A stretch of DNA of 64,000 nucleotides from Mangrovimonas cancribranchiae (lineage in GTDB: Bacteria; Bacteroidota; Bacteroidia; Flavobacteriales; Flavobacteriaceae): positions 2,434,001-2,498,000 of the forward strand of contig NZ_CP136925.1 in assembly GCF_037126245.1 (NCBI RefSeq), in the 5' to 3' direction. The notes beneath the pieces were generated by a model. The model had not been told where the DNA came from, made no database searches, and saw nothing but the letters and a program-made list of their open reading frames with translations. A program made the position numbers and the translations under genes. Shown here one piece after another: positions 1 to 64,000 of this stretch; position 1 is the stretch's first letter, and each line of letters opens with the position of its first letter.

Positions 1-93
1 GATTCTGTTGACCTTTGCAGGTGAAGGGTTGTTATCTACTTTGTAAGTAATACCATTATTGTCAAGGTAACTTGTTAGTGATTTAGTTGTCAT
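1..93 (-). CDS. 5' part of an unidentified gene cut by the left edge
   Basis: An ATG on the minus strand at 93 opens a frame of 31 codons that runs off the window without a stop. The N-terminus begins MTTKSLTSYLDNNG and is hydrophilic; I recognise no family from so little. A flavobacterial -7 element (TACCTTTG) lies about 90 bases upstream in the same orientation, which supports a real start. Whether it belongs to the mobile element or to the chromosome cannot be told from this window. Confidence 0.5.
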   Translation of the reverse strand, partial: MTTKSLTSYLDNNGITYKVDNNPSPAKVNRI

Positions 94-180
94 TGGCTTT
101 TTTTTATTGATCTATTTCAATTTAATAATAAAAATTATTAATCATAATTGCAAAATCCATTCCATAAAATAAAATGGCCG

Positions 181-214
181 CAAAGGTAATATATTTTTTT
201 TTACCCCTTAAGGG
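181..214 (-). promoter_or_regulatory. Candidate promoter with palindromic operator for the leftmost gene
   Basis: On the minus strand TACCTTTG (188-181) matches the Bacteroidota -7 element TAnnTTTG. Sixteen bases upstream, where a -33 TTG would be expected, there is instead a perfect 10-bp palindrome CCCTTAAGGG (205-214). This could be an activator or repressor site replacing or covering the -33 box. The rest of 94-388 is very AT-rich and shows nothing else. Confidence 0.35.
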
Positions 215-388
215 TTCTAAAAATATTTTGTCGAAACTTATCAACGGCTAATATAAGTCCTTTTTTTGAAAAAAATCCACAATTAATGTTAATAATTCTG
301 AAATAAAAAAAATCCAGTTTTGATATAATATTTCATTCTGAATTAAAAAATCCTGTTTTGTTGGCTAAAAAAAAGCTATTATAGATAA

Positions 389-616
389 TTATAATAAAGC
401 ACTTTCCCTTATAGGTTCTCCTATTTTATTATAAAACAACAACACTTCAACAGGCCTTAACTTACTTTTCTTTTTCGCTTCATCTAAAGTAATATTCCTG
501 TTATTAGCAATAATAGGATTAATGTACTTAGCCACTTCTTTACTATTCATTTGCAGATCACGACTTAACGCACCCTTGTAGCTGGGCTTTACCTTTTTGG
601 CTTCATCTAAATTCAT
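389..616 (-). CDS. Small hydrophilic protein of the element, function unknown
   Basis: This 75-residue protein is encoded opposite to the long rightward gene run of the element. It is taken as real because its start is preceded, 12 bases upstream, by the element-specific 15-nt motif in one-mismatch form (ACCAAGTAAATACCA, minus strand 643-629). The sequence is rich in Lys and Asn and carries the string LDEAKK twice (near residues 3-8 and 44-49), suggesting an internal duplication. I see no clear helix-turn-helix. Lying alone across a divergent control region, it might regulate the element, but that is inference from position only. Confidence 0.6.
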   Translation of the reverse strand: MNLDEAKKVKPSYKGALSRDLQMNSKEVAKYINPIIANNRNITLDEAKKKSKLRPVEVLLFYNKIGEPIRESALL

Positions 617-628
617 AAAATTTGGTTT

Positions 629-643
629 TGGTATTTACTTGGT
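629..643 (-). promoter_or_regulatory. Element start-site motif, copy upstream of the 75-aa gene
   Basis: The minus strand reads ACCAAGTAAATACCA, one mismatch from the 15-nt motif found exactly at 4172, 5251, 9520, 10903 and 12477. It ends 12 bases before the ATG at 616. Confidence 0.6.
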
Positions 644-690
644 ACGGTAAAATTACGCCGCTATCCAATTAAAATCAAGCCAAATAATGT

Positions 691-740
691 TTTGTTACGC
701 TTTATCGTGTTATATCCTGCCTTATCCTGTTTTATCCCGC
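691..740. repeat. Five direct 10-bp repeats in exact phase (iteron-like)
   Basis: Positions 691-740 split into five consecutive decamers: TTTGTTACGC, TTTATCGTGT, TATATCCTGC, CTTATCCTGT, TTTATCCCGC. The first is the most diverged; the consensus of the others is near TTTATCCTGT. The spacing is about one helical turn, so bound proteins would line up on one face of the DNA. Such arrays serve as origins or regulator sites in other replicons; which applies here is not shown by the sequence. Confidence 0.6.
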
Positions 741-832
741 AACGGTTGTTGAGTGTGTATGTAATTTTACAACTCAAAACAATGCTAAATAAAGAGTAAA
801 AGCATGAAAAAAATCTATTAACAACAACCGTT
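741..832. repeat. Nested inverted repeats in the divergent control region
   Basis: AACGGTTGTTG at 741-751 is the exact reverse complement of CAACAACCGTT at 822-832. Between them TTGAGT (749-754) is inverted as ACTCAA (772-777). The second arm of the larger repeat lies only 10 bases before the TTG start of the first rightward gene, so it may act as an operator or as an mRNA leader element. Confidence 0.5.
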
Positions 833-842
833 CTTTAATTTA

Positions 843-2603
843 TTGAGTTTGGATATAGAAGCAGTAAACCAGTCATTAAAACGCCCTATTAAGTCAGGTA
901 AAAAATATGAAAAGTTTTTCCCTAACGCATCATGCGAACGTACTTTTTTAGGAAGTGGAAATACCGATTTTTCACTAGAAAAAATGCAAGAATGGACATT
1001 ACAGCATGTAGATCAAGCTAAAGCCATTGCTAAACATTTAAACACTAGCAACAGGGCTAAACTTATAAAAAACATACATCGTTTTTTATTCGATCATGTA
1101 CAGTACGAAATCGACAAAGGCGATCAGTATATTAAAAGTCCTGCTTGTGCTTGGACTTCAAGGCAACAAGGCAACGATTGTAAAACCTATGCTGCCTTTG
1201 CAAGTGCTATTTTACTTAATCTTGGAATACCTCATTATTTCAGAAAAGTAAAACAAGCATATTACAACCCTAACTACTGGACACATGTTTACGTCGTAGT
1301 ACCAAACTCAAATAAAAAGAACGATTATTTAATAATAGATGCCACCGTTGCAGATAATAAAGAGCCTGTTATGGTAGATAAAAAAGATTTATTTATGAGT
1401 GTTAATTTAAAGCATTACGGACTAGCAGCAACAACCCAAGCAACATGTTCTTGTGGTTGTGGTACTTGCAATGATAGCAATGATGCATTGGCAGCTTCAA
1501 AGCCAGAAAACACAAAACAAAAGCTTCAAACATTAGCCGACAACTTTAATGCGCTTTTAGATGTTTTAGAACATAAAGGCGTGCCTACTTATGTTACCGA
1601 TTATGCCATGCAGCGTGTTAAAATGTTCATAGATAAAGACCAAAACCCAAGCATGTCACAAGTATTTGGGCAATACAAATCTTTAGTACAAAGCGTAATT
1701 ACATCTAATGGATTAAACGCTTCTGGCGACGAAACACAAACCGACCAAGAATATACCGTTGTTGATGGTGCTATTGATAGTGTGTTAACCGATATGGAAG
1801 ATGAGGATTGGTGGAGTAGCCTATTTAGCGGCATAGACTGCTGGGGCGGTTCTGCTTACGATCAATGGGAGCTTGATGGTGATAAACAAAAGTTAAAAAA
1901 CATCATGGCTAATCATGTAAGCAATATCAATCAAGCTATTGCTAATCAAAACATGGTGGCCTTGTCACAAGCTGTATCAGATTTTAAAGGTGCTGCGTTT
2001 GTTTCTGTTAAAACGTTTAACCAAAAGATTTGGGATAACGACTGGAACAGCTGTACAGAGTCTAGGCTTAATAATATCCGTGATTTTTCAAAAGTATTTA
2101 GAGATAAAGCAATTCCTGCATTAGACGCTTATTTATCACAATACTTTAGTGTTTCAAATAGCGGACAAACAAACACGTATAATAGTGAAAGCGTTGGCCT
2201 AAATCCATTATGGGCGGGTTGGGTGCGACCAGTAAAAAAACATAATGTTTCAGTTAACAATTACACTTTTAAAACAGGTGTAGAGTCTATTCCTGCATTT
2301 ATTATAAATGACTTTGTTGTTAATAATGTTATTGACAATCAAAACTCTAACAGCTTTTTTGAAACGCTTACCAATACCGTTTTAGAAGTCGTTGAAGAAA
2401 TCAACAACGATAATGGCGGTTCTACTACTGGTAGTACTACAGGAAACACCAATACTGGTGGATCAACCACAGGAAACAATAACACAAGTGGCGGCAATGT
2501 GCAAACAGCCAGTATGGGTGGCGTATTACCTGTATTATTATTGTCTGGTGTAGCATATGGCGCATATACCATATATAAAAATAAAAAGTCTGAAACCAAG
2601 TAA
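843..2603 (+). CDS. Transglutaminase-fold protein with C-terminal membrane anchor, first gene of the element
   Basis: 586 residues. An upstream stop at 819 and no in-frame ATG before residue 48 leave TTG at 843 as the likely start. Residues about 75-170 look like a transglutaminase/cysteine-protease core: Cys113 (GNDCKTY), His148 (WTHVYV) and Asp166 (IIDATV) fit a catalytic triad. A Cys cluster follows at 202, 204, 206 and 209 (CSCGCGTC). Near residue 530 a Gly/Thr/Asn linker leads into a final hydrophobic helix (about 563-578) and a Lys-rich tail, so the protein is probably tail-anchored in a membrane. It may be a virion or entry protein that cleaves or cross-links a substrate; that role is inference. 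It lies 1 base ahead of the next gene. Confidence 0.75.
   Translation: MSLDIEAVNQSLKRPIKSGKKYEKFFPNASCERTFLGSGNTDFSLEKMQEWTLQHVDQAKAIAKHLNTSNRAKLIKNIHRFLFDHVQYEIDKGDQYIKSPACAWTSRQQGNDCKTYAAFASAILLNLGIPHYFRKVKQAYYNPNYWTHVYVVVPNSNKKNDYLIIDATVADNKEPVMVDKKDLFMSVNLKHYGLAATTQATCSCGCGTCNDSNDALAASKPENTKQKLQTLADNFNALLDVLEHKGVPTYVTDYAMQRVKMFIDKDQNPSMSQVFGQYKSLVQSVITSNGLNASGDETQTDQEYTVVDGAIDSVLTDMEDEDWWSSLFSGIDCWGGSAYDQWELDGDKQKLKNIMANHVSNINQAIANQNMVALSQAVSDFKGAAFVSVKTFNQKIWDNDWNSCTESRLNNIRDFSKVFRDKAIPALDAYLSQYFSVSNSGQTNTYNSESVGLNPLWAGWVRPVKKHNVSVNNYTFKTGVESIPAFIINDFVVNNVIDNQNSNSFFETLTNTVLEVVEEINNDNGGSTTGSTTGNTNTGGSTTGNNNTSGGNVQTASMGGVLPVLLLSGVAYGAYTIYKNKKSETK
2444..2461 (+). repeat. 18-bp repeat shared by two linker regions, copy 1
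   Basis: AAACACCAATACTGGTGG occurs here and again at 3366-3383 in the linker of the next gene, with a variant near 3463-3480. The sharing is at DNA level, so the two linkers have probably exchanged or duplicated sequence. Confidence 0.6.
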
Positions 2604-2604
2604 A

Positions 2605-3594
2605 ATGAGCAACTTAGAAAGTCTTAAAACATACAACCAAACTGTACCTATTGAGCAAACAGCTGTAGGGCGAATTATAGAACAAAGAATAGCATCTCAA
2701 CAAGAAGCTTCTAGATTATTAAATGATGGTTTTAGTTTTCAAGAAATTACTTGGACAACAGCATTCACAACTGTAGGCGTTGCTATAGGAGGGCCAATTG
2801 GCGGTCTTGTTGGTGGTATAGTTGGCGGTGTTGTAGATAGTTGCACAAAAAACAGAGACAATGCTAGAGCTAGAGGTATTAATCTAGATGATTATGTTGC
2901 TTATCCATTAACAGGAATTGAAGAAGTCGTCTTTTTAAAATGGTTTGATGATTATGCAGTACCAACATTCAATATTATTATAGAAGATGTTGATGCTATG
3001 ATTGAAAGCCAAGGTAGTGTTAACCAATCTGTAATAGATAAGGCCAACGAGGTCTTTAAAGCATTAGCCGTAATGGAAGCTTACAAAGATAGAATGAAGA
3101 GCTTGTCGATTTCATTTGAGGGTAGCGAAAACATAGTGAATAACAAAGTTTCTGTTATTGAATTTGGCGTAAATGCAGTTAGAAATTCGCTTCTAGATTA
3201 TTTAGAAGAAAACACAACTAACTACGAAGCTACTACAGAAACGATTACAGCTTCTAGTGTTAACAAAATTGGCGAAATGTCGCTGTTTTGGAAAGATACT
3301 ACGGTAACAACTACAACCATAAAATTTGTAGAAACAACACCTAATAATTCTGATGCCAGTACAGAAAACACCAATACTGGTGGTGATGAAAATACAGGTG
3401 GTTCAAGCACAGAAAACACCAACGATAGTGGTGGTTCAAATACAAGTGGTTCAAACACGGAAAACACAAATACTGGTGGATCAACAAACCCAGAAGAAAC
3501 AACCGAAACCAAAAAATTCAATTGGGGAAAACTAGCCTTTTTTACGGCTGTAGGTATAGGCGTTTCAAAGCTGGTAAAAAAAGATAAAAAATAG
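2605..3594 (+). CDS. Membrane protein with glycine zipper and tail anchor
   Basis: About 329 residues from ATG 2605; longer frames reach back into the previous gene, but this ATG directly follows its stop and sits in ACCAAGTAAAATG, which resembles the element motif. Residues about 48-75 form a glycine-zipper membrane segment (AIGGPIGGLVGGIVGGVV). The middle is helical and hydrophilic. The C-terminus repeats the plan of the preceding protein: a long Asn/Thr/Gly/Ser linker built of ENTNTGG-like units, a hydrophobic helix (LAFFTAVGIGVSKL) and a Lys-rich end. I recognise no family. Glycine zippers are common in membrane-inserting virion and pore proteins, so a membrane role fits. Confidence 0.7.
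   Translation: MSNLESLKTYNQTVPIEQTAVGRIIEQRIASQQEASRLLNDGFSFQEITWTTAFTTVGVAIGGPIGGLVGGIVGGVVDSCTKNRDNARARGINLDDYVAYPLTGIEEVVFLKWFDDYAVPTFNIIIEDVDAMIESQGSVNQSVIDKANEVFKALAVMEAYKDRMKSLSISFEGSENIVNNKVSVIEFGVNAVRNSLLDYLEENTTNYEATTETITASSVNKIGEMSLFWKDTTVTTTTIKFVETTPNNSDASTENTNTGGDENTGGSSTENTNDSGGSNTSGSNTENTNTGGSTNPEETTETKKFNWGKLAFFTAVGIGVSKLVKKDKK
3366..3383 (+). repeat. 18-bp repeat shared by two linker regions, copy 2
   Basis: This is identical to 2444-2461. It encodes the ENTNTGG unit of the Asn/Gly linker. Confidence 0.6.
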
Positions 3595-3646
3595 GATTTT
3601 CTTAAAAATCAACATAAATAATTTATTAACTAAAAACACAAATCAA

Positions 3647-4129
3647 ATGTTTAAAAAACCAAACACCAAAAAAATTGCAGACAACGGTACTAAAATCGGT
3701 GCTGGCGTTGTAGGAGCGGCTGTTTCGGATGGACTTGTTGGTTTAGTGCCTAAAGAGTACGAAAAGTACAAAAAGTGGGGTAAACCTGCGTTTGCATTGG
3801 CAATGGCTATTGCAGCTGCGGCCGTAGATACAAAAAGTACAGGCGGGAAAATCACACAAGGCGCTTTAGCTGGTATGTCTATCAAACAAGGCCTAGATGC
3901 TTTACGTGAGCTTGTTTTATCTAAAGTAGATAAGCAAGAGGGCGAAACAGCAATGGCACGATTTACAAACCACGTTACAGGCTTAGCCGCTGGAACTGTA
4001 GAAGTACCAGAAGTTACTGTAGACTCTTCAATGTTTCAACGTAACAGAGGGCAACAACACCAAATTCCAGCAGCGAAACAAGACATGTTAGCAATGGCAC
4101 AAAAAGAAACTAACAACATGTTAGCATAG
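3647..4129 (+). CDS. Ala/Gly-rich membrane protein of the element
   Basis: 160 residues from ATG 3647 after a 52-base gap. Two hydrophobic Ala/Gly-rich stretches are visible, near residues 17-33 (IGAGVVGAAVSDGLVGLV) and 48-60 (AFALAMAIAAAAV), with a polar C-terminal third rich in Gln and Met. No family is recognised. Its place directly ahead of the capsid-candidate genes, with other membrane proteins around it, suggests a structural membrane protein of a virion, but this rests on context alone. Confidence 0.65.
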   Translation: MFKKPNTKKIADNGTKIGAGVVGAAVSDGLVGLVPKEYEKYKKWGKPAFALAMAIAAAAVDTKSTGGKITQGALAGMSIKQGLDALRELVLSKVDKQEGETAMARFTNHVTGLAAGTVEVPEVTVDSSMFQRNRGQQHQIPAAKQDMLAMAQKETNNMLA

Positions 4130-4171
4130 TCTTTACCAAGCGTTACGCTGAAAATTAAAAAAGATTTAAAA

Positions 4172-4186
4172 ACCAAATAAATACCA
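4172..4186 (+). promoter_or_regulatory. Element start-site motif, exact copy
   Basis: ACCAAATAAATACCA ends 9 bases before the ATG of the 196-residue capsid candidate. Confidence 0.65.
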
Positions 4187-4195
4187 ATTACCAAA

Positions 4196-4786
4196 ATGAG
4201 AACACTTATTACCAAGGCCAGAGCCTTATCATATTTAGAAATTCCAAAGGTAAAACACGATTTACCACAGGACACGCAAAGACGTATTGCAAGCAAATCG
4301 TTAGCGTTAAAAAAGACAACCGCCGTTATTAGAAAACAGATCAATATCGGTCAAGGAACTATTCCTTTAATCACATCTAACACACAAGAAGAAACAGGGG
4401 TTTCAACTTTCGAGGGTGACAGATTACCAGACAGAAAAAACATCGTATTTAATGCCGTTGCATTAGGTTACGGTACGCACGCCACAGACTCAGACAAAGC
4501 AGCTGTAATTAATTACGACGCTTCTTTAATTCCTAGTTTACGTAACGCAGAATTAGAGATTAAAAGTGATGGTAAAGTTGTTGCTACTGTACAATGTAGC
4601 GAATTTTCTAACGATTTAGCCGCTGCATCTGGAAGAGACCTTTACTTTGATTTAGGTGGTGAATACATGATTAGAGAGGGTAAAAAGTTTGAAATAAACT
4701 TAAAATTCCCAGAGGGCGCAACTGGTGGCGGAACGGTAGATTACGTAGAAGTACGTTTAGATGCTATCGCTACTAGCGAAAACTAA
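4196..4786 (+). CDS. Candidate major capsid protein of the element
   Basis: 196 residues, ATG 4196 preceded by the 15-nt motif. The N-terminal 55 residues are basic; the rest alternates short hydrophobic stretches with polar turns, as in an all-beta fold (for example NIVFNAVALGYG, NAELEIKSDGKVVATVQC, VDYVEVRLDAIA). It has no membrane segment or signal peptide. A strong intrinsic terminator follows directly, which is usual behind a highly expressed structural gene. It is followed by two more small proteins that look beta-rich. On this basis I infer a jelly-roll-type major capsid protein; sequence alone does not prove it, and a spike or minor capsid protein is the alternative. Confidence 0.5.
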   Translation: MRTLITKARALSYLEIPKVKHDLPQDTQRRIASKSLALKKTTAVIRKQINIGQGTIPLITSNTQEETGVSTFEGDRLPDRKNIVFNAVALGYGTHATDSDKAAVINYDASLIPSLRNAELEIKSDGKVVATVQCSEFSNDLAAASGRDLYFDLGGEYMIREGKKFEINLKFPEGATGGGTVDYVEVRLDAIATSEN

Positions 4787-4832
4787 AATTTTCTTTCATA
4801 GCCATAGTTTAAATTTTATTGTTTAACATCCT

Positions 4833-4866
4833 AAAAAGCCCTGCCTATCATTGGGCAGGGCTTTTT
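4833..4866 (+). terminator. Intrinsic terminator behind the capsid candidate
   Basis: AAAAAGCCCTGCC (4833-4845) pairs perfectly with GGCAGGGCTTTTT (4854-4866) around an 8-base loop, ending in a T-run. It splits the element's gene run, so genes from 4883 on depend on readthrough or another promoter. Confidence 0.85.
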
Positions 4867-4882
4867 ATCTAAAACAAAAATC

Positions 4883-5245
4883 ATGTCAAAAACCACATAC
4901 GAAGTTGTAACCGTTACATTAGATGCTAATGCACCTACTGCTAATGAAAAAATCAACTTACCAGAGGGTAGATGTCACCGTGTAGGAGTTGCCATTATAG
5001 ATGGTAACGTTGCAGAACCTATCAATCTTGCCATTTTAGACAATTCGGGAAACGATGTTATAAAAGCGCACGATCATAGTTTTTGGCTACAAAGACAAGG
5101 TGGCGATTACTTAGACAGCTTAAAGCCTGTCGATTTTGAGTGTAATAGAACTATTAAACCAACTGTTTTATGTCCAAACACTCAAGCAGGATCTATAACC
5201 TTTCAATTTGTGTTTTATATATCACAAAGCGGAACGGACTATTAA
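4883..5245 (+). CDS. Small protein, probably beta-rich, possibly minor capsid
   Basis: 120 residues from ATG 4883, just after the terminator. It has no signal peptide or membrane segment. The sequence alternates hydrophobic and polar residues and closes with a strand-like TFQFVFYIS. It is similar in character, though not visibly in sequence, to its neighbours on both sides. I place it with the candidate capsid group (penton, spike or cement protein), which is inference from fold tendency and gene order. Confidence 0.55.
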   Translation: MSKTTYEVVTVTLDANAPTANEKINLPEGRCHRVGVAIIDGNVAEPINLAILDNSGNDVIKAHDHSFWLQRQGGDYLDSLKPVDFECNRTIKPTVLCPNTQAGSITFQFVFYISQSGTDY

Positions 5246-5250
5246 AAAAC

Positions 5251-5265
5251 ACCAAATAAATACCA
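5251..5265 (+). promoter_or_regulatory. Element start-site motif, exact copy
   Basis: ACCAAATAAATACCA ends 6 bases before the ATG at 5272. Confidence 0.65.
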
Positions 5266-5271
5266 ATAATC

Positions 5272-5544
5272 ATGTTTAAAAAAGGCAGTTTTCAAAGTGA
5301 AATACTCGTAAAAGACGACCAGCATTATCCGTTACTAGGCAAAGCCGATGTTGTATTTCAAAATGCAGGTGATGACAATGTAAAAATAGGCTTAAGAACC
5401 TTAAAGCCTACAGAAACATTGCGCATTTGTGGTGAAAACACCGTACTAACTAACGAGTCTATAAATGTAAAGTTTGAGGGTAATGGGGCTTCCCCTATGC
5501 TATGGGTACATTTTATACTGCCTTTACAACATGATTGCAATTAA
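5272..5544 (+). CDS. Small protein, probably beta-rich, in the capsid-candidate group
   Basis: 90 residues, starting MFKKGSFQSEIL. It contains predicted strands such as ADVVFQNAG, NVKIGLRTL and MLWVHFILPL, with no membrane segment. The spacing of 26 bases to the previous gene is filled by the 15-nt motif. No family is recognised; a virion surface or cement protein is the likeliest role from context. Confidence 0.55.
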   Translation: MFKKGSFQSEILVKDDQHYPLLGKADVVFQNAGDDNVKIGLRTLKPTETLRICGENTVLTNESINVKFEGNGASPMLWVHFILPLQHDCN

Positions 5545-5555
5545 TACCACGCAAC

Positions 5556-6485
5556 ATGAATAAAGAACATATTTATAACAACAAAAATATTGATAGGGTT
5601 AACGATTGGCTAAATAAGCCAAAACACGCTATTCAAATTATCAATGCCGATACAGGTGTAGAAATACGTTTTACACCTAATCCAGATAATCCAAAAAGGC
5701 ACTTTGCCAATTGGACACTTGACGACATTTTAAGCCGATCAAGTAATATTTACGAGTTTTTTATAAACCTGTATGAAAAAGATATACAAGCATTTATTGT
5801 CAAGCTAAAAAAACCTAACGGTACTAGCTATAAAGTACAAGACACCTTTAAAATTGAATTAGTTGAAAATTCCATGTTGCGGAATGGTGAGGACAAAGGC
5901 GCAACACAGGTTGCGCCAGTCCAAACCACACCAACAGAACCAAATTATCAAAATCATAGCCCTATGCAACATTTAGGCGGTTTAGGAGCTGCGGCACAAG
6001 CAGCTGGATTAGGCTTTAACGATTTAGTTAATCTTAAGGCAAAGGCCGAAAAATACGACGAGCTTAAAGAGCAATTCGATGAGCTAAAAGCCGACAAACG
6101 CAAGCTTGATCTTGACAATAAAGAGCTTCAAAGCAAGGTTAACACAGCGGCAAAGGAATTAGATTTAGCCATTAAAGAAGCTAAACTAGATCAAAAGGGT
6201 ATTATGGACTCACCTGCTGTAACAAAATTAGCAGAGTCTTTGCCTACGTTTATTCCTTTGCTATTGGAACAAAAACACGCTCATAGTGGTAATCACAGTT
6301 CTAATGCTAAACTAGAGCAACCAGAGCTTTCAGAAAGCAAACAAGGCTTAATAGATTGGATTAAAAGCGATGATATTACAGACGAAGTGGCCGAAAACTT
6401 CTACAGCGTAGTACTTCATCACGCTAATAGTTCTGATGAATTTAGAGCCGAATTACAACAATTATTAAACAAACACACCGCATAA
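5556..6485 (+). CDS. Coiled-coil protein of the element, function unknown
   Basis: About 309 residues. A TTG at 5535 would give a longer frame overlapping the previous gene, but ATG 5556 is preceded by AATACCA, the end of the element motif, and is preferred. The first 100 residues look like a compact alpha/beta domain (HAIQIINADTGVEIRF, FIVKLKKPNG). A Gly/Ala-rich patch at about 138-155 is followed by a clear coiled coil (about 160-215, KYDELKEQFDELKADKRKLDLD) and an acidic helical C-terminus. It could be an assembly, scaffold or DNA-binding protein. Confidence 0.6.
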   Translation: MNKEHIYNNKNIDRVNDWLNKPKHAIQIINADTGVEIRFTPNPDNPKRHFANWTLDDILSRSSNIYEFFINLYEKDIQAFIVKLKKPNGTSYKVQDTFKIELVENSMLRNGEDKGATQVAPVQTTPTEPNYQNHSPMQHLGGLGAAAQAAGLGFNDLVNLKAKAEKYDELKEQFDELKADKRKLDLDNKELQSKVNTAAKELDLAIKEAKLDQKGIMDSPAVTKLAESLPTFIPLLLEQKHAHSGNHSSNAKLEQPELSESKQGLIDWIKSDDITDEVAENFYSVVLHHANSSDEFRAELQQLLNKHTA

Positions 6486-6488
6486 AAT

Positions 6489-6680
6489 ATGGAAACAACT
6501 GTAATAGTAACAGCAAGTAACCCAATAGAGTTGCAGCAAAAGTTAAAGGCTATAGAAGCCGTTAAAAATTTATCTGGTAAAGAATGTAGTAACCTTACCA
6601 AATTAGCCAATAGTGATAAAGCTAGAGGATATTTAAAAAGCGATACAAAGTTTGGTATTCTAAGCCTAGGTTTAAAGTAA
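6489..6680 (+). CDS. Small unidentified protein
   Basis: 63 residues, beginning METTVIVTASNPIELQ, only 3 bases after the previous stop and 15 before the next start, so probably translated in the operon. It looks like a soluble helical protein with a basic C-terminal half. No family is recognised. Confidence 0.55.
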   Translation: METTVIVTASNPIELQQKLKAIEAVKNLSGKECSNLTKLANSDKARGYLKSDTKFGILSLGLK

Positions 6681-6695
6681 AAAATTATTAATTCA

Positions 6696-7451
6696 ATGAG
6701 CAAACAAGGTTTATCAAATCCATTAATAACAGCGGCCACATCGGCTATAACAGCTAAAGCTACATCTAAAGCTACAGATAAAGGCGGTGAGTTTTTGTCT
6801 AAAAATGCTAAAACCATATTTGTAACGCTTGGCGCTGTAGTGTTAGCTTATTTTGGCTATAAAGCTTATAAAAAATGGCGCATACAAAAGTTTTTAGATG
6901 CTAATGCACACAAACCAGACGTACAGGCGGCCATGATTATCTATAAAGCTATCCATAGAGTAAACCTAGGCTTTATATCTAATTGGTTTGATATACCAGA
7001 TGGTACAGACGTTGAAGCATTAAACAATCTGGCTATTAATATTAATAGCTTACAAGATGTTTCACGAGCCTACAAAATTGTTTTTGGCGAAAACTTACAT
7101 CAAGATATACAAAGCGATTTATCGAGTGATGAACTTTTAGAATTTTATAACCGCTTAAAAGTTAATGCTAGTAGCCAAAGTATAAATGCTGAACCTGTTT
7201 ATTTAATCGGCGAAGATGTTTTTGCTAGAAAAAACACAGGTGTTATAACTACTAAAGCAGAAATTATAAACGACCGTTGGACAAACACCGAAGAGTTTTA
7301 TAAAAAATATGAATACGGCGAAAAGCTAGGAAAAATAGAAGCTATTATAAACGATCCTTGGCAACCAGAAAACACCGTTTACATAATAGATGTTCCTTGG
7401 TCTTATGTTGAAATATGGGTAAGACATGACGACGTAGAAAACAACCTTTAA
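6696..7451 (+). CDS. Single-span membrane protein of the element
   Basis: 251 residues. An Ala/Thr/Lys-rich N-terminus (about 1-35) leads into one membrane segment at about 42-57 (IFVTLGAVVLAYFGYKAY), followed at once by a basic patch KKWRIQKF. The remaining 190 residues form a soluble domain with several Trp near the end (NDPWQPENTVYIIDVPWSYVEIWV). The plan, membrane helix then lysines, recurs through this element. No family is recognised. Confidence 0.65.
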   Translation: MSKQGLSNPLITAATSAITAKATSKATDKGGEFLSKNAKTIFVTLGAVVLAYFGYKAYKKWRIQKFLDANAHKPDVQAAMIIYKAIHRVNLGFISNWFDIPDGTDVEALNNLAININSLQDVSRAYKIVFGENLHQDIQSDLSSDELLEFYNRLKVNASSQSINAEPVYLIGEDVFARKNTGVITTKAEIINDRWTNTEEFYKKYEYGEKLGKIEAIINDPWQPENTVYIIDVPWSYVEIWVRHDDVENNL

Positions 7452-7462
7452 AAACAAGCCAA

Positions 7463-7999
7463 ATGAATACCATAACCAACAATAGTTGCTTTTCAGATTT
7501 AATGAAACCAACAACCCAAACCATGAGTAAAGAAGTTGCAAAAGACACCGTTGCAGAAATACCACAGGAAATGCTTAAAGTTCCAGACGTTAAAGGTCGT
7601 GTTATAGATGAATTTGGCGATCCTGTACCAAATGCAAATGTGTATTTGCAAAGCAATAATTCTATTGGCGTTTCAACTGATGCTAATGGGGAGTTCTTAA
7701 TTGAGTGGGTACAAGCTGGTGAAGTAATTATAGTTAGTCACCTAACGTTTAAAAACGTCAGTTTCATACATAAAGACAGCAACTATAAAGAAATTGTTTT
7801 ACAAGTTGAAACCCAACAACTAGACGAAGTTACCCTAACAAATAAAAAATTTGCTTGGGGATGGGTTTTGGCAGCCATAACAGCTGGAACACTTATTTAC
7901 AATGCTAATAAAAGCAGTAAAAAAAAAGCAGCTAAAAACAGCTTAAATGCCGCAGCACCAAAAAAGCAAAAAAAACAACCTATTAAAGTTACGATATAA
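7463..7999 (+). CDS. Carboxypeptidase-regulatory-like domain protein with C-terminal anchor
   Basis: 178 residues from ATG 7463; the motif variant GCCAAATGAATACCA (7459-7473) overlaps this ATG, so the true start may be ATG 7502 or 7523. Residues about 37-98 match the CarboxypepD_reg-like fold: KGRVIDEFGDPVPNANVYL, then STDANGEFLIEW, the usual Ig-like unit at the N-terminus of TonB-dependent receptors and surface proteins in Bacteroidota. A membrane helix (WGWVLAAITAGTLIYN) and a Lys-rich tail follow. The domain may bind a host surface partner; this is inference. The stop overlaps the next start (TAATG). Confidence 0.65.
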   Translation: MNTITNNSCFSDLMKPTTQTMSKEVAKDTVAEIPQEMLKVPDVKGRVIDEFGDPVPNANVYLQSNNSIGVSTDANGEFLIEWVQAGEVIIVSHLTFKNVSFIHKDSNYKEIVLQVETQQLDEVTLTNKKFAWGWVLAAITAGTLIYNANKSSKKKAAKNSLNAAAPKKQKKQPIKVTI

Positions 8000-8529
8000 T
8001 GTTAATATACGAGTCACAAGTACCTGCTAGTTACAGACAAGAATTTATAGATGCTGTACGCTATTACGCAAACAAACTTAGCATTAATCCTAATTGGTTA
8101 ATGGCTGTAATGTATTTCGAGAGCGCAAAAACATTTAGCCCTAGTGTGCAAAATCCATATACAAATGCCACAGGACTAATACAGTTTATGCCAGCAACCG
8201 CCAACGAGTTAGGCACAAGTATAAATGCACTTAAAAATATGACTGCGGCCGAACAAATGTACTATGTATATAAGTATTATGTAAGGTATAAATCAAAGCT
8301 AAAAAGCTATGTCGATTTATACTTAATTACATTTTTTCCTTTAGCCGCTGGAAAGCCCTTAAACTTCATTTTGCAAACAGCAACGTTACCAGCTTCTTTA
8401 ATAGCTAATCAAAACCCTGTGTTTGATCTTGATAATAACGGTCAAGTAACCGTAGGCGAAATACAAAAGGTTATGCTTAACAAAATTCCTGCAAGCTGGA
8501 TAAACGAGTTTAAAAAAAAAAGGTATTAG
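7999..8529 (+). CDS. Lytic transglycosylase, soluble frame
   Basis: 176 residues in this frame. The SLT/goose-lysozyme-like core is clear: Glu41 in MYFESAKTFSPS is the likely catalytic acid, followed by ATGLIQFMPATANELG. Near residues 146-157 an EF-hand-like loop DLDNNGQVTVGE could bind calcium. It would cut the peptidoglycan glycan strand during entry or release of the element's virion. The frame ends in a run of ten A (8512-8521) followed shortly by a stop, and a membrane-anchor coding segment lies directly beyond in the -1 frame (see next entry). Start ATG overlaps the preceding stop. Confidence 0.85.
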   Translation: MLIYESQVPASYRQEFIDAVRYYANKLSINPNWLMAVMYFESAKTFSPSVQNPYTNATGLIQFMPATANELGTSINALKNMTAAEQMYYVYKYYVRYKSKLKSYVDLYLITFFPLAAGKPLNFILQTATLPASLIANQNPVFDLDNNGQVTVGEIQKVMLNKIPASWINEFKKKRY

Positions 8530-8609
8530 GGTTCGCTTACCTTTTAGCATTTTCGGTTTTAGGCTATATAAGTATTAAAGAGTATCAAAAAATTAAGAAA
8601 AAACAATGA
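8514..8609 (+). other. -1 frame extension encoding a membrane anchor for the transglycosylase
   Basis: From the A10 run the -1 frame reads KKKVLGFAYLLAFSVLGY and then ISIKEYQKIKKKQ, stop at 8607-8609. It has no usual start codon, but it is a textbook membrane helix with a Lys-rich tail, like the C-termini of neighbouring proteins. Its stop overlaps the next ATG at 8606 (ATGA), as expected for a coupled gene. Slippage on A10, or a one-base deletion in the genome or assembly, would join it to the transglycosylase. Confidence 0.65.
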
Positions 8610-9358
8610 GTGAATATTTAGGTGTACATAGAAAAGGAGCAAACAAAGAGGATATTGAAAATTTGTCCATAGACATTAACGCTAACGAACAGAATATTGA
8701 TGATAATTTCAATGCTATAACTGTACTATCAGATGAAACTGTTAAGCGAATAGACAACATACAAATAAAAACATCATGGGCTAATAGTAAAGATGATGGA
8801 GCGGTTAACCCCAAAAGGCGATACTCTGCAAGAATTGATGGTAATGTTAATTTATTGAGTCTTACGTTTCAAGATTTTAGCCCTTTAAATTTAGAGTCAA
8901 CAAGAGGTGTATTAAAATATTATTTATTAATTGATAGGTTTAGAAATCAAGAATTTAAAGGTTCAGGTAAGGAATACAGAAAAGCGGGCTATAAACACGA
9001 GGTTATAGATGAAAAATCATCAACTAACAAAATTAATACGGTGTTGATAGATAGCCCAAATATGATTTTAGACTTCAATCAAGATTATTACTTTAAACAA
9101 TACAACGGTATATACACCGACAAAGTTACTTTTCCAGCACCTACAGGCGTAAGTACAGGGCGTAACCAAATGGGTTACACAAATAGGCTTACAAACAATG
9201 TTAGAAAAGGATTTGTTGACTTAGCTTTTAGAATTAGGGTTGATTCTAAAGGTAGAATATTGCATGAAACACCCTATTTAGGGTTTATAAGAATGTTAGC
9301 TACTAATGATAAAATACTAGACAGAAGATTAATAACATACGTTAATAGGCAATATTAA
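8606..9358 (+). CDS. Unidentified protein of the element, possibly spike or receptor-binding
   Basis: 250 residues starting MSEYLGVHRKGANKED. Residues about 15-55 look helical (IDINANEQNIDDNFNAITVL); the rest is rich in Tyr, Asn and aromatic residues and seems largely beta. No signal peptide or membrane segment is present. As the last gene before a repeat-containing gap and the lysis genes, and following the transglycosylase, it could be a vertex or receptor-binding protein, but I cannot identify it. Confidence 0.55.
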   Translation: MSEYLGVHRKGANKEDIENLSIDINANEQNIDDNFNAITVLSDETVKRIDNIQIKTSWANSKDDGAVNPKRRYSARIDGNVNLLSLTFQDFSPLNLESTRGVLKYYLLIDRFRNQEFKGSGKEYRKAGYKHEVIDEKSSTNKINTVLIDSPNMILDFNQDYYFKQYNGIYTDKVTFPAPTGVSTGRNQMGYTNRLTNNVRKGFVDLAFRIRVDSKGRILHETPYLGFIRMLATNDKILDRRLITYVNRQY

Positions 9359-9388
9359 CATTAAAAATATTTAAAATTTACAAGTTTC

Positions 9389-9487
9389 ACCCGATGCGGT
9401 CAAGCCTAGGGAGAAATTGTAACCCACCCGATGCGGTCAAGCCTAGGGAGGGATTAAGGGATACCCGACACGGCCAAGCCTAGGGAA
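9389..9487. repeat. Three GC-rich 25-bp repeats with an exact 37-bp period
   Basis: Copies start at 9389, 9426 and 9463. The first two are identical over 25 bp; the third differs at a few positions but keeps GG.CAAGCCTAGGGA. Each begins ACCCG and ends CCTAGGGA, so CCC and GGG can pair and GG/CC can close a UCAAG loop, giving small stem-loops if transcribed. The GC content stands out against AT-rich surroundings. They fill the 186-base gap between 9359 and 9545 and contain no gene. Confidence 0.8.
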
Positions 9488-9519
9488 TCCGACCAGAAGT
9501 TTAACACCTCAAATTAAAA

Positions 9520-9534
9520 ACCAAATAAATACCA
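9520..9534 (+). promoter_or_regulatory. Element start-site motif, exact copy
   Basis: ACCAAATAAATACCA ends 11 bases before the ATG at 9546. Confidence 0.65.
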
Positions 9535-9545
9535 ACCAACTACTT

Positions 9546-9851
9546 ATGAATTTTGACACAGTATTAACCATGATTTTAGGCGGCACGAACATAGCGACTT
9601 TAATAGGATTTGTAACCGAGCGAAATAAACGGAAACACGAAGTTTCCATAAAAGAAGCCGATGCCTTGAAAAGTATGCGAGAACAATACACCGTTTTTGT
9701 TGAGGATATGAAAAAAGATCGTGAAGAACTTAAAAAAGAAAAAGACGAAGTTAAAAAAGAAGTATTAGAGCTAAAAAAGTACTCTAGGCAAGTCACCAGA
9801 AAATTACAAGAAGCTGAAATAAAGTGTAACAACAAATGCTTTACAAAATGA
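9546..9851 (+). CDS. Holin-like protein with coiled-coil tail
   Basis: 101 residues. One membrane segment lies at the very N-terminus (about 4-23, DTVLTMILGGTNIATLIGF); the rest is a highly charged coiled coil (KKDREELKKEKDEVKKE). A tiny one-span protein next to a spanin-like lipoprotein and near a lytic enzyme fits a holin or pinholin-like lysis role, but the same shape is found in phage proteins of unknown role. The stop overlaps the next start (ATGA at 9848). Confidence 0.55.
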   Translation: MNFDTVLTMILGGTNIATLIGFVTERNKRKHEVSIKEADALKSMREQYTVFVEDMKKDREELKKEKDEVKKEVLELKKYSRQVTRKLQEAEIKCNNKCFTK

Positions 9852-10447
9852 AAACCAAAAAAGATAAAATAGAGATAGTTTGTAATGTTATTTTTTACAT
9901 TCTTGTTGCTACGGTAGTAGCTATCTTTTTTATGGTTTCAAGCTGTGCAACAACCCAAACAGCCAACCAAACAACAACCGTTGCTAAAGATAGTTTTTCT
10001 GTTAAAACAGATAGTGTAAAAACCAATAAGGTAGAAACTAAAAATGAAACACTTTACAAAGGGTTTAAAGAAGCGTTTAATATTTATCCAGACACATTAA
10101 CCAATAAACTACCAGAATACAAACGTAGGTTTAATAATGGTGCTGTTAGTGGTGAAGTAGGCTATTCTAAAAAAAGAGGTGCTTATTACGATATTGAAAC
10201 CAAAGACTTAAAAGAAACCGATCATAAAATAGAAACCGACACTACCAAAACCAGTAAACAGGACACCAAATCAAAAACGTTTATAGATACGGTTTCAGAA
10301 ACGGTTTTAGTAACTAAAAAATGGGGGCGTTTTCAATGGATAACATTTATTATAAGCCTAGCAGTAGTAGTGTATATCGTTTATCGAGTTTATAAATTTA
10401 TTAATGGTGGTTTTCTGTCCAAAATAGCTAAAAAAATAACAACATGA
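9848..10447 (+). CDS. Lipoprotein with C-terminal membrane span, unimolecular-spanin-like
   Basis: About 199 residues from ATG 9848, chosen over an upstream ATG because it gives the ATGA overlap with the preceding stop. The N-terminus carries a hydrophobic segment ending in a lipobox (VAIFFMVSSC, Cys near 33). A charged, Thr/Lys-rich periplasmic region follows, then a membrane helix near the C-terminus (WITFIISLAVVVYIVYRVY). An outer-membrane lipid anchor at one end and an inner-membrane helix at the other is the layout of unimolecular spanins, which disrupt the outer membrane in phage lysis. Identity is inferred from topology and neighbours. The stop overlaps the next ATG. Confidence 0.55.
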   Translation: MKTKKDKIEIVCNVIFYILVATVVAIFFMVSSCATTQTANQTTTVAKDSFSVKTDSVKTNKVETKNETLYKGFKEAFNIYPDTLTNKLPEYKRRFNNGAVSGEVGYSKKRGAYYDIETKDLKETDHKIETDTTKTSKQDTKSKTFIDTVSETVLVTKKWGRFQWITFIISLAVVVYIVYRVYKFINGGFLSKIAKKITT

Positions 10448-10893
10448 AAAAAGGACTACTCATAACATTAGCATCACTAGGTGGCTTAGTTTGGTTTTAT
10501 TCCAGTAATACCAAAAAATACTTAAGCGTTGGCGAAAATTTAGATATTAAGCTAAAACGCCTTAACGATATTAACTACAGTAATGGCGTAATAACCGCCA
10601 ATGTAAATGTAGCTATTGTTAATAATACCAATATTGAAACAAGTATAACCAAATTAGCAACGCTTAAAAAACTAGTTTTAATAAGTAATGCAAGCGGGGC
10701 AATTCTGGCCGAAAGTTACCCTAACATAAACGGTATTGTTTTAAATGCCAACGGAGAAACCCTAATACAAAATATAGAAATTACAGCCACAACCCAAGCG
10801 GCTTTATCGGAGTTTATTAAAAACCAATTTAAAGGCGATTATAAAGTAAAAGCAACTGTAAACGCATTTGGTAAAGATTGGGTATTGGGCTAA
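10444..10893 (+). CDS. N-terminally anchored beta protein, LEA type 2-like
   Basis: 149 residues. It starts with a short membrane anchor (GLLITLASLGGLVWFY) and continues as a beta-rich domain with alternating strands (VITANVNVAIVNNTNIETSI, GETLIQNIEITATT). The pattern resembles LEA type 2 / WHy-like domains, where an N-terminal anchor carries one immunoglobulin-like unit, but the match is by eye only. It overlaps the preceding gene by 4 bases. Confidence 0.5.
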   Translation: MKKGLLITLASLGGLVWFYSSNTKKYLSVGENLDIKLKRLNDINYSNGVITANVNVAIVNNTNIETSITKLATLKKLVLISNASGAILAESYPNINGIVLNANGETLIQNIEITATTQAALSEFIKNQFKGDYKVKATVNAFGKDWVLG

Positions 10894-10902
10894 TTTTACA
10901 GA

Positions 10903-10917
10903 ACCAAATAAATACCA
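10903..10917 (+). promoter_or_regulatory. Element start-site motif, exact copy
   Basis: ACCAAATAAATACCA ends 4 bases before ATG 10922 and so decides that start over an upstream one at 10868. Confidence 0.65.
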
Positions 10918-10921
10918 CATC

Positions 10922-12514
10922 ATGCCACTACCAAAAATTGTAAATAGCAAACATTTAGCCTATGCTAAAAAAGAATTAAAGCTAATTAATAGTTTTTACA
11001 AGGTAATAGACACCAAAAAAACTATAAGCTTTACAACTATTAAAAAACAACGTGATGCGTTTGTTTTATTAGCAAAAAACAGCCAGCAATTTCAATCAGA
11101 AGTTTTTAAAAACACCTTAAAAAAGGTAATAAGTATTTACAATAAATCACAACCATTAAAAAGTGATGTCGATTTGCATGTTGAAGATAAAGCGTATTTA
11201 AAACACTTAAAGCAGTATGTAAAATACAATTCTACAAAAGAAATTCTATTGCTTGAAAAGTATGCAAAAATACAAGGCTTTAGCCCTGCATACCAAAAGG
11301 CCGAAACGTTGTTTAATGAGACTATAGATATTTTATTTAATGGTACCATAAATAAGCAATCCATATTTAGCGACTCGCTTTACGAAGTCATTTTCGAGCT
11401 TAATATGTATATGTTACATTTTAAAGACTCAAAAAAACATAAATCATTAGGCGCAAACCAAAATACAAATACAAATGAGACCAGAAACCCTAATAGCTAT
11501 ATTGTTATTGATAGTTTTGATAATAATTCTAGTAGTTCGCAAACCGAAACCGAAAGACTAACCGAAGTAAAAAAGGAAACTGCTACACCAGATCAAAACA
11601 AGGAAGCAAAGCAAACACCAACGGTAACACCTGTTAATAATACAACCGAAACCGACACACCAAACAAAGAAAATGTTACAAAACAAGAAACAAGCGTTAC
11701 ACAAATAGAGGTTGTCGAACCTAAAGAGGTTAAACCACAACCAACACAAGAACCTAAAAAGACTTCTATTCCTGCTGAATTACGAAAACTTGGTATTACT
11801 AGCATGAACGACACGCCAGAAGCCAATAACGAAGTGTTTAAAATTACTGGCGATATAGCCGAATTTCTTGGTAAAATAGAACGCAAACCAAAAGGGAGTG
11901 TTTCCATGACTTTAGATGCGGAACAAGGTGCGGGAAAAACACGCTTTGTTTTTCAAATGTTAGACACCTTTGCGGCTCATGGTTATAGATGTTTATTTCC
12001 ATCTTTAGAAGAACACCCAGACTCTAATTTATTTATTGAAAAACGTGATGAATACATAAACCCAGCGCACCGCCATTTAATACATAACATTGGCGAGTTA
12101 AGAAATGGGTTTGCTACATTACAACAGCTTATTCCATTTTACGATGTTGTATTTATAGACTCATGGGGAAAGCTGGTCGAACTTAACAGAAAATTAGACT
12201 TTGATCGTGATTTGCGTAAAGCGTTTGATGGGAAACTGTTTGTAGTTATTTTCCAAAGAACATCCGACGGCAAAATGCGTGGTGGTAGCCGTTCGGCTTT
12301 CGATGCCGATTTAGTTTGCCGCATAGAAAAAGCCGATGATTACCGTGATACTTACGCCTATTTTAATAAAAATAGATACCAAGATACACCACTAAATCAA
12401 CTTAAATATAACATCTATTCTAAAACACTTCTTAAAGAAGAAACAACAGACATTACAGGAATAGACTTTGAAAAAGACCAAATAAATACCAAAAAAGATT
12501 ACATACTACTATGA
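10922..12514 (+). CDS. RecA/DnaB-superfamily P-loop ATPase of the element
   Basis: 530 residues from ATG 10922 (motif-supported). Residues 1-160 are helical and basic, about 190-290 are a Thr/Glu/Pro-rich linker, and about 310-510 form the ATPase. Walker A is EQGAGKT with Lys339, Walker B is VVFIDSW with Asp413, and KMRGGSRSAFDADLV resembles the RGS...DAD segment of RadA/DnaB-type ATPases. It could be a replication or recombination helicase, or a DNA-packaging motor. It lacks obvious features of large terminases (no nuclease domain). It overlaps the next gene by 4 bases. Confidence 0.7.
   Translation: MPLPKIVNSKHLAYAKKELKLINSFYKVIDTKKTISFTTIKKQRDAFVLLAKNSQQFQSEVFKNTLKKVISIYNKSQPLKSDVDLHVEDKAYLKHLKQYVKYNSTKEILLLEKYAKIQGFSPAYQKAETLFNETIDILFNGTINKQSIFSDSLYEVIFELNMYMLHFKDSKKHKSLGANQNTNTNETRNPNSYIVIDSFDNNSSSSQTETERLTEVKKETATPDQNKEAKQTPTVTPVNNTTETDTPNKENVTKQETSVTQIEVVEPKEVKPQPTQEPKKTSIPAELRKLGITSMNDTPEANNEVFKITGDIAEFLGKIERKPKGSVSMTLDAEQGAGKTRFVFQMLDTFAAHGYRCLFPSLEEHPDSNLFIEKRDEYINPAHRHLIHNIGELRNGFATLQQLIPFYDVVFIDSWGKLVELNRKLDFDRDLRKAFDGKLFVVIFQRTSDGKMRGGSRSAFDADLVCRIEKADDYRDTYAYFNKNRYQDTPLNQLKYNIYSKTLLKEETTDITGIDFEKDQINTKKDYILL
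12477..12491 (+). promoter_or_regulatory. Element start-site motif inside the end of the ATPase gene
   Basis: An exact ACCAAATAAATACCA lies within the coding end of the ATPase gene and ends 19 bases before the next ATG (12511). Its conservation inside a coding region argues for selection on the nucleotide sequence. Confidence 0.6.
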
Positions 12515-14424
12515 TAACAGGATTAATACTAGGTGCAGCCATAGACAGATTATTTTTAACCAAAAAAACACCAAAAAGCAAGTCAAAACCTATTCACCCA
12601 GAAAGTTTAGGAATACCTTACCTAAATCCAAAGGCTGAAAAAGAATTAATAGACAATCATGCTGGATTAGGTAAGGCCATAACATCTAATGATGTTTATG
12701 ATATGATTACTAAACAGATAATTGATACTATTGATAAAACAGGTCATTTGCCTTGGTACACGGGGCGTGATGAAAACGTTGGTAAAGGCGTTTCATTAAA
12801 CATAGATACACCTTATAACTTTGATACATTAAAAGCTTACCGTGGTATTAATGCGTTTATGTTAAGCCTAAAGAAAACAGAGGGTAAAGATAAGAATGGT
12901 AATAAAGTTATTTATTTAGATCCTATTCAAGATGGCCGCATGTATTGGTTAACCTTTAAACAAATTGAAAAACTTGGTGGAAAAATTAAAAAAGGTACAC
13001 GATCATCACAGGCTATTTATTACAACTTCATCTTTAAGTATGGCAACGATACAATAAGTGAAAAAAAATACAAGCAACTGTTTAAAAAATACGGTTCAAA
13101 AAATAGTCCTAATTATAACGTACAGGAAGCTAAGAAGCTTAAAAAAATACCGTTTGTTAGGTATTACAACGTGTTTAATGAACGTGATATAACAGGAATT
13201 AATTTTGAAGCTAAACGTAAAAAGCAACAAGAAAAATTAAAGCAGTTTGAAAGTAAAGCTAAAAAAATAAAAGCGGCCGATGCGTTGTTTAACAACATGC
13301 CTAAAAAACCAAAATTAGTACAACGCCATATCGGATCTGGTGAGTCACCGCATTATACGCCAAATACCGATGCTATAACAATGCCACTAAAGCAACAATA
13401 CAAAGATGTTGGTATATGGTATGGTACATTATTTCACGAGTCTATACATGCTACAGGTCACAGAAGTAGGCTTAATAGAGGGCTTTTAAAAGATTATCAT
13501 TTAGATGTTCGTGTTAGAGCCTTGGAAGAACTGGTAGCAGAATTAGGAAGTGCTTTTTTAAATGCCGAAAGTGGTATTTTCTTAAGTACATTAAAGAAAA
13601 ATGCCGCATACATTAAAGGTTGGAGTAAAAGCGTAAAAGAAACGCTACAAGAAAACAACAAAGCTATTTTTGTGGCCGCTGGTTACGCTCAAAAAGCTGC
13701 CGATTACATTCTAGATCGTGATAAAAATGGTACACCTAAGTTTTACAACGATATTTCAAATATTGACAATACAAGTAATTTAGAAAAAAGAGTTATTAAA
13801 CACTTAGAAAAAATGAGCCATGAACAATTTGCAAATGATTATGCTTATTTGTTTAGTGCTGATTTAGATAAAGTTTTATACAGAATTGAAGATAACAACA
13901 CCTATAAAAAGTATGTTAAATTACTAGCAAAAAAAGTAATAAAAGACAATCGTTTTGATGATGTTAGGTTTGATAATTTAAAACAAAGCGAACAATTATC
14001 GTTGTTTGGTTCTTCTGGAATAAATGTTTCTACAGAGAGATTTAAAAAAATGAAAGTTTCTGAATTAAGAGATTTTACTCTAAAGTACTACAATGCTAAA
14101 CTAAAAGGAAATAAAACTTATAGCAAGTACTTAAATGAAATTGTATTTACAACTAAAGCAGGTAGAAAAATATCTAAAGGTTCAGCTATGTATAAAGAAA
14201 AGGCTGCTGTAATTGAACGTCTTGAAGAGCTTATAAAAAAATCCACATATAACAATTGGGGTGATCGAAAAAAAGCAGATCCAAAGAACTTGTTGGGGTA
14301 TCTTAATTTTAAATCTAAGTTAATTATTGACGGTAAAAAACGTCATGTTAGAATTTCTATAATATTAAATTCTGACAGAAAAACTCACCTAAAAGGTATT
14401 GAAGTTGGAAAAACAAAAAAATAG
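12511..14424 (+). CDS. ardC: ArdC-type antirestriction polyvalent protein with zincin domain
   Basis: 637 residues. A short hydrophobic N-terminus (ITGLILGAAIDRLFL) precedes an ArdC N-terminal domain (about 55-220: YDMITKQIIDTIDKTGHLPW, then YRGINAFML), a single-strand-DNA-binding module known from antirestriction proteins. A zinc metallopeptidase domain follows with HESIH at 309-313 and a downstream Glu in EELVAELGSAFL. The C-terminal 140 residues add a further domain (LLGYLNFKSKLIIDGKKRHV) like those attached to phage and plasmid polyvalent proteins that travel with the DNA and protect it on entry. That role is inferred from the family. It is the last gene of the rightward run. Confidence 0.8.
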   Translation: MITGLILGAAIDRLFLTKKTPKSKSKPIHPESLGIPYLNPKAEKELIDNHAGLGKAITSNDVYDMITKQIIDTIDKTGHLPWYTGRDENVGKGVSLNIDTPYNFDTLKAYRGINAFMLSLKKTEGKDKNGNKVIYLDPIQDGRMYWLTFKQIEKLGGKIKKGTRSSQAIYYNFIFKYGNDTISEKKYKQLFKKYGSKNSPNYNVQEAKKLKKIPFVRYYNVFNERDITGINFEAKRKKQQEKLKQFESKAKKIKAADALFNNMPKKPKLVQRHIGSGESPHYTPNTDAITMPLKQQYKDVGIWYGTLFHESIHATGHRSRLNRGLLKDYHLDVRVRALEELVAELGSAFLNAESGIFLSTLKKNAAYIKGWSKSVKETLQENNKAIFVAAGYAQKAADYILDRDKNGTPKFYNDISNIDNTSNLEKRVIKHLEKMSHEQFANDYAYLFSADLDKVLYRIEDNNTYKKYVKLLAKKVIKDNRFDDVRFDNLKQSEQLSLFGSSGINVSTERFKKMKVSELRDFTLKYYNAKLKGNKTYSKYLNEIVFTTKAGRKISKGSAMYKEKAAVIERLEELIKKSTYNNWGDRKKADPKNLLGYLNFKSKLIIDGKKRHVRISIILNSDRKTHLKGIEVGKTKK

Positions 14425-14425
14425 C

Positions 14426-14472
14426 CTTGCTTCCTCAGGTCGCAATGCGATACCCGCAGTCGGAGAAGCAAG
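14426..14472. terminator. Structured hairpin between the element and the leftward small genes
   Basis: CTTGCTTC (14426-14433) pairs with GAAGCAAG (14465-14472). On the minus strand the stem is followed by CTATTTTTTTG, so it can terminate transcripts of the two leftward genes. The 31-base GC-rich loop holds its own palindrome TCGCAATGCGA (14440-14450) and GGT/ACC pairs around it, which is more structure than a terminator needs. Confidence 0.65.
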
Positions 14473-14500
14473 ACTACATTACAAATTTACAGGATTTTAA

Positions 14501-14695
14501 TTAATTACCATAATATAACCCTAAAAACTCACTTGTTTTTAAATCATACTGCATGTCAACAATAAAACCATTCATTTGATAAGAAATAATTTTTAGGTTC
14601 TTTGTATTGTGGGTATCTAGAACTTTTCCAGAACTTAAAATTTCATCAACTTGCCTAGATTTACTAAACTCTTTGAATGTTTTTAAATCAATCAT
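14501..14695 (-). CDS. Small unidentified protein
   Basis: 64 residues, beginning MIDLKTFKEFSKSRQV. It has no signal or membrane segment; a helical N-terminus is followed by predicted strands (LKIISYQMNGFIVDMQYDL). It lies 9 bases behind the 95-residue gene on the same strand and ahead of the hairpin, so both likely form one transcript. I recognise no family. Confidence 0.5.
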   Translation of the reverse strand: MIDLKTFKEFSKSRQVDEILSSGKVLDTHNTKNLKIISYQMNGFIVDMQYDLKTSEFLGLYYGN

Positions 14696-14704
14696 ATAAA
14701 TAAA

Positions 14705-14992
14705 TTAAATATTAAAATGCCTTTTGGAATAATTATCTGCTGTTTTACCCGCTAACATCTTATATTCATTTAAAGTATTATCTAAATACTTTAATTGCTC
14801 TAAAGATAAGCTATAATTATTTACAAAGTATTTAGTGACACTCATTCCTATATCTTGAAACATTTGCGCTTTCAAATTCTCATGCAACCCTTTATCAAAA
14901 GGAAATAATCTAACGTCAACTTGCCTTTTATATTCATTAAAGGCTTTACGTGTTGACTCTTTACATTTTATATGCAATAACTCTATATCCAT
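14705..14992 (-). CDS. Small unidentified protein, helical
   Basis: 95 residues, MDIELLHIKCKESTRK onward, soluble and mostly helical and basic. It leads a two-gene leftward operon. On the minus strand TAATTTTG (15033-15026) matches the -7 element about 34 bases upstream, without a clear -33 box. These two genes may be cargo of the element or chromosomal orphans; position between the element and the tRNAs does not decide. Confidence 0.5.
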   Translation of the reverse strand: MDIELLHIKCKESTRKAFNEYKRQVDVRLFPFDKGLHENLKAQMFQDIGMSVTKYFVNNYSLSLEQLKYLDNTLNEYKMLAGKTADNYSKRHFNI

Positions 14993-15164
14993 ATCTAAAT
15001 TTAAAAAACATCAATATGTTGAATACAAAATTAACTACAATGGTTAATGAAGTTGAAAATGAATCATGATTTAATGAAAATACGCATTTCTACTTATTTT
15101 AAATAAAAAGAGAAGTGATTAGTTTTGATGAAACTATTAAACCATTAATATAAAACTCATAACA

Positions 15165-15461
15165 ATGGATAATTCACATAAGCTTTCTAAAATAGTAATG
15201 TACCTAAGTTTTATAAGTTTAGCTTACTTTGTTTTGATTGTTTTTTTCTCATACACCCCTCCCGATTCAACTGGTTCCTTACAATTTTTCGGGGAAATAT
15301 TGACTATTCCGATGCTGCTTTTAATAGTTTTTAATATTACATACGGCTTAATTTCAATTCTGAAGAAAAAAAGCATTAAAATTAATGCTATCACTATTAT
15401 TAGTAGCTCATTTGCTATAGCATTTTTAATTATTGTGACTATTAAACAATTAAACCCGTAA
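15165..15461 (+). CDS. Small membrane protein, three predicted spans
   Basis: 98 residues from ATG 15165. Hydrophobic segments lie at about 9-29 (IVMYLSFISLAYFVLIVFF), 44-65 (ILTIPMLLLIVFNITYGLISI) and 74-93 (AITIISSSFAIAFLIIVTI), separated by short loops with Lys. The function is unknown. A perfect terminator hairpin follows, so it is transcribed alone. Confidence 0.6.
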   Translation: MDNSHKLSKIVMYLSFISLAYFVLIVFFSYTPPDSTGSLQFFGEILTIPMLLLIVFNITYGLISILKKKSIKINAITIISSSFAIAFLIIVTIKQLNP

Positions 15462-15496
15462 GTTTTTCATCAATAAGATAAGCTATTTCATTAGTT

Positions 15497-15525
15497 AAGC
15501 CTGCTATATAGCAGGCTTATTTTTT
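15497..15525 (+). terminator. Intrinsic terminator behind the small membrane protein
   Basis: AAGCCTGCTATATAGCAGGCTT (15497-15518) is a 22-base perfect palindrome followed by a T-run. Confidence 0.85.
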
Positions 15526-15602
15526 TGATTAAAATCATAACTAAAAAACTTTCCTACAGCTCCAAGGATCAATGTAACTAAAAAAGAATATTCTAAAACA
15601 AA

Positions 15603-15638
15603 ATACCTTAAACCATACCTTTAAACATACCTTTTGTT
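15603..15638. repeat. Three tandem 12-bp repeats near the tRNA genes
   Basis: ATACCTTAAACC, ATACCTTTAAAC and ATACCTTTTGTT follow one another without gaps. The surrounding 15526-15652 has no gene. Such short direct repeats next to tRNA genes can be recombinase arm sites or protein-binding sites; I see no matching copy at the left side of the element. Confidence 0.5.
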
Positions 15639-15653
15639 GGATTTACAAACAAA

Positions 15654-15684
15654 AAAAGGCTTTAGAAATAATCTAAAGCCTTTT
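15654..15684. terminator. Terminator of the tRNA transcript
   Basis: AAAAGGCTTTAGA (15654-15666) pairs with TCTAAAGCCTTTT (15672-15684) over a 5-base loop. It lies just downstream of the two leftward tRNA genes. Confidence 0.8.
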
Positions 15685-15692
15685 AAAATAAG

Positions 15693-15777
15693 TACAGAAG
15701 GCGGGACTTGAACCCGCACGACCAAAATGGTCATTGGATTTTAAGTCCAACGTGTCTACCAATTCCACCACTTCTGC
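15693..15777 (-). tRNA. tRNA-Leu (anticodon UAA)
   Basis: Read on the minus strand, GCAGAAG and CUUCUGU form the acceptor stem (G-U first pair), the anticodon loop is CUUAAAA with UAA, a long variable arm follows (AUGACCAUUUUGGUCGU), and the T-loop has GGGUUCAAGUCCC. The length of 85 bases fits a class II leucine tRNA. CCA is not encoded. Confidence 0.97.
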
Positions 15778-15796
15778 TTGGACTATTGTGTCTCAG

Positions 15797-15868
15797 AGCG
15801 AAAGACGGGATTTGAACCCGCGACCCTCACCTTGGCAAGGTGATGCTCTACCCCTGAGCTACTTTCGC
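15797..15868 (-). tRNA. tRNA-Gly (anticodon GCC)
   Basis: On the minus strand the acceptor stem GCGAAAG/CUUUCGC, D-arm GCUCAGGGGUAGAGC, anticodon loop UUGCCAA and T-arm GCGGGUUCAAAUCCCGU give a standard 72-base tRNA. It precedes tRNA-Leu by 19 bases in the same transcript. Confidence 0.97.
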
Positions 15869-15960
15869 AAATTTAAAAATGAACGTTTCTCTCATTTGCG
15901 AGGGCAAATTTAATACATTTCTTAGAATTCCAAAGGCTTTTTTAAAATATTTTTAAAGAA

Positions 15961-18573
15961 TTATGCTTGCTTCTTTTTTACTAGCATACGTTTTATCTCG
16001 TTAAGCTTCATTAATGCTTCTACTGGCGTTAGCGTATCTATATCAGTATGAATGATTTCCTCTTTAATTTGCTCCAACAAGGGATCGTCTAAATTAAAAA
16101 AACTTAATTGCATTTCGTCGTCGGCTAATGTTTTAACTTTATCGGTTAGCTCGTGACTGGAATGCGATTTTTCTAATTTTTTTAAGATTTTATTGGCTCG
16201 CTGGATAACGTGTTGTGGCATCCCAGCCATTTTTGCCACGTGAATTCCAAAACTATGTTCACTTCCACCCTCAATAAGTTTTCGCAAAAACAACACATTA
16301 TCTTTTAACTCCTTTACCGACACATTATAGTTTTTAATACGGTTGAAGGTTTCGGTCATCTCATTAAGCTCGTGGTAATGCGTTGCAAACAATGTTTTTG
16401 GTCTTGCTGGATGTTCGTGTAAATATTCACTTATGGCCCAAGCTATGGAAATACCATCGTAAGTACTTGTTCCGCGACCAATCTCATCTAAAAGTACTAA
16501 ACTTCTATCGGAAATATTATTTAATATGGAAGCGGTTTCATTCATCTCCACCATAAAGGTCGATTCGCCCATAGAAATGTTATCACTAGCACCAACTCTG
16601 GTAAAAATTTTATCTACCAAACCTATTTTAGCGTCTTTTGCTGGCACAAAACTTCCTATTTGCGCCAATAATACAATTAAGGCTGTTTGACGTAAAATTG
16701 CCGATTTACCCGACATATTAGGCCCCGTAATCATAATAATTTGCTGGGTTTCGCGATCTAAAAACACATCGTTAGCAATATAAGCTTCGCTTGGTGGTAA
16801 TTGTTTTTCAATTACTGGGTGGCGTCCATCTTTAATATCCAACGCAAACGTATCGTCTATAGTTGGAAATGTATATTGGTTGTTTTTTGCCAAGGTTGCA
16901 AACCCACTTAAACAATCTATTTTTCCTATTAAAAAGGCGTTTTGTTGTACCGGTTTTATAAACTGACTCATCCAACTTACCAATTCTGAAAACAATTGTT
17001 GCTCGATAGCTAAAATACGTTCTTCGGCGCCTAAAATTTTGGCTTCGTATTCTTTTAACTCTTCGGTAATATAACGCTCGGCACTTACCAAAGTTTGCTT
17101 GCGTATCCATTCTTCGGGTACTTTATCTTTATGTGTATTTCTGACTTCAATATAATACCCAAATACATTATTAGACGCTATTTTTAACGACGGAATTCCT
17201 GTGCGTTTGCTTTCTCGATCGAGCATATCGTCCAGATATTGTTTTCCTGAAGAGGACAACTTCCGTAGCTCATCCAACTCTGATGAAAATCCATCTGCTA
17301 TGGTTTTTCCTTTTAAAATATTTACGGGAGCTTCTTCATTTAAACTTTCCTTAATTTTTTCACGTAGCGTGTCGCAACTTTGCAACGTATCGCCCAAAAC
17401 ACGCAAGGCGTCATTATCACTTTGCGAGGCCAAAGCTTTTATAGGCACAATGGCTTCCAAGGAGTTTTTTAGTTGAATAACCTCTCGCGGACTCACCTTA
17501 GCTGTCGCTACTTTGGAAATTAGACGCTCAATATCGCCAATATGCTTTATATGGTTTTGTGTTTTTTGAAGCGTGGCATTGTTATCCAACAAATGCTGAA
17601 CAACTTGATGACGCTGCTTTATTTTTTCCACATTTTTAAGCGGTAAAGCCAGCCATCGTTTTAGCAATCGGCCACCCATTGGCGTTATGGTATGATCAAT
17701 AACATCTAATAAAGTTACCGCGTTGACATTAGTAGAATGATATAATTCTAAATTGCGAATGGTAAATCGATCCATCCAAACATATTCATCTTCAGCAATA
17801 CGGCTTACCGATGTAATATGCTCTAATTTATTGTGTTGTGTTTCGGACAAATAATGCAACACCGCTCCAGAAGCAATAATGCCTTCGTAAAGATTATCTA
17901 TGCCAAACCCTTTTAGTGTTTTTGTATTAAAATGACGTGTTAAGGTCTCATTGGCATAATCGGGTTGAAACACCCAATCTTCTAAATAAAACGTATGAAA
18001 GTCTTCTCCAAAGGCCTCATTAAAACTTGTTTTTGATTTCTTGGACACCAAAACTTCACTTGGATTAAAGTTTTGAAGGAGTTTATCGATGTACTCAGCA
18101 TTACCTTGCGAGGTTAAAAACTCACCTGTCGACACATCTAAAAACGATACGCCTATTTGTTTTTTATCGAAATGAACGGCACACAAAAAGTTGTTGGACT
18201 TAGAGCTGAGCACCTCATCATTCAACGCGACTCCAGGTGTTACTAACTCAGTCACGCCACGTTTTACGATTTTTTTGGTTTGCTTAGGGTCTTCCAATTG
18301 GTCACAAATAGCCACACGCTCGCCAGCTTTCACCAACTTTGGCAAATACGTATTCAAGGAATGATGCGGAAATCCAGCCAATTCGGTTTTTTCGCCACCA
18401 TTATTTCTATTAGTAAGAACAATATCCAATATTTTGGCTGCCTTAACAGCATCGTCTCCAAAGGTTTCATAAAAATCCCCTACTCTAAACAACAACATCG
18501 CATCAGGGTATTTTGCTTTAATGGTGTTGTACTGCTGCATTAACGGCGTAACTTTCTTTGCTTTTTTTGCCAA
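15961..18573 (-). CDS. mutS: DNA mismatch repair protein MutS
   Basis: 870 residues, full length. MutS scans DNA for mispairs and then recruits MutL. The mismatch-contacting Phe-x-Glu lies in [10 protein letters not shown] near residue 38. The clamp and lever domains fill the middle, and the C-terminal ABC-type ATPase has Walker A ([15 protein letters not shown]), Walker B ([15 protein letters not shown]) and the helix-turn-helix dimer region. It starts at ATG with [12 protein letters not shown]. It is transcribed away from the methyltransferase gene, toward the tRNAs; no neighbour is functionally linked. Confidence 0.98.
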
Positions 18574-18595
18574 TGGTAAACTAAGTTTTTAATTG

Positions 18596-18603
18596 TATTT
18601 TTG
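18596..18603 (+). promoter_or_regulatory. Candidate -7 element for the SPOUT methyltransferase gene
   Basis: TATTTTTG matches TAnnTTTG. The nearest upstream TTG (18567-18569) is 26 bases away, longer than usual, so support is weak. Confidence 0.3.
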
Positions 18604-18696
18604 CTCCTAATTGTAGGTTTGCTAATGTAAGTATAAATCTATGTTTTTTGAAACGGATAACCGATAAGTTATCTACAATTGTTGATAGATTTTAAG

Positions 18697-19227
18697 ATGA
18701 GAAAACTAAAAAACAGCGAATTAGATCGTTTAGATGTTAATGAGTTTAAAGCTTCAAAGAAAACACCTCTAATTATAGTATTAGACAATATCCGCAGTTT
18801 AAATAATATTGGCTCGGTATTTAGAACAAGTGATGCCTTTTTAATTGAAAAAATATACCTCTGCGGTATTACCGCCACGCCACCACATAAAGACATTCAT
18901 AAAACCGCTTTAGGAAGCACCGAAACCGTGGCTTGGGAATATGCTGAAAGCACACTTGATCTCGTTAAAAAATTGCAAAATGATGGTGCAAAAATTCTCG
19001 CTATTGAGCAAGCAGAAAACGCCACAATGCTTAACAATTTTATACCTGAACCCAACACGACTTATGCTTTGGTTTTTGGCAACGAAGTAAAAGGCGTGCA
19101 GCAAGACGTTGTTTCGGCTAGCGATATGGTTATTGAAATTCCACAGTTTGGCACCAAACACAGTTTAAATATTTCGGTAAGTTGTGGGGTTGTCGTTTGG
19201 GATGTGTTTGCTAAGTTAAAAGCATAG
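18697..19227 (+). CDS. TrmH/SpoU family RNA 2'-O-methyltransferase
   Basis: 176 residues from ATG 18697 (MRKLKNSELDRLD); an upstream TTG is less likely. The SPOUT fold is shown by NIRSLNNIGSVFRTSDAF (motif 1), ALVFGNEVKGVQQDVV (motif 2) and IPQFGTKHSLNISVSCGVVVWDV (motif 3), which form the knotted S-adenosylmethionine site. Members methylate the 2'-hydroxyl of a tRNA or rRNA nucleotide. The short length lacks the extra N-terminal L7Ae-like domain of RlmB, so the exact target cannot be assigned. Confidence 0.92.
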   Translation: MRKLKNSELDRLDVNEFKASKKTPLIIVLDNIRSLNNIGSVFRTSDAFLIEKIYLCGITATPPHKDIHKTALGSTETVAWEYAESTLDLVKKLQNDGAKILAIEQAENATMLNNFIPEPNTTYALVFGNEVKGVQQDVVSASDMVIEIPQFGTKHSLNISVSCGVVVWDVFAKLKA

Positions 19228-19333
19228 GTATTATACGAAAAAACTTACGCTAAGTTAAAGATTTTATTTATTTTAGCCTTGTTCTTTTTTTAAAACCTAA
19301 AACAAATATTAACCCTAATTTAACCCAACTAAA

Positions 19334-20062
19334 ATGAACAAAACTTTACTTTCCTTTTGTGCTTTTTTTATTGTTCAATTTACATTTTCTCAAACCATTA
19401 CCGTAAGTGGATCTTGTACAGAAGCTGACGCTTTAAGCGATTACATTCAAATAAACGGAATAGACACCCAAAACGGAAAAACCAAATATACTGGCGTGAA
19501 CTCTTCTTCGGCTGATTGCTCACAATATGTAGGAGAATCGGCTTGCGACGCTGCTAACACAAAATTCACTTACACAATAGAATGGAGTGGTACTAATTGG
19601 GAATGGGTAAAAACCACTACAACCGGCAGCTTTTGTGTTTGGCTAATAGAAGAATGTGTTCCTGCGGCACAAACATCAGAAACAGATCCACCACAATCAT
19701 CAAGAGAGGTGTTAGCTAGTAATCCTGCAGATACCCCCACACCACCTTGTACGGGTTGGACTGGAGATTGCGCCCCGACACTTTCAGAATGCGCTACTTT
19801 GGGTTTAATTAGCAATGAATTTGACAATCAATTTACTTATTACCCTAACCCTACAGACGACAAATTCAACATTAAATTTGAAACACCAATTGAGGAGTTA
19901 ACGCTCAATTTAACCAATGTTTTAGGACAAGTAATTATGAATAAAACATATAAAAACACAAAACATATTGCGTTAAACATTAATCAACCTGCTGGGATTT
20001 ACTTTGTTAAGCTTACCTCTAAAAACAATAAAGAAGCTTACATAAAAGTAATGAAAAACTAA
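19334..20062 (+). CDS. Secreted protein with type IX sorting domain
   Basis: 242 residues. A signal peptide (MNKTLLSFCAFFIVQFTFSQ) leads into a Cys-rich region of about 135 residues (GSCTEADALSDYIQ, DCSQYVGESACDAA) with Trp and several Cys pairs likely to be disulfide-bonded, then a Pro/Thr-rich linker. The C-terminal 75 residues are a type A T9SS sorting domain: YYPNPTDDKFNIKFE, NVLGQVI, PAGIYFVKL and a basic end. It should cross the outer membrane by T9SS and lose this tail. The Cys-rich domain is not one I recognise. Confidence 0.85.
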   Translation: MNKTLLSFCAFFIVQFTFSQTITVSGSCTEADALSDYIQINGIDTQNGKTKYTGVNSSSADCSQYVGESACDAANTKFTYTIEWSGTNWEWVKTTTTGSFCVWLIEECVPAAQTSETDPPQSSREVLASNPADTPTPPCTGWTGDCAPTLSECATLGLISNEFDNQFTYYPNPTDDKFNIKFETPIEELTLNLTNVLGQVIMNKTYKNTKHIALNINQPAGIYFVKLTSKNNKEAYIKVMKN

Positions 20063-20097
20063 CATATTAAATTATTCCTTTATTGGGAACAATTTTT

Positions 20098-20143
20098 AAA
20101 ACAACAATAATTGCACTAATTAAACGGCAATTATTGTTGTTTT
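20098..20143. terminator. Strong bidirectional terminator
   Basis: AAAACAACAATAATTGC (20098-20114) pairs perfectly with GCAATTATTGTTGTTTT (20127-20143). It separates the converging secreted-protein and folK genes. Confidence 0.8.
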
Positions 20144-20215
20144 ATTTTAATATGTTCGGTAATCATAATTAAATACAAGACATTTCAGCCTTCACGTGTA
20201 CACTCTGGTAAAAAC

Positions 20216-21355
20216 TCAATCTTGTGTTTCATTACTTATCTCATTTAACAACCATAAGTAATCTTCGCGATGCTTGACAAAATCTTTATCGGAGATATCA
20301 ATCATTTTTACATTGAGCTCGTTTTGGTTTTTTAAAAACTCCAAATAGCCGGCATTAATTTTCTCCAGATAGGCATTTTCTATATTCTTTTCGTAATCGC
20401 GACCACGCTTTTTAATGTTTTCCTGTAATCGGTTAGTATTTTGATAGAGATAAATATAAAGCTCTGGCTTGGCGATATCCTTGTACATTAAGTAGAATAA
20501 CTTCCTGTAAAGCCTGAATTCGTCTTCTGGTAGGGTGATTTTAGAAAAAATCAAGGATTTATAAATATCGTAATCACTCACAATAAAATCACGAAACAAA
20601 TCCAATTGCGATAAATCGTCGCTAATTTGTTGGTAGCGATCGGCCAGAAACGACATTTCTAAAGTAAACGCGTAACGTTGTTGATCTTCATAAAACTTAG
20701 GCAAAAACGGGTTATCGGCAAAACGCTCTAAAATTAATTTAGCATTAAACTCGTTAGCTATTTTTGTAGCTAAACTGGTTTTTCCTGCACCAATATTACC
20801 TTCAATAGCGATATAATTCAGCTTTGACAACTCGTATTTTTTAATGGGATTTTTCAACCAAACATTGGCTGGTTCCAAAACACTATCGTCTGGGCTTTCT
20901 ACCATCAATTGCATAATGGTTTTATTAAACTTGGGATGTGTGAATTTGGCAGCAATATCCAACATGGGTTGTAACACAAAATTGCGCTCGTGTAGTCTTG
21001 GATGCGGCACAATTAACGCTTCACTTTCAATGTGTTCATCATTAAAAAACAACACATCTAAATCTATAGTTCTTGAGACATATCCTGAAGCTGAACTGCG
21101 CTCACGTCCTAGGTGTTTTTCAATCTCTAATAACGTGTTAATAACCGTTTGCGCATCGTATTCGGTTTGCAATAACAAACAGGAATTAAAAAAATCGTCG
21201 CCTTGAAACCCTAAAGCTGGCGTGTTGTAAACCTTGGCAATGGCTTCTATACGACCTAATTTTTCAAAAATCAAGTCAATAGCATCTTGCAGGTGTTTTA
21301 ACCTATCACCTTTGTTACTTCCGAGTGCAATATATACGTTATGGGTAGTTGTCAT
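20216..21355 (-). CDS. folK: Fusion of dihydropterin pyrophosphokinase (FolK) and deoxynucleoside kinase
   Basis: About 379 residues from ATG 21355 (MTTTHNVYIALGSN); an ATG four codons upstream is possible. Residues 1-165 are FolK, which puts pyrophosphate on the pterin in folate synthesis: YIALGSNKGDRLKHL, SRTIDLDVLFF and HPRLHERNFVLQPM. Residues about 175-379 are a deoxynucleoside kinase: P-loop EGNIGAGKTSLA, ERFADNPFL, and the LID-like ENIKKRGRDYE. The fused form is known in Bacteroidota; it joins folate and nucleotide salvage steps in one chain. Both halves keep their catalytic motifs. Confidence 0.93.
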   Translation of the reverse strand: MTTTHNVYIALGSNKGDRLKHLQDAIDLIFEKLGRIEAIAKVYNTPALGFQGDDFFNSCLLLQTEYDAQTVINTLLEIEKHLGRERSSASGYVSRTIDLDVLFFNDEHIESEALIVPHPRLHERNFVLQPMLDIAAKFTHPKFNKTIMQLMVESPDDSVLEPANVWLKNPIKKYELSKLNYIAIEGNIGAGKTSLATKIANEFNAKLILERFADNPFLPKFYEDQQRYAFTLEMSFLADRYQQISDDLSQLDLFRDFIVSDYDIYKSLIFSKITLPEDEFRLYRKLFYLMYKDIAKPELYIYLYQNTNRLQENIKKRGRDYEKNIENAYLEKINAGYLEFLKNQNELNVKMIDISDKDFVKHREDYLWLLNEISNETQD

Positions 21356-21429
21356 AAGAAGTGTCAAAATAACTAAAAGTATTTTTAATAGCTTATATTT
21401 ACGTCAACCTATTTATTCACAATTTACCT

Positions 21430-22191
21430 ATGGCGCAAAAAGACAAATTAGCAGCACAACGTATTTACTTGATTTTGGCTGCTTTGTTCATTACGTCTTT
21501 GGTAGTGTCAAATCTTATTTTTCAGAAGTTTTTTTATTGGTATCCAGGAAACATTGAAGTTTTTGATGCTAAATTATTTGAGATTTCTGTAGGGATACTA
21601 CCTTATCCCATCACCTTTTTAATCACCGATTTAATCAGTGAGATTTACGGCAAAAAACGTGCTAATCAAGTGGTTGTTACTGGTATTTTTGCATCGTTTT
21701 TCTCTATGTTAATTGTTTATGTGGCCAATGCTGTTCCTGCAACTGAATGGTCGCCTGTAAAAGATAGTTTATTCTCTACCGTTTTTGGCAGTACTGCGAT
21801 TGCTGTATTTGCTAGTATGATGGCGTATTTGTTAGCACAATTTGTTGACATCCAAATTTATCACTTTTGGAAACGCTTAACCCAAGGTAAACATTTATGG
21901 CTTCGTAATAATTTTTCAACTTGGCTATCGCAATTTGTAGACACGTTTACGGTATTGTTTCTATTATGCTCTTTTGGGAAAATAGAATGGCACTTATTTT
22001 TAGGCTTACTTTTAAGTGGCTTTATTTTTAAAGTTTTGGTCGCTTTGCTAGATACACCATTCTTATATTTAGGCGTATATTTATTTAGAAAACGCTTCAA
22101 TTTAAAGGTGAATGAAGAAATTGATTTACTCGATAATCGAGATTTGAATAGATCAAGGCTTGCACCAAAATCAAAGCACCCTTCCCAATAA
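21430..22191 (+). CDS. yhhQ: Queuosine precursor transporter (VUT/YhhQ family)
   Basis: 253 residues with about six membrane helices. Family features include LAALFITSLVVSNLIFQKFF at the first helix, then YPITFLITDLISEIYGKKRANQVV, and FSTWLSQFVDTFTVLFLL in the C-terminal half. YhhQ-type proteins bring queuosine precursors such as queuine or preQ1 across the inner membrane. It diverges from folK with 74 bases between them and is not followed by other queuosine genes here. Confidence 0.88.
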   Translation: MAQKDKLAAQRIYLILAALFITSLVVSNLIFQKFFYWYPGNIEVFDAKLFEISVGILPYPITFLITDLISEIYGKKRANQVVVTGIFASFFSMLIVYVANAVPATEWSPVKDSLFSTVFGSTAIAVFASMMAYLLAQFVDIQIYHFWKRLTQGKHLWLRNNFSTWLSQFVDTFTVLFLLCSFGKIEWHLFLGLLLSGFIFKVLVALLDTPFLYLGVYLFRKRFNLKVNEEIDLLDNRDLNRSRLAPKSKHPSQ

Positions 22192-22288
22192 AAACCTTAT
22201 AAGCTTATCCTGAGTCAGTTTATTATAATGTTAAAGTTTACTTAACAGTTTGGCTTTGTTTCGTTAAATGTGTCTTAACCTTATAGCT

Positions 22289-22296
22289 TATATTTG
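22289..22296 (+). promoter_or_regulatory. Candidate -7 element for the AsmA-like gene
   Basis: TATATTTG matches the Bacteroidota consensus exactly and lies 65 bases before the ATG. No TTG is seen at the proper -33 distance. Confidence 0.35.
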
Positions 22297-22361
22297 CATA
22301 GCAGAAACCAAAGCACTATTGTAATACGTATATACCTACATAAATACATCCTAATCCAATT

Positions 22362-25007
22362 ATGAAGAAAGCTCTTAAAATACTAGGCATTACTTTAGGC
22401 ATTATTTTTTTATTGTTATTAGCTATTCCTTTTGTTTTTCAAGGACAAATAAAGGATATGGTTAAAACATTTTTAAATCAAAACCTCAACGCTCAAGTAG
22501 AGTTTTCCGATGTCGATTTAAGCTTCATTAGAAGCTTCCCACAAGCTTATGCCAATGTAGACGATTTAACAATCACTAACAAAAAACCGTTTGAAGGCGA
22601 AACCTTGGCCACCGTAAAGTCGATTGCTTTTACCATGTCGATTAAAGAATTATTTAAAACAGCCAATGAAGATGCTATTGTTATTAACTCCATTAATATA
22701 GATGAAGCCTTAGTTACCTTAAAAACCAATACGCTTGGGCAAACAAATTACGACATTGCCTTAGAAAACGAAAACATAGAAACAACTACAGAAGACACTA
22801 ATAGTGACAGCAGTTTTGCTTTCGATATTGAGGATTACGCCATCACCAATAGTGCATTAACCTATATTGATGAAAGTTCAAAAACCGAATTTTTTATCAC
22901 AGAACTCAATCATGAAGGAAAAGGAACCTTTTCCGCAGAAAAATCTGAACTCAACACCAATACAGAAGCCAATGTAAGCCTAAGCCTTGACAGCACCAAA
23001 TACTTAAACAACAACCATATAAAATTAGAAGCAATTCTTGGGTTGGATTTAGAAAACCAAAAATACACCTTTAAAGATAATAAAGCTTACATCAATCAAT
23101 TACCTCTAGAGTTTGATGGTTTTGTACAATTACTAGATGAGGGTCAAAATATGGACATTACCTTTAAAAATCCAGGATCATCATTTAAGGATTTCTTAGC
23201 GGTCATTCCAGAAAATTATTCTAAAGATATTTCTAACGTAGAAACTACAGGGAACTTTAAAATTTCAGGGGTTGTAAAAGGTATGATTACCGAGAAAACC
23301 ATTCCTACAATGGATATTAACATTGTATCCAATAACGCCTCATTTAAATACCCAGATCTTCCAAAAAGTATAAAAAACATTAGTATTAATACAAGTATAA
23401 AAAACACCTCTGGAAATCTTGACGATACGTTTGTAGACATACAAACTCTTAATTTTAAGATTGATGAAGACGTCTTCAAATCTTCAGCAGTCTTAAAGAA
23501 TATAACCCAAAATATGTTAGTCAACGCCAATATAGACGGCACACTTAACTTAGGTAATATTACTAAAGCTTACCCGGTTGAACTAGACAACGAATTAACA
23601 GGTATTTTAAAGGGGAATATCAACACCAATTTCGACATGAATGCCATAGAAACCAATGCCTACAACCGTATTAAAAACAACGGAACCGTTAGCATTAGCG
23701 ATTTTATATTTTCATCAGAAGACATTGTAAACCCTATCGAAATTACACAAGCTAATATAGATTTCAAACCTGGAACCATAACCTTAAAAAACTTTAACGC
23801 CTCAACTGGACAAAGCGACCTACATGCTACTGGAACTATTGAAAACTTACTTGGCTTTTTACTTAGCGACAAAAAATTACAAGGAAACTTTAACGTAAAT
23901 TCCAATAATTTTGTGGTTAGTGACTTTATGGTACCCGATGAAGAAACAGGCGAAGACAATAAAACAACAGGTGAAAGCGAATCTTTAAAAATCCCCGATT
24001 TTTTAGATTGTACCATCAATGCCGATGCCAAAGAAGTGGTTTACAACAACCTTACACTTAAAGATGTTAAAGGATCGCTTGTTATTAAAGACCAACAAGC
24101 ATCGCTAAATAATATGACCTCCCAAATTTTCAATGGCGGATTATCTATAAATGGACTTGTAGACACTAAAAATGACACGCCAACATTTAATCTAGATCTT
24201 GGTGCCGATAATTTTGATATTTCGCAGTCGTTTAAAGACTTAGAACTCTTGCAAGTCCTTGCTCCTATTGCTAATGTTTTACAAGGAAAATTGAATTCAA
24301 CCTTACACCTTTCAGGCGATTTAGATAGTGAGTTTTCCCCAAAACTAACAAGTATTTCTGGAGATGCTTTTGCCGAATTACTTACAAAAGAAATTACCAC
24401 CGAAAATTCACCTTTACTTAGTAAGTTAGAAAGCAATGTTGATTTTATTGATTTCAAAAAACTAAACTTAAACGATTTAAAAGCCAATTTAGAATTTAAC
24501 AATGGACAAGTTAACGTTAAACCATTCAACGTTAAATATGAAGACATCGACATTCAGGTTTCTGGTGCGCACAGCTTCGATAAAGCTATAGACTACAATG
24601 TGGTATTTCAAGTACCAGCAAAATATTTAGGAAGCGATGTTAATAGACTTATTGGAAAAATAGATGACAAAGAAGTTAATAATCTTTCCATTCCTGTTAC
24701 GGCAAACATAGGTGGTAGTTTTACAAGCCCAACGGTAAAAACCGATTTATCAAGTGCAGCAACTAACCTTACCAATCAATTAATTGAAATTCAAAAACAA
24801 AAACTATTAAACCAAGGATCCAACACAATTAAAGATTTACTTGGCGGTATAAATAATAATCAAGAAACAGAAACACCAACTAATACAAACTCAACAAACA
24901 CAACAAACACAACAAACACAAACAATAATACTGTAGAAGAAGGCGTAAAAAATCTTATTGGAAATATTTTTGGTAAAAAGAAACAAACCAAAGACTCTGT
25001 AAATTAA
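22362..25007 (+). CDS. AsmA-like envelope protein
   Basis: 881 residues. A single N-terminal membrane helix (ILGITLGIIFLLLLAIPFVF) is followed by the AsmA N-terminal region (VEFSDVDLSFIRSFPQAYANVDDLTI) and a long array of beta repeats, ending in an AsmA C-terminal domain (SALTYID, GDAFAELLTKEI, KPFNVKYEDIDIQVSGAHS). AsmA-type proteins bridge the periplasm and are linked to phospholipid transport to the outer membrane and to its assembly. The last 60 residues form an Asn/Thr-rich low-complexity tail with a Lys-rich end. It is transcribed alone. Confidence 0.88.
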   Translation: MKKALKILGITLGIIFLLLLAIPFVFQGQIKDMVKTFLNQNLNAQVEFSDVDLSFIRSFPQAYANVDDLTITNKKPFEGETLATVKSIAFTMSIKELFKTANEDAIVINSINIDEALVTLKTNTLGQTNYDIALENENIETTTEDTNSDSSFAFDIEDYAITNSALTYIDESSKTEFFITELNHEGKGTFSAEKSELNTNTEANVSLSLDSTKYLNNNHIKLEAILGLDLENQKYTFKDNKAYINQLPLEFDGFVQLLDEGQNMDITFKNPGSSFKDFLAVIPENYSKDISNVETTGNFKISGVVKGMITEKTIPTMDINIVSNNASFKYPDLPKSIKNISINTSIKNTSGNLDDTFVDIQTLNFKIDEDVFKSSAVLKNITQNMLVNANIDGTLNLGNITKAYPVELDNELTGILKGNINTNFDMNAIETNAYNRIKNNGTVSISDFIFSSEDIVNPIEITQANIDFKPGTITLKNFNASTGQSDLHATGTIENLLGFLLSDKKLQGNFNVNSNNFVVSDFMVPDEETGEDNKTTGESESLKIPDFLDCTINADAKEVVYNNLTLKDVKGSLVIKDQQASLNNMTSQIFNGGLSINGLVDTKNDTPTFNLDLGADNFDISQSFKDLELLQVLAPIANVLQGKLNSTLHLSGDLDSEFSPKLTSISGDAFAELLTKEITTENSPLLSKLESNVDFIDFKKLNLNDLKANLEFNNGQVNVKPFNVKYEDIDIQVSGAHSFDKAIDYNVVFQVPAKYLGSDVNRLIGKIDDKEVNNLSIPVTANIGGSFTSPTVKTDLSSAATNLTNQLIEIQKQKLLNQGSNTIKDLLGGINNNQETETPTNTNSTNTTNTTNTNNNTVEEGVKNLIGNIFGKKKQTKDSVN
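24888..24926 (+). repeat. Short tandem repeat encoding an Asn/Thr tail
   Basis: ACAAACACA-type 9-base units repeat three to four times and encode the (NTT)n-like tail of the AsmA protein. Slippage could change tail length in frame. Confidence 0.6.
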
Positions 25008-25098
25008 AATGTACTCACACACAAAGTGTTAACATCTTCTTAATTTTTGCGTCTTTTTAAAAAGAAGTGCTACTTTTTTTGGATTTTCCAAAAAAAAA

Positions 25099-25130
25099 GT
25101 TATGTTGTAGAGTTCATAACATTACATAAC
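25099..25130. repeat. GTTATG/CATAAC repeats upstream of the primary sigma gene
   Basis: GTTATG (25099-25104) is followed by two inverted copies CATAAC (25115-25120, 25125-25130), 20 bases before the sigma gene. They may be a regulatory site; nothing identifies the factor. Confidence 0.3.
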
Positions 25131-25149
25131 ATAAATTTTCGGAAAGTAT

Positions 25150-26013
25150 ATGAGGCAGTTAAAAATTACCAAGCAGGTTACCAACAGAGAATCTAAGTCA
25201 CTTGACAAGTATCTTCAAGATATAAGTAAAATGCCCCTAATTACAGCTGAAGAAGAAGTTGAGTTAGCACAACGTATTCGCGAGGGAGACCAACAAGCCT
25301 TGGATAAATTAACAACAGCCAACTTACGTTTTGTGGTTTCTGTAGCCAAACAATATCAAAATCAAGGATTAAAATTACCCGATTTAATTAACGAAGGAAA
25401 TGCAGGTTTGGTTAAAGCTGCTAAAAGATTTGATGAAACACGCGGGTTTAAATTTATATCTTATGCCGTTTGGTGGATTCGTCAATCCATTTTACAAGCA
25501 TTAGCAGAACAAGCTAGAATTGTTCGTTTACCATTAAATAAAATTGGGTCCATAAATAAAATCAACAAAGCGTATTCTCATTTAGAACAAGCACACCAAA
25601 GACCACCAAGTCCAGAAGAAATTGCTAAAGAACTTGACATGACTGTTAGCGATGTAAAACAGTCTATGAAAAATTCAGGCAGACATTTATCTATGGACGC
25701 CCCATTAAAAGAAGGTGAAGACTCTAGTTTATACGACGTTGTAAAATCTGGCGAATCTCCTAATCCAGACAAAGAGTTATTAAAAGACTCTTTAAATGTT
25801 GAAGTAAATCGCGCTTTAGACACCTTATCACAACGCGAAGCCGATGTTATTCGTTTATACTACGGTATAAGTAACGAACAACCTATGAGTTTAGAAGAAA
25901 TAGGAGAAACATTTGGATTAACAAGAGAGCGTGTAAGACAAATTAAAGAAAAAGGAATTCGTAGATTACGACACAGTTCAAAAAACAAAATATTAAAAAC
26001 TTACTTAGGATAA
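25150..26013 (+). CDS. rpoD: Primary RNA polymerase sigma factor (sigma-70/SigA)
   Basis: 287 residues. Region 1.2 ([18 protein letters not shown]), region 2 ([12 protein letters not shown], then [20 protein letters not shown] and [10 protein letters not shown]), region 3 and region 4 ([14 protein letters not shown], then [19 protein letters not shown]) are all present. Region 1.1 and the non-conserved insert are missing, as is usual for the short primary sigma factor of Bacteroidota, which reads TTG/TAnnTTTG promoters. It is followed after 30 bases by rpsU, a gene pair reminiscent of the rpsU-rpoD linkage elsewhere. Confidence 0.95.
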
Positions 26014-26043
26014 TCCTTAGTAATAATACTCTAAAAACCATAT

Positions 26044-26238
26044 ATGATAAAAATTGAAGTAAAAGAAGGCGAAAAAATTGAACGCGCATTAAAACGTTAC
26101 AAGCGTAAGCACCGTAATGTTAAAATCATGCAACAAGTTCGTGAAAACCAATATTACACTAAAAAATCTGTTGAAAGAAGAAAAGAAATTCAAAAGGCCT
26201 CTTACATTCAGTCTATTAGAGACGAAGAAGCCATTTAA
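26044..26238 (+). CDS. rpsU: Ribosomal protein bS21
   Basis: 64 residues, very basic, with the family pattern MIKIEVKEGEKIERALKRY and VRENQYYTKKSVERRKE. bS21 belongs to the small subunit near the 3' end of 16S rRNA. The gene sits between the sigma factor and the acetyltransferase, with only 3 bases to the latter. Confidence 0.95.
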   Translation: MIKIEVKEGEKIERALKRYKRKHRNVKIMQQVRENQYYTKKSVERRKEIQKASYIQSIRDEEAI

Positions 26239-26241
26239 TTT

Positions 26242-26685
26242 ATGAATGTATTCAAAATATACAATTCCAACACAAAACCATCTCAAGAAGAGAAAGATAC
26301 CATTATTAATTTTCTTCACACGCATTTGCAAGAATTTGGCGATGACAAAAAAGACATTGCCAAATGTTTAGATTATGCTGTAAAAGATAATATCTCGGCT
26401 CAAGGTGGTTTTGTTTTGGTAATTAAAGATAAAGAAGGCATTCAAGGCATTACTATAATTAACGAAACTGGAATGGACGGTTATATACCCGAAAACATTC
26501 TTGTTTACATTGCGGTACACGAAAACGCACGTGGCAAAGGCATTGGCAAACAACTTATGCAAAAAGCTATCGATTTAACAAATGGCGACATTGCACTTCA
26601 CGTAGAACCTAACAATCCTGCCATTCACCTTTACGAAAAACTAGGATTTGAAAACAAATATCTTGAAATGCGGCTGAAAAAGTAA
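26242..26685 (+). CDS. GNAT family N-acetyltransferase
   Basis: 147 residues. The acetyl-CoA site is seen in VYIAVHENARGKGIGKQLMQKAI (motif A, R-x-x-G-x-G/A) near residues 90-112, followed by LHVEPNNPAIHLYEKLGFENKY, typical of motif B. The N-terminal part FNIYNSNTKPSQEEKDTI-like region is variable. The acceptor is unknown. Nine bases separate it from the symporter gene, so it may belong to the amino-acid operon that follows and acetylate an amino acid or amine. Confidence 0.85.
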   Translation: MNVFKIYNSNTKPSQEEKDTIINFLHTHLQEFGDDKKDIAKCLDYAVKDNISAQGGFVLVIKDKEGIQGITIINETGMDGYIPENILVYIAVHENARGKGIGKQLMQKAIDLTNGDIALHVEPNNPAIHLYEKLGFENKYLEMRLKK

Positions 26686-26694
26686 ACAGTCTGT

Positions 26695-28098
26695 ATGAAC
26701 CTTATAGATATTCTTGTTTTTATTATTTACATGATTGTCGTTCTGGCAATCGGATTTTATTACTACAGAAAGAACAAAAGTGCAAGCGACTACTACGTAG
26801 GCGGTAACAATATGAGTAGTTGGCACGTAGGCCTATCGGTTGTCGCTACCGATGTTGGTGGCGGTTTCTCCATTGGTCTTGGCGGCTTAGGGTTTGTTAT
26901 GGGCCTATCTGGTTCTTGGATGTTATTTACAGGACTTGTAGGCGCCTGGCTAAGTGCCGTATTTTTAATACCAAAAGTGATTAAGGACGGGCATCAATTC
27001 AACCTCTTAACATTTCCCGAACTTTTAAAGCGCAATTATGGTAAAAACGTAGCGCTTGTTGCTGGTATTATTTCATTTATTGGGTATCTTGGCTTTACCG
27101 CTTCACAACTATTAGCTGGTGCAAAGTTAGCTATTGGCACGTTTCCCGAATTAAGCTTAAATCACGCCTTAATTATCATGGGGGGCATTGCTTTATTGTA
27201 TACTGTATTTGGTGGCATAAAAGCCGTTATCTACACCGATACATTTCAATGGATTATTTTAATGATAGGCTTGATTTTTATTGGAATTCCCATAGCTTAC
27301 TCAACGCTTGGTGGCTTTGAAACCATTTCAAAAGCATTACCTAAAGAGTTTTTCAGTCTAACCAACCTCACTTGGATTGACATATTAAATTGGAGTATTA
27401 CCATTATCCCAATTTGGTTTGTTGGGATGACACTTTACCAACGAATTTATGCCTGTAAAAACGAAAAAACAGCTAAAAAAGCATGGTACATTGCTGGTTT
27501 TTTTGAATACCCCATTATGGCTTTTATGGGTGTTGCCCTTGGTTTACTAGCTCGTGTTGCTGCAGAACAAGGTGTTTTTGCTCCAGAAGGTTTTATATCT
27601 GCTGCTGGTATGGATCCTGAAATAGGCTTGCCTATGTTACTTAAAAACGTATTACCCGTAGGATTAATGGGCTTAATGCTATCGGCTTATTTTTCGGCAA
27701 TTATGTCTACTGCAGATAGTTGTTTACTGGCTGCTTCGGGTAATTTTACTACAGATATTTTAGGAATGAATGACAGCAATCCTAAAACTATTCGCATATC
27801 ACAAATTATAACTTTTGCTATTGGTTTTTGCGCCATCGTAATTGCCACGTTAATGACTAGTGTTTTAGATTTAATGCTTAGCTCCTATGCGTTTATGGTT
27901 TCTGGTTTATTAGTTCCTGTGTTAGGAATGCTTTATTCAAAAGAAAAGAAACCTTTAGCAGCACTTTTAGCTATGCTTTTTGGTGGGTTTTCAACGTTAA
28001 TCATCATGTTTATAGAAGCTGATATTCCTTATGGTTTAGATCCTATTTTAATTGGAATCTCAATTTCTTTGCTCACTTATCTTTTAGTTAAAAAATAA
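26695..28098 (+). CDS. Sodium:solute symporter family transporter
   Basis: 467 residues with about 12-13 membrane helices. Family signs are YYRKNKSASDYYVGGNNMSSWHVGLS at the first loop, then GGIKAVIYTDTFQW, and LMLSAYFSAIMSTADSCLLAASG in the helix 8 region, where sodium-binding Ser/Asp residues lie. The substrate is not readable from sequence; the M20 hydrolase and two racemases directly downstream suggest an amino acid, acylated amino acid or peptide. Start ATG 26695. Confidence 0.88.
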   Translation: MNLIDILVFIIYMIVVLAIGFYYYRKNKSASDYYVGGNNMSSWHVGLSVVATDVGGGFSIGLGGLGFVMGLSGSWMLFTGLVGAWLSAVFLIPKVIKDGHQFNLLTFPELLKRNYGKNVALVAGIISFIGYLGFTASQLLAGAKLAIGTFPELSLNHALIIMGGIALLYTVFGGIKAVIYTDTFQWIILMIGLIFIGIPIAYSTLGGFETISKALPKEFFSLTNLTWIDILNWSITIIPIWFVGMTLYQRIYACKNEKTAKKAWYIAGFFEYPIMAFMGVALGLLARVAAEQGVFAPEGFISAAGMDPEIGLPMLLKNVLPVGLMGLMLSAYFSAIMSTADSCLLAASGNFTTDILGMNDSNPKTIRISQIITFAIGFCAIVIATLMTSVLDLMLSSYAFMVSGLLVPVLGMLYSKEKKPLAALLAMLFGGFSTLIIMFIEADIPYGLDPILIGISISLLTYLLVKK

Positions 28099-28113
28099 GC
28101 TGTATTTTTAAAT

Positions 28114-29247
28114 GTGAACTTAAATAACCTAACGACATACCGAAAACACCTTCACCAATACCCAGAACTTTCTGGGCAAGAGAAACAGACTTCCAGACAC
28201 CTTATTGAGGATTTAAAAAAGCTAAATCCAACACAAATTATCACCAATATTGGCGGGTATGGTTTTGCTGTTATTTTTGATAGTGGTAATACTGGTGAAA
28301 CGGTTATGTTTCGCGCCGAATTAGATGCACTACCCATACAAGAAGTTAATACATTTTCGCATCACTCAAAAATTGAAGGCATTTCTCATAAATGTGGTCA
28401 CGATGGCCATATGACAATTCTTTATGGTCTAGCGCAAAAACTACAAAAAACACCTATTTCAAAAGGAAGCGTCATCTTACTTTTTCAATCGGCTGAAGAA
28501 ACCGGAGAAGGTGCTAAAGCTATTTTGAGCGATGAAAAATTCAAATCCATAACACCTGATTTTATTTTTTCACTTCACAATGTCCCAGGTTACCCTTTTG
28601 GTAATATTATCTGTAAAACGGGAACATTCACAGCATCGGTTGTTAGTCTAGCTATTGTTTTAAAAGGTAAAACAGCACATGCCGCAGAACCTGAAAATGG
28701 CATTAACCCAGATATTGCATTACAGGAGCTCATCTTCAAGATTAAACAACTGGAAAACCCTAACCAAAACGCTAAATATTTTTCAACTATTGCTACGGTT
28801 TATGCTGCTTTAGGCTCAAAAGACTATGGCATTTCTGCTGGTAATGCGGAGCTTCATTTTACTATTCGCTGCTGGGCTTTGGAGCAACTTAACACTCTAA
28901 AACAGAGCATCTCAAAAATAGTCGAGACAACTTGCAACAAACATCAACTAAAGTATCACATAGAATGGTTTGAAGAGTTTGCTTCTAATCATAATAACAA
29001 AACCGCCACAAAACACATAGAACAAGCGGCAAAACAACTAAACTATAACTACATTGAAAAAACGCATCCGTTTAAATGGGGAGAAGACTTTGGATTGTTT
29101 ACACAGCATTACAAAGGCGCCATGTTTGGCTTAAGCGCAGGAGAACACACATCTGCTTTACACAATCCTGATTACGATTTTCCCGACAGTATAATAGTAA
29201 ACGGAGTTTCAATGTTTTATCAAATTTTAAAACAAATCAATGCCTAA
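28114..29247 (+). CDS. M20 family amidohydrolase (hippurate hydrolase/aminoacylase-like)
   Basis: 377 residues from GTG 28114, 15 bases after the symporter gene. The M20D fold is clear: YRKHLHQYPELSGQE, the metal ligands in HKCGHDGHMTIL, SAEETGEGAKAIL with the catalytic Glu, FSLHNVPGYPFGNI, and the dimerisation domain with KGKTAHAAEPENGINP. Such enzymes remove an acyl group from an amino acid or cut a dipeptide-like amide. The stop overlaps the start of the racemase gene by 8 bases, which indicates coupled translation. Confidence 0.9.
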   Translation: MNLNNLTTYRKHLHQYPELSGQEKQTSRHLIEDLKKLNPTQIITNIGGYGFAVIFDSGNTGETVMFRAELDALPIQEVNTFSHHSKIEGISHKCGHDGHMTILYGLAQKLQKTPISKGSVILLFQSAEETGEGAKAILSDEKFKSITPDFIFSLHNVPGYPFGNIICKTGTFTASVVSLAIVLKGKTAHAAEPENGINPDIALQELIFKIKQLENPNQNAKYFSTIATVYAALGSKDYGISAGNAELHFTIRCWALEQLNTLKQSISKIVETTCNKHQLKYHIEWFEEFASNHNNKTATKHIEQAAKQLNYNYIEKTHPFKWGEDFGLFTQHYKGAMFGLSAGEHTSALHNPDYDFPDSIIVNGVSMFYQILKQINA

Positions 29248-30385
29248 TTCAATTATAGAAATTAGCCAAGAGGCTATAAATAATAATATCTCGTACATTA
29301 AATCGCTGTTAAACGACAAAACAACCATGTCTTGTGTGTTAAAAGGAAATGCCTACGGACATGGCATATCGGTCATGGTTCCTGCATTACAAAAAGTTGG
29401 TATACATCATTTTTCGGTATTTAATTCGTTGGAAGCGCGTCAAGTTTTTAACAAAGCAAAAGGAGAATTCACCATTATGGTTATGGGCGATATTAGTGAC
29501 GAAGATGCTCATTGGATGATTGAAAACCATATTGAGTTTTATACATTCAATTTACAGCGCATTCAAAATATGCTGGAGATTGCCAAAACAAAAAATACAT
29601 CTATAAACATTCATTTAGAGATTGAAACTGGTATGAACAGAACGGGTTTTAGCAAAAGCGATTGGCAAGAGTTAATTCATATTATAAAAAACAACCATAA
29701 ATTTATAAATGTAAAAGGTATTTGCACACATTATGCAGGAGCAGAAAGCGTAAGTAATTATGTGCGTGTAAAATTGCAACGCAATATTTTTAAAAAAGCT
29801 ATTAAGTATTTTAAAAATGAAGGTATTCAACCAGAACGCATCCACAGTTCTTGCAGTGCAGCAATCTTGGCGTTCCCTCAAGATAATTTTGATATGGTTC
29901 GTATTGGTATTCTTCATTATGGATTATGGCCAAGCAGAGAGACGTTTATCTCTCATATGACAAAACACAATCTTGAACATTCGCCGCTTAAACCTATTTT
30001 ATCGTGGACATCTTATATTATGGATATTAAACACGTGAACAAAGGCGAATACATTGGTTACGGAAATTCGTATCTTGCTGAAAACAACATGACTATTGCC
30101 TCTGTTCCTATTGGTTATGGTTATGGTTACAGTAGAAGTTTAAGTAATCAAGGGCGCGTTATTGTTAATAATAACCGTTTTAGTGTTATTGGTATTGTAA
30201 ACATGAATATGCTTTTAATAGATATTACTGCAGACCAAAATGTAGCCATTAACGACAATGTATTTTTAATAGGCAAACAAGGCGATCATGAAATTACCGT
30301 ATCGTCTTTTGGAAACATGACCGATCAATTAAATTATGAAGTACTATCCAGAATAGACAAAGACATTCCAAGGATTTTAAAATAA
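29240..30385 (+). CDS. alr: Alanine racemase
   Basis: 381 residues, fold type III PLP enzyme. The PLP lysine lies in MSCVLKGNAYGHG (Lys about 36), and the second catalytic base, a Tyr, in YGNSYLAENNMTIASVPIGYGYGYSR. HLEIETGMNRTGF and RIGILHYGLWPS are further family segments. It interconverts L- and D-alanine, needed for peptidoglycan. As the gene sits between an amidohydrolase and a second racemase in an uptake operon, a catabolic or substrate-shifted role is possible and not decided by sequence. Confidence 0.9.
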   Translation: MPNSIIEISQEAINNNISYIKSLLNDKTTMSCVLKGNAYGHGISVMVPALQKVGIHHFSVFNSLEARQVFNKAKGEFTIMVMGDISDEDAHWMIENHIEFYTFNLQRIQNMLEIAKTKNTSINIHLEIETGMNRTGFSKSDWQELIHIIKNNHKFINVKGICTHYAGAESVSNYVRVKLQRNIFKKAIKYFKNEGIQPERIHSSCSAAILAFPQDNFDMVRIGILHYGLWPSRETFISHMTKHNLEHSPLKPILSWTSYIMDIKHVNKGEYIGYGNSYLAENNMTIASVPIGYGYGYSRSLSNQGRVIVNNNRFSVIGIVNMNMLLIDITADQNVAINDNVFLIGKQGDHEITVSSFGNMTDQLNYEVLSRIDKDIPRILK

Positions 30386-30389
30386 CACT

Positions 30390-31463
30390 ATGGCTTACTT
30401 TACATTAAATAAAGCATCATTAACACACAATTACAGGTTTCTTCAGCAACTGTTCAATAAAGAAGGAATGACTTGGGCGCCTGTTTTAAAACTACTTTGC
30501 GGTCATGAAAAATATTTAGAATTTGTGCTTTTGTTAGGAGACGAACAAGTTTGCGATGCTAGATTATCTAACCTTAAAACCATAAAAAAATTAAAGCCTA
30601 GCGTTGAAACTATTTACATTAAACCACCAGCAAAACGCAGTATTAAAAACATTGTTAAATATGCCGATGTAAGCTTTAACACCGAATACACAACCATTAA
30701 ATGGCTATCTGAAGAAGCTGGAAGACAAAACAAAATCCACCGGGTTATTATTATGATAGAATTAGGTGATTTACGCGAAGGCATCATGGGTGACCATTTA
30801 ATGGATTTTTACGAAAAAGTTTTTGAACTCCCCAACATAAAGGTTGCTGGCATTGGTACAAACCTTAATTGTTTAAGTGGTGTTATGCCAAGTAAAGACA
30901 AACTCATACAATTATGTTTATACGAACAGTTAATTGAAGCAAAATTTAATCGTAAAATTGAAGGTGTTACAGGTGGTTCGTCTGTCATGGTACCGCTTTT
31001 AATAAAAGGCATTGTACCCGAAGGCATTAACCATTTTAGAGTTGGTGAAACCCTATTTTTTGGCACCGACTTGTTTGAAAACAATACCATAGAAGGCATG
31101 AAAGACGATGTATTTACCCTACACTCTGAAATCATTGAAATAACAGAAAAACCTAGTGTTCCATATGGAAAACTAGACAAAAACCCTTCTGGAGAACTAT
31201 TTGAAATTGATGAAACTAAATTCACCGAAATTCAAAAACGTGCCATTTTAGACATTGGATTATTAGATATTTCAAAAGTCGATTTTTTAAAACCTATAAA
31301 TACTTCATTAAATTTTGTTGGTGCTAGTTCTGATATGTTAATAATAGACATTACCAATGCTAATCGCGCATACAAAGTAGGCGATATTATTAGCTTTAGA
31401 ACAGATTACATGGGAGCCCTTCGCGTAATGAATTCAGAATATATTGGGAAACGTCTTATTTAA
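30390..31463 (+). CDS. Alanine/ornithine racemase family PLP enzyme
   Basis: 357 residues, starting MAYFTLNKASLTHNYRFLQQLF, 4 bases after alr. The likely PLP lysine is in WAPVLKLLCGH (about residue 34). VIIMIELGDLREGIM, IGTNLNCLSGVMPS, GVTGGSSVMVPLL and HFRVGETLFFG are family markers seen in ornithine racemase and YhfX-like proteins. It probably racemises a basic or other amino acid brought in or released by the neighbouring genes. It is distinct from Alr, with little visible identity outside the fold. Confidence 0.85.
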   Translation: MAYFTLNKASLTHNYRFLQQLFNKEGMTWAPVLKLLCGHEKYLEFVLLLGDEQVCDARLSNLKTIKKLKPSVETIYIKPPAKRSIKNIVKYADVSFNTEYTTIKWLSEEAGRQNKIHRVIIMIELGDLREGIMGDHLMDFYEKVFELPNIKVAGIGTNLNCLSGVMPSKDKLIQLCLYEQLIEAKFNRKIEGVTGGSSVMVPLLIKGIVPEGINHFRVGETLFFGTDLFENNTIEGMKDDVFTLHSEIIEITEKPSVPYGKLDKNPSGELFEIDETKFTEIQKRAILDIGLLDISKVDFLKPINTSLNFVGASSDMLIIDITNANRAYKVGDIISFRTDYMGALRVMNSEYIGKRLI

Positions 31464-32254
31464 TTTACTGTAATTCCAACTACCAAGCCTTCATTACTCC
31501 TAATATTAAATACCGTCTGATCTTCAAAAATTAAATATTGTCCTTTTACGCCTACTAATGTTCCTGTATAGGTTTTAGATTTTTCAAGATTTAAACTTTT
31601 AGGCTTTTCGGGGTATTTGGTTACAGGAAAATGCAATTCGGTTTCGGTATTATTTTCTATAAAATACTCGGTAGCTTCCTCTGGAATAAAGGCTTTTAAA
31701 CGCTCACGCCACTCTACCAAATTTTCATCTTGAATCTCGTTTTTAAGCATTGTACGCCAATTGGTTTTATCGCTCACGTGGTCTTTAAGCGCAACCTCTG
31801 TTATACCTGCCAAATAGCGATTTGGCACCTCAACAATTTCTATAGCCTCGTGTGCACCTTGATCAATCCAACGTGTTGGCACTTGACTTTTTCTAGTTAC
31901 GCCTACTTTTACATTACTAGAATTAGCTAAATACACAATATGTGGTTGTAATTGTACTTTCTTTTCGTACGCTAAATCGCGATCTTCCTTATCTAAATGC
32001 GCCATGCTTAATTCTGGTCGCATGACCCAATCGGCAGCTTGCGGCACATCAAAAAAACAGCTTTTACAAAATCCTTGGCGGTAAATAGACTTATTTAAAC
32101 CACAGTTTAAACACTGATACTTAACAAATTCCATGGTAATCGTTTTACCTAGCATTTGGTTTAGGTTTATAAAGTCGTTTTCAAACACTAGATAATATTG
32201 AATAGGATCTAAAAACTCCGTATTCATTTTTGTAAGAACGCCTTGGTAGGTCAT
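31460..32254 (-). CDS. DUF2797 family protein with zinc-ribbon-like Cys motif
   Basis: 264 residues. The feature visible by eye is a four-Cys cluster CLNCGLNKSIYRQGFCKSC near residue 47-65, spaced like a zinc site. Sequence segments HIVYLANSSNVKVGVTRKSQ and PTRWIDQGAHEAI resemble the GIY-YIG-like core noted for DUF2797 proteins. Function is unknown. It converges on the second racemase gene with a 4-base overlap of the two ends. Confidence 0.75.
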   Translation of the reverse strand: MTYQGVLTKMNTEFLDPIQYYLVFENDFINLNQMLGKTITMEFVKYQCLNCGLNKSIYRQGFCKSCFFDVPQAADWVMRPELSMAHLDKEDRDLAYEKKVQLQPHIVYLANSSNVKVGVTRKSQVPTRWIDQGAHEAIEIVEVPNRYLAGITEVALKDHVSDKTNWRTMLKNEIQDENLVEWRERLKAFIPEEATEYFIENNTETELHFPVTKYPEKPKSLNLEKSKTYTGTLVGVKGQYLIFEDQTVFNIRSNEGLVVGITVN

Positions 32255-32295
32255 AAAAAAAAGTATTATTTTTATTTTTTAAAGATAATGCAAAT

Positions 32296-33810
32296 ATGCC
32301 AATTCCTATAGTAAATTCTATTGCTTCCTGGTTTTTAAAAAAACGTTTTCATCAAATTGAATTATTTTTAAAGTATCCTAACGAAGTACAACAGGAGTTA
32401 CTATTTCAACTACTTTCCAAAGCTAAAGACACCGAATTTGGAAAAACTTATGATTTTGCCTCGATAAAAGATTACAATACTTTTTCTAGTCGCATTCCTA
32501 TATCTACTTATGAAGATTATCACGATGCTATTGAACGCTCACGACAAGGAGAACACAATATTTTTTGGCCACAACCTATAAGATGGTTTGCTAAATCTAG
32601 CGGGACAACCAATAGTAAAAGTAAATTTATCCCTGTTAGTGATGATTCTTTAGAAGATTGTCATTATGCAGCAAGTAAGGACTTACTTTGTATGTATCTT
32701 AATAATAATGAAAACTCTCAACTCTTTACAGGAAAAAGTCTAAGACTAGGTGGCAGTAAAGAACTTTACAAAGAAAATGGGACCGTTTTTGGCGACCTTT
32801 CTGCCATATTAATAGACAATATGCCTTTTTGGGCCGAATTTAGTAGTACGCCAAGCAGCAAAGTTTCTCTTATGAGCGAATGGGAAACTAAAATGGAAGC
32901 TATTGTAAATGAAACCATTCAAGAAAATGTTACCAGCTTAGCTGGTGTACCCTCATGGATGTTGGTTTTATTAAACAATGTTTTAGAAAAAACAGGCAAA
33001 GACAACATATTTGATATCTGGCCAAATCTAGAGGTGTACTTCCATGGTGGCGTAAGCTTTGTTCCTTATAAAGACCAATACAAACGTATTTTTCCTAGAA
33101 AAGATTTTAGGTATTACGAAATTTACAATGCTTCAGAAGGTTTTTTTGCTATTCAAGATCAAAATAAATCTAGCGAATTGTTACTTATGTTAGATTATGG
33201 TATTTTCTATGAGTTTATTCCTATGGAAACATACGGTACCAAACATGAGAAAATTGTTCCGCTAGGCGAAGTAGAAAAAGATAAAAATTACGCTGTCATT
33301 ATTACTACAAATGCAGGACTGTGGCGCTATAAAATTGGGGATACCGTAAAGTTTACTTCTATACAGCCTTATCGTATAAAAATTACAGGACGTACAAAGC
33401 ATCATATTAATGCCTTTGGCGAAGAATTAATTATAGAAAATGCTGAAGAAGCCTTAAAAAAAGTTTGTGAAAAAACAAAGTCGGAAATTGTAGATTACAC
33501 CGCAGCACCTATTTTTATGGATGGCAAGGAAAAAGGTGCTCACGAATGGCTAATTGAATTCAAAACGCCTCCTAATAATATTGATTATTTTAATGAGCTA
33601 CTAGATAATGCTTTAAAATCTCTTAATTCAGATTATGAAGCAAAACGTTATAACAATATGACGTTAAACAAACCTAAAGTCCATATTGCTCGCCCCCATT
33701 TATTTTACGATTGGTTAAAACAAAACAACAAACTGGGTGGCCAACATAAAGTCCCAAGGTTATCAAACACAAGAGAATATTTAGACGAGTTACTTCAATT
33801 AAACTCCTAA
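32296..33810 (+). CDS. GH3 family acyl-acid-amido synthetase-like protein
   Basis: 504 residues. The adenylate-forming core has RWFAKSSGTTNSKSKFIPVS (ATP loop), YEIYNASEGFFAIQ and TNAGLWRYKIGDTVKFTS (motifs of GH3 enzymes), and a C-terminal lid with GRTKHHINAFGEELIIENAE. Plant GH3 proteins join amino acids to auxin or jasmonate; bacterial members probably form amides from other acids, and the flavobacterial substrate is not known to me. It is transcribed alone; the following 245 bases hold only a terminator. Confidence 0.88.
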   Translation: MPIPIVNSIASWFLKKRFHQIELFLKYPNEVQQELLFQLLSKAKDTEFGKTYDFASIKDYNTFSSRIPISTYEDYHDAIERSRQGEHNIFWPQPIRWFAKSSGTTNSKSKFIPVSDDSLEDCHYAASKDLLCMYLNNNENSQLFTGKSLRLGGSKELYKENGTVFGDLSAILIDNMPFWAEFSSTPSSKVSLMSEWETKMEAIVNETIQENVTSLAGVPSWMLVLLNNVLEKTGKDNIFDIWPNLEVYFHGGVSFVPYKDQYKRIFPRKDFRYYEIYNASEGFFAIQDQNKSSELLLMLDYGIFYEFIPMETYGTKHEKIVPLGEVEKDKNYAVIITTNAGLWRYKIGDTVKFTSIQPYRIKITGRTKHHINAFGEELIIENAEEALKKVCEKTKSEIVDYTAAPIFMDGKEKGAHEWLIEFKTPPNNIDYFNELLDNALKSLNSDYEAKRYNNMTLNKPKVHIARPHLFYDWLKQNNKLGGQHKVPRLSNTREYLDELLQLNS

Positions 33811-34014
33811 TTGTTATTCACCGAAAAAATAGTTATACTTTTTTCTCATAACGAAAATAATGGTGTGTTTATCTAAAAACAGATAAGGTAATTTTTTTCT
33901 TACAAGCAAAACTGTAGTTTTACAACATCATATCATGCTTATAGGCTCTTAAAAGACTATTGTTTATAGCCTATTTTCATAATGTTACTATTAATTAACA
34001 TATCCATAAAGCTT

Positions 34015-34047
34015 AAAAAACCACTTAAAGTTATTAAGTGGTTTTTT
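34015..34047. terminator. Bidirectional terminator between GH3 and the MerR/B12 regulator
   Basis: AAAAAACCACTTAA (34015-34028) pairs with TTAAGTGGTTTTTT (34034-34047), T-runs on both strands. Confidence 0.85.
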
Positions 34048-34055
34048 TATGATGC

Positions 34056-34928
34056 TTATCTAAAGTTTTTTAAACAGTCCACAAAATCTTTAGGGCTTTT
34101 TAAATAAATACTTTCTCCTTCTTTAATAGCATTCTCTATGTTATCTGTATTTCCCGATATATATAATGGAACATTAGATTTAGAGCAAAACGCATTAATT
34201 TTTGCAAAAGTTGCTTTCTGTATTGGAGTTATAAACATGGTTAACATAATGTCTGGCGTAACATCTTCTATTATTTGACTAATGTTTTCTAAAGGAACAT
34301 TTTGCCCTAAATAATAAACTTTCCATCCTAATTTTCTAGCCAAATAATAGGCTAAAAGCAACCCTATTTCATGATACTCGTCTTCTATTAAAAACATAAC
34401 AACAGATGGTGCACCTTTTGGCGGATATGGGAGTAAATCTATCTCAGTAAACATTTTTTTCTTAATTAAATTTGAAACAAAATGTTCTTGAAATGGCATA
34501 ACCCTATCAATACCCCATAAAACGCCCACTCTATTTAAAAACGGATAAACAATCTCTAAAACCGTTGTCAATAAGCCTTTATTAATAATTTGAGTTTTTA
34601 AAATATTATCAAATGCCTGCTCATCCATATCCAGCAAACTTGTAATCAAAGCATTTATTTCCACCTCATATGTCTCATCAGAAATTTGATTAGTTACCGC
34701 TTTATGAATGTCTTCTTCAGACATTTTATCAATTTTGGATATTCTATATCCATTTTTTGTGAGCAAGCTTATATTTAAAAGCTTTTTTAAAAGACTATCT
34801 GAATAATACCTGATGTTTGTTTCTGTTCGCTCTGGCTCTATTAAAGTATAGCGCGTTTCCCATTTCCTTAGCGTATGGGCATTAATTCCTGTAAGTGTTA
34901 CCACTTGAGCCATTGTATATTTACTCAT
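34056..34928 (-). CDS. carH: CarH-like MerR regulator with cobalamin-binding domain
   Basis: 290 residues. The N-terminal MerR helix-turn-helix (YTMAQVVTLTGINAHTLRKWETRY, then RYYSDSLLKKLLNISLL) is followed by a helical bundle holding Trp-x9-Glu-His (W in LWGIDRVMPFQEH), the motif that contacts the upper side of adenosylcobalamin in CarH. A B12-binding Rossmann domain follows with the axial His in DEYHEIGLLLAYY. CarH proteins repress carotenoid genes in the dark and release DNA when light breaks the cobalt-carbon bond. The gene diverges from a cluster with crtI, crtB, crtZ and the cyclase, which fits that role. Confidence 0.88.
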   Translation of the reverse strand: MSKYTMAQVVTLTGINAHTLRKWETRYTLIEPERTETNIRYYSDSLLKKLLNISLLTKNGYRISKIDKMSEEDIHKAVTNQISDETYEVEINALITSLLDMDEQAFDNILKTQIINKGLLTTVLEIVYPFLNRVGVLWGIDRVMPFQEHFVSNLIKKKMFTEIDLLPYPPKGAPSVVMFLIEDEYHEIGLLLAYYLARKLGWKVYYLGQNVPLENISQIIEDVTPDIMLTMFITPIQKATFAKINAFCSKSNVPLYISGNTDNIENAIKEGESIYLKSPKDFVDCLKNFR

Positions 34929-35049
34929 GTCTAATTCTTTACGCTATAAAATTATACATTTTTTTGAAAACACAGGGAATAAAATTCATTTTGTCTACTT
35001 TTATTTAATTTTTATTTGACAAACAATATTTTTTTGTATATTTGTCTAA
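34928..35049. promoter_or_regulatory. Three TGTCTA sites in the CarH/FAS1 intergenic region
   Basis: TGTCTAA (34928-34934), TGTCTAC (34992-34998) and TGTCTAA (35043-35049) occur in the same direction. The last one begins within the -7 element of the FAS1 promoter. They are candidate binding sites for the divergent CarH-like regulator; the match is by repetition and position only. Confidence 0.4.
35016..35044 (+). promoter_or_regulatory. Consensus Bacteroidota promoter of the FAS1-carotenoid region
   Basis: TTG (35016-35018), 18 bases, then TATATTTG (35037-35044) is a perfect TTG/TAnnTTTG promoter. It overlaps a possible TTG start at 35016, showing that the lipoprotein starts instead at ATG 35076. 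Confidence 0.8.
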
Positions 35050-35075
35050 CTTTAACATTAAAAACAAAGACAAAA

Positions 35076-36506
35076 ATGAAAACAACAAAATTATTATTCC
35101 TATTACTAAGTTTCGCTTTCATTGGCGTCTCTTGTAGTAGTGACGACGACAATTCTACACCTTCAACACCATCTAACCAAAAAAACATTGTTGAACTGGC
35201 TGTAGACACACCAGAATTATCAACATTAGTTGATGCACTCTCAAGAGCTGATGGTGATTTAGTTAGCGTGCTTAGCAGCGATGGACCTTTTACAGTTTTG
35301 GCACCAACTAACGATGCTTTTTCAAGCTTTTTAACCGACAATGGTTTTAGCTCTCTAAATGAAGTCCCAAGTGATGTTCTTTCACAAATTTTATTAAACC
35401 ATGTTATTATGGCCGATGTTGAGGCATCAGATTTAACAGCTATGGGGTCTGGATATACTTCTGGAAGCGCAACTGGAGCTGGTGGAAACAACATTAGTAT
35501 TTATTTTGACACCTCAAATGGTGTTAGCTTCAATAACTCTGGTACAGTTACAACAGCAGACATTAATGCTAGCAACGGAACTATACATATTTTAGATGGT
35601 GTTTTAGGACTACCTGACATTGTTAGCCATGCCGCTAATAATCCTGCCTTTTCTAGTTTAGTAGCTGCGCTTAGTGCTGCAGATGGCAACTTGGTATCTG
35701 TACTCCAAGGCGATGGACCCTTTACAATACTTGCTCCAGACAACAGTGCTTTCGATACCTTTTTAAATGGCGCTTCATTAGGTGATGTTGATACGGCGGT
35801 ATTATCACAAATTCTACTTAATCATGTAATTTCGGGTTCAGCAATCTCTTCTGAAGCACTTATAAATAGTGGCGCTGGATATACTAACACAGCAGCAACT
35901 GGCGCTGAAGATAACAGTATGAGTTTATATTACAACACTAGCAATGGCGTTATATTTAATGGTATATCCACTGTTTTTCAAGCCGATGTGGTTGGCACAA
36001 ATGGTATTATTCACGCAGTAGATACAGTAATCGACATCCCTACAGTAGTTACATTTGCACTAGCCGACCCTAACTTCTCTACCTTAGCTTCTGCTTTAAC
36101 CGAATTAACACCAGCTACCGATTTTGCGTCAATTTTATCACGTACTGAAAGCGGCAACAGTGATGGTATAAATCCAGATTTTACCGTATTTGCTCCTACA
36201 AATGATGCTTTTGATGCTTTAATTAGTGAACTAGGCGGTGTGCCAAATGAAAGCACTTTAACAGAGGTGCTATTGTACCATGTAGCGAGTGGCGCTAATG
36301 TAACTTCTGGCGACCTTAATACAGGCGCAAACCCTGTAACATCATTACAAGGCGGAAGTTTTACTGTTAACCTTCCAGGAACCGGCAGTAATATTGCTGA
36401 TATAACAGATGGTTCTGGCGCAATGGATATAGGCATTATAGCTGTTGACGTACAAGCTGGAAATGGCGTAATACATGTTCTTGACAAAGTGATGCTTCCT
36501 AATTAA
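35076..36506 (+). CDS. Lipoprotein with three fasciclin (FAS1) domains
   Basis: 476 residues from ATG 35076. The signal ends in a lipobox (LLSFAFIGVSC) followed by SSDDDNSTPS. Three FAS1 repeats follow, at about 35-170, 175-310 and 315-475, each with the conserved FTVLAPTNDAF-like H1 segment (FTVLAPTNDAFSSF, FTILAPDNSAFDTF, FTVFAPTNDAFDAL) and a VIHVLDKV-like H2 (IHILDGVLGLP, IHAVDTVIDIP, IHVLDKVMLP). FAS1 domains mediate adhesion or bind small hydrophobic ligands. Its place between CarH and crtI suggests a link to pigments or light, which is inference. Confidence 0.92.
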   Translation: MKTTKLLFLLLSFAFIGVSCSSDDDNSTPSTPSNQKNIVELAVDTPELSTLVDALSRADGDLVSVLSSDGPFTVLAPTNDAFSSFLTDNGFSSLNEVPSDVLSQILLNHVIMADVEASDLTAMGSGYTSGSATGAGGNNISIYFDTSNGVSFNNSGTVTTADINASNGTIHILDGVLGLPDIVSHAANNPAFSSLVAALSAADGNLVSVLQGDGPFTILAPDNSAFDTFLNGASLGDVDTAVLSQILLNHVISGSAISSEALINSGAGYTNTAATGAEDNSMSLYYNTSNGVIFNGISTVFQADVVGTNGIIHAVDTVIDIPTVVTFALADPNFSTLASALTELTPATDFASILSRTESGNSDGINPDFTVFAPTNDAFDALISELGGVPNESTLTEVLLYHVASGANVTSGDLNTGANPVTSLQGGSFTVNLPGTGSNIADITDGSGAMDIGIIAVDVQAGNGVIHVLDKVMLPN

Positions 36507-36533
36507 TTCCTCTTTAACTATAATATTAGCAAC

Positions 36534-36568
36534 AATAAACCAGTAGCAAAAAAAGCTACTGGTTTATT
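36534..36568 (+). terminator. Terminator-like hairpin directly upstream of crtI
   Basis: AATAAACCAGTAGC (36534-36547) pairs perfectly with GCTACTGGTTTATT (36555-36568) around an A7 loop, with a modest T-rich end. It ends 15 bases before the crtI ATG, leaving no room for a promoter behind it, so crtI is reached by readthrough or the hairpin sits in the crtI leader. Confidence 0.7.
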
Positions 36569-36583
36569 TAAAAGGTGCTCTAA

Positions 36584-38056
36584 ATGAATTCAAAAAAAAT
36601 TATTGTCATAGGATCAGGATTTTCATCGCTTTCTGCGGCTTGTTACTTAGCAAAAGAAGGCCATAAAGTGACTATACTTGAAAAAAACAGGACGGTTGGC
36701 GGACGTGCAAGACAATTAAAAAAAGAAGGATTTACTTTTGATATTGGTCCAACTTTTTATTGGATGCCTGATGTTTTTGAGCGTTTTTTTAACGATTTCA
36801 ACTCAACTACTTCAGATTATTACACCTTAAACAAACTACACCCTGCTTATAAAATTTATTTCGGAAGGAAAGATTTTATAAGTATCTCTGAAAATTTTGA
36901 AGACATTAAACAAACCTTTGAAAGCATTGAAAAAGGAAGTAGTGAAAAATTACAACAATTTATTAATAAAGCTGAGGCAAATTATAATATCGCCATAAAG
37001 GACTTAGTTTATAAACCAGGCGAAAATCTTTTTGAAATTATTAATAACAAAACCATTTTTAAGTTACATGAATTTATTTCAACGATTTCAAAGCAAGTTT
37101 CTAAATCCTTTAAAAATAAAAAGCTAAGAAAAACCTTAGAGTTTCCTGTATTATTTCTTGGTGCCAAACCAGATAACACACCATCTTTTTACAATTTTAT
37201 GAATTATGCCGATTTTAAACTAGGCACTTGGCACCCTAAAGGTGGTATGTATAAGGTTGTTGAAGGTATAAACATATTGGCAAAAAGTCTAGATATTACT
37301 ATTCACACTAATTGTGAAGTTAGCGAAATTATAACCAAAAATGATCGCTCAGTCACAGGAGTAGACACAAATTTGTGTTACATGGATTGTGACATTTTAC
37401 TAAGTGGTGCCGACTATCATCATACCGAAACCTTACTACCAAACCATTTAAGACAATACTCAGAAAATTATTGGAACAACAAAACATTTGCGCCATCGGC
37501 GTTACTATTTTATGTGGGCATAAATAAAAAGCTAAGTCAGGCATCTCATCACACTTTATTTTTTGATACCGATTTTGAAACTCATGCCAAAACCATTTAC
37601 GATACTAAAGAATGGGCTAAAAAACCGTTGTTTTATGCTAGTTTTCCAAGTGTAACAGATGAAACCATTGCGCCTAAAAACAAAGAAGCTGCTATTTTCT
37701 TAATTCCAATTGCTCCAGATATTAAGGACACACCTGAAATTAGAGAAACCTATTTTAAACAATTAATCGATCGTCTTGAAAACATCACTGGAGAATCTAT
37801 TAAAGACCATATTCTTTTTCATGAATCGTATTGTGTAAGCGATTTTAAACAAGACTACAACTCCTATAAAGGCAATGCCTACGGACTAGCAAACACGTTA
37901 ATGCAAACCCATATTCTTAGGCCTAAACTAAAAAGTAAAAAACTAAACAATCTTTATTTCTGTGGGCAATTAACTGTTCCTGGACCAGGAGTTCCTCCAT
38001 CTTTAATTTCGGGTAAAATTGTTAGTGATTTAATTAATAAATATCATACATCATGA
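36584..38056 (+). CDS. crtI: Phytoene desaturase CrtI
   Basis: 490 residues. It has the FAD-binding N-terminus (KIIVIGSGFSSLSAACYLAKEG, then EKNRTVGGRARQ) and the bacterial-type C-terminal signature YFCGQLTVPGPGVPPSLISG. CrtI desaturates phytoene stepwise to lycopene at the membrane. It is followed directly by crtB (4-base overlap ATGA at 38053), the usual flavobacterial pair. Confidence 0.94.
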   Translation: MNSKKIIVIGSGFSSLSAACYLAKEGHKVTILEKNRTVGGRARQLKKEGFTFDIGPTFYWMPDVFERFFNDFNSTTSDYYTLNKLHPAYKIYFGRKDFISISENFEDIKQTFESIEKGSSEKLQQFINKAEANYNIAIKDLVYKPGENLFEIINNKTIFKLHEFISTISKQVSKSFKNKKLRKTLEFPVLFLGAKPDNTPSFYNFMNYADFKLGTWHPKGGMYKVVEGINILAKSLDITIHTNCEVSEIITKNDRSVTGVDTNLCYMDCDILLSGADYHHTETLLPNHLRQYSENYWNNKTFAPSALLFYVGINKKLSQASHHTLFFDTDFETHAKTIYDTKEWAKKPLFYASFPSVTDETIAPKNKEAAIFLIPIAPDIKDTPEIRETYFKQLIDRLENITGESIKDHILFHESYCVSDFKQDYNSYKGNAYGLANTLMQTHILRPKLKSKKLNNLYFCGQLTVPGPGVPPSLISGKIVSDLINKYHTS

Positions 38057-38790
38057 AAGCCTTATTCGACTCCTCTAGTTTAAAATGCAGTGAAATTATC
38101 ACTAAAACTTATAGCACGTCATTCTCTTTAGGTATTAAACTATTTGCGCCTTCCATTAGACCTGCGATTTATGCTATTTACGGTTTTGTTCGTTATGCCG
38201 ATGAAATTGTAGATTCGTTTAACGACTATAATCAAGAGCGTCTTTTTAAAGATTTTGTTCATGATTACCACAAAGCACTTGAACATAAAATTAGCCTAAA
38301 CCCTATTATTAATGCGTTTCAAGAGGTCGTGCATAAATATAAATTACACACTTATGCCGAGGACTTTCTAAAACGTATGGAAGCCGATTTAACGGTTTCT
38401 AACTATACGACTAAAGAAGATTATGAGAATTACATTTATGGCTCTGCCGATGTGGTTGGCCTTATGTGCTTAAGGGTTTTTGTAAATAATGACGACATTA
38501 AGTTTAACGATTTAAAGCAATCGGCTAAACATTTAGGCTCAGCATTTCAAAAGGTTAATTTTTTGAGAGATTTTAAAGATGATACCGAAAAACTTGGCCG
38601 ATCGTATTTTCCTAACCTTCAAAATAACACTTTAAATAACCTAAGCAAACAAGAGATTATAAATGACATAAAGTTCGATTTTAACGAAGCTTATAAAGGC
38701 ATTATTCAATTACCAATAGAAAGCAGACTTGGCGTTTATATTGCTTATAGATATTATTTAAAGCTATTAATACCGATTCTAAGCTTATAG
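38053..38790 (+). CDS. crtB: Phytoene synthase CrtB, frameshifted near the C-terminus
   Basis: 245 residues in the open frame; it joins two GGPP to phytoene. Both Asp-rich sites are present (YADEIVDSF and LRDFKDDTEKLGRSYFP). The frame breaks off after YRYYLKLL with a non-homologous IPILSL and a stop. The -1 frame from about 38766 carries the missing C-terminus to 38876 (see next entry), which would give a protein of about 274 residues, close to the normal length. The active-site helices lie before the break, so activity may remain, but stability could suffer. An assembly error of one base is the simplest alternative. Confidence 0.9.
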   Translation: MKALFDSSSLKCSEIITKTYSTSFSLGIKLFAPSIRPAIYAIYGFVRYADEIVDSFNDYNQERLFKDFVHDYHKALEHKISLNPIINAFQEVVHKYKLHTYAEDFLKRMEADLTVSNYTTKEDYENYIYGSADVVGLMCLRVFVNNDDIKFNDLKQSAKHLGSAFQKVNFLRDFKDDTEKLGRSYFPNLQNNTLNNLSKQEIINDIKFDFNEAYKGIIQLPIESRLGVYIAYRYYLKLLIPILSL

Positions 38791-38876
38791 CAAACAAACG
38801 CATACGTGTTTCTAACGGTATTAAACTATTTATTCTTACAAAATCGTACATACGCTATAAACTTCATGCGTTTTAA
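38766..38876 (+). other. Out-of-frame C-terminus of CrtB
   Basis: The -1 frame reads INTDSKLIANKRIRVSN and then GIKLFILTKSYIRYKLHAF, stop at 38874-38876. KRIRVSN...K...L..SY.RYKL is the usual end of flavobacterial phytoene synthases. One extra base near 38766-38770 would restore the frame (CTATTAATACC to CTATTAAATACC). Confidence 0.8.
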
Positions 38877-38903
38877 AATCACTGTTAATTCTTAAATTTA
38901 ATT

Positions 38904-39359
38904 ATGTCTATTTTTATTTATATCGTAATAACCATTGCAACATTTATAACCATGGAAGCTATAACTTGGCTAACCCACAAGCATATTATGCATGGATTTT
39001 TATGGTATTTACACAAAGACCATCATCAACCAAAATACGCTCACACCTTCGAAAAGAATGATGCCTTTTTTGTAATTTTTGCCATACCTAGCATACTACT
39101 ATTTTATTTTGGGTTAGTCCCTAATTTAAATGTGTTGTTTTTTATTGGTTTAGGCATTCTTTGCTATGGTATTGCTTATTTTTTAATTCACGATGTACTT
39201 ATTCACCAACGCTTTAAATGGTTTAAACACACCAAAAACAAATTTCTTTTAGGATTAAGAAAAGCCCATAAAATACACCATAAACATTTAGGAAAGGAAG
39301 ATGGCGAATGCTTTGGTATGTTGTATGTTCCTAAAAAATATCATAAGCAATACAAGTGA
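38904..39359 (+). CDS. crtZ: Beta-carotene hydroxylase CrtZ
   Basis: 151 residues with about four membrane segments. The di-iron histidine clusters of the fatty-acid-hydroxylase fold are visible: LTHKHIMHGFLWYLHKDHH, then LIHDVLIHQRF and KAHKIHHKHLGKEDGE. CrtZ adds 3-hydroxyl groups to the beta rings, turning beta-carotene into zeaxanthin. It follows crtB by 27 bases beyond the restored crtB end and precedes the cyclase by 4 bases. Confidence 0.92.
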   Translation: MSIFIYIVITIATFITMEAITWLTHKHIMHGFLWYLHKDHHQPKYAHTFEKNDAFFVIFAIPSILLFYFGLVPNLNVLFFIGLGILCYGIAYFLIHDVLIHQRFKWFKHTKNKFLLGLRKAHKIHHKHLGKEDGECFGMLYVPKKYHKQYK

Positions 39360-39363
39360 TTAC

Positions 39364-40059
39364 ATGAAACCTCTTATTTATTTACTGGTAAACTTGGGAT
39401 GTATTTCTATTCCGTTACTAGCTAGTTTTTACCCTAAACATGCCTTTTATAAAAATTGGCGTTATTTTTTTAGTGCTAATATTTTAATAACAATAATATT
39501 TGTTGTTTGGGATATTATTTTCACTAAAATAGGCGTATGGGGATTTAACCAAACATACTTAACAGGATTTTACATTTGTAATTTACCTATTGAAGAACTC
39601 CTTTTTTTTGTTTGTATTCCTTTTGCTTGTGTATTTAGTTACTTTGCCTTTAAATATCTTATTAAAAACAACCCTTTAGAGAAAATTCAACGAGCTGTTA
39701 CCTATATTTTAATTGTTGTTTTTCTAATAATCGCTTTACTTAATTACAACAAACTATATACTAGCACGACCTGTTTTCTTACAAGTTTATATTTAACTCT
39801 TTTGGCTGTAAGGAAGGTGAATTTATCTTATTACTACTTAAGTTATATTTTTATTTTACCCTTTTTCTTTGTGAGTAATGGTATTTTAACGGGTAGCTTT
39901 TTTGTTGAACCTATTGTTTGGTATAATGATGCCGAAAATTTAGGTGTTAGAATAAGTAACATCCCTATTGAAGATAGCATTTACGGCTTACTTTTAATTT
40001 TTATAAACATACATTTATATAAGTACTTTAAAACAAAAAGTCTACTTAAAATTAAGTAG
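39364..40059 (+). CDS. Lycopene cyclase, CrtYcd type
   Basis: 231 residues from ATG 39364, 4 bases after crtZ. About seven membrane helices arranged as two similar halves, each with the family motif: NLPIEELLFFVCIPF in the first half and SNIPIEDSIYGLLLIF in the second. Fused CrtYc-CrtYd cyclases of this size close the beta rings of lycopene. The terminator stem overlaps the last codons. The gene completes a phytoene-to-zeaxanthin route; a ketolase (crtW) and GGPP synthase are not in the window. Confidence 0.88.
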   Translation: MKPLIYLLVNLGCISIPLLASFYPKHAFYKNWRYFFSANILITIIFVVWDIIFTKIGVWGFNQTYLTGFYICNLPIEELLFFVCIPFACVFSYFAFKYLIKNNPLEKIQRAVTYILIVVFLIIALLNYNKLYTSTTCFLTSLYLTLLAVRKVNLSYYYLSYIFILPFFFVSNGILTGSFFVEPIVWYNDAENLGVRISNIPIEDSIYGLLLIFINIHLYKYFKTKSLLKIK

Positions 40060-40066
40060 ACTTTTT
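40035..40066. terminator. Terminator of the carotenoid genes, bidirectional with clpX
   Basis: AAAAAGTCTACTTAA (40035-40049) and TTAAGTAGACTTTTT (40052-40066) form a long stem that includes the cyclase stop codon. Confidence 0.85.
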
Positions 40067-40088
40067 TGATCTTTTATTTTCATCAACC

Positions 40089-41321
40089 TTAAGATACCGC
40101 TTTTAATTTTTTTAGCGTGGTCTTGGTTAATTTATCCTCGGCGTAAGCTTTAGTAACTTTTAAAGTTTTTTCGTCACTTCCTGGAAGCTCAAACATGGCA
40201 TCAGTTAGAATCTCCTCACATAATGAACGAAGCCCTCTAGCGCCAAGTTTATACTCAATGGCCTTATGGACAATAAAATCTAGTGCACCATCGGTAATAC
40301 TGAATTCAATATCATCCATTTCAAACAGTTTTTTATACTGCTTTATGATAGCGTTTTTAGGCTCGGTTAAAATAGCTCTAAGGGTTTTATCATCTAAAGG
40401 ATTCATGTGAGTTAACACAGGTAAACGTCCTATTATTTCAGGAATTAAACCAAAGTCTTTTAAATCTTTAGGAATAATGTATTGTAGCAAGTTTTCTTGA
40501 TCAATAACTTCTTCCGATTTTGAAGCGCTATAACCAACGGCTTGCATATTTAAACGCTTAGATATTACTTTATCAATACCATCAAAAGCACCTCCAGCAA
40601 TAAATAAAATATTCTCTGTGTTTACTTCAATAAATTTTTGGTCTGGGTGTTTTCGTCCGCCTTTTGGTGGTACATTTACCGTAGTTCCTTCTAATAGCTT
40701 TAAAAGTGCCTGCTGAACCCCTTCTCCAGAAACATCTCGTGTAATAGATGGATTATCACTTTTACGTGCAATTTTATCAATCTCATCAATAAACACAATT
40801 CCTTTTTGTGCTTTGTCTAAGTTATAATCTGCTGCTTGTAATAATCTAGTTAAAATACTTTCAACATCTTCGCCTACATAACCGGCTTCGGTTAACACTG
40901 TAGCATCAACTATAGCTAAAGGCACATTAAGCATTTTAGCGATGGTTTTTGCCATTAAGGTTTTACCTGTTCCTGTTTGTCCCACCATAACGATATTACT
41001 CTTTTGGATTTCAATATCGTCATCGGAAGGTTGTTGCAGTAATCTTTTGTAGTGATTGTACACTGCAACCGACATGATTTTTTTGGTTGTTTCTTGACCT
41101 ATAATATATTCATCTAAGAATGTTTTTATTTTTTGCGGTTTGCGCAACATTAGCTCTGCACTAAGTTCACTGTTATCAGTTTGTTTAGATTCTTCTAAAA
41201 CAATACCGTGTGCTTGTTCTATGCACCTATCGCAAATATGTGCGTCTAAGCCAGCTATTAACAGATTAGTTTCTGGCTTTTTTCTTCCGCAAAATGAACA
41301 TTCTAATTCTTCCTTTGCCAT
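40089..41321 (-). CDS. clpX: ATP-dependent Clp protease ATP-binding subunit ClpX
   Basis: 410 residues. The N-terminal zinc-binding domain has [17 protein letters not shown] and CDRCIEQAH. The AAA+ core has Walker A ([16 protein letters not shown]), Walker B ([12 protein letters not shown]), the pore loop GYVGED and the sensor Arg region [18 protein letters not shown]. ClpX unfolds tagged proteins and feeds them to ClpP, whose gene lies 26 bases upstream on the same strand. Confidence 0.97.
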
Positions 41322-41347
41322 AAAATCAATTTCTGGTTCTTTTAATA

Positions 41348-42022
41348 TTAGTTACGCACTAAAATTTCGTCTATCATACCGTATTCTTTAGCCTTATCAG
41401 CTTTCATCCAGTAATCACGATCACTATCAGCATATACTTTGTCGTAGTCTTGGCCAGAGTGCTTACTAATAATTTTATATAATTCTTCTTTTAATGTTAA
41501 AATTTCACGAGCAGTAATTTCTATATCACTTGCTTGACCTTGCGCACCTCCTAGAGGTTGGTGAATCATAACTCGTGAATGTGTTAAACCGCTTCTTTTT
41601 CCTTGAGCTCCAGCACATAATAATACCGCACCCATTGATGCTGCCATACCTGTACAAATAGTAGCCACATCTGGTTTTATAAATTGCATGGTATCATAAA
41701 TTCCAAGTCCCGCATAAACACTTCCGCCTGGCGAGTTTATGTAAATTTGAATGTCTTTAGAAGAGTCTGTACTCTCTAAAAACAACAACTGAGCCTGTAC
41801 TATATTGGCCACTTGGTCGTTTATTCCTGTTCCTAGAAAGATAATACGATCCATCATTAAACGTGAAAACACGTCCATAGCCACAGCGTTCATTTGGCGT
41901 TCTTCAATAATATTTGGCGTTAATCCTACAGGATACATACTACTCATAATTTTGTTGTAGTATGTACTGCTAACACCTTGATCTTTTATAGCGAATTTTT
42001 CAAATTCTTTTGCGTAATTCAT
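41348..42022 (-). CDS. clpP: ATP-dependent Clp protease proteolytic subunit ClpP
   Basis: 224 residues. The serine protease triad is seen as Ser in [14 protein letters not shown], His in [11 protein letters not shown] and Asp in [21 protein letters not shown] marks the oxyanion region. The tetradecamer barrel degrades proteins delivered by ClpX. Start ATG with [14 protein letters not shown]. It forms an operon with clpX; a terminator separates it from tig upstream. Confidence 0.97.
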
Positions 42023-42056
42023 AGTCTTTATTGAGTTTTTTCTAAAATAAAAAAAA

Positions 42057-42083
42057 GCGTTGAAATGTTAAAAATTTCAACGC
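42057..42083 (-). terminator. Terminator of tig
   Basis: GCGTTGAAAT (42057-42066) and ATTTCAACGC (42074-42083) form a stem followed on the minus strand by a T-run. Confidence 0.8.
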
Positions 42084-42122
42084 CTAAATATAAGCAATTA
42101 TTCTTTCTCAAAGCGTTACGGA

Positions 42123-43451
42123 TTATTTATCTCCGTAAACCTCTTTTACAAATGCGTCGTAAGTAACTTCTTTTGTTTTAAGATTAGATTTTTCTTTGTA
42201 AAGATCTAATAATTTTTGGCTAATGATTTGCTCTGAAATTCTTCTCGCTTCGTCTTGATTAGATAATACTCTAGCTGCAATATCGTCTAATTCCTTTTCA
42301 GAAGGATTCATTTGACCAAATTGTGCCATTTGAGCTTTTATCATTTGCTTGGCGTGATCTTTAATATCATCCATAGTTACTTTAATATCGTTATCGGTAA
42401 TTAATTTACCTTCGATTAATTGGTAACGTAAGCTTTTTTCAGATTTTTCGTATTCTTCTTTAGCTTCGGTTTCATCAAGTTCTTTTTCTCCTGCTGTTTG
42501 CATCCATTTTTGTAAGAACTCTGCAGGTAAATCAAACTTCGTATTATCTACTAAATATTCTGTAATATCGTTTAGTAGTTTTTGGTCGGCTTGTTGCTTG
42601 AATTGTTTTTCAGCGTCTTCTTTAATTTTTTCTTTAAGTTCGGCAACACTGGTTACGGTACCTTTTCCAAAAAGTTTATCGAATAACTCCTGATCTAAAT
42701 CGGCTAATTCACGTTCGTTTATTTCGGTTACAGTAAACGTTACGTCGATGTCTAAACCGTGAACCTCATCGTGAGTTAATTTTAATGCGTGCATTAATTC
42801 ATGCTCATCGCTGTAAAGTCCTTTTGTTTTAAGCTCGATAACATCACCTACTTTAGCACCAATGAATTTCTTTTCGGTTGCTTTTCCTTTAAATTTATCT
42901 AAAGTTAAGGTTACGGTGTTTTCTATCTCGCGCTCTTCGTTTTTAAACGTTCCTGTTACTTCGCTATCTTTTTCTATAGTGTCTTGAGAGACTAACTTAC
43001 CGTATTGTTTTTGGATGTTTTCAACTTGCTCGTTGATCATTTTATCATCTGCAACAATATTGTATTGTGTAATGGCTTTTTTAGGTTTAATATCTACATC
43101 AAATTCTGGTGCTAAACCTAATTCAAACTCAAAAGAAAGTTTTTCTGCATCCCAATCTAAATCGTCTTGTGGCTTTGGTAATGGTTGCCCTAAAACGTCT
43201 AGTTTTTCTTCGGTTAAATATTTGTTTAACGCATCTTGTAAAAGTTTGTTCACCTCATCTACTAATACGGCTTTTCCGTATTGTTTTTTCACCATTCCCA
43301 TTGGCACATGACCTTTTCTAAAACCAGGTATGTTAGCCGTTCTTCTATAATCTGAAAGGATTTTTTCTACTTTATCGTTGTAGTCTTCTTTTTCAATATC
43401 AACTTTTACGACTGCATTTAATGCATCAATGTTTTCTCTTGTAATATTCAT
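42123..43451 (-). CDS. tig: Trigger factor, ribosome-bound chaperone
   Basis: 442 residues from ATG 43451 (MNITRENIDALNAVVKV); a TTG two codons upstream is less likely. The ribosome-binding loop is GFRKGHVPMGMVKKQYG near residue 40. The middle domain, where the FKBP-like fold sits, is short and diverged (KSDSEVTGTFKNEE-like region), as is common in Bacteroidota. The C-terminal half is a long helical chaperone domain. It guides newly made chains and lies upstream of clpP-clpX, a conserved order. Confidence 0.95.
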   Translation of the reverse strand: MNITRENIDALNAVVKVDIEKEDYNDKVEKILSDYRRTANIPGFRKGHVPMGMVKKQYGKAVLVDEVNKLLQDALNKYLTEEKLDVLGQPLPKPQDDLDWDAEKLSFEFELGLAPEFDVDIKPKKAITQYNIVADDKMINEQVENIQKQYGKLVSQDTIEKDSEVTGTFKNEEREIENTVTLTLDKFKGKATEKKFIGAKVGDVIELKTKGLYSDEHELMHALKLTHDEVHGLDIDVTFTVTEINERELADLDQELFDKLFGKGTVTSVAELKEKIKEDAEKQFKQQADQKLLNDITEYLVDNTKFDLPAEFLQKWMQTAGEKELDETEAKEEYEKSEKSLRYQLIEGKLITDNDIKVTMDDIKDHAKQMIKAQMAQFGQMNPSEKELDDIAARVLSNQDEARRISEQIISQKLLDLYKEKSNLKTKEVTYDAFVKEVYGDK

Positions 43452-43498
43452 GCTCAAAAATTATGTGGCCTATTGGCGCTTCTATTTTAATTTAAAAA

Positions 43499-43530
43499 GG
43501 GATGCAAAAGTATAACTTTTTTTGCATCCC
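43499..43530 (-). terminator. Terminator behind the phage-holin-family gene
   Basis: GGGATGCAAAA (43499-43509) pairs with TTTTGCATCCC (43520-43530), and the minus strand continues with a T-run. Confidence 0.75.
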
Positions 43531-43535
43531 CACAA
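43505..43535 (-). promoter_or_regulatory. tig promoter lying inside the upstream terminator
   Basis: On the minus strand TTG (43535-43533), 20 bases, then TACTTTTG (43512-43505) fits the Bacteroidota consensus and is about 54 bases before the tig ATG. It overlaps the hairpin at 43499-43530. Confidence 0.55.
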
Positions 43536-43560
43536 AGTTTTTAACGTATTGAAATTCAGC

Positions 43561-43908
43561 CTATTTTTCATCGTCTTTTAAAAGTGAATGTAGTATAGAT
43601 TGCAATATGGATAATAAGATGCTAAAAAGGATAGCAATCCAAACGCTGCTTACCGAAAAGCCTTCTATTAATTTATCTGCAATAAGTATTATAAAAGCGT
43701 TGATAAACAATAGAAATATACCAAAAGTAACCACCGTTACTGGTAAGGTGAGTAATACTAAAATGGGTTTAACAAATAAGTTAAGAATTGCCAAAACTAA
43801 AGCTACTATAGTTGCTGTAAGATAGCTATCTACATTTACCCCGGAAAGTAGTTTAGATAAAAGCACAACGGCTAACGCATTAAGCAGTAATTTTAAAATT
43901 AATTTCAT
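43561..43908 (-). CDS. Small membrane protein, phage-holin IV superfamily
   Basis: 115 residues with four membrane segments (LILKLLLNALAVVLLSKLL, TIVALVLAILNLFV, VTFGIFLLFINAFIILIADKL, VWIAILFSILLSILQSIL). The pattern NLFVKPILVLLTLPVTVVTFG is typical of the four-span family often named after a mycobacterial phage holin. Chromosomal members are common and are not signs of a prophage; the function is unknown. It is the last gene of the pdxJ-hydrolase operon. Confidence 0.8.
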   Translation of the reverse strand: MKLILKLLLNALAVVLLSKLLSGVNVDSYLTATIVALVLAILNLFVKPILVLLTLPVTVVTFGIFLLFINAFIILIADKLIEGFSVSSVWIAILFSILLSILQSILHSLLKDDEK

Positions 43909-43936
43909 GTGTCTGTTTTTTTAATTCTCTAGAAAG

Positions 43937-44701
43937 TTAAGAAATAAATTTTATGACTTCGTTATAAAAGTCTTTCGGGTTTTCTGCATGTAACCAATGT
44001 CCCGCGTTTTCTATGGTTTTTATCTCTGCGTTAGGAAAATGAGAATGAATTAAACGTTCGTCTTGTGGTGAAATATATTCTGATTTATCGCCTCTTAAAA
44101 AAAGCGTATCTTTTTCAAATTTAACATGCATAGGTAAAGCTTCGCCTACTTCACCTACTTGATCTTTTAAAACGGGCAAATTGAGTCGTAAAGCTAATTG
44201 TCCTTTTTCTTTCCAATACAGATTTTTAAGTAAAAACTGTCGTATTCCAAAATCTGACACATAGCTTGATAGCGCATCATCGGCTTCTCTTCTATTTTCA
44301 ATTTTGGAAAAGTCTAAATTTGATAGTCCTTCTAAAATTTTATCATGATGAATAGGGTAAAATCTAGGTGAAATATCGGCTACAATTAGTTTAGAAAGAT
44401 ATTCTGGGTAATCTACTGCAAACAACATAGCTGTTTTACCTCCCATAGAATGCCCTAATAAAATAATATCTTTTAAATCGTGATTATCGCAATAGGCTTT
44501 TAAGTCTTTAGCCATAACATCGTAATTAAACTCATTGCTATGAAAACTTCGACCATGATTTCTTTGATCTACTAAATGAACTTCGTAGCCATCCTTTGCT
44601 AAGTGTTTCGCATGAGTTTTCCAATTATCTCCCATGCCTAAAAAACCATGTAATATAACAAATGGCGTACCGGTTCCTAAAATATTTGAATGTAGTTGCA
44701 T
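43937..44701 (-). CDS. Alpha/beta hydrolase (YbfF-like esterase)
   Basis: 254 residues. Nucleophile elbow GHSMGGKTAML (Ser about 94), oxyanion part HGFLGMGDNWK, and near the end His in ENAGHWLHAENPKDF, with LFLRGDKSEYI holding the probable acid. This set is typical of YbfF-type acyl esterases. The natural substrate is unknown. The gene directly follows pdxJ without spacing, so they are co-transcribed. Confidence 0.9.
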   Translation of the reverse strand: MQLHSNILGTGTPFVILHGFLGMGDNWKTHAKHLAKDGYEVHLVDQRNHGRSFHSNEFNYDVMAKDLKAYCDNHDLKDIILLGHSMGGKTAMLFAVDYPEYLSKLIVADISPRFYPIHHDKILEGLSNLDFSKIENRREADDALSSYVSDFGIRQFLLKNLYWKEKGQLALRLNLPVLKDQVGEVGEALPMHVKFEKDTLFLRGDKSEYISPQDERLIHSHFPNAEIKTIENAGHWLHAENPKDFYNEVIKFIS

Positions 44702-45415
44702 CTATTTTAATTTATTTAAATACATCTGTATAACATTCTCTACGCTTAAATATAAACTTTCTGAAATTAACGCATGTCCAATAGATACTTCTAATAATCC
44801 TGGGATATTCTCTTTAAAAAACTGAATGTTATCTAAAGATAAATCATGACCTGCATTTATGCCTAAACCTATTTCGTTAGCCAGTTTAGCGCAATCTACA
44901 AAAGGTTTTATGGCGTCTTTATTTCCTTGAGCATACTCGTGTGCATAACTCTCGGTATACAGTTCAATTCTATCAGTTCCCGTTGCTTTTGCACCTTCAA
45001 TTTGCTTAACATCTGGATCTACAAAAATGGATGTTCTTATACCTTGTGCTTTAAACTCCTGTATTTTTTCAACTAAAAAATCTTTGTGCTTAATCGTATC
45101 CCATCCAGCATTACTTGTTATGGCGTCGACAGCATCTGGCACTAAGGTTACTTGAGTTGGTTTAATTTCAAGAACCATTTTGGTGAACTTATCTATAGGG
45201 TTTCCTTCAATGTTATATTCGGTATATACTTCAGGTTTTAAATCGCACGCATCTTTATATGTAATATGTCGTTCGTCTGGTCTAGGGTGAATAGTAACAC
45301 CCTGCGCACCAAACACCTGAACATCTTTAGCAAATTGCACAACATTAGGCACATTACCGCCTCTAGAGTTTCTTAAAGTTGCTACTTTATTTATATTAAC
45401 ACTAAGTTTTGTCAT
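44702..45415 (-). CDS. pdxJ: Pyridoxine 5'-phosphate synthase PdxJ
   Basis: 237 residues, TIM barrel. LSVNINKVATLRNSRGG at the start, GVTIHPRPDERHI (phosphate and base site), TLVPDAVDAITSNAGWD and GLGINAGHDLSLDN are family motifs. It condenses 1-deoxyxylulose 5-phosphate with an amino-ketone phosphate to make pyridoxine 5'-phosphate. A -7 element (TATTTTTG on the minus strand, 45443-45436) lies just upstream. It heads a three-gene operon on the minus strand. Confidence 0.96.
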   Translation of the reverse strand: MTKLSVNINKVATLRNSRGGNVPNVVQFAKDVQVFGAQGVTIHPRPDERHITYKDACDLKPEVYTEYNIEGNPIDKFTKMVLEIKPTQVTLVPDAVDAITSNAGWDTIKHKDFLVEKIQEFKAQGIRTSIFVDPDVKQIEGAKATGTDRIELYTESYAHEYAQGNKDAIKPFVDCAKLANEIGLGINAGHDLSLDNIQFFKENIPGLLEVSIGHALISESLYLSVENVIQMYLNKLK

Positions 45416-45507
45416 TGTTGGTTATTTTATATGTACAAAAATACGAAGTAGACCACGCTTATTGTAGCAATTTTTAATTAATTTGCAAAAAGCACAAAAG
45501 CATTATC

Positions 45508-46167
45508 ATGGATTTAAAAGAGTTTATTATTAACGACATAAAGCCATTTTCTGTAAATGATAAAGTAGGCGATGCGCAAGTATTGTTTAACCAGCTTACT
45601 TATTCACATATTCCTATAAAAAATAATTCAGACCAATATATTGGCTGTCTATCAGAAACCGATGTTCATTGCTTTGATAAAGACAAAAGCATTTCAGAAT
45701 TCCTGCTATCTATTGAAAGTTTCTTTGTAAAAGAGAAAACTGTTTGGCTAGATGTTTTAGAAGCATTTGCACAAAACAGCACTAACATCATGCCTGTATT
45801 AAGCGACAACAATACGTATTTAGGATATTACGAATTAAATGATGTTATAAGCCTATTTAACGAAACACCTTTTTTTGCCGAAGCTGGAGGTATTTTAATA
45901 GTTGAAAAAGGGTTGAACGATTTTTCGTTTAGCGAAATAAGCCAGATTGTAGAATCTAACGACGGAAAATTATTAGGGGCTTTTATTTCAAAAATTGAAA
46001 ACGACTTAGCACAAATAACCCTAAAAATAGGTAATACAGGGCTAAATGAAATCATGCAAACCTTTAGAAGGTATAGCTATAATGTGATTTCTGGACACGA
46101 AGAAGACACTTACTTAAAAAGCTTAAAAGAACGCTCAGAATATTTAAATAAATACCTAAACATATAA
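45508..46167 (+). CDS. CBS-domain protein
   Basis: 219 residues. Two CBS motifs are visible: residues about 1-65 (INDIKPFSVNDKVGDAQVLF, then HIPIKNNSDQYIGCLSETDV) and about 70-125 (VLEAFAQNSTNIMPVLSDNN, YLGYYELNDVI). The C-terminal part (GGILIVEKGLNDFSFSEISQ) resembles an ACT-like regulatory fold. CBS pairs bind adenosyl nucleotides and sense energy state. Its stop is 2 bases before NAD kinase, suggesting it may regulate or accompany that enzyme. Confidence 0.85.
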   Translation: MDLKEFIINDIKPFSVNDKVGDAQVLFNQLTYSHIPIKNNSDQYIGCLSETDVHCFDKDKSISEFLLSIESFFVKEKTVWLDVLEAFAQNSTNIMPVLSDNNTYLGYYELNDVISLFNETPFFAEAGGILIVEKGLNDFSFSEISQIVESNDGKLLGAFISKIENDLAQITLKIGNTGLNEIMQTFRRYSYNVISGHEEDTYLKSLKERSEYLNKYLNI

Positions 46168-46169
46168 TT

Positions 46170-47054
46170 ATGAAAATAGCCCTATTTGGACAATTTTTCC
46201 ATAAAAATGCCGAAGAGGCTATTGCCATCCTTTTAAATTATTTAGATGGTAAAAGCAATGATATTTATATTGAAGAGAATTTTCTAGATATAATTAATAA
46301 AAACCTAGATACAACCATAGACCTTAACGATTTTAAAACCTTTAAAACGTTAAACGACAGTTACCAATTATTAATTAGTATTGGTGGCGATGGCACCATA
46401 TTAAGAGCCATTACCCATGTTAAAGATACAGGTGTTCCTATTGTTGGTATAAACACAGGACGTTTAGGATTTTTGGCAACTATTCAAAATGAAAATATCA
46501 CACATGCTATGGATGATATTTTTAATGGTAACTATAAAATCTCTAAAAGAAGTCTGCTTGAAATTAAAACCACTCCCAAACACCAAAACCTTACAGAACT
46601 CAACTTTGCCTTAAACGAAATTGCCATAAGCCGCAAGAATACCACCTCTATGATTACGGTTTCAACCAAACTTGATGGCGAATACTTAACTTCATATTGG
46701 AGCGATGGCTTAATTGTCTCCACACCAACAGGATCTACAGGATACTCCTTAAGTTGTGGCGGCCCCGTTATTGCACCAGATGCCGAAAGTTTTGTGCTCA
46801 CCCCCATTGCACCACATAACCTAAACGCTAGGCCACTTGTTATAACCGACACTACAGAAATTGAACTAAAAGTAGACGGACGAGAAAACGAATACCTTGT
46901 CTCTCTTGATTCTAGAATTGCAACACTTCAAAACAATGCTATAATTTCTATAAAAAAAGCGCCTTTTAAAATTAAAATGATTGAACTTGCTACCGAAAGT
47001 TTCTTAGACACCTTAAGAAAAAAGCTGCTTTGGGGAGAAGATAAGCGTAATTAG
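46170..47054 (+). CDS. nadK: NAD kinase
   Basis: 294 residues. The ATP/NAD site GGDGTILRAITH with the catalytic Asp, GINTGRLGFLA, the NE/D-like LNEIAISRK and TPTGSTGYSLSCGGP (Gly-rich loop) are all present. It phosphorylates NAD to NADP in the cytoplasm. Start ATG 46170, closely coupled to the CBS gene upstream. Confidence 0.96.
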   Translation: MKIALFGQFFHKNAEEAIAILLNYLDGKSNDIYIEENFLDIINKNLDTTIDLNDFKTFKTLNDSYQLLISIGGDGTILRAITHVKDTGVPIVGINTGRLGFLATIQNENITHAMDDIFNGNYKISKRSLLEIKTTPKHQNLTELNFALNEIAISRKNTTSMITVSTKLDGEYLTSYWSDGLIVSTPTGSTGYSLSCGGPVIAPDAESFVLTPIAPHNLNARPLVITDTTEIELKVDGRENEYLVSLDSRIATLQNNAIISIKKAPFKIKMIELATESFLDTLRKKLLWGEDKRN

Positions 47055-47104
47055 GCAATAAATTGTATGAAATATTGTTTTAAGCTAATACTATTTCAAT
47101 CAAA

Positions 47105-47136
47105 TTGTTATAGGCTAATCATATTTATTATATTTG
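47105..47136 (+). promoter_or_regulatory. Promoter of the DUF6089-uppS-bamA block
   Basis: TTG (47105-47107), 21 bases, TATATTTG (47129-47136); the first ATG follows at 47154. Confidence 0.6.
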
Positions 47137-47153
47137 CAAACTTTTGAAGACAT

Positions 47154-47843
47154 ATGAGGTATTTAACCATAATCATATTATTTGTTTTTTCATACCAAAA
47201 CACCATTTCTCAAACACACGAAATAGGTGTTTTTGTTGGTGGCAGTAATTTTATTGGCGATGTTGGTGCTACAACACATATTTCCCCAAACAGCCCTGCC
47301 TTTGGCGGTATATATAAATGGAATAGAAGCCCACGACATTCGTTTAGGTTTTCATTATTGTATTCTAAATTAGAAGCAAACGATTTAGATAGCGACGACC
47401 CAAGAAGAATTGAAAGAGGTTACGAGTTTGAAAATGACATTATAGAAGCCTCTCTAGGTCTAGAATTTACCTTTTTCGATTTTAACCTACACGATGGAAG
47501 AGATAAATTTACCCCCTACTTATACACAGGAATTTCTGTAGCACATCATGATAATTTCTTCTTTAACAACCAAGGAAAGAAAGTAATGGAAGACACCTCC
47601 AGTCTTGCCTACGGTATCCCTATGACATTAGGTGTAAAAGCAAAATTTATCGAACATATTGTTATTGGATTTGAAATTGGTGCCAGATACACGTTCTCCG
47701 ACGAATTCGATGGTAGCGTCCCTGACTTTAACAACGAAAGCCCTTTAGCATTTGGGAATACTAATAATAATGACTGGTATGTTTTCACAGGCCTAACACT
47801 CACCTATACCTTTGGCCGCAAACCTTGTTACTGCGTATTTTAA
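47154..47843 (+). CDS. DUF6089-type outer membrane beta-barrel protein
   Basis: 229 residues. Signal peptide (MRYLTIIILFVFSYQNTISQ) then amphipathic beta strands with aromatic ends (HEIGVFVGGSNFIGDVG, IYKWNRSPRHSFRFSLLYSK, WYVFTGLTLTYTFGRK). It resembles the small barrel proteins named DUF6089 that precede uppS and bamA in flavobacteria. It is 1 base from the uppS start and probably co-transcribed with it. The exact function is unknown. Confidence 0.8.
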   Translation: MRYLTIIILFVFSYQNTISQTHEIGVFVGGSNFIGDVGATTHISPNSPAFGGIYKWNRSPRHSFRFSLLYSKLEANDLDSDDPRRIERGYEFENDIIEASLGLEFTFFDFNLHDGRDKFTPYLYTGISVAHHDNFFFNNQGKKVMEDTSSLAYGIPMTLGVKAKFIEHIVIGFEIGARYTFSDEFDGSVPDFNNESPLAFGNTNNNDWYVFTGLTLTYTFGRKPCYCVF

Positions 47844-47844
47844 T

Positions 47845-48585
47845 ATGAATTTAAAGTCACAAATACATACAAATAAGTTACCAAAGCACCTTGCCATTAT
47901 TATGGATGGCAACGGCCGATGGGCAAAACAAAAAGGTTTCGTTAGAATGATTGGCCATGAAAATGGCACTAAATCTGTTCGTCAAACAGTAGAAGCCTGT
48001 GCCGAGTTAGGCATAGAGAACCTAACTCTATATGCATTTTCCACCGAAAACTGGAACCGCCCCAAACTAGAAGTACAAACCCTAATGAAACTTCTAGTTT
48101 CCTCTTTAAAAAAGGAAATAAAAACATTACAAGAAAACAATATAAAACTCAAGGCAATTGGTAATTTAAAAGAATTACCAAAAAAAGTATATAACGAATT
48201 AGATTACGTTATTAACGAAACAGAAAACAATAATAGAATGACCTTAACTCTAGCATTAAGCTATGGTTCAAGGGAAGAACTCTTAAATTGTGTTAGAAAC
48301 ATTAGCCTTAAAGTTAAAAATAATATAATTTCTCCAGAAAAAATTGATGAATCGGTTATAAATGAGCATCTTTACACGCAAAATTTGCCAGACGTCGATT
48401 TGCTTATTAGAACAAGTGGAGAGCAAAGAATTAGCAATTTTTTATTATGGCAAATAGCTTATGCCGAATTGTATTTTACAAATGTACTTTGGCCAGATTT
48501 TACAAAGCAACATTTATATGAAGCAATTATTGAATACCAAAATAGAGAACGACGCTTTGGGAAAACCAGCGAGCAAATCAGTTAA
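47845..48585 (+). CDS. uppS: Isoprenyl transferase (undecaprenyl diphosphate synthase)
   Basis: 246 residues from ATG 47845 (MNLKSQIHTNKLPKHLAIIM); a longer frame overlaps the previous gene. The substrate site IIMDGNGRWAKQKGF with the catalytic Asp, ENLTLYAFSTENWNRP, and DLLIRTSGEQRISNFLLWQ are family motifs. It makes the C55 lipid carrier for peptidoglycan and other glycans. bamA follows after 10 bases. Confidence 0.95.
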   Translation: MNLKSQIHTNKLPKHLAIIMDGNGRWAKQKGFVRMIGHENGTKSVRQTVEACAELGIENLTLYAFSTENWNRPKLEVQTLMKLLVSSLKKEIKTLQENNIKLKAIGNLKELPKKVYNELDYVINETENNNRMTLTLALSYGSREELLNCVRNISLKVKNNIISPEKIDESVINEHLYTQNLPDVDLLIRTSGEQRISNFLLWQIAYAELYFTNVLWPDFTKQHLYEAIIEYQNRERRFGKTSEQIS

Positions 48586-48595
48586 TATTACATCA

Positions 48596-51193
48596 TTGAA
48601 AACACTATTACCTCTACTTACATTAATATCCTCATTATTTATTTTTCAACATGCTTCGGCACAAGAAGCTAATTACGATAATGGAAAAAAATACACCATA
48701 GAAGAAATTACTGTAGCTGGCGAAACCAGTTTTAGTGAGCAAACCATTATCTCCTTTTCCGAATTACGTAAAGGACAACAAATAATGATGCCTGGAAAAG
48801 AAATAAGTCGTGCCATAAAAAAACTATGGAACTCCAACTTATTTAATAATATTGAAATTTATGCTAAAGACATTCAAGGCGACAAGGCATTTCTTGAAAT
48901 AAGATTAAGCGACCTTCCAGAATTAAATAATGTACAGATTTCTGGAATAAGAAAAGGTAAAAAAGATAAAGTTATTGAGGAAAACAAGCTTAATAAAGGT
49001 GTAAAGGTTACCGAAAACCTTATTACAACAACAAAAAACTACCTCGTTAACAAATACCAAAAAGACGGTTATCTTAACTCTAAGGTTACAATAAGCACTA
49101 GAGAGGTACAGGATTCTATTCAAAAAGCTCGAGTAGACATGTCTATTTTTATTGATAAGGGCAAAAAAGTTAAAGTAAAAGATATTGTATTTACAGGCAA
49201 CGAAGTTATTACAGACCGTAAGCTTCGAAAAGCCATGAAAAATACAAAAAAGAAAAAAATTTACAGGCTATTTAAACGCTCTAAATATATTGAAGCTGAC
49301 TACGAAGAAGACTTAAAAAGTGTTATCGATAAATTTAAAGAAAATGGTTATCGAGATGCAAGAATTATTTCGGATAGTTTAGAAATTATAAATAAGAAAA
49401 ACATCGCTCTACATATTGAGGTTGAAGAAGGTGAATTATACACCTTTGGCGATATAGACTTTATAGGTAACACGGTTTATTCCGATGAATATTTAAAACG
49501 AATTTTAAGAATTAACAAAGGTGATACATATAATGGCGTTTTATTAGATAAACGTATCGCTGATGACACAAAACCAGACGCCTTAGACATCACTAACCTA
49601 TACCAAAACAATGGGTATTTATTCTCTACTATTAACCCTGTTGAAGTTAGCGCTGAAGGTAATGTTATAGATTTAGAAATTCGTATTTCTGAAGGAAAGC
49701 CTGTTCATTTTAACAACATTACAGTTGTAGGCAACGAAGTAACAAACGACCATGTTATTTACAGAGAGCTTCACACTAGACCAGGACAACTTTACAGTAA
49801 ATCTAACGTAGTTAGAACCATACGCCAGTTAAGTCAATTAGGCTTTTTTGATGCACAACAAGTTGGAACAAACTTTTTAAACCCTAAACCTAACGAAGGA
49901 ACCATCGATTTAGAATATTCGCTTGTCGAAACAGGATCTAGCCAAATAGAACTACAAGGTGGTTACGGTGGCGGTGGATTTATAGGTACACTAGGATTAT
50001 CGTTTAACAATTTCTCATTAAGAAATCTCTTTAATCTAGACGCTTACAAACCCGTACCAAGAGGTGATGGACAAAAACTATCGTTAAGATTACAAGCCAG
50101 TCAATTCTTTCAAACGTATAGTTTCTCGTTTACAGAACCTTGGTTAGGCGGTAAAAAACCTGTTCAATTTTCAACATCGTTATCACATACCAAGCAATTT
50201 TTATACGATTATACTACAGGAAAAGCAGACAGAGATAAACGCTTTAATATTACAGGTATTACGGTAGGATTAGCCAAACGTTTAACCGTACCAGACGATT
50301 ATTTTACACTGTCTCAAGCCTTAACATTCCAGCATTATAATTTAAAAAACTATAACACAGGGCTATTTACCTTTGGTGATGGTTATTCAAACAACCTTGC
50401 ATATACTATTGGACTAACACGAAATAATACGGCTGTTGACCCTATTTACCCTGTACGAGGTTCTAATTTTTCTGCGAGTGTTAAACTTACTTTGCCATAT
50501 TCATTATTTAATAATGTAGACTACAAAGCATTAAGCGATGAACGCGATGAGCTTTCAGAGTTTGTTAGCGATGCAAATAACCCTGTAGACGATAGAACTG
50601 ATGCTAATAACCGTATTGCCGAAATAGATCAAGAACGCTTTAAATGGTTAGAATTTTATAAAATTAAGTTTAAAGCAGACTGGTACACAGAATTAGCTAA
50701 AAACTTAGTTTTAAGACCAAGTCTTGAATTTGGTTTCCTTGGAGCCTATAATCATAACCGTGGTATTATTCCTTTTGAAAGATTTTTCCTTGGAGGAGAC
50801 GGGTTAGGTTCTTACAGTTTAGATGGTAGAGAAGCTATTGCCTTACGTGGTTACCCAAATCAATCTATACAACCAATGGATCAATTTGGAAATATAAGTA
50901 ACGATGGAGGAACCATATATAACAAATTCTCTTTAGAATTACGTTACCCTATAACCTTAAAACAATCGGCTAAAATTTATGTTCTAGGGTTTATGGAAGG
51001 CGGAATTGCTTATAACAATTTTCAAGATTACAACCCTTTTGATTTAAAACGTTCGGCTGGTTTAGGGCTACGCCTTTTCATGCCTGCCTTTGGTTTATTA
51101 GGTATCGATTTTGGTCATGGATTTGACCCTGTACCAGGATCTACAACTAAAAACGGATGGGAAACACACTTTATTATTGGTCAACAATTTTAA
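48596..51193 (+). CDS. bamA: Outer membrane assembly factor BamA
   Basis: About 865 residues. Longer frames start inside uppS, but TTG 48596 places MKTLLPLLTLISSLFIFQ, a normal signal peptide, at the N-terminus, 10 bases after the uppS stop. Five POTRA domains follow (for example YTFGDIDFIGNTVYSDEYL, VHFNNITVVGNEVTNDHVI), then a 16-strand barrel with the VRGF-like loop DGREAIALRGYPNQS and a C-terminal strand ending IIGQQF. BamA folds outer membrane proteins into the membrane. Confidence 0.93.
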   Translation: MKTLLPLLTLISSLFIFQHASAQEANYDNGKKYTIEEITVAGETSFSEQTIISFSELRKGQQIMMPGKEISRAIKKLWNSNLFNNIEIYAKDIQGDKAFLEIRLSDLPELNNVQISGIRKGKKDKVIEENKLNKGVKVTENLITTTKNYLVNKYQKDGYLNSKVTISTREVQDSIQKARVDMSIFIDKGKKVKVKDIVFTGNEVITDRKLRKAMKNTKKKKIYRLFKRSKYIEADYEEDLKSVIDKFKENGYRDARIISDSLEIINKKNIALHIEVEEGELYTFGDIDFIGNTVYSDEYLKRILRINKGDTYNGVLLDKRIADDTKPDALDITNLYQNNGYLFSTINPVEVSAEGNVIDLEIRISEGKPVHFNNITVVGNEVTNDHVIYRELHTRPGQLYSKSNVVRTIRQLSQLGFFDAQQVGTNFLNPKPNEGTIDLEYSLVETGSSQIELQGGYGGGGFIGTLGLSFNNFSLRNLFNLDAYKPVPRGDGQKLSLRLQASQFFQTYSFSFTEPWLGGKKPVQFSTSLSHTKQFLYDYTTGKADRDKRFNITGITVGLAKRLTVPDDYFTLSQALTFQHYNLKNYNTGLFTFGDGYSNNLAYTIGLTRNNTAVDPIYPVRGSNFSASVKLTLPYSLFNNVDYKALSDERDELSEFVSDANNPVDDRTDANNRIAEIDQERFKWLEFYKIKFKADWYTELAKNLVLRPSLEFGFLGAYNHNRGIIPFERFFLGGDGLGSYSLDGREAIALRGYPNQSIQPMDQFGNISNDGGTIYNKFSLELRYPITLKQSAKIYVLGFMEGGIAYNNFQDYNPFDLKRSAGLGLRLFMPAFGLLGIDFGHGFDPVPGSTTKNGWETHFIIGQQF

Positions 51194-51369
51194 TTTGGCA
51201 CGATATTTTCTATATCCTTTTTGATTATTTAAACCATGAATTGAAATTTTTCAAGTTAAATTTCGTTAATTTTGGAAAGTTAAATTCAAAAAATTGGCAA
51301 AAAAACTAAATAATCTATTGTCATTTTTTAAATTTTATGATCGTAATAAATCATTAAAATATGATACAA

Positions 51370-52395
51370 ATGAAAATTAAAGTTCTTTTTTTATTGACAT
51401 TGTTTTCTTTGATAGGTATATCTCATTCTCACGCGCAAAGAGGCATTAGAATAGGCTATATAGATACCGAATACATTTTAGAGAACGTTCCAGAATACCA
51501 AGAAGCGACAGCACAACTGGAAAGTAAAGTACAAAAATGGAAAGGTGAAATAGAAAGCCAGTTAAGCACTATTGAACAAAAGAGGAAAGACTTAAGCAAT
51601 GAAAAACCTTTTTTAACCAAAGAGCTTATCGAAGAAAGAGAAGAAGATATAACTTTTGAAGAACAAGAAATATTAGATTATCAACAAAAGCGATTTGGCC
51701 CAAATGGCGATTTAATTATTCAAAAGCAACAGCTTATAAAGCCTATTCAAGATCAAATATTTACTGCTGTTCAGGACATGGCTAAAAAAAGAAAATATGA
51801 TTTTGTTTTTGATAAATCGGCAGATGTGGTTATGCTTTATTCGGCAGAACGTTACGATTTTAGCGACGAAGTTATAAGAAGCATTACAAGAAGCGCCAAA
51901 CGTAAACAAGCGCAATCTAGAGCAGAAAAGCGTCAAGCAAAACAAGAAGAAGTGCTTCCTGAGATTAATGAAGAACGTGAAGCTAAAGAAAAAGCTGCAG
52001 AAGAAAGACGCCAAGAAATACTAGACGAACGTGCCGCAAGAAAAGAAGCTATCCAAAAAAGAAGAGATAGTATTATTGCCGCAAGACAAGCCGCAAGAGA
52101 AGCGAAGCTTAAAGAAAGACAACAAGCTACAAAAGACAACGTTTCGGAAGGTGAAGATGCTTCTGAAAACAAAACAGACGCTAATAATAATAATAACAAT
52201 GAAGGCGAAAAAACAAGAGAGCAAATTCTTGAAGAACGTCGCCAGAAAAAGTTAGAAGATCGCGCTAGAAGAAAACAAGAACTAGAAGAACGTAGACAAC
52301 GCATATTAGCAGAAAGACAAAAAGCTAAAGAAGAGCGAGAAAAAGAACGTCAAGAACAAGAAAATAACGATAACGAAGACGAGCAAGAAAACTAA
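51370..52395 (+). CDS. OmpH/Skp family periplasmic chaperone with long charged tail
   Basis: 341 residues from ATG 51370 (MKIKVLFLLTLFSLIG); an ATG three codons earlier is possible. A signal peptide ending at HAQ is followed by an OmpH/Skp domain (about 25-165: GYIDTEYILENVPEYQEATAQ, then PIQDQIFTAVQDMAKKRKYDFVFD). The last 170 residues are an extreme Glu/Arg/Lys-rich helical tail with repeated EERRQ and RQAAREAKL units, which ordinary Skp lacks. With the next gene it forms the Skp pair behind bamA, serving outer-membrane protein transport. Confidence 0.9.
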   Translation: MKIKVLFLLTLFSLIGISHSHAQRGIRIGYIDTEYILENVPEYQEATAQLESKVQKWKGEIESQLSTIEQKRKDLSNEKPFLTKELIEEREEDITFEEQEILDYQQKRFGPNGDLIIQKQQLIKPIQDQIFTAVQDMAKKRKYDFVFDKSADVVMLYSAERYDFSDEVIRSITRSAKRKQAQSRAEKRQAKQEEVLPEINEEREAKEKAAEERRQEILDERAARKEAIQKRRDSIIAARQAAREAKLKERQQATKDNVSEGEDASENKTDANNNNNNEGEKTREQILEERRQKKLEDRARRKQELEERRQRILAERQKAKEEREKERQEQENNDNEDEQEN

Positions 52396-52443
52396 ATTTT
52401 AACAATTAATTTATAACACAAACACACATTAATACTATTACAA

Positions 52444-52953
52444 ATGAAAAATTTTAAAACCTTATTTTTTACAGCAGCATTATTTATTGGAATGATGGGA
52501 TTTGCACAAGCGCAAAGTAAAGTTGCTCACATAAGCACTCAAGAATTAATTTCTGCAATGCCTGAAACTAAAGCTGCTGAAGCTGAAATTGAAAAACTTG
52601 GAAAAACTTATGAAGCAGATATTCAATCCATGATTACAGAATATCAAAATAAAGCTAAACAATACGAATCTGAAGTTGACACAAAAACTGATGAAGAAAA
52701 TCAAAAACGTGGTTTAGAGCTTCAAACTATGCAACAAAATATTCAACAGTACAGAGGTACAGCGCAACAAGAAATGCAAAAGAAAGAACTTGATTTATTA
52801 AAGCCAATTACAGAAAGAGCTAAAGCCGCTATTTTAAAAGTAGCAAGAGCACAAGGTTTCGACTATGTATTAGACTCTTCTCAAGGTAGTGGTGTAATCA
52901 TGTCTGACGGTAAGAACCTTTTAGATGACGTTAAAAAAGAACTTGGTTTCTAA
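52444..52953 (+). CDS. OmpH/Skp family periplasmic chaperone
   Basis: 169 residues, normal length for Skp. The signal peptide MKNFKTLFFTAALFIGMMGFAQA precedes KVAHISTQELISAMPETKAA, a long coiled coil (EADIQSMITEYQNKAKQYES) and the closing YVLDSSQGSGVIMSDG. Skp trimers hold unfolded outer membrane proteins in the periplasm for BamA. It is a paralogue of the preceding gene and ends before a terminator. Confidence 0.93.
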   Translation: MKNFKTLFFTAALFIGMMGFAQAQSKVAHISTQELISAMPETKAAEAEIEKLGKTYEADIQSMITEYQNKAKQYESEVDTKTDEENQKRGLELQTMQQNIQQYRGTAQQEMQKKELDLLKPITERAKAAILKVARAQGFDYVLDSSQGSGVIMSDGKNLLDDVKKELGF

Positions 52954-52980
52954 ATAACACATAAGTTTAATAAAACATTT

Positions 52981-53009
52981 AAAAGCTGCTTATCTATTAA
53001 GCAGCTTTT
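52981..53009 (+). terminator. Terminator of the bamA-ompH block
   Basis: AAAAGCTGCTTA (52981-52992) pairs with TAAGCAGCTTTT (52998-53009) and a T-run follows. Confidence 0.85.
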
Positions 53010-53022
53010 TTATTTTTGTAAC

Positions 53023-53802
53023 ATGAGCAACAAACCTATTGGTATTTTCGATTCTGGCGTTGGCGGCACTTCTATTTGGAAAGAACTTCATTCCCTATTA
53101 CCTTATGAGAATACCATTTATCTTGCCGATAGCAAAAATGCCCCTTATGGCCTAAAAGGCAAATACAACATCATTAAATTAAGCATAAAAAATGTAGAGC
53201 TTCTACTAGAAAAAGACTGTAAGCTTATTGTCGTGGCATGTAATACAGCGACTACAAATGCTATTAAAGTATTACGAAAAAATTACGATATACCTTTCAT
53301 AGGAATCGAACCCGCAATAAAACCAGCGGCTTTGCAAACCAAAAACAAAGCTATTGGTATTTTAGCAACCAAAGGAACTCTAAGTAGTGATTTATTTCAT
53401 AATACCGCTGCTCTTTATAGCAATGGTATTACTATTGTAGAACAAAATGGCAATGGCATTGTAGAGCTAATTGAACATGGTAAATTAGATTCTCCAGAAA
53501 TGAGAAGTCTCCTTAAAGAGTATCTTTCTCCTATGATAAAAGCCAATATTGATTATTTGGTTTTAGGATGCACACATTATCCATATTTAATGCCTTTGTT
53601 ATTAGAGCTTCTCCCTCAATCAATAAAAATAATAGATTCTGGTGAAGCTGTGGCCAAACAAACAAAAGCGATATTAGCACAACATAACCTATTGAATAAT
53701 GCTACTGCTAAACCAAAAAACAAATTTTATACTAATAGCAACCCAATAGTGATGCAAACACTATTAAATGAAAATTTTAACGCTGAATATTTAGACTTTT
53801 AA
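53023..53802 (+). CDS. murI: Glutamate racemase
   Basis: 259 residues. PIGIFDSGVGGTSIWKEL (substrate loop), VVACNTATTNAIKVL with one catalytic Cys and LVLGCTHYPYLMP with the other are the defining motifs; the reaction uses no cofactor. It supplies D-glutamate for peptidoglycan. It starts 13 bases behind the terminator of the Skp genes. It converges on the carbonic-anhydrase gene with a 4-base overlap. Confidence 0.96.
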   Translation: MSNKPIGIFDSGVGGTSIWKELHSLLPYENTIYLADSKNAPYGLKGKYNIIKLSIKNVELLLEKDCKLIVVACNTATTNAIKVLRKNYDIPFIGIEPAIKPAALQTKNKAIGILATKGTLSSDLFHNTAALYSNGITIVEQNGNGIVELIEHGKLDSPEMRSLLKEYLSPMIKANIDYLVLGCTHYPYLMPLLLELLPQSIKIIDSGEAVAKQTKAILAQHNLLNNATAKPKNKFYTNSNPIVMQTLLNENFNAEYLDF

Positions 53803-54317
53803 TCTTCTTTAAACCAACTAGAATACTTTACATAATTATTGGCTATCCTATCTATCTCACCAGAGATTAACTCTTCGCTAATATCTTTTACTTTCCTAGC
53901 TGGAACTCCTGCATAAATACTTCCGGCCTCTACTCTAGTGTTTTGTGTTACAACAGCTCCAGCTGCAATAATGCTATTACTTTCTACAACACAATCATCC
54001 ATAACAATACTACCCATTCCTATTAAAACATTGTCGTGTATTGTACAGCCATGCACAATAGCATTATGGCCAATAGAAACATTATTGCCAATAGTGGTTG
54101 GTGATTTTTGGTAAGTAGCATGAATAACCGCACCATCTTGAATATTGACTTTATTGCCTATTTTTATATAATGAACATCGCCTCTAATTACAGCGTTAAA
54201 CCAAATACTACATTCATTCCCTAAAGAAACTTCGCCTAACACAGTAGCATTTTCTGCCACGAAACAGTCATTTGGTATTTGAGGATGCTTATTGTTTACA
54301 GGTTTTATTACAGGCAT
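53799..54317 (-). CDS. Gamma-carbonic-anhydrase family protein
   Basis: 172 residues of left-handed beta-helix built of hexapeptide repeats (VLGEVSLGNECSIW, IGNKVNIQDGAVIHA, IGNNVSIGHNAIVHGC). The metal-binding histidines are in AVIHATYQ and SIGHNAIVHG. The family includes gamma carbonic anhydrases and related acyltransferase-like proteins (PaaY, YrdA); a hydratase function is likely but not proven by sequence. Confidence 0.9.
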   Translation of the reverse strand: MPVIKPVNNKHPQIPNDCFVAENATVLGEVSLGNECSIWFNAVIRGDVHYIKIGNKVNIQDGAVIHATYQKSPTTIGNNVSIGHNAIVHGCTIHDNVLIGMGSIVMDDCVVESNSIIAAGAVVTQNTRVEAGSIYAGVPARKVKDISEELISGEIDRIANNYVKYSSWFKED

Positions 54318-54371
54318 AGATTTTTATTTAAAGTAAAACTAATCGTGTTATTTAACGATCTTAATATAAAG

Positions 54372-54401
54372 AAAAAGCCTTGAGAAATCTCAAGGCTTTT
54401 T
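54372..54401 (-). terminator. Terminator of the PorP/SprF gene
   Basis: AAAAAGCCTTGAG (54372-54384) pairs with CTCAAGGCTTTTT (54389-54401) across AAAT. Confidence 0.85.
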
Positions 54402-54407
54402 TATTTT

Positions 54408-55418
54408 TTAGTTAACCGCTGGACAATTACAGTGGTAGCGTTCTCGTCTACAATTAAAGTTAAATCCTAGTGTTATTTGATGGAAACCTCCATTATTAAA
54501 CACTACAGAATTTGCTTGATAAGAATATGTATAAGCAAACATAAATTGCTTATAATCTATACCTAATATTGGTGTAATGTACTGAAGTTTCTGGCTACTT
54601 ACACCATTACCCTCGTAATAATCTGCACCATCTAAACTTCTTCTGTAAGATAATCCTCCCCAAAGCTTACCAAATTCCATTTCTTTGTATGCTTTAGCAT
54701 TTATATCAAATGAAGATTCTTTTGTACCATCTTTATATTGAAACATTACTGATGGCTCGAAAGCCCATGTGCTTCCATATTTAGAAAAAACATATCCTAC
54801 TGTTCCTAAAAACTGTCTTGGGTTATCGTAAGAGAATAAACCATTCTCGTTAGAGTTTATCCCTTCATTTTTAAGCATATTTTTTACCGTGGCATGAGCA
54901 TAAAAATCATACAAATGGTAAGAAAAACCAAAATCTAAATTAAAGTTAGTAGCACTTTGGTCTACACCAGCTATAATAGGATCAAAAGGTTCGTTTATAA
55001 AAGCACTTTCATCTAATCTATATTGAATAGCTCCTATACTTAAACCAAAAGATAACATATTTAAATCTACTTCACTTCTAGAAAACATAATATGGTGCGC
55101 ATAGGTTATGTATCCTCCAGTTTGTGAGTGATACCCATTTTTATCGGTATAAAGAATAGCTCCTATACCAGATTGAGAATCGCCAATTCTACCATTAGCA
55201 CTTGCTGTTAGTAACCTTGGTGCATCATCATCGCCAAACCACTGCTGACGTCCTGTTATTCTAACCTTGGCACAATTAGAAGCTCCAGCCATTGATGGGT
55301 GAATTAAATAATAATTGTCGGTTAAGTAGTCTGAGTATATAGGAAGTCCTTCCTGTGATTGTACTAGTTGAAAGCTAAATACAGCTAGTAATAATAAAAA
55401 CAATCTTTTAAATATCAT
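54408..55418 (-). CDS. Type IX secretion PorP/SprF family membrane protein
   Basis: 336 residues. A signal peptide (MIFKRLFLLLLAVFSFQLVQS) and the family start PIYSDYLTDNYYLIHPSMAGASNC, with IRITGRQQWFGDD-like strand, are characteristic. The rest is a beta-barrel ending FNFNCRRERYHCNCPAVN. PorP/SprF proteins partner with T9SS to hold surface adhesins such as SprB. Usually such genes lie beside a large adhesin; none is seen here. A -7 element (TATATTTG on minus, 55505-55498) lies 80 bases upstream. Confidence 0.9.
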   Translation of the reverse strand: MIFKRLFLLLLAVFSFQLVQSQEGLPIYSDYLTDNYYLIHPSMAGASNCAKVRITGRQQWFGDDDAPRLLTASANGRIGDSQSGIGAILYTDKNGYHSQTGGYITYAHHIMFSRSEVDLNMLSFGLSIGAIQYRLDESAFINEPFDPIIAGVDQSATNFNLDFGFSYHLYDFYAHATVKNMLKNEGINSNENGLFSYDNPRQFLGTVGYVFSKYGSTWAFEPSVMFQYKDGTKESSFDINAKAYKEMEFGKLWGGLSYRRSLDGADYYEGNGVSSQKLQYITPILGIDYKQFMFAYTYSYQANSVVFNNGGFHQITLGFNFNCRRERYHCNCPAVN

Positions 55419-55609
55419 AATCTAAGGTTTCAGGCAGATTTGTCATTCTATTACCTTATTAAAACTCCTTTTAAGCAATAAAATTATAATCAGATGCCAA
55501 ATATAAAAAAATTAGTCATTTTCTATAGTACTTTAACAATGTAATACACATGAAAAAAGTGTTTTCCCAAAAAAGACTTAAAAGCCAAATATACACATTA
55601 TCTTTTTAG

Positions 55610-55617
55610 TACTTTTG
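55610..55617 (+). promoter_or_regulatory. Candidate -7 element of the NifU-like gene
   Basis: TACTTTTG matches TAnnTTTG 17 bases before the ATG; no -33 TTG at the right distance is seen. Confidence 0.35.
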
Positions 55618-55634
55618 CATAAAATTTATATCTC

Positions 55635-56537
55635 ATGAGTAACTATCACGTTTCCATACAAGAAACTTCCAATAAAGCCATTATAAAGTTTGAATTAAAC
55701 CAATTTATCACTAAGCATCAAAGTTTTGAATTTAATAACATTGATGAGGCCAAATCATCGCCTTTAGCACAACAGTTATTTTATTTACCTTTTGTAAAAA
55801 AGGTATACATTTCAGGAAATTTTATTGCTGTAGAACGCTATAATATTGTTGAATGGAAAGATGTTCAATACGATGTTGCTAAACAAATAGGAGAGTATTT
55901 AAACAATGGCGGCATTATTTTAGAAGAAGATGCTGCACCTAAAAAAGTACCTGTTACTGTTTATGCCGAAAGTACGCCTAACCCAAGTGTTATGAAATTT
56001 GTAGCGAACAAAAAACTAGTAACTGCACCTTACGAATTCACCTCGATAGACCATGCTAAACTATCACCTCTAGCATCGGCTTTATTTCACTTTCCATTTG
56101 TTAAAGAAGTGTTTATTGATGAAAATTATGTTTCTATAAGTAAATATGACATTGCCGAATGGAACGATATTACTATGGAGCTCCGTGAGTTTATTAAAAC
56201 ACACATTGAAGAAGGCAAGGACATTTTACTACCAGAAGCTCCAGAGACTTTAAATAAAACCAACGAAAAGTTAGATCAAAACTTTGAGGCTTTAGATGAC
56301 ACTTCGAAACAAATTGTAAACATTTTAGAAGAATATGTAAAACCAGCTGTACAAAGCGATGGTGGCAATATTATGTTCGAATCTTATAACGCTTCTGACA
56401 AAACTGTAAAAGTTGTTTTACAAGGTGCTTGTAGCGGTTGTCCGTCATCCACATTTACCTTAAAAAATGGCATAGAAAATATGCTTAAAGACATGCTAAA
56501 CGATACCTCTTTAAAAGTGGAAGCTATTAATGGTTAA
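55635..56537 (+). CDS. NifU-like iron-sulfur carrier protein
   Basis: 300 residues in three parts. Two NfuA-N-like repeats (residues about 5-90 and 105-190: TPNPSVMKFVANKKLV in the second, a degenerate copy in the first) are followed by a NifU C-terminal domain at about 220-298 with the cluster-binding CxxC in GACSGCPSSTFTLKNGIE. It likely carries iron-sulfur clusters to target enzymes. The duplicated N-terminal module is a Bacteroidota habit. It is transcribed alone. Confidence 0.92.
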   Translation: MSNYHVSIQETSNKAIIKFELNQFITKHQSFEFNNIDEAKSSPLAQQLFYLPFVKKVYISGNFIAVERYNIVEWKDVQYDVAKQIGEYLNNGGIILEEDAAPKKVPVTVYAESTPNPSVMKFVANKKLVTAPYEFTSIDHAKLSPLASALFHFPFVKEVFIDENYVSISKYDIAEWNDITMELREFIKTHIEEGKDILLPEAPETLNKTNEKLDQNFEALDDTSKQIVNILEEYVKPAVQSDGGNIMFESYNASDKTVKVVLQGACSGCPSSTFTLKNGIENMLKDMLNDTSLKVEAING

Positions 56538-56623
56538 GTGTGACTTTTTTATTTGGATGGTGTCTAAAAAACAGCTATATTAAATAGCTATTATACATTA
56601 TTAACCAAATAAAAAATTACATT

Positions 56624-56824
56624 ATGGCAGTATTAAAAGTAATTGAGGTATTGGCCAACTCGGATAAAAGTTGGGAAGATGCTACAAAAAAGGCTGTAAA
56701 AGACGCCTCTAAAACAGTAAAAAACATACGTTCGGTTTACGTAAACGAGCAAAGCGCCGTAGTAAATGGCGATGATGTTGTAGAATTTCGTGTAAACGTT
56801 AAAATTACATTTGAAGTTAAATAA
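56624..56824 (+). CDS. Dodecin, flavin-binding protein
   Basis: 66 residues, the standard dodecin size. VLKVIEVLANSDKSWEDATK, then VYVNEQSAVVNGDDVVEFRV show the beta-alpha-beta pattern; the dodecamer binds flavins, storing or shielding them. The usual flavin-stacking Trp is present (SWEDA). It is followed by a terminator and stands alone. Confidence 0.9.
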   Translation: MAVLKVIEVLANSDKSWEDATKKAVKDASKTVKNIRSVYVNEQSAVVNGDDVVEFRVNVKITFEVK

Positions 56825-56846
56825 CATACTACTAACACAATAAACT

Positions 56847-56876
56847 AAAAAGTGCTTTTAAACTAAAGCACTTTTT
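56847..56876. terminator. Terminator of the dodecin gene
   Basis: AAAAAGTGCTTT (56847-56858) pairs with AAAGCACTTTTT (56865-56876). Confidence 0.85.
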
Positions 56877-56968
56877 TTATCATCTTAAAAAAAGAAGCTT
56901 AACCTTTATTTAAAGAGGTTGAAAAATCATTCTTATAATTTTATTAATTAATCACTTAAACAAAACAC

Positions 56969-57781
56969 ATGGATTTAGAAAAATGGACTGAAAAAGGCCT
57001 AAACTTTGCCTCAGAATATGGCATTAAAATTCTGGGAGCCATTCTCATATGGATTATTGGTTCTTGGATTATTAAAAAACTTCTAGGCACTACCAAAAAA
57101 ATAATGGATAAAAGAGACTTTGATGAAAGTCTAGAGAAATTCCTAATTAACCTTCTTGGCTGGGCATTAAAAATACTTTTAATCCTTGCTATTCTTGCTA
57201 AGCTTGGTGTTGAAACAACATCGTTTGCTGCTATTTTAGCTGCTGCTGGTTTGGCAGTTGGTATGGCATTACAAGGATCGTTATCAAACTTTGCTGGAGG
57301 CGTTTTAATTATGATTTTTAAACCTATTAAAATAGGTGACTTAATTGAAGCTCAAGGTGAAATAGGTGTGGTAAAAGAAATTGAAATTTTCACCACAAAA
57401 CTTACAGGACTTTCTAATAAAGAAATCATTATTCCAAATGGAGCGCTTTCTAATGGTAATATTGTTAACTACACAACTGAAGGCACCAGACGTGTTGACC
57501 TTGTTTTTGGCGTTGGATATGATTCTGATATTAAAAAAACCAAAGAGGTTTTAATGAATGTATTAACATCTCATCCTAAAGTATTGAAAGACCCTGCTCC
57601 TGCGGTTACCGTATTAGAATTAGCAGACAGCTCGGTTAATTTTGCTACAAGACCATGGTGTAAAACTGAAGATTACTGGGATGTTTATTTTGATGTTACC
57701 GAAAATGCTAAAGAAGCCTTAGATGCTGCAGGTATTGAAATTCCTTACCCACACAGTGTTGAAATACATAAAGACGCTTAA
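56969..57781 (+). CDS. mscS: Small-conductance mechanosensitive channel (MscS family)
   Basis: 270 residues. Three membrane helices are followed by the MscS pore and beta domain: AAILAAAGLAVGMALQGSLS (third helix with Gly/Ala packing), NFAGGVLIMIFKPIKIGDL, IIIPNGALSNGNIVNYT. The C-terminal domain closes the vestibule. The heptamer opens under membrane tension and lets solutes out after osmotic down-shock. It is transcribed alone. Confidence 0.94.
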   Translation: MDLEKWTEKGLNFASEYGIKILGAILIWIIGSWIIKKLLGTTKKIMDKRDFDESLEKFLINLLGWALKILLILAILAKLGVETTSFAAILAAAGLAVGMALQGSLSNFAGGVLIMIFKPIKIGDLIEAQGEIGVVKEIEIFTTKLTGLSNKEIIIPNGALSNGNIVNYTTEGTRRVDLVFGVGYDSDIKKTKEVLMNVLTSHPKVLKDPAPAVTVLELADSSVNFATRPWCKTEDYWDVYFDVTENAKEALDAAGIEIPYPHSVEIHKDA

Positions 57782-57805
57782 AGGCTTTAGGCTAATATAT
57801 TAAGC

Positions 57806-57836
57806 AAAAAGAGAACGTTAATAACGTTCTCTTTTT
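57806..57836. terminator. Terminator between mscS and tsaB
   Basis: AAAAAGAGAACGTTA (57806-57820) and TAACGTTCTCTTTTT (57822-57836) form a 15-bp arm pair with T-runs on both strands. Confidence 0.85.
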
Positions 57837-57861
57837 TTATTTTTTCTAGCAGCTTTTATTC

Positions 57862-58527
57862 TTATTTCTTAGATTTTATCGCCACAAAATCCTTTAAATA
57901 ATACGGTTCAAAATAAGCCACATCTTCAAAGTTGTTTACTTTATACTTTTTATAAGCTATGCTACCCATCTCGTTTGCCGAGGGTAATTTCGCATCAATA
58001 AAAACAGCATTAGGATGAGTTATAATGGTTTTTGTTTTCTCCACACCATTACCTATAAAATAAACTTTCTCTTTCTCTAAGTACTCTTGAAAGCTATTTT
58101 CTTCTAAAACTTCGGCTTTAATATCACGTGCTAAACTAAAATCGGCATTAAAAACGGCCGAATATACTTCCATACGCCTAGCATCTAGCATAGGAATAAT
58201 ATAACCACCTTCTATGTTAACCTGTCTTGATAACGACTCTAAAGTAGATACAGAAATTAAAGGTTTCTCTAGTGCGTAGGCTAATCCTTTAGCTGTAGAA
58301 ACGCCAATTCGCAATCCCGTATAAGAGCCCGGTCCTTTACTTACAGCTATAGCATCTAGTTGAGATTTATCGATATTACCCTCGCTTAAAATCTGATCTA
58401 TGTAAGCATGTAATCTTTCGGCGTGTGAATAGCCTTTATCATAATCCTCAATAAGAGCTATAGTTTCACCTTCTTTAGATAAAGCTACCGAACAATTAGT
58501 TGTTGCTGTTTCTATACTTAGAATCAA
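57862..58527 (-). CDS. tsaB: tRNA t6A synthesis protein TsaB
   Basis: 221 residues. The ASKHA-type N-terminus LSIETATTNCSVALSKEG, AIAVSKGPGSYTGLRIGVST and PMLDARRMEVYSAVF are TsaB marks. TsaB acts with TsaD and TsaE to add threonylcarbamoyl to A37 of tRNAs reading ANN codons. It lies 8 bases behind the TolC gene, so it may be co-transcribed with the exporter for no evident functional reason. Confidence 0.93.
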   Translation of the reverse strand: MILSIETATTNCSVALSKEGETIALIEDYDKGYSHAERLHAYIDQILSEGNIDKSQLDAIAVSKGPGSYTGLRIGVSTAKGLAYALEKPLISVSTLESLSRQVNIEGGYIIPMLDARRMEVYSAVFNADFSLARDIKAEVLEENSFQEYLEKEKVYFIGNGVEKTKTIITHPNAVFIDAKLPSANEMGSIAYKKYKVNNFEDVAYFEPYYLKDFVAIKSKK

Positions 58528-58535
58528 AATAACTA

Positions 58536-59876
58536 TTAATTATTATTTATTACTATTGGTTTTCCAATATAAAAATCTAACACTTTAGTTTTAAAAATAA
58601 AATCGTATTTAGCGTTAATTAAGTTTGATTGTGCATTGACATATCTAATTCTAGACTGCTCTAAATCGAAAGCATTCATAGCGCCAAGATTATACCGTTC
58701 TTGCGCATTTTCAAAGGCTAATTCTTGTGATTGCAAGGCCTTTTTAGATGCTTCGTAACTTTTTAAAGCTGCTTTGGCATCTGTAAATGCCGTTTGTATA
58801 GTGTTTTCTAAGTCTAATTTAGATTGCGCTAAATCTAATTTTGAGTTTTCAACAGAAATTTTTGCTTTGGTTACAGATGTTTTATTTTGAAATTGTGAGA
58901 ATATTGGTATTCCTATACTTAAACTAAAACTATGCGCTTTTTGATCATTTAACTGATTGAAAAACGTGTCTTCTGTATCTATCAAATTCGAATAAAATGC
59001 ATTTGATCCAAATGCGTAACTTAAATTTACGTTTGGCAAAAATCCAGATTTGCTAATTTTAGTATTCATCTCGGCTACTTCAATATTCTTTTCGGCAAGT
59101 TTTATCTCACTTCTATTATCGAAAGCATAGTCTAAAATAGGCTCTACGTTATTATACATTAAAGTTGCCGTTGGGCTTCCTACATCAATCATTTCTACCT
59201 GAAATCCTTCTCTAGGTATTTGCAGTATTTGAGACAGTGTAAGTAACGCAATATTATAATTATTCTCGGCAATGGTTAAACTTTGCTCATCTGATGCTAA
59301 AGTTGCTTCGGCATCATAAACATTGGCTTGTGGTTGAACGCCAGCTTCTACCAAATCTTGCACTTGGTTTAATTGTGCCTGTGAGAAATCTACTTGCGCT
59401 TTTGCCGTTTCTAAATTTTCCTTATTGAATAATACATTTAAATAGGCATTGGCTACATTTAGCGAAATATCATCTTTAAGCTTTTGTAACTGTAATTGGT
59501 TGGCCTCTTGGTTTAGTAAGGATTGTTTATATAAATAAGAGGTTCTAAAACCATTAAACACATTTTGAGTTGCTCTTATCCCTATATTGGTAGAATGCGT
59601 TGTACGGTCGGCAAATTGACCTTGAAATAACTCTTGGTTACCAAGTCCTAGTGATTGACTTGCACTAGCATTTAACGTTGGTAAAAAACTACCTTTAGAA
59701 GCTTTTACATCTTGCTCTCCAGACAAAAGCGAATTATTAATCTGTTTTACCGATATGTTATTCTCCAAAGCATAATTAACACACTCTTGTAGTGTCCAAA
59801 CTTTATCTTGTGCTTGAATGCTTATACTTAAAAATAATACTGCTATTATGCTAAAACCTATTTTATCTATTTTCAT
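58536..59876 (-). CDS. TolC family outer membrane efflux protein
   Basis: About 446 residues from ATG 59876 (MKIDKIGFSIIAVLFLSIS), one of four clustered ATGs up to 59894. A signal peptide ending QAQ precedes two homologous outer-membrane efflux halves (WTLQECVNYALENNISVKQI, then long helices such as LDLAQSKLDLENTIQTAFTDAKAAL). TolC trimers form the exit duct of tripartite exporters. The start region overlaps the adaptor gene upstream, and adaptor plus two permeases plus ATPase follow, giving a complete MacAB-TolC-like set. Confidence 0.92.
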   Translation of the reverse strand: MKIDKIGFSIIAVLFLSISIQAQDKVWTLQECVNYALENNISVKQINNSLLSGEQDVKASKGSFLPTLNASASQSLGLGNQELFQGQFADRTTHSTNIGIRATQNVFNGFRTSYLYKQSLLNQEANQLQLQKLKDDISLNVANAYLNVLFNKENLETAKAQVDFSQAQLNQVQDLVEAGVQPQANVYDAEATLASDEQSLTIAENNYNIALLTLSQILQIPREGFQVEMIDVGSPTATLMYNNVEPILDYAFDNRSEIKLAEKNIEVAEMNTKISKSGFLPNVNLSYAFGSNAFYSNLIDTEDTFFNQLNDQKAHSFSLSIGIPIFSQFQNKTSVTKAKISVENSKLDLAQSKLDLENTIQTAFTDAKAALKSYEASKKALQSQELAFENAQERYNLGAMNAFDLEQSRIRYVNAQSNLINAKYDFIFKTKVLDFYIGKPIVINNN

Positions 59877-60984
59877 CATCTTCATTATTATCATCTGATG
59901 CTTTGTTCCACACTTTTATTTTATCGCCTTCGGCAACACCTTCGGTAATTTCAACATTTATACCATCGGATAAGCCAAGCTCTACGTCTACTTTTTTGTA
60001 ATTGTTTTCACCCTCTAAAACCTCAACAAATGGTTTTTCGGTAATACGGTTATATTGCAACAAGGCTTCGCGAATAGCCAAAACGCTATCTCTTGCCTCG
60101 ATATCTATTTCGGCATTTGCACTATATCCTGCACGTATATTGGTGCTTTCTTCTACATTTACATCGGCTTTTATAGTAAATTGTACGGCGCCGTTTTCTT
60201 CAATACCTTTTGGTGCCACAAATGTTAGTTTAGCAGGAAATTCTTTATCGCGAATAGCTCCTAAAATAACTTTTATTTCTTCACCTTCTTTTAGTTTACC
60301 AACTTCGGCTTCATCAACTTGGCCTTCAAAAATCATCACACTCATATCGGCAATGGTTGCAATGGTTGTCCCATCGTTAAAGTTGTTACTTTCGATAACT
60401 TGATCGCCTTCACGCACTGGAATTTCTAAAATAGTTCCTGAAATTTGTGCTACAATACTTGTGTTTGCAGTGTTTCCACCAGACAGCGATCCTTGTTTAA
60501 TAATTTGATAGTTATTTTGTGCTTGCGCTAAGCTCTCTTTAGCTTGATTGTAAGATAACTCGCTATTCTCGAAATCTTGCTTTGAAATAACTCCTTTTTC
60601 AAACAATTCTTTATTACGATCGTAAAGCACTTTAGCGTTATCGAATGATAGTTTTTGTGTTTGAATATTACTTCTGGCACTTACCAAACTTTGCTCGTCT
60701 GGCACCACACGAATTTTAGCAATTAAATCGCCTTTTTTCACAATATCGCCTTCTTCGACAAGTATTTTATCGATAATCCCAGAAATTTGTGGTTTAAGTT
60801 CAATTTCTTCTTCTGGGTTTAATTTTCCCGTAGCCACAGCTTTAGTATTTATTGAAGTATAAAAAGGCTCTTCTGTTTTAAAATCTTCAACCGCTTTAGA
60901 ATTAGCGTCTTTAAAATATTTGATTACCCATACAAATAGTAAGAGTAATACAATTCCGATAATGATTTTTAACGTTTTATTCAT
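59863..60984 (-). CDS. Periplasmic adaptor protein (MacA/HlyD-like)
   Basis: 373 residues. One N-terminal membrane helix (LKIIIGIVLLLLFVWVIKYF), then lipoyl (biotinyl-like) halves (GIIDKILVEEGDIVKKGDLI and AQISGTILEIPVREGDQVIE), a helical hairpin between them (NAKVLYDRNKELFEKGVISKQ region) and a beta-barrel and membrane-proximal domain. It links an ABC pump in the inner membrane to TolC. It lies 20 bases behind the permease gene. Confidence 0.92.
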   Translation of the reverse strand: MNKTLKIIIGIVLLLLFVWVIKYFKDANSKAVEDFKTEEPFYTSINTKAVATGKLNPEEEIELKPQISGIIDKILVEEGDIVKKGDLIAKIRVVPDEQSLVSARSNIQTQKLSFDNAKVLYDRNKELFEKGVISKQDFENSELSYNQAKESLAQAQNNYQIIKQGSLSGGNTANTSIVAQISGTILEIPVREGDQVIESNNFNDGTTIATIADMSVMIFEGQVDEAEVGKLKEGEEIKVILGAIRDKEFPAKLTFVAPKGIEENGAVQFTIKADVNVEESTNIRAGYSANAEIDIEARDSVLAIREALLQYNRITEKPFVEVLEGENNYKKVDVELGLSDGINVEITEGVAEGDKIKVWNKASDDNNEDDENR

Positions 60985-61004
60985 TTTATTTTTGATTGTT
61001 TATT

Positions 61005-62249
61005 CTATTCTTCTCTTAATGCGTCTATTGGTTTTATACTTGTGGCTTTAAATGCAGGTATTAACCCGATTAAAGTTCCTAAAATCACTAAAATTACTAA
61101 AGCGACAAATACAACTGCAATCGAGACCGATGGGTTTACTATGGCAGCTTCATCTCCTTGACCAAACATAGTATTTAACAAAATTAAAATCCATCCGCCA
61201 GAAATAATACCAAAAAGGCCTGCAATAATAGTTAAAAACACAGCTTCAACTACAATTTGTCGTTTTATTTCATAAGGCGTGGCTCCTAAAGCACGACGAA
61301 CACCTATTTCTTTAGTACGCTCTTTTACAGTAATAAGCAATATGTTACCAATGGCAAATACGCCTGCTATTAAAGTGGCAATCCCCACAAACCATGTTAA
61401 AAACTGCATTCCTGTTAAAAAACCAGTCATTTTTTTAAACTCTTTCCCTAAGTTAAAACTTCCAAAAGCACGACTATCTTCTGGATGAATATTGTTTAGG
61501 TTTTTTAATAAAAGTTTAGCGTCTTGTTCTATTTGCTTGATGTTATACTCTGGTTTACCAGTAATCATCATCCAGCCTATTCTATCACCTGAGTTATAAA
61601 TTTGTTGGTAGGTTGTAAATGGAATATGCATGTCTTGCGATGGCCCCATATTTACATTCCCAACTTCGTAAAGTCCTATAACTTTAAAATTAATATCGTT
61701 AATAACGATGTATTCACCTATAACTTCGGCATCTTTTTCAAAAAGTTGTTTGTAAACATCTTCTGAAATAACGACCACTTTTTTATTATCATCAATATCA
61801 TTTTGATTGACAAAGCGTCCTTGAATAAGGTTTATTTTTTGAAGTTTATTTAAAAGCGGATAATCACCTACCATTCTAAAGCTACCGGATAAAAAATTGC
61901 GTGTTGCTGTAATGGTTCGCTGGTTTCTAGGTAAAACGAATTCAATGCCTTCTACATTTTCTTCTATTTTTTTGGTATCGGAAAGCGAAAGTTCTACTTG
62001 GCGCCCTTCTTGAAACCCTCTAAAAGGCATTCCTGTAGATTGCCCCCAAACAAAGACACTATTTGTCGCAAAATCGCCAAACAAACGGTTAAAAGCGTTT
62101 TCTAAACCTCGTGCTGAGCCCAATAAGCCAATAAGCAGTAAAATTCCCCACCAAACGCCTACCATGGTTAAGACTGATCTTAACTTGTTTTTATTGAAGC
62201 TATCAAAAACTTCTTGCCAGGTATCTCTATCTAATAAAAATCTTAACAT
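61005..62249 (-). CDS. MacB-type ABC transporter permease, second copy
   Basis: 414 residues. One N-terminal membrane helix (LRSVLTMVGVWWGILLLIGL), a MacB periplasmic core domain of about 200 residues, then three membrane helices of the FtsX-like domain (GIATLIAGVFAIGNILLIT, VKERTKEIGVRRALGATPYE, LGTLIGLIPAFKATSIKPID). MacB-like proteins move substrates from periplasm to TolC by mechanotransmission. It directly follows a paralogous permease gene with 1 base between stop and start, so the pump may be a heterodimer. Confidence 0.92.
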   Translation of the reverse strand: MLRFLLDRDTWQEVFDSFNKNKLRSVLTMVGVWWGILLLIGLLGSARGLENAFNRLFGDFATNSVFVWGQSTGMPFRGFQEGRQVELSLSDTKKIEENVEGIEFVLPRNQRTITATRNFLSGSFRMVGDYPLLNKLQKINLIQGRFVNQNDIDDNKKVVVISEDVYKQLFEKDAEVIGEYIVINDINFKVIGLYEVGNVNMGPSQDMHIPFTTYQQIYNSGDRIGWMMITGKPEYNIKQIEQDAKLLLKNLNNIHPEDSRAFGSFNLGKEFKKMTGFLTGMQFLTWFVGIATLIAGVFAIGNILLITVKERTKEIGVRRALGATPYEIKRQIVVEAVFLTIIAGLFGIISGGWILILLNTMFGQGDEAAIVNPSVSIAVVFVALVILVILGTLIGLIPAFKATSIKPIDALREE

Positions 62250-62250
62250 G

Positions 62251-63480
62251 TTAATCGTTTCTTAAAGCTACAATAGGTTTTATTTGTGACGCTTTTTTTG
62301 CTGGTAAATATCCAGCAATTGCACCTGCTACAATAAGCGTAATTGTGGCACCAACCACTAAACTATTGCTTACGCCTGGATCTTTTATAAAATACGTTTC
62401 TAAACTTGGTGCAGCCAGTTCTAAAACACCAACTCCTAATAGCAGACCAACATATCCCGCTATGGCCGTAATTATTATAGATTCTAATAAAATAATTGAT
62501 ATAATAGACCGTGGTGAAGCTCCTAAGGCTTTTCGAATACCAATTTCTTTAGTACGCTCTTTTACAATAAAAATCATGATATTACTTATCCCTACAATAC
62601 CGGCTATAAGTGTACCAAAACCAATAACTAAAATAATTACGGTTAAACTACTAGTCATGATATCGACTTGCTTAGTGCCTTGAGCCATATTAAAAATACG
62701 AATCGCACGTTGATCGTTTCTTGCCACAGAAAAACGCTGTTTTAATTTACTTTCAATGGTATTTCCAAAGGCTAATGCTTCATCTGAATTCATTTCAGGG
62801 TTATATGTTAAATGCATTAAATCAACATAATCGTTATTACCATAAACAAACTGTGTGGTACTAATAGGCATGTAAATAACTCGTTCTTCACTATCGCCTT
62901 CATCATCGGTAAAAACACCTGCTATTTTATATTGAATGCCGCCTATGTTAATATACTTCCCTATGGGATTTTCTCTTTTAAATAAATCGTCTTCTACAGT
63001 CTGACCAATGACAACAATTTTAGTTCTATTTGTAACATCGCTTTGGTTGATGTAGCGACCATCTTTTACTTTATTATTTTCGATGAACATATATTCGGGA
63101 TATACGCCTCGAACTTCGTAAGTATTTTTTTCGCCTTTGTAAGCAACGCTTGCTGTACGATTTACTTTAGAGGTTATATATTGAACATTGTCTCCGAATT
63201 CATCTAAAATGTAATCGCGATCTTCATTTTTAAATTGTATGAGTCTTCCTGACTGAAGACCTTTATAAGGCTTGGTTGTTTTTCCTGGAAAAATTATAAT
63301 GGAGTTATTGGCATCGGTACCAAAAGCTTCTTTAAAGGTGTTTTTTAGCCCATTTGCTATACCGAAAAGTATGGCAAATAACAATATAGCAAAGGCCACG
63401 GTAAAACCAGATAGCAAACTTCTGGTTCTATTTTTATTAATACTTTGAAATATTTCGCGCCAAAGATCTATATCAAACAT
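62251..63480 (-). CDS. MacB-type ABC transporter permease, first copy
   Basis: 409 residues, same plan as its neighbour: N-terminal helix (SLLSGFTVAFAILLFAILFG), periplasmic core domain, and FtsX-like helices with VKERTKEIGIRKALGASPRS, the conserved segment before the transmembrane hairpin. The 5' end overlaps the ATPase gene by 8 bases. The two permeases share the family motif but differ across most of their length, pointing to an old duplication. Confidence 0.92.
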   Translation of the reverse strand: MFDIDLWREIFQSINKNRTRSLLSGFTVAFAILLFAILFGIANGLKNTFKEAFGTDANNSIIIFPGKTTKPYKGLQSGRLIQFKNEDRDYILDEFGDNVQYITSKVNRTASVAYKGEKNTYEVRGVYPEYMFIENNKVKDGRYINQSDVTNRTKIVVIGQTVEDDLFKRENPIGKYINIGGIQYKIAGVFTDDEGDSEERVIYMPISTTQFVYGNNDYVDLMHLTYNPEMNSDEALAFGNTIESKLKQRFSVARNDQRAIRIFNMAQGTKQVDIMTSSLTVIILVIGFGTLIAGIVGISNIMIFIVKERTKEIGIRKALGASPRSIISIILLESIIITAIAGYVGLLLGVGVLELAAPSLETYFIKDPGVSNSLVVGATITLIVAGAIAGYLPAKKASQIKPIVALRND

Positions 63481-64000
63481 ACTGCTCTGCTCTTACTTGA
63501 TCTACTTTAGTATCTTCCATAATAACACCATCTTTAAGTCGTACAATACGTTTACACATATTAGCAATATCCTCTTCATGGGTTACCATTAGTATGGTTT
63601 TACCTTCATCGTTTAAATGCTGAATAAAAGCCATAATTTCATACGATGTTTTGGTATCTAAGGCTCCTGTCGGCTCATCGGCTAAAAGGAGTTTAGGGTT
63701 TGCTGCCAAGGCTCTTGCTATAGCAACACGTTGTTTTTGCCCACCAGAAAGTTCGTTTGGTAAATGATGTGCCCATTCTTTTAAGCCTACTTTTTCTAAA
63801 TGAAATAAGGCTTTCTCTTGACGTTCTTTACGTTTTAAACCTTGATAGTATAGCGGCAAGGCTACATTTTCTAAAGCGTTTTTATAGTTTATAAGATTGA
63901 AAGATTGAAAAATAAACCCTAAAAACTTATTACGATAGATAGCGGCTTTTTTCTCGGTGAGGTTTTTAATAGGAACATCATCCAATACATATTCACCAGA
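63473..64000 (-). CDS. ABC transporter ATPase of the exporter, cut by the right edge
   Basis: 176 codons visible; the frame stays open to 64000 (SGEYVLDDVPIKNL at the edge), so the Walker A part lies outside. Seen are the Q-loop (GFIFQSFNLINYKNALENVA), signature LSGGQKQRVAIARALA, Walker B LLLADEPTGALD and the H-loop VTHE. It is of the MacB/LolD class, with the ATPase made as a separate chain instead of fused to the permease. It heads the visible part of the exporter operon. Confidence 0.93.
   Translation of the reverse strand, partial: SGEYVLDDVPIKNLTEKKAAIYRNKFLGFIFQSFNLINYKNALENVALPLYYQGLKRKERQEKALFHLEKVGLKEWAHHLPNELSGGQKQRVAIARALAANPKLLLADEPTGALDTKTSYEIMAFIQHLNDEGKTILMVTHEEDIANMCKRIVRLKDGVIMEDTKVDQVRAEQYV

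Follow-up and report, generated by a model that had tools for sequence, protein, structure and literature searches.

What kind of element carries a compact run of rightward genes in which no terminase, portal or tail gene can be recognized? This run lies in a 64,000-nucleotide stretch of the Mangrovimonas cancribranchiae chromosome (the window), where the initial annotation took positions 389-14424 to be a possible integrated, tailless, membrane-containing virus related to the Flavobacterium phage FLiP. Our analysis indicates that the locus is very probably the provirus of a temperate, tailless virus, 30,021 bp long. Taillessness is well supported, by the failure to recognize tail genes and by the presence of capsid-like folds; integration is borne out by att sites and an integrase, and an internal membrane is a plausible inference. 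The proposed kinship with FLiP, however, was not supported.

The element extends well beyond the 389-14424 first assigned to it, reaching from L002:5670 (genome position 2419670), 14.3 kb to the left of the window, to window position 15746. It is inserted in a tRNA-Leu gene and flanked by exact 56-bp repeats, attL at L002:5670-5725 and attR at 15691-15746 (no strand assigned), the latter within tRNA-Leu(taa) (15692-15777, minus strand). The left boundary and the integrase, neither of which had been seen originally, were both located left of the window. The integrase is of the tyrosine type (phrog_1, E = 4.5e-29), and a phage-type repressor gene (phrog_4, E = 2.5e-16) diverges there from a rightward early operon. 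In a genome of the same genus (G028), with a 98% identical MutS, the corresponding site is empty, with an intact tRNA-Leu and a single att copy, and it matches the joined flanks of the element at 95.6% identity across 1,004 bp; a second same-genus genome (G255) was left out of this comparison because its MutS is on one contig and its best left-flank match on another. The element is a precise tRNA-Leu insertion beside an integrase gene, and it carries a type IIG restriction system as cargo. Two relatives have 45-bp att repeats in tRNA-Met, spaced 34.0 kb and 23.8 kb, and a third, weaker case has 21-bp repeats 26.5 kb apart.

Consistent with the initial annotation, none of the 39 ORFs of the element matched an HK97, terminase or portal family, and the leftward extension, from attL up to the window, yielded no terminase, portal or tail family match. 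The only strong tail-labelled match (phrog_196, baseplate hub, E = 5.6e-34) fell on the transglycosylase, and the remaining tail labels went either to this enzyme again or, at E >0.09, to a coiled-coil protein of 101 residues. Across 13 genomes, the search with terminase families (presumably represented by phrog_2, with phrog_12 as portal) gave 14 weak matches, mostly to ORFs of 318 to 358 residues and none within elements, but this search is unspecific, because 11 of 14 control genomes also match. The portal search gave a single weak match, on another contig, with matches in 4 of the 14 controls. A tailed prophage was rejected, since hallmark matches lie outside elements only. No rolling-circle initiator family was named in the family searches of the element. 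One might still suppose a diverged or decayed tailed phage with unrecognized terminase, portal and tail genes, given that about 87% of PHROG families have no function and that fibre and minor-tail labels occur in relatives. However, one plausible P-loop protein is found in each of four att-bounded elements, the unspecific search gave no terminase-family match inside elements, and dN/dS is far below 1, making such a phage highly improbable. A phage satellite that borrows the capsid and tail of a helper would equally be mobile, reside in a tRNA gene and lack terminase and portal genes. Nevertheless, we consider this very unlikely: the elements measure 23.8 to 34.0 kb, have a large, co-evolving late module with a capsid-like fold and their own lytic enzyme, and general family searches of the 39 ORFs named no capsid-hijacking gene.

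The late genes do form the compact rightward run originally described, with 17 plus-strand genes at 843-14424, gaps of -47 to +187 nt and stop-start overlaps. Their conservation is given below as the number of distinct locus sets containing a family, out of 70; there were 72 sets, of which G144 = L048 and G039 = L032 are duplicates, and among the 70 are short contigs as well as Flavobacterium elements that are close relatives, with the P-loop and ArdC families counted as one merged family. To the left of the run, a conserved small protein of 75 residues is encoded on the minus strand (o75; 389-616; 60/70). The first late gene (843-2603; 69/70) encodes a transglutaminase-like protein of 586 residues (PF04473, E = 4.5e-6) with a C-terminal hydrophobic tail, followed by predicted membrane proteins of 345 (2557-3594; 10/70) and 160 residues (3647-4129; 59/70). 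Beyond two jelly-roll genes considered below lie conserved proteins of 90 (5272-5544; 43/70), 316 (5535-6485; 59/70) and 63 residues (6489-6680; 56/70), the second with a coiled-coil-like part and possibly an assembly protein; a 251-residue protein (6696-7451; 56/70); and a 178-residue protein with a CarbopepD_reg_2 match (PF13715, E = 3e-12; 7463-7999; 30/70). The lytic transglycosylase was recovered (PF01464, E = 1.5e-8; 7999-8529; 6/70), and the relative G143 has a GH108 muramidase/endolysin near this position (PF05838, E = 2e-20). Next come a variable 250-residue protein, possibly a spike (8606-9358; only 2/70), in a region that holds fibre-like genes in relatives; a coiled-coil membrane protein of 101 residues (9546-9851; 12/70); a 203-residue protein with two predicted membrane segments (9836-10447; 40/70); and a 149-residue protein (10444-10893; 45/70). 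The fibre-like proteins of relatives G143 and G144 carry the PHROG labels tail fibre, minor tail and virion structural protein. The claim of many single-span membrane proteins stands in part: four of the 17 late proteins (345, 160, 101 and 203 residues) exceed a strict hydropathy cut, and hydrophobic stretches were seen by eye only in four others, the products of 843-2603, 6696-7451, 7463-7999 (C-terminal) and 10444-10893 (N-terminal). The holin-like and spanin-like labels are unproven, the family matches being weak or without a name.

Three consecutive small proteins had been described as beta-rich and proposed for comparison with capsid folds. AF2 modelling covered two of the three, of 196 (o196; 4196-4786; 60/70) and 120 residues (o120; 4883-5245; 58/70), and gave eight-stranded beta proteins with capsid-like folds for both. 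Neither of the outcomes that the initial annotation had named as refuting its reading was thus obtained, be it hallmark genes just left of the window or small proteins unlike any capsid fold. The o196 model (pLDDT 90.8, pTM 0.87) is one jelly roll, whose best match in VIA is a chain of Sulfolobus polyhedral virus 1 (SPV1; Portogloboviridae), with a Z of 8.8 over 149 aligned residues at 4.1 A and 8% identity. Ranks 2 to 5 are SH1 (Z 6.9), P23-77 (6.8), HCIV-1 (6.8) and HHIV-2 (6.7), so that the first five entries are without exception tailless icosahedral viruses; only SPV1, however, is clear of unrelated rows, ranks 2 to 5 being level with a tail fibre (6.5) and PHM enzymes (6.0-6.5), and a Z of 7 to 8 is common for unmatched models, barely below that of SPV1. 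Foldseek likewise returned SH1 (8.7e-5) and SPV1 (2.6e-4), at TM-scores of 0.35 to 0.50 and rmsd of 6 to 8 A. The o196 profile found no sequence match among PDB chains, and a search of BFVD viral structures did not discriminate, returning plant-virus, circovirus and tail proteins side by side. Queries with the P-loop and transglutaminase-like proteins against solved structures gave no useful match. The o120 model (pLDDT 92.1) is a second small jelly roll, whose best structural matches are other capsid proteins and generic proteins; it may be a minor capsid or penton protein or a second shell protein. Profile comparison detected no homology between o196 and o120 (probability 2.3%) or between o120 and the 90-residue protein (0.1%). 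The best reading of the models is that o196 is a candidate major capsid protein (MCP), nearest in fold to archaeal portogloboviruses and helvetiaviruses.

These models also bear on the suggested relationship to FLiP, PM2 or PRD1, with their double-jelly-roll capsid protein. FLiP-like and PhiCjT23-like proviruses are reported from Bacteroidota (PMC5894146, PMC9719478), and the FLiP penton appears at Foldseek rank 27 for o196. Yet o196 has one barrel, the halves of double-jelly-roll proteins reach a Z of only about 5.5 or less, and the element is 30 kb long with its own tRNA-targeting integrase; PRD1-type proteins also rank low in VIA, a position still compatible with that type. The fold of o196, the size of the element and its route of integration led us to reject such kinship, which we regard as extremely improbable. 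Finnlakeviridae (FLiP) and PhiCjT23 share flavobacterial hosts with the element and are described as tailless and lipid-containing (PMC9719478, PMC13269007); they differ in their small ssDNA genomes and double-jelly-roll MCP, as described for FLiP (PMC5894146). PhiCjT23-like proviruses measure 6 to 8.4 kb and seem to rely on dif and XerCD (PMC9719478), in contrast to the integrase and tRNA site found here.

A terminator-like hairpin lies directly 3' of the o196 gene (4833-4866, plus strand). By a custom detector, a hairpin terminator was found at this place in 30 of 54 loci (shuffle mean, 0.3) and was lacking in the other 24, and the rate after the eleven other late families examined was 0 to 5%, the search covering 12 of the 17 late families, with o345 in only 7 loci. 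A terminator after o196, and rarely after other late genes, is what one would expect if o196 were the main virion protein. The 4833-4866 hairpin was absent from the output of a separate terminator scan, and sigma-70-type promoters were fewer than in shuffled sequence (42 versus 57.1).

The P-loop ATPase and ArdC protein noted at the outset are both present. The former (10922-12514, with the ATG at 10922 preferred over 10868; Walker A, AEQGAGKT) appears RecA/KaiC-like by sequence reading; it has no Pfam match of its own, and a KaiC match in the relative G128 (E = 8.4e-4) fell under the cut-off. The latter (12511-14424; ArdcN, 1.3e-19; MPTase-PolyVal, 2.2e-26) is a polyvalent protein probably injected with the DNA, and in relatives the two are fused in a single polypeptide. 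The ArdC query matched 56 phage records over about half its length or less, as did the fused relative (also 56), and these partial matches indicate a shared domain rather than kinship. FtsK (PF01580) and HerA/DUF87 (PF01935) matches were host genes in 13 and 11 of the 13 genomes, respectively, with none inside elements (control genomes with matches, 10/14 and 14/14). Packaging would proceed without a recognizable terminase or FtsK/HerA ATPase.

The late module was found at 61 GTDB loci in 56 genomes (counted by title), with gene order kept and with hosts in the Bacteroidota; many flavobacteria harbor relatives. One locus from a Neisseriaceae MAG (L087) is probably a mis-binned contig. The o196 distance matrix correlates with those of eight other families (r 0.83-0.96, two duplicates kept), and median dN/dS is 0.055 to 0.17 in nine families, from non-independent pairs and, for six of the nine, with a median dS that is close to 1 or higher; these values indicate co-evolution of the module and purifying selection on it. 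The query that gave the 61 GTDB loci found none in IMG/VR, where another query gave 3, a comparison that is only rough, given collections of unequal size and a search that depends on short conserved stretches. Four queries found no match in INPHARED, and together these results give no sign of free virions in nature.

In Persicobacter sp. JZB09, the module is carried on circular records of 47.6 and 48.8 kb, and a 632-kb replicon has a copy next to an Int homologue that shares 94.5% identity with the 47.6-kb record across 10.4 kb of the module region. A 53.2-kb Persicobacter plasmid combines part of the module with ParA/ParB-type genes. These replicons recall phage-plasmids, from which the element in the window differs in being chromosomal and having an integrase. 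The plasmid also invites the view that the locus is nonviral, an integrative element or plasmid whose jelly-roll proteins make up an appendage or nanoparticle exposed on the cell and serving in adhesion, secretion or DNA uptake; membrane segments occur in several late proteins, and jelly rolls are known in cell appendages, Ena fibres being among the structural matches. This seems unlikely to us, in that an integrase and a phage-type repressor are found together with lytic enzymes, fibre-like proteins and an ArdC of the injected type, the best fold matches of o196 are capsid proteins, and the terminator is positioned after the o196 gene.

Haloarchaea, Sulfolobus and Thermus are the known hosts of single-jelly-roll (SJR) shell viruses of the type favored here. 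SPV1 infects an archaeon rather than Bacteroidota, and no sequence similarity between its protein and o196 was detected; it is described as having one SJR-MCP gene and no packaging ATPase (PMC8812541). The element has no terminase or FtsK/HerA match, but it does encode a P-loop protein. The Helvetiavirae (realm Singelaviria: P23-77, SH1, HCIV-1, HHIV-2 and the temperate SNJ1 [PMC12642351]) supply VIA ranks 2 to 5. They are described as having two SJR MCPs and FtsK-HerA-family packaging ATPases (PMC8812541), whereas the elements contain no FtsK/HerA match and o120 resembles helvetiavirus MCPs less well than it does other proteins.

For the tailless provirus, we propose that induction would lead to excision as a circle and to replication, after which the late operon would be read. 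The o196 protein would be made in excess, since the terminator 3' of its gene may dampen downstream transcription, and would build an icosahedral shell in which the 120-residue jelly roll takes up special positions. Late proteins with membrane anchors, the transglutaminase-like one among them, may form or line an internal membrane; the transglycosylase would open the cell wall at entry or exit; and the ArdC and P-loop proteins, packaged and injected, may shield the incoming DNA.

The lineage is apparently unreported: no prior description was found in a literature search by title and start of abstract, preprints and most subscription papers being outside its scope. Its hosts include Tenacibaculum, Capnocytophaga and Flavobacterium, genera that matter for fish and human health. 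We tentatively entertain a broader reading, of a large lineage of temperate Bacteroidota viruses with integrating and plasmid forms, single-jelly-roll and FtsK/HerA-free like portogloboviruses, that could be the bacterial counterpart of the proposed Helvetiavirae ancestor. That ancestor has been proposed to be portoglobovirus-like, with one MCP and no ATPase (PMC8812541). A widespread bacterial group resembling this state would open the proposal to cryo-EM tests in culturable hosts, and the disparity between GTDB (61 loci) and IMG/VR (0 or 3, depending on the query) suggests that a common virus group escapes surveys that search for known hallmark genes.

The element was initially annotated as a prophage-like segment at 389-14424, with its left boundary and any integrase either beyond the window or unrecognised. 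The genome is a single contig of 3.085 Mb, of which the window spans bases 2434001-2498000, and both missing features were found in the adjoining DNA on the left (stretch L002). An exact 56-bp repeat occurs at L002:5670-5725 (genome 2419670) and, 30,021 bp away, in the tRNA-Leu gene at window 15691-15746, and an integrase gene (L002:5841-7139; phrog_1, E 4.5e-29) lies just inside the left end. The segment first described is the right-hand part of the element, which as a whole starts 14.3 kb left of the window. In G028, a genome of the same genus, the element's two neighbours adjoin (MutS 98% identical; left neighbour 92%); the tRNA-Leu gene is intact there, the repeat is present once, and this stretch (L125) matches the element's two flanks joined at 95.6% identity over 1,004 bp. 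Given the att repeats and this empty site, the element is a precise, site-specific insertion.

Next after the integrase, a gene for a phage-type repressor (L002:8166-8912; phrog_4, E 2.5e-16) diverges from a rightward early operon, whose products include a 700-aa protein and one resembling endonuclease VII/HNH. Between the early and late modules lie leftward genes for a type IIG restriction-methyltransferase (PDLC03616, E 1.4e-232), its specificity subunit and a membrane protein with several spans (L002:15193-19192), and this restriction system is probably host-defending cargo. In the 3.085-Mb genome, all 14 copies of CCAAATAAATACCA lie within the element and on the plus strand (window 4173, 5252, 9521, 10904 and 12478; L002 9082-13552), and 11 of them stand 3-19 nt ahead of the ATG of an ORF of at least 61 aa. 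The relative in genome G143 has another leader motif, CTATTTAAAAT, and 7 of its 9 copies are followed by an ATG after 7-12 nt. The leader motif is likely a translational or regulatory signal specific to the element. Within the late module, the longest intergenic gap holds a 31-nt unit repeated three times at 37-nt spacing (window 9388-9492; CACCCGATGCGGTCAAGCCTAGGGAG...), with units 2 and 3 being 94% and 68% identical to unit 1; this could be an iteron, a regulator site or a packaging signal.

The 196-aa protein (o196), one of the small late proteins proposed for comparison with capsid folds, is confidently predicted to be a single jelly roll (AlphaFold2, 31 sequences; pLDDT 90.8, pTM 0.87), with short N-terminal helices followed by eight strands. 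Foldseek against the PDB placed SH1 (E 8.7e-5), SPV1 (2.6e-4), the KHP40 cement protein and SH1 again at the top, with query TM-scores of 0.35-0.50. When VIA was used to realign 990 chains structurally, SPV1 ranked first (Z 8.8, 149 residues, 4.1 A), followed by SH1 (6.9), P23-77 (6.8), HCIV-1 (6.8) and HHIV-2 (6.7); SPV1 alone is clear of the rest, since ranks 2-5 are in formal terms level with a phage tail fibre and with PHM enzymes (6.0-6.5). The SPV1 chain, 6oj0_A, is probably its major capsid protein, VP4. As a yardstick for these scores we took the best DALI match of VP4 itself, P23-77 VP17, for which a Z of 7.5 is reported (PMC8812541). The 120-aa protein (pLDDT 92.1), put through the same procedure, had other top matches: Pam1 and KHP40 capsid chains, FlhE and generic jelly rolls. 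The method therefore does not yield SPV1 and helvetiavirus capsid proteins automatically.

Independently, the hairpin at 4833-4866, directly 3' of the o196 gene, suggests that o196 is the main virion protein. A separate terminator scan of the window did not list this hairpin, perhaps because its T-run lies within the stem. With a simple detector, a terminator was found within 100 nt of the o196 stop codon in 30 of 54 loci (shuffle mean, 0.3), against 0-2 cases (0-5%) for each of eleven other late families. Counted by intergenic gap, 27 of 53 o196 gaps contain one, versus none in six other, shorter gaps. The hairpin sequences inspected vary among loci, so that position is kept rather than sequence. 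In other phages, a terminator after the capsid gene serves capsid over-expression, and by analogy it may do so here.

The element belongs to a large family. With o196 as query, 8 of 299 genomes of the bacterial family gave a match, its own included, and profile A4 (31 sequences) matched 8 of 395 phylum genomes and 12 of 296 order genomes (own genome included, some genomes belonging to both samples), so that further families of the order and class are reached. Querying GTDB with four aligned transglutaminase-like proteins retrieved 61 loci in 56 genomes, counted by record title: Flavobacterium (25), Tenacibaculum (16), Capnocytophaga (4), Aquimarina (2), seven single genera, five unnamed flavobacterial entries, one Bacteroidetes and one Neisseriaceae, the last probably mis-binned. 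Environmental hosts of relatives include Leeuwenhoekiella polynyae LMG 29608 (L048) and Cochleicola gelatinilyticus LPB0005 (L032). IMG/VR yielded 3 loci with a seven-sequence alignment and none with the four-sequence alignment or the 196-aa protein alone. Across 70 distinct locus sets (61 GTDB, 3 IMG/VR, 5 further genomes and our own), the transglutaminase-like protein recurs in 69, o196 and o75 in 60, o160 and o316 in 59, o120 in 58, o63 and o251 in 56, o149 in 45, and o90 and P-loop/ArdC jointly in 43 (families are named by residue number). Late gene order is mostly preserved even in distant relatives, with some members absent or swapped. The pairwise distances found for o196 are correlated with the distances in eight further families (r 0.83-0.96; 0 of 999 permutations reached the value in each case), and coding potential is under selection, the median dN/dS of close pairs being 0.055-0.078 in eight families and 0.17 in o90. 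The 75-aa protein (389-616), whose relatives' genes often precede the late operon, matched no known family in Pfam and PHROG scans and is a candidate regulator.

Relatives carry att repeats at tRNA-Met: 45-bp copies 34.0 kb apart in G143 and 23.8 kb apart in G193, and a weaker case of 21-bp copies 26.5 kb apart in G039; none was found in the DNA examined around the G128 and G224 relatives. In G345, from another family of the class, the late module occurs twice, about 105 kb apart (L104-L107), and no P-loop/ArdC or integrase relative was found in the 21 kb around each copy; these may be forms that have been reduced or domesticated.

Neither PHROG scans of 39 element ORFs nor Pfam scans of 30 of these revealed a terminase, portal, HK97 or rolling-circle initiator family. 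Across 13 element-bearing genomes, terminase-family matches (from an unspecific search) all lay outside the elements, and the single portal match was on another contig. Profile searches found FtsK genes in 13 and HerA genes in 11 of these genomes, none within elements. When four elements bounded by att repeats were scanned for Walker A motifs, one plausible P-loop protein was left in each, the other matches reading as methyltransferases and an integrase. The sequence of this protein suggests a RecA-type ATPase; in relatives it matches KaiC, AAA_30 and AAA_24 weakly and below threshold. It forms one polypeptide with ArdC in several relatives, the two being separate genes in M. cancribranchiae. 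Near the P-loop gene, two relatives encode a large SNF2/helicase or strawberry-notch-type protein (L021:9255-12842 in G128; L128:40352-44209); such domains occur in polyvalent proteins of large phages. In relatives, the PHROG families matched by large late proteins bear the labels tail fibre, minor tail and virion structural protein, and we interpret these proteins as receptor-binding spikes.

Among known viruses, SPV1 and the Helvetiavirae come closest. The element falls outside the Helvetiavirae, whose FtsK/HerA ATPase has no match within the elements; a possible counterpart of their second major capsid protein is the 120-aa jelly roll, whose best matches are other capsid and generic chains. 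The Helvetiavirae are now placed in the realm Singelaviria (PMC12451622). As for the Portogloboviridae, the capsid fold may be related (SPV1 is the best match, Z 8.8) and a P-loop protein is present, albeit with no FtsK/HerA match, but the host, a bacterium rather than an archaeon, excludes the element. The group is best called a separate lineage, of which no description was found in the literature searched, preprints and most subscription papers being outside that search's reach.

The element nevertheless seems to function like these viruses. Presumably, induction would be followed by circular replication; the 196-aa protein would make up most of the shell, in which the 120-aa protein would have a special role, and the particle would contain an internal membrane. 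The transglycosylase, and perhaps also the transglutaminase-like protein, would digest the wall. ArdC-type polyvalent proteins are thought to accompany injected DNA, and ArdC may likewise be injected here.

Persicobacter sp. JZB09, a member of the Cytophagales, has the module on two circular records (47.6 and 48.8 kb), where no homologue of the element's integrase was detected, and also on a 632-kb replicon, next to such a homologue; the 47.6-kb record and the 632-kb replicon are 94.5% identical over 10.4 kb. In P. psychrovividus, part of the module sits on a 53-kb plasmid that also has genes for replication initiation and genes of ParA/ParB type. The 50 kb of this plasmid that were examined gave no match to the capsid family, which was detected on the 1.07-Mb replicon. 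These records indicate that related late modules move both as an integrating provirus and as a plasmid-like episome.
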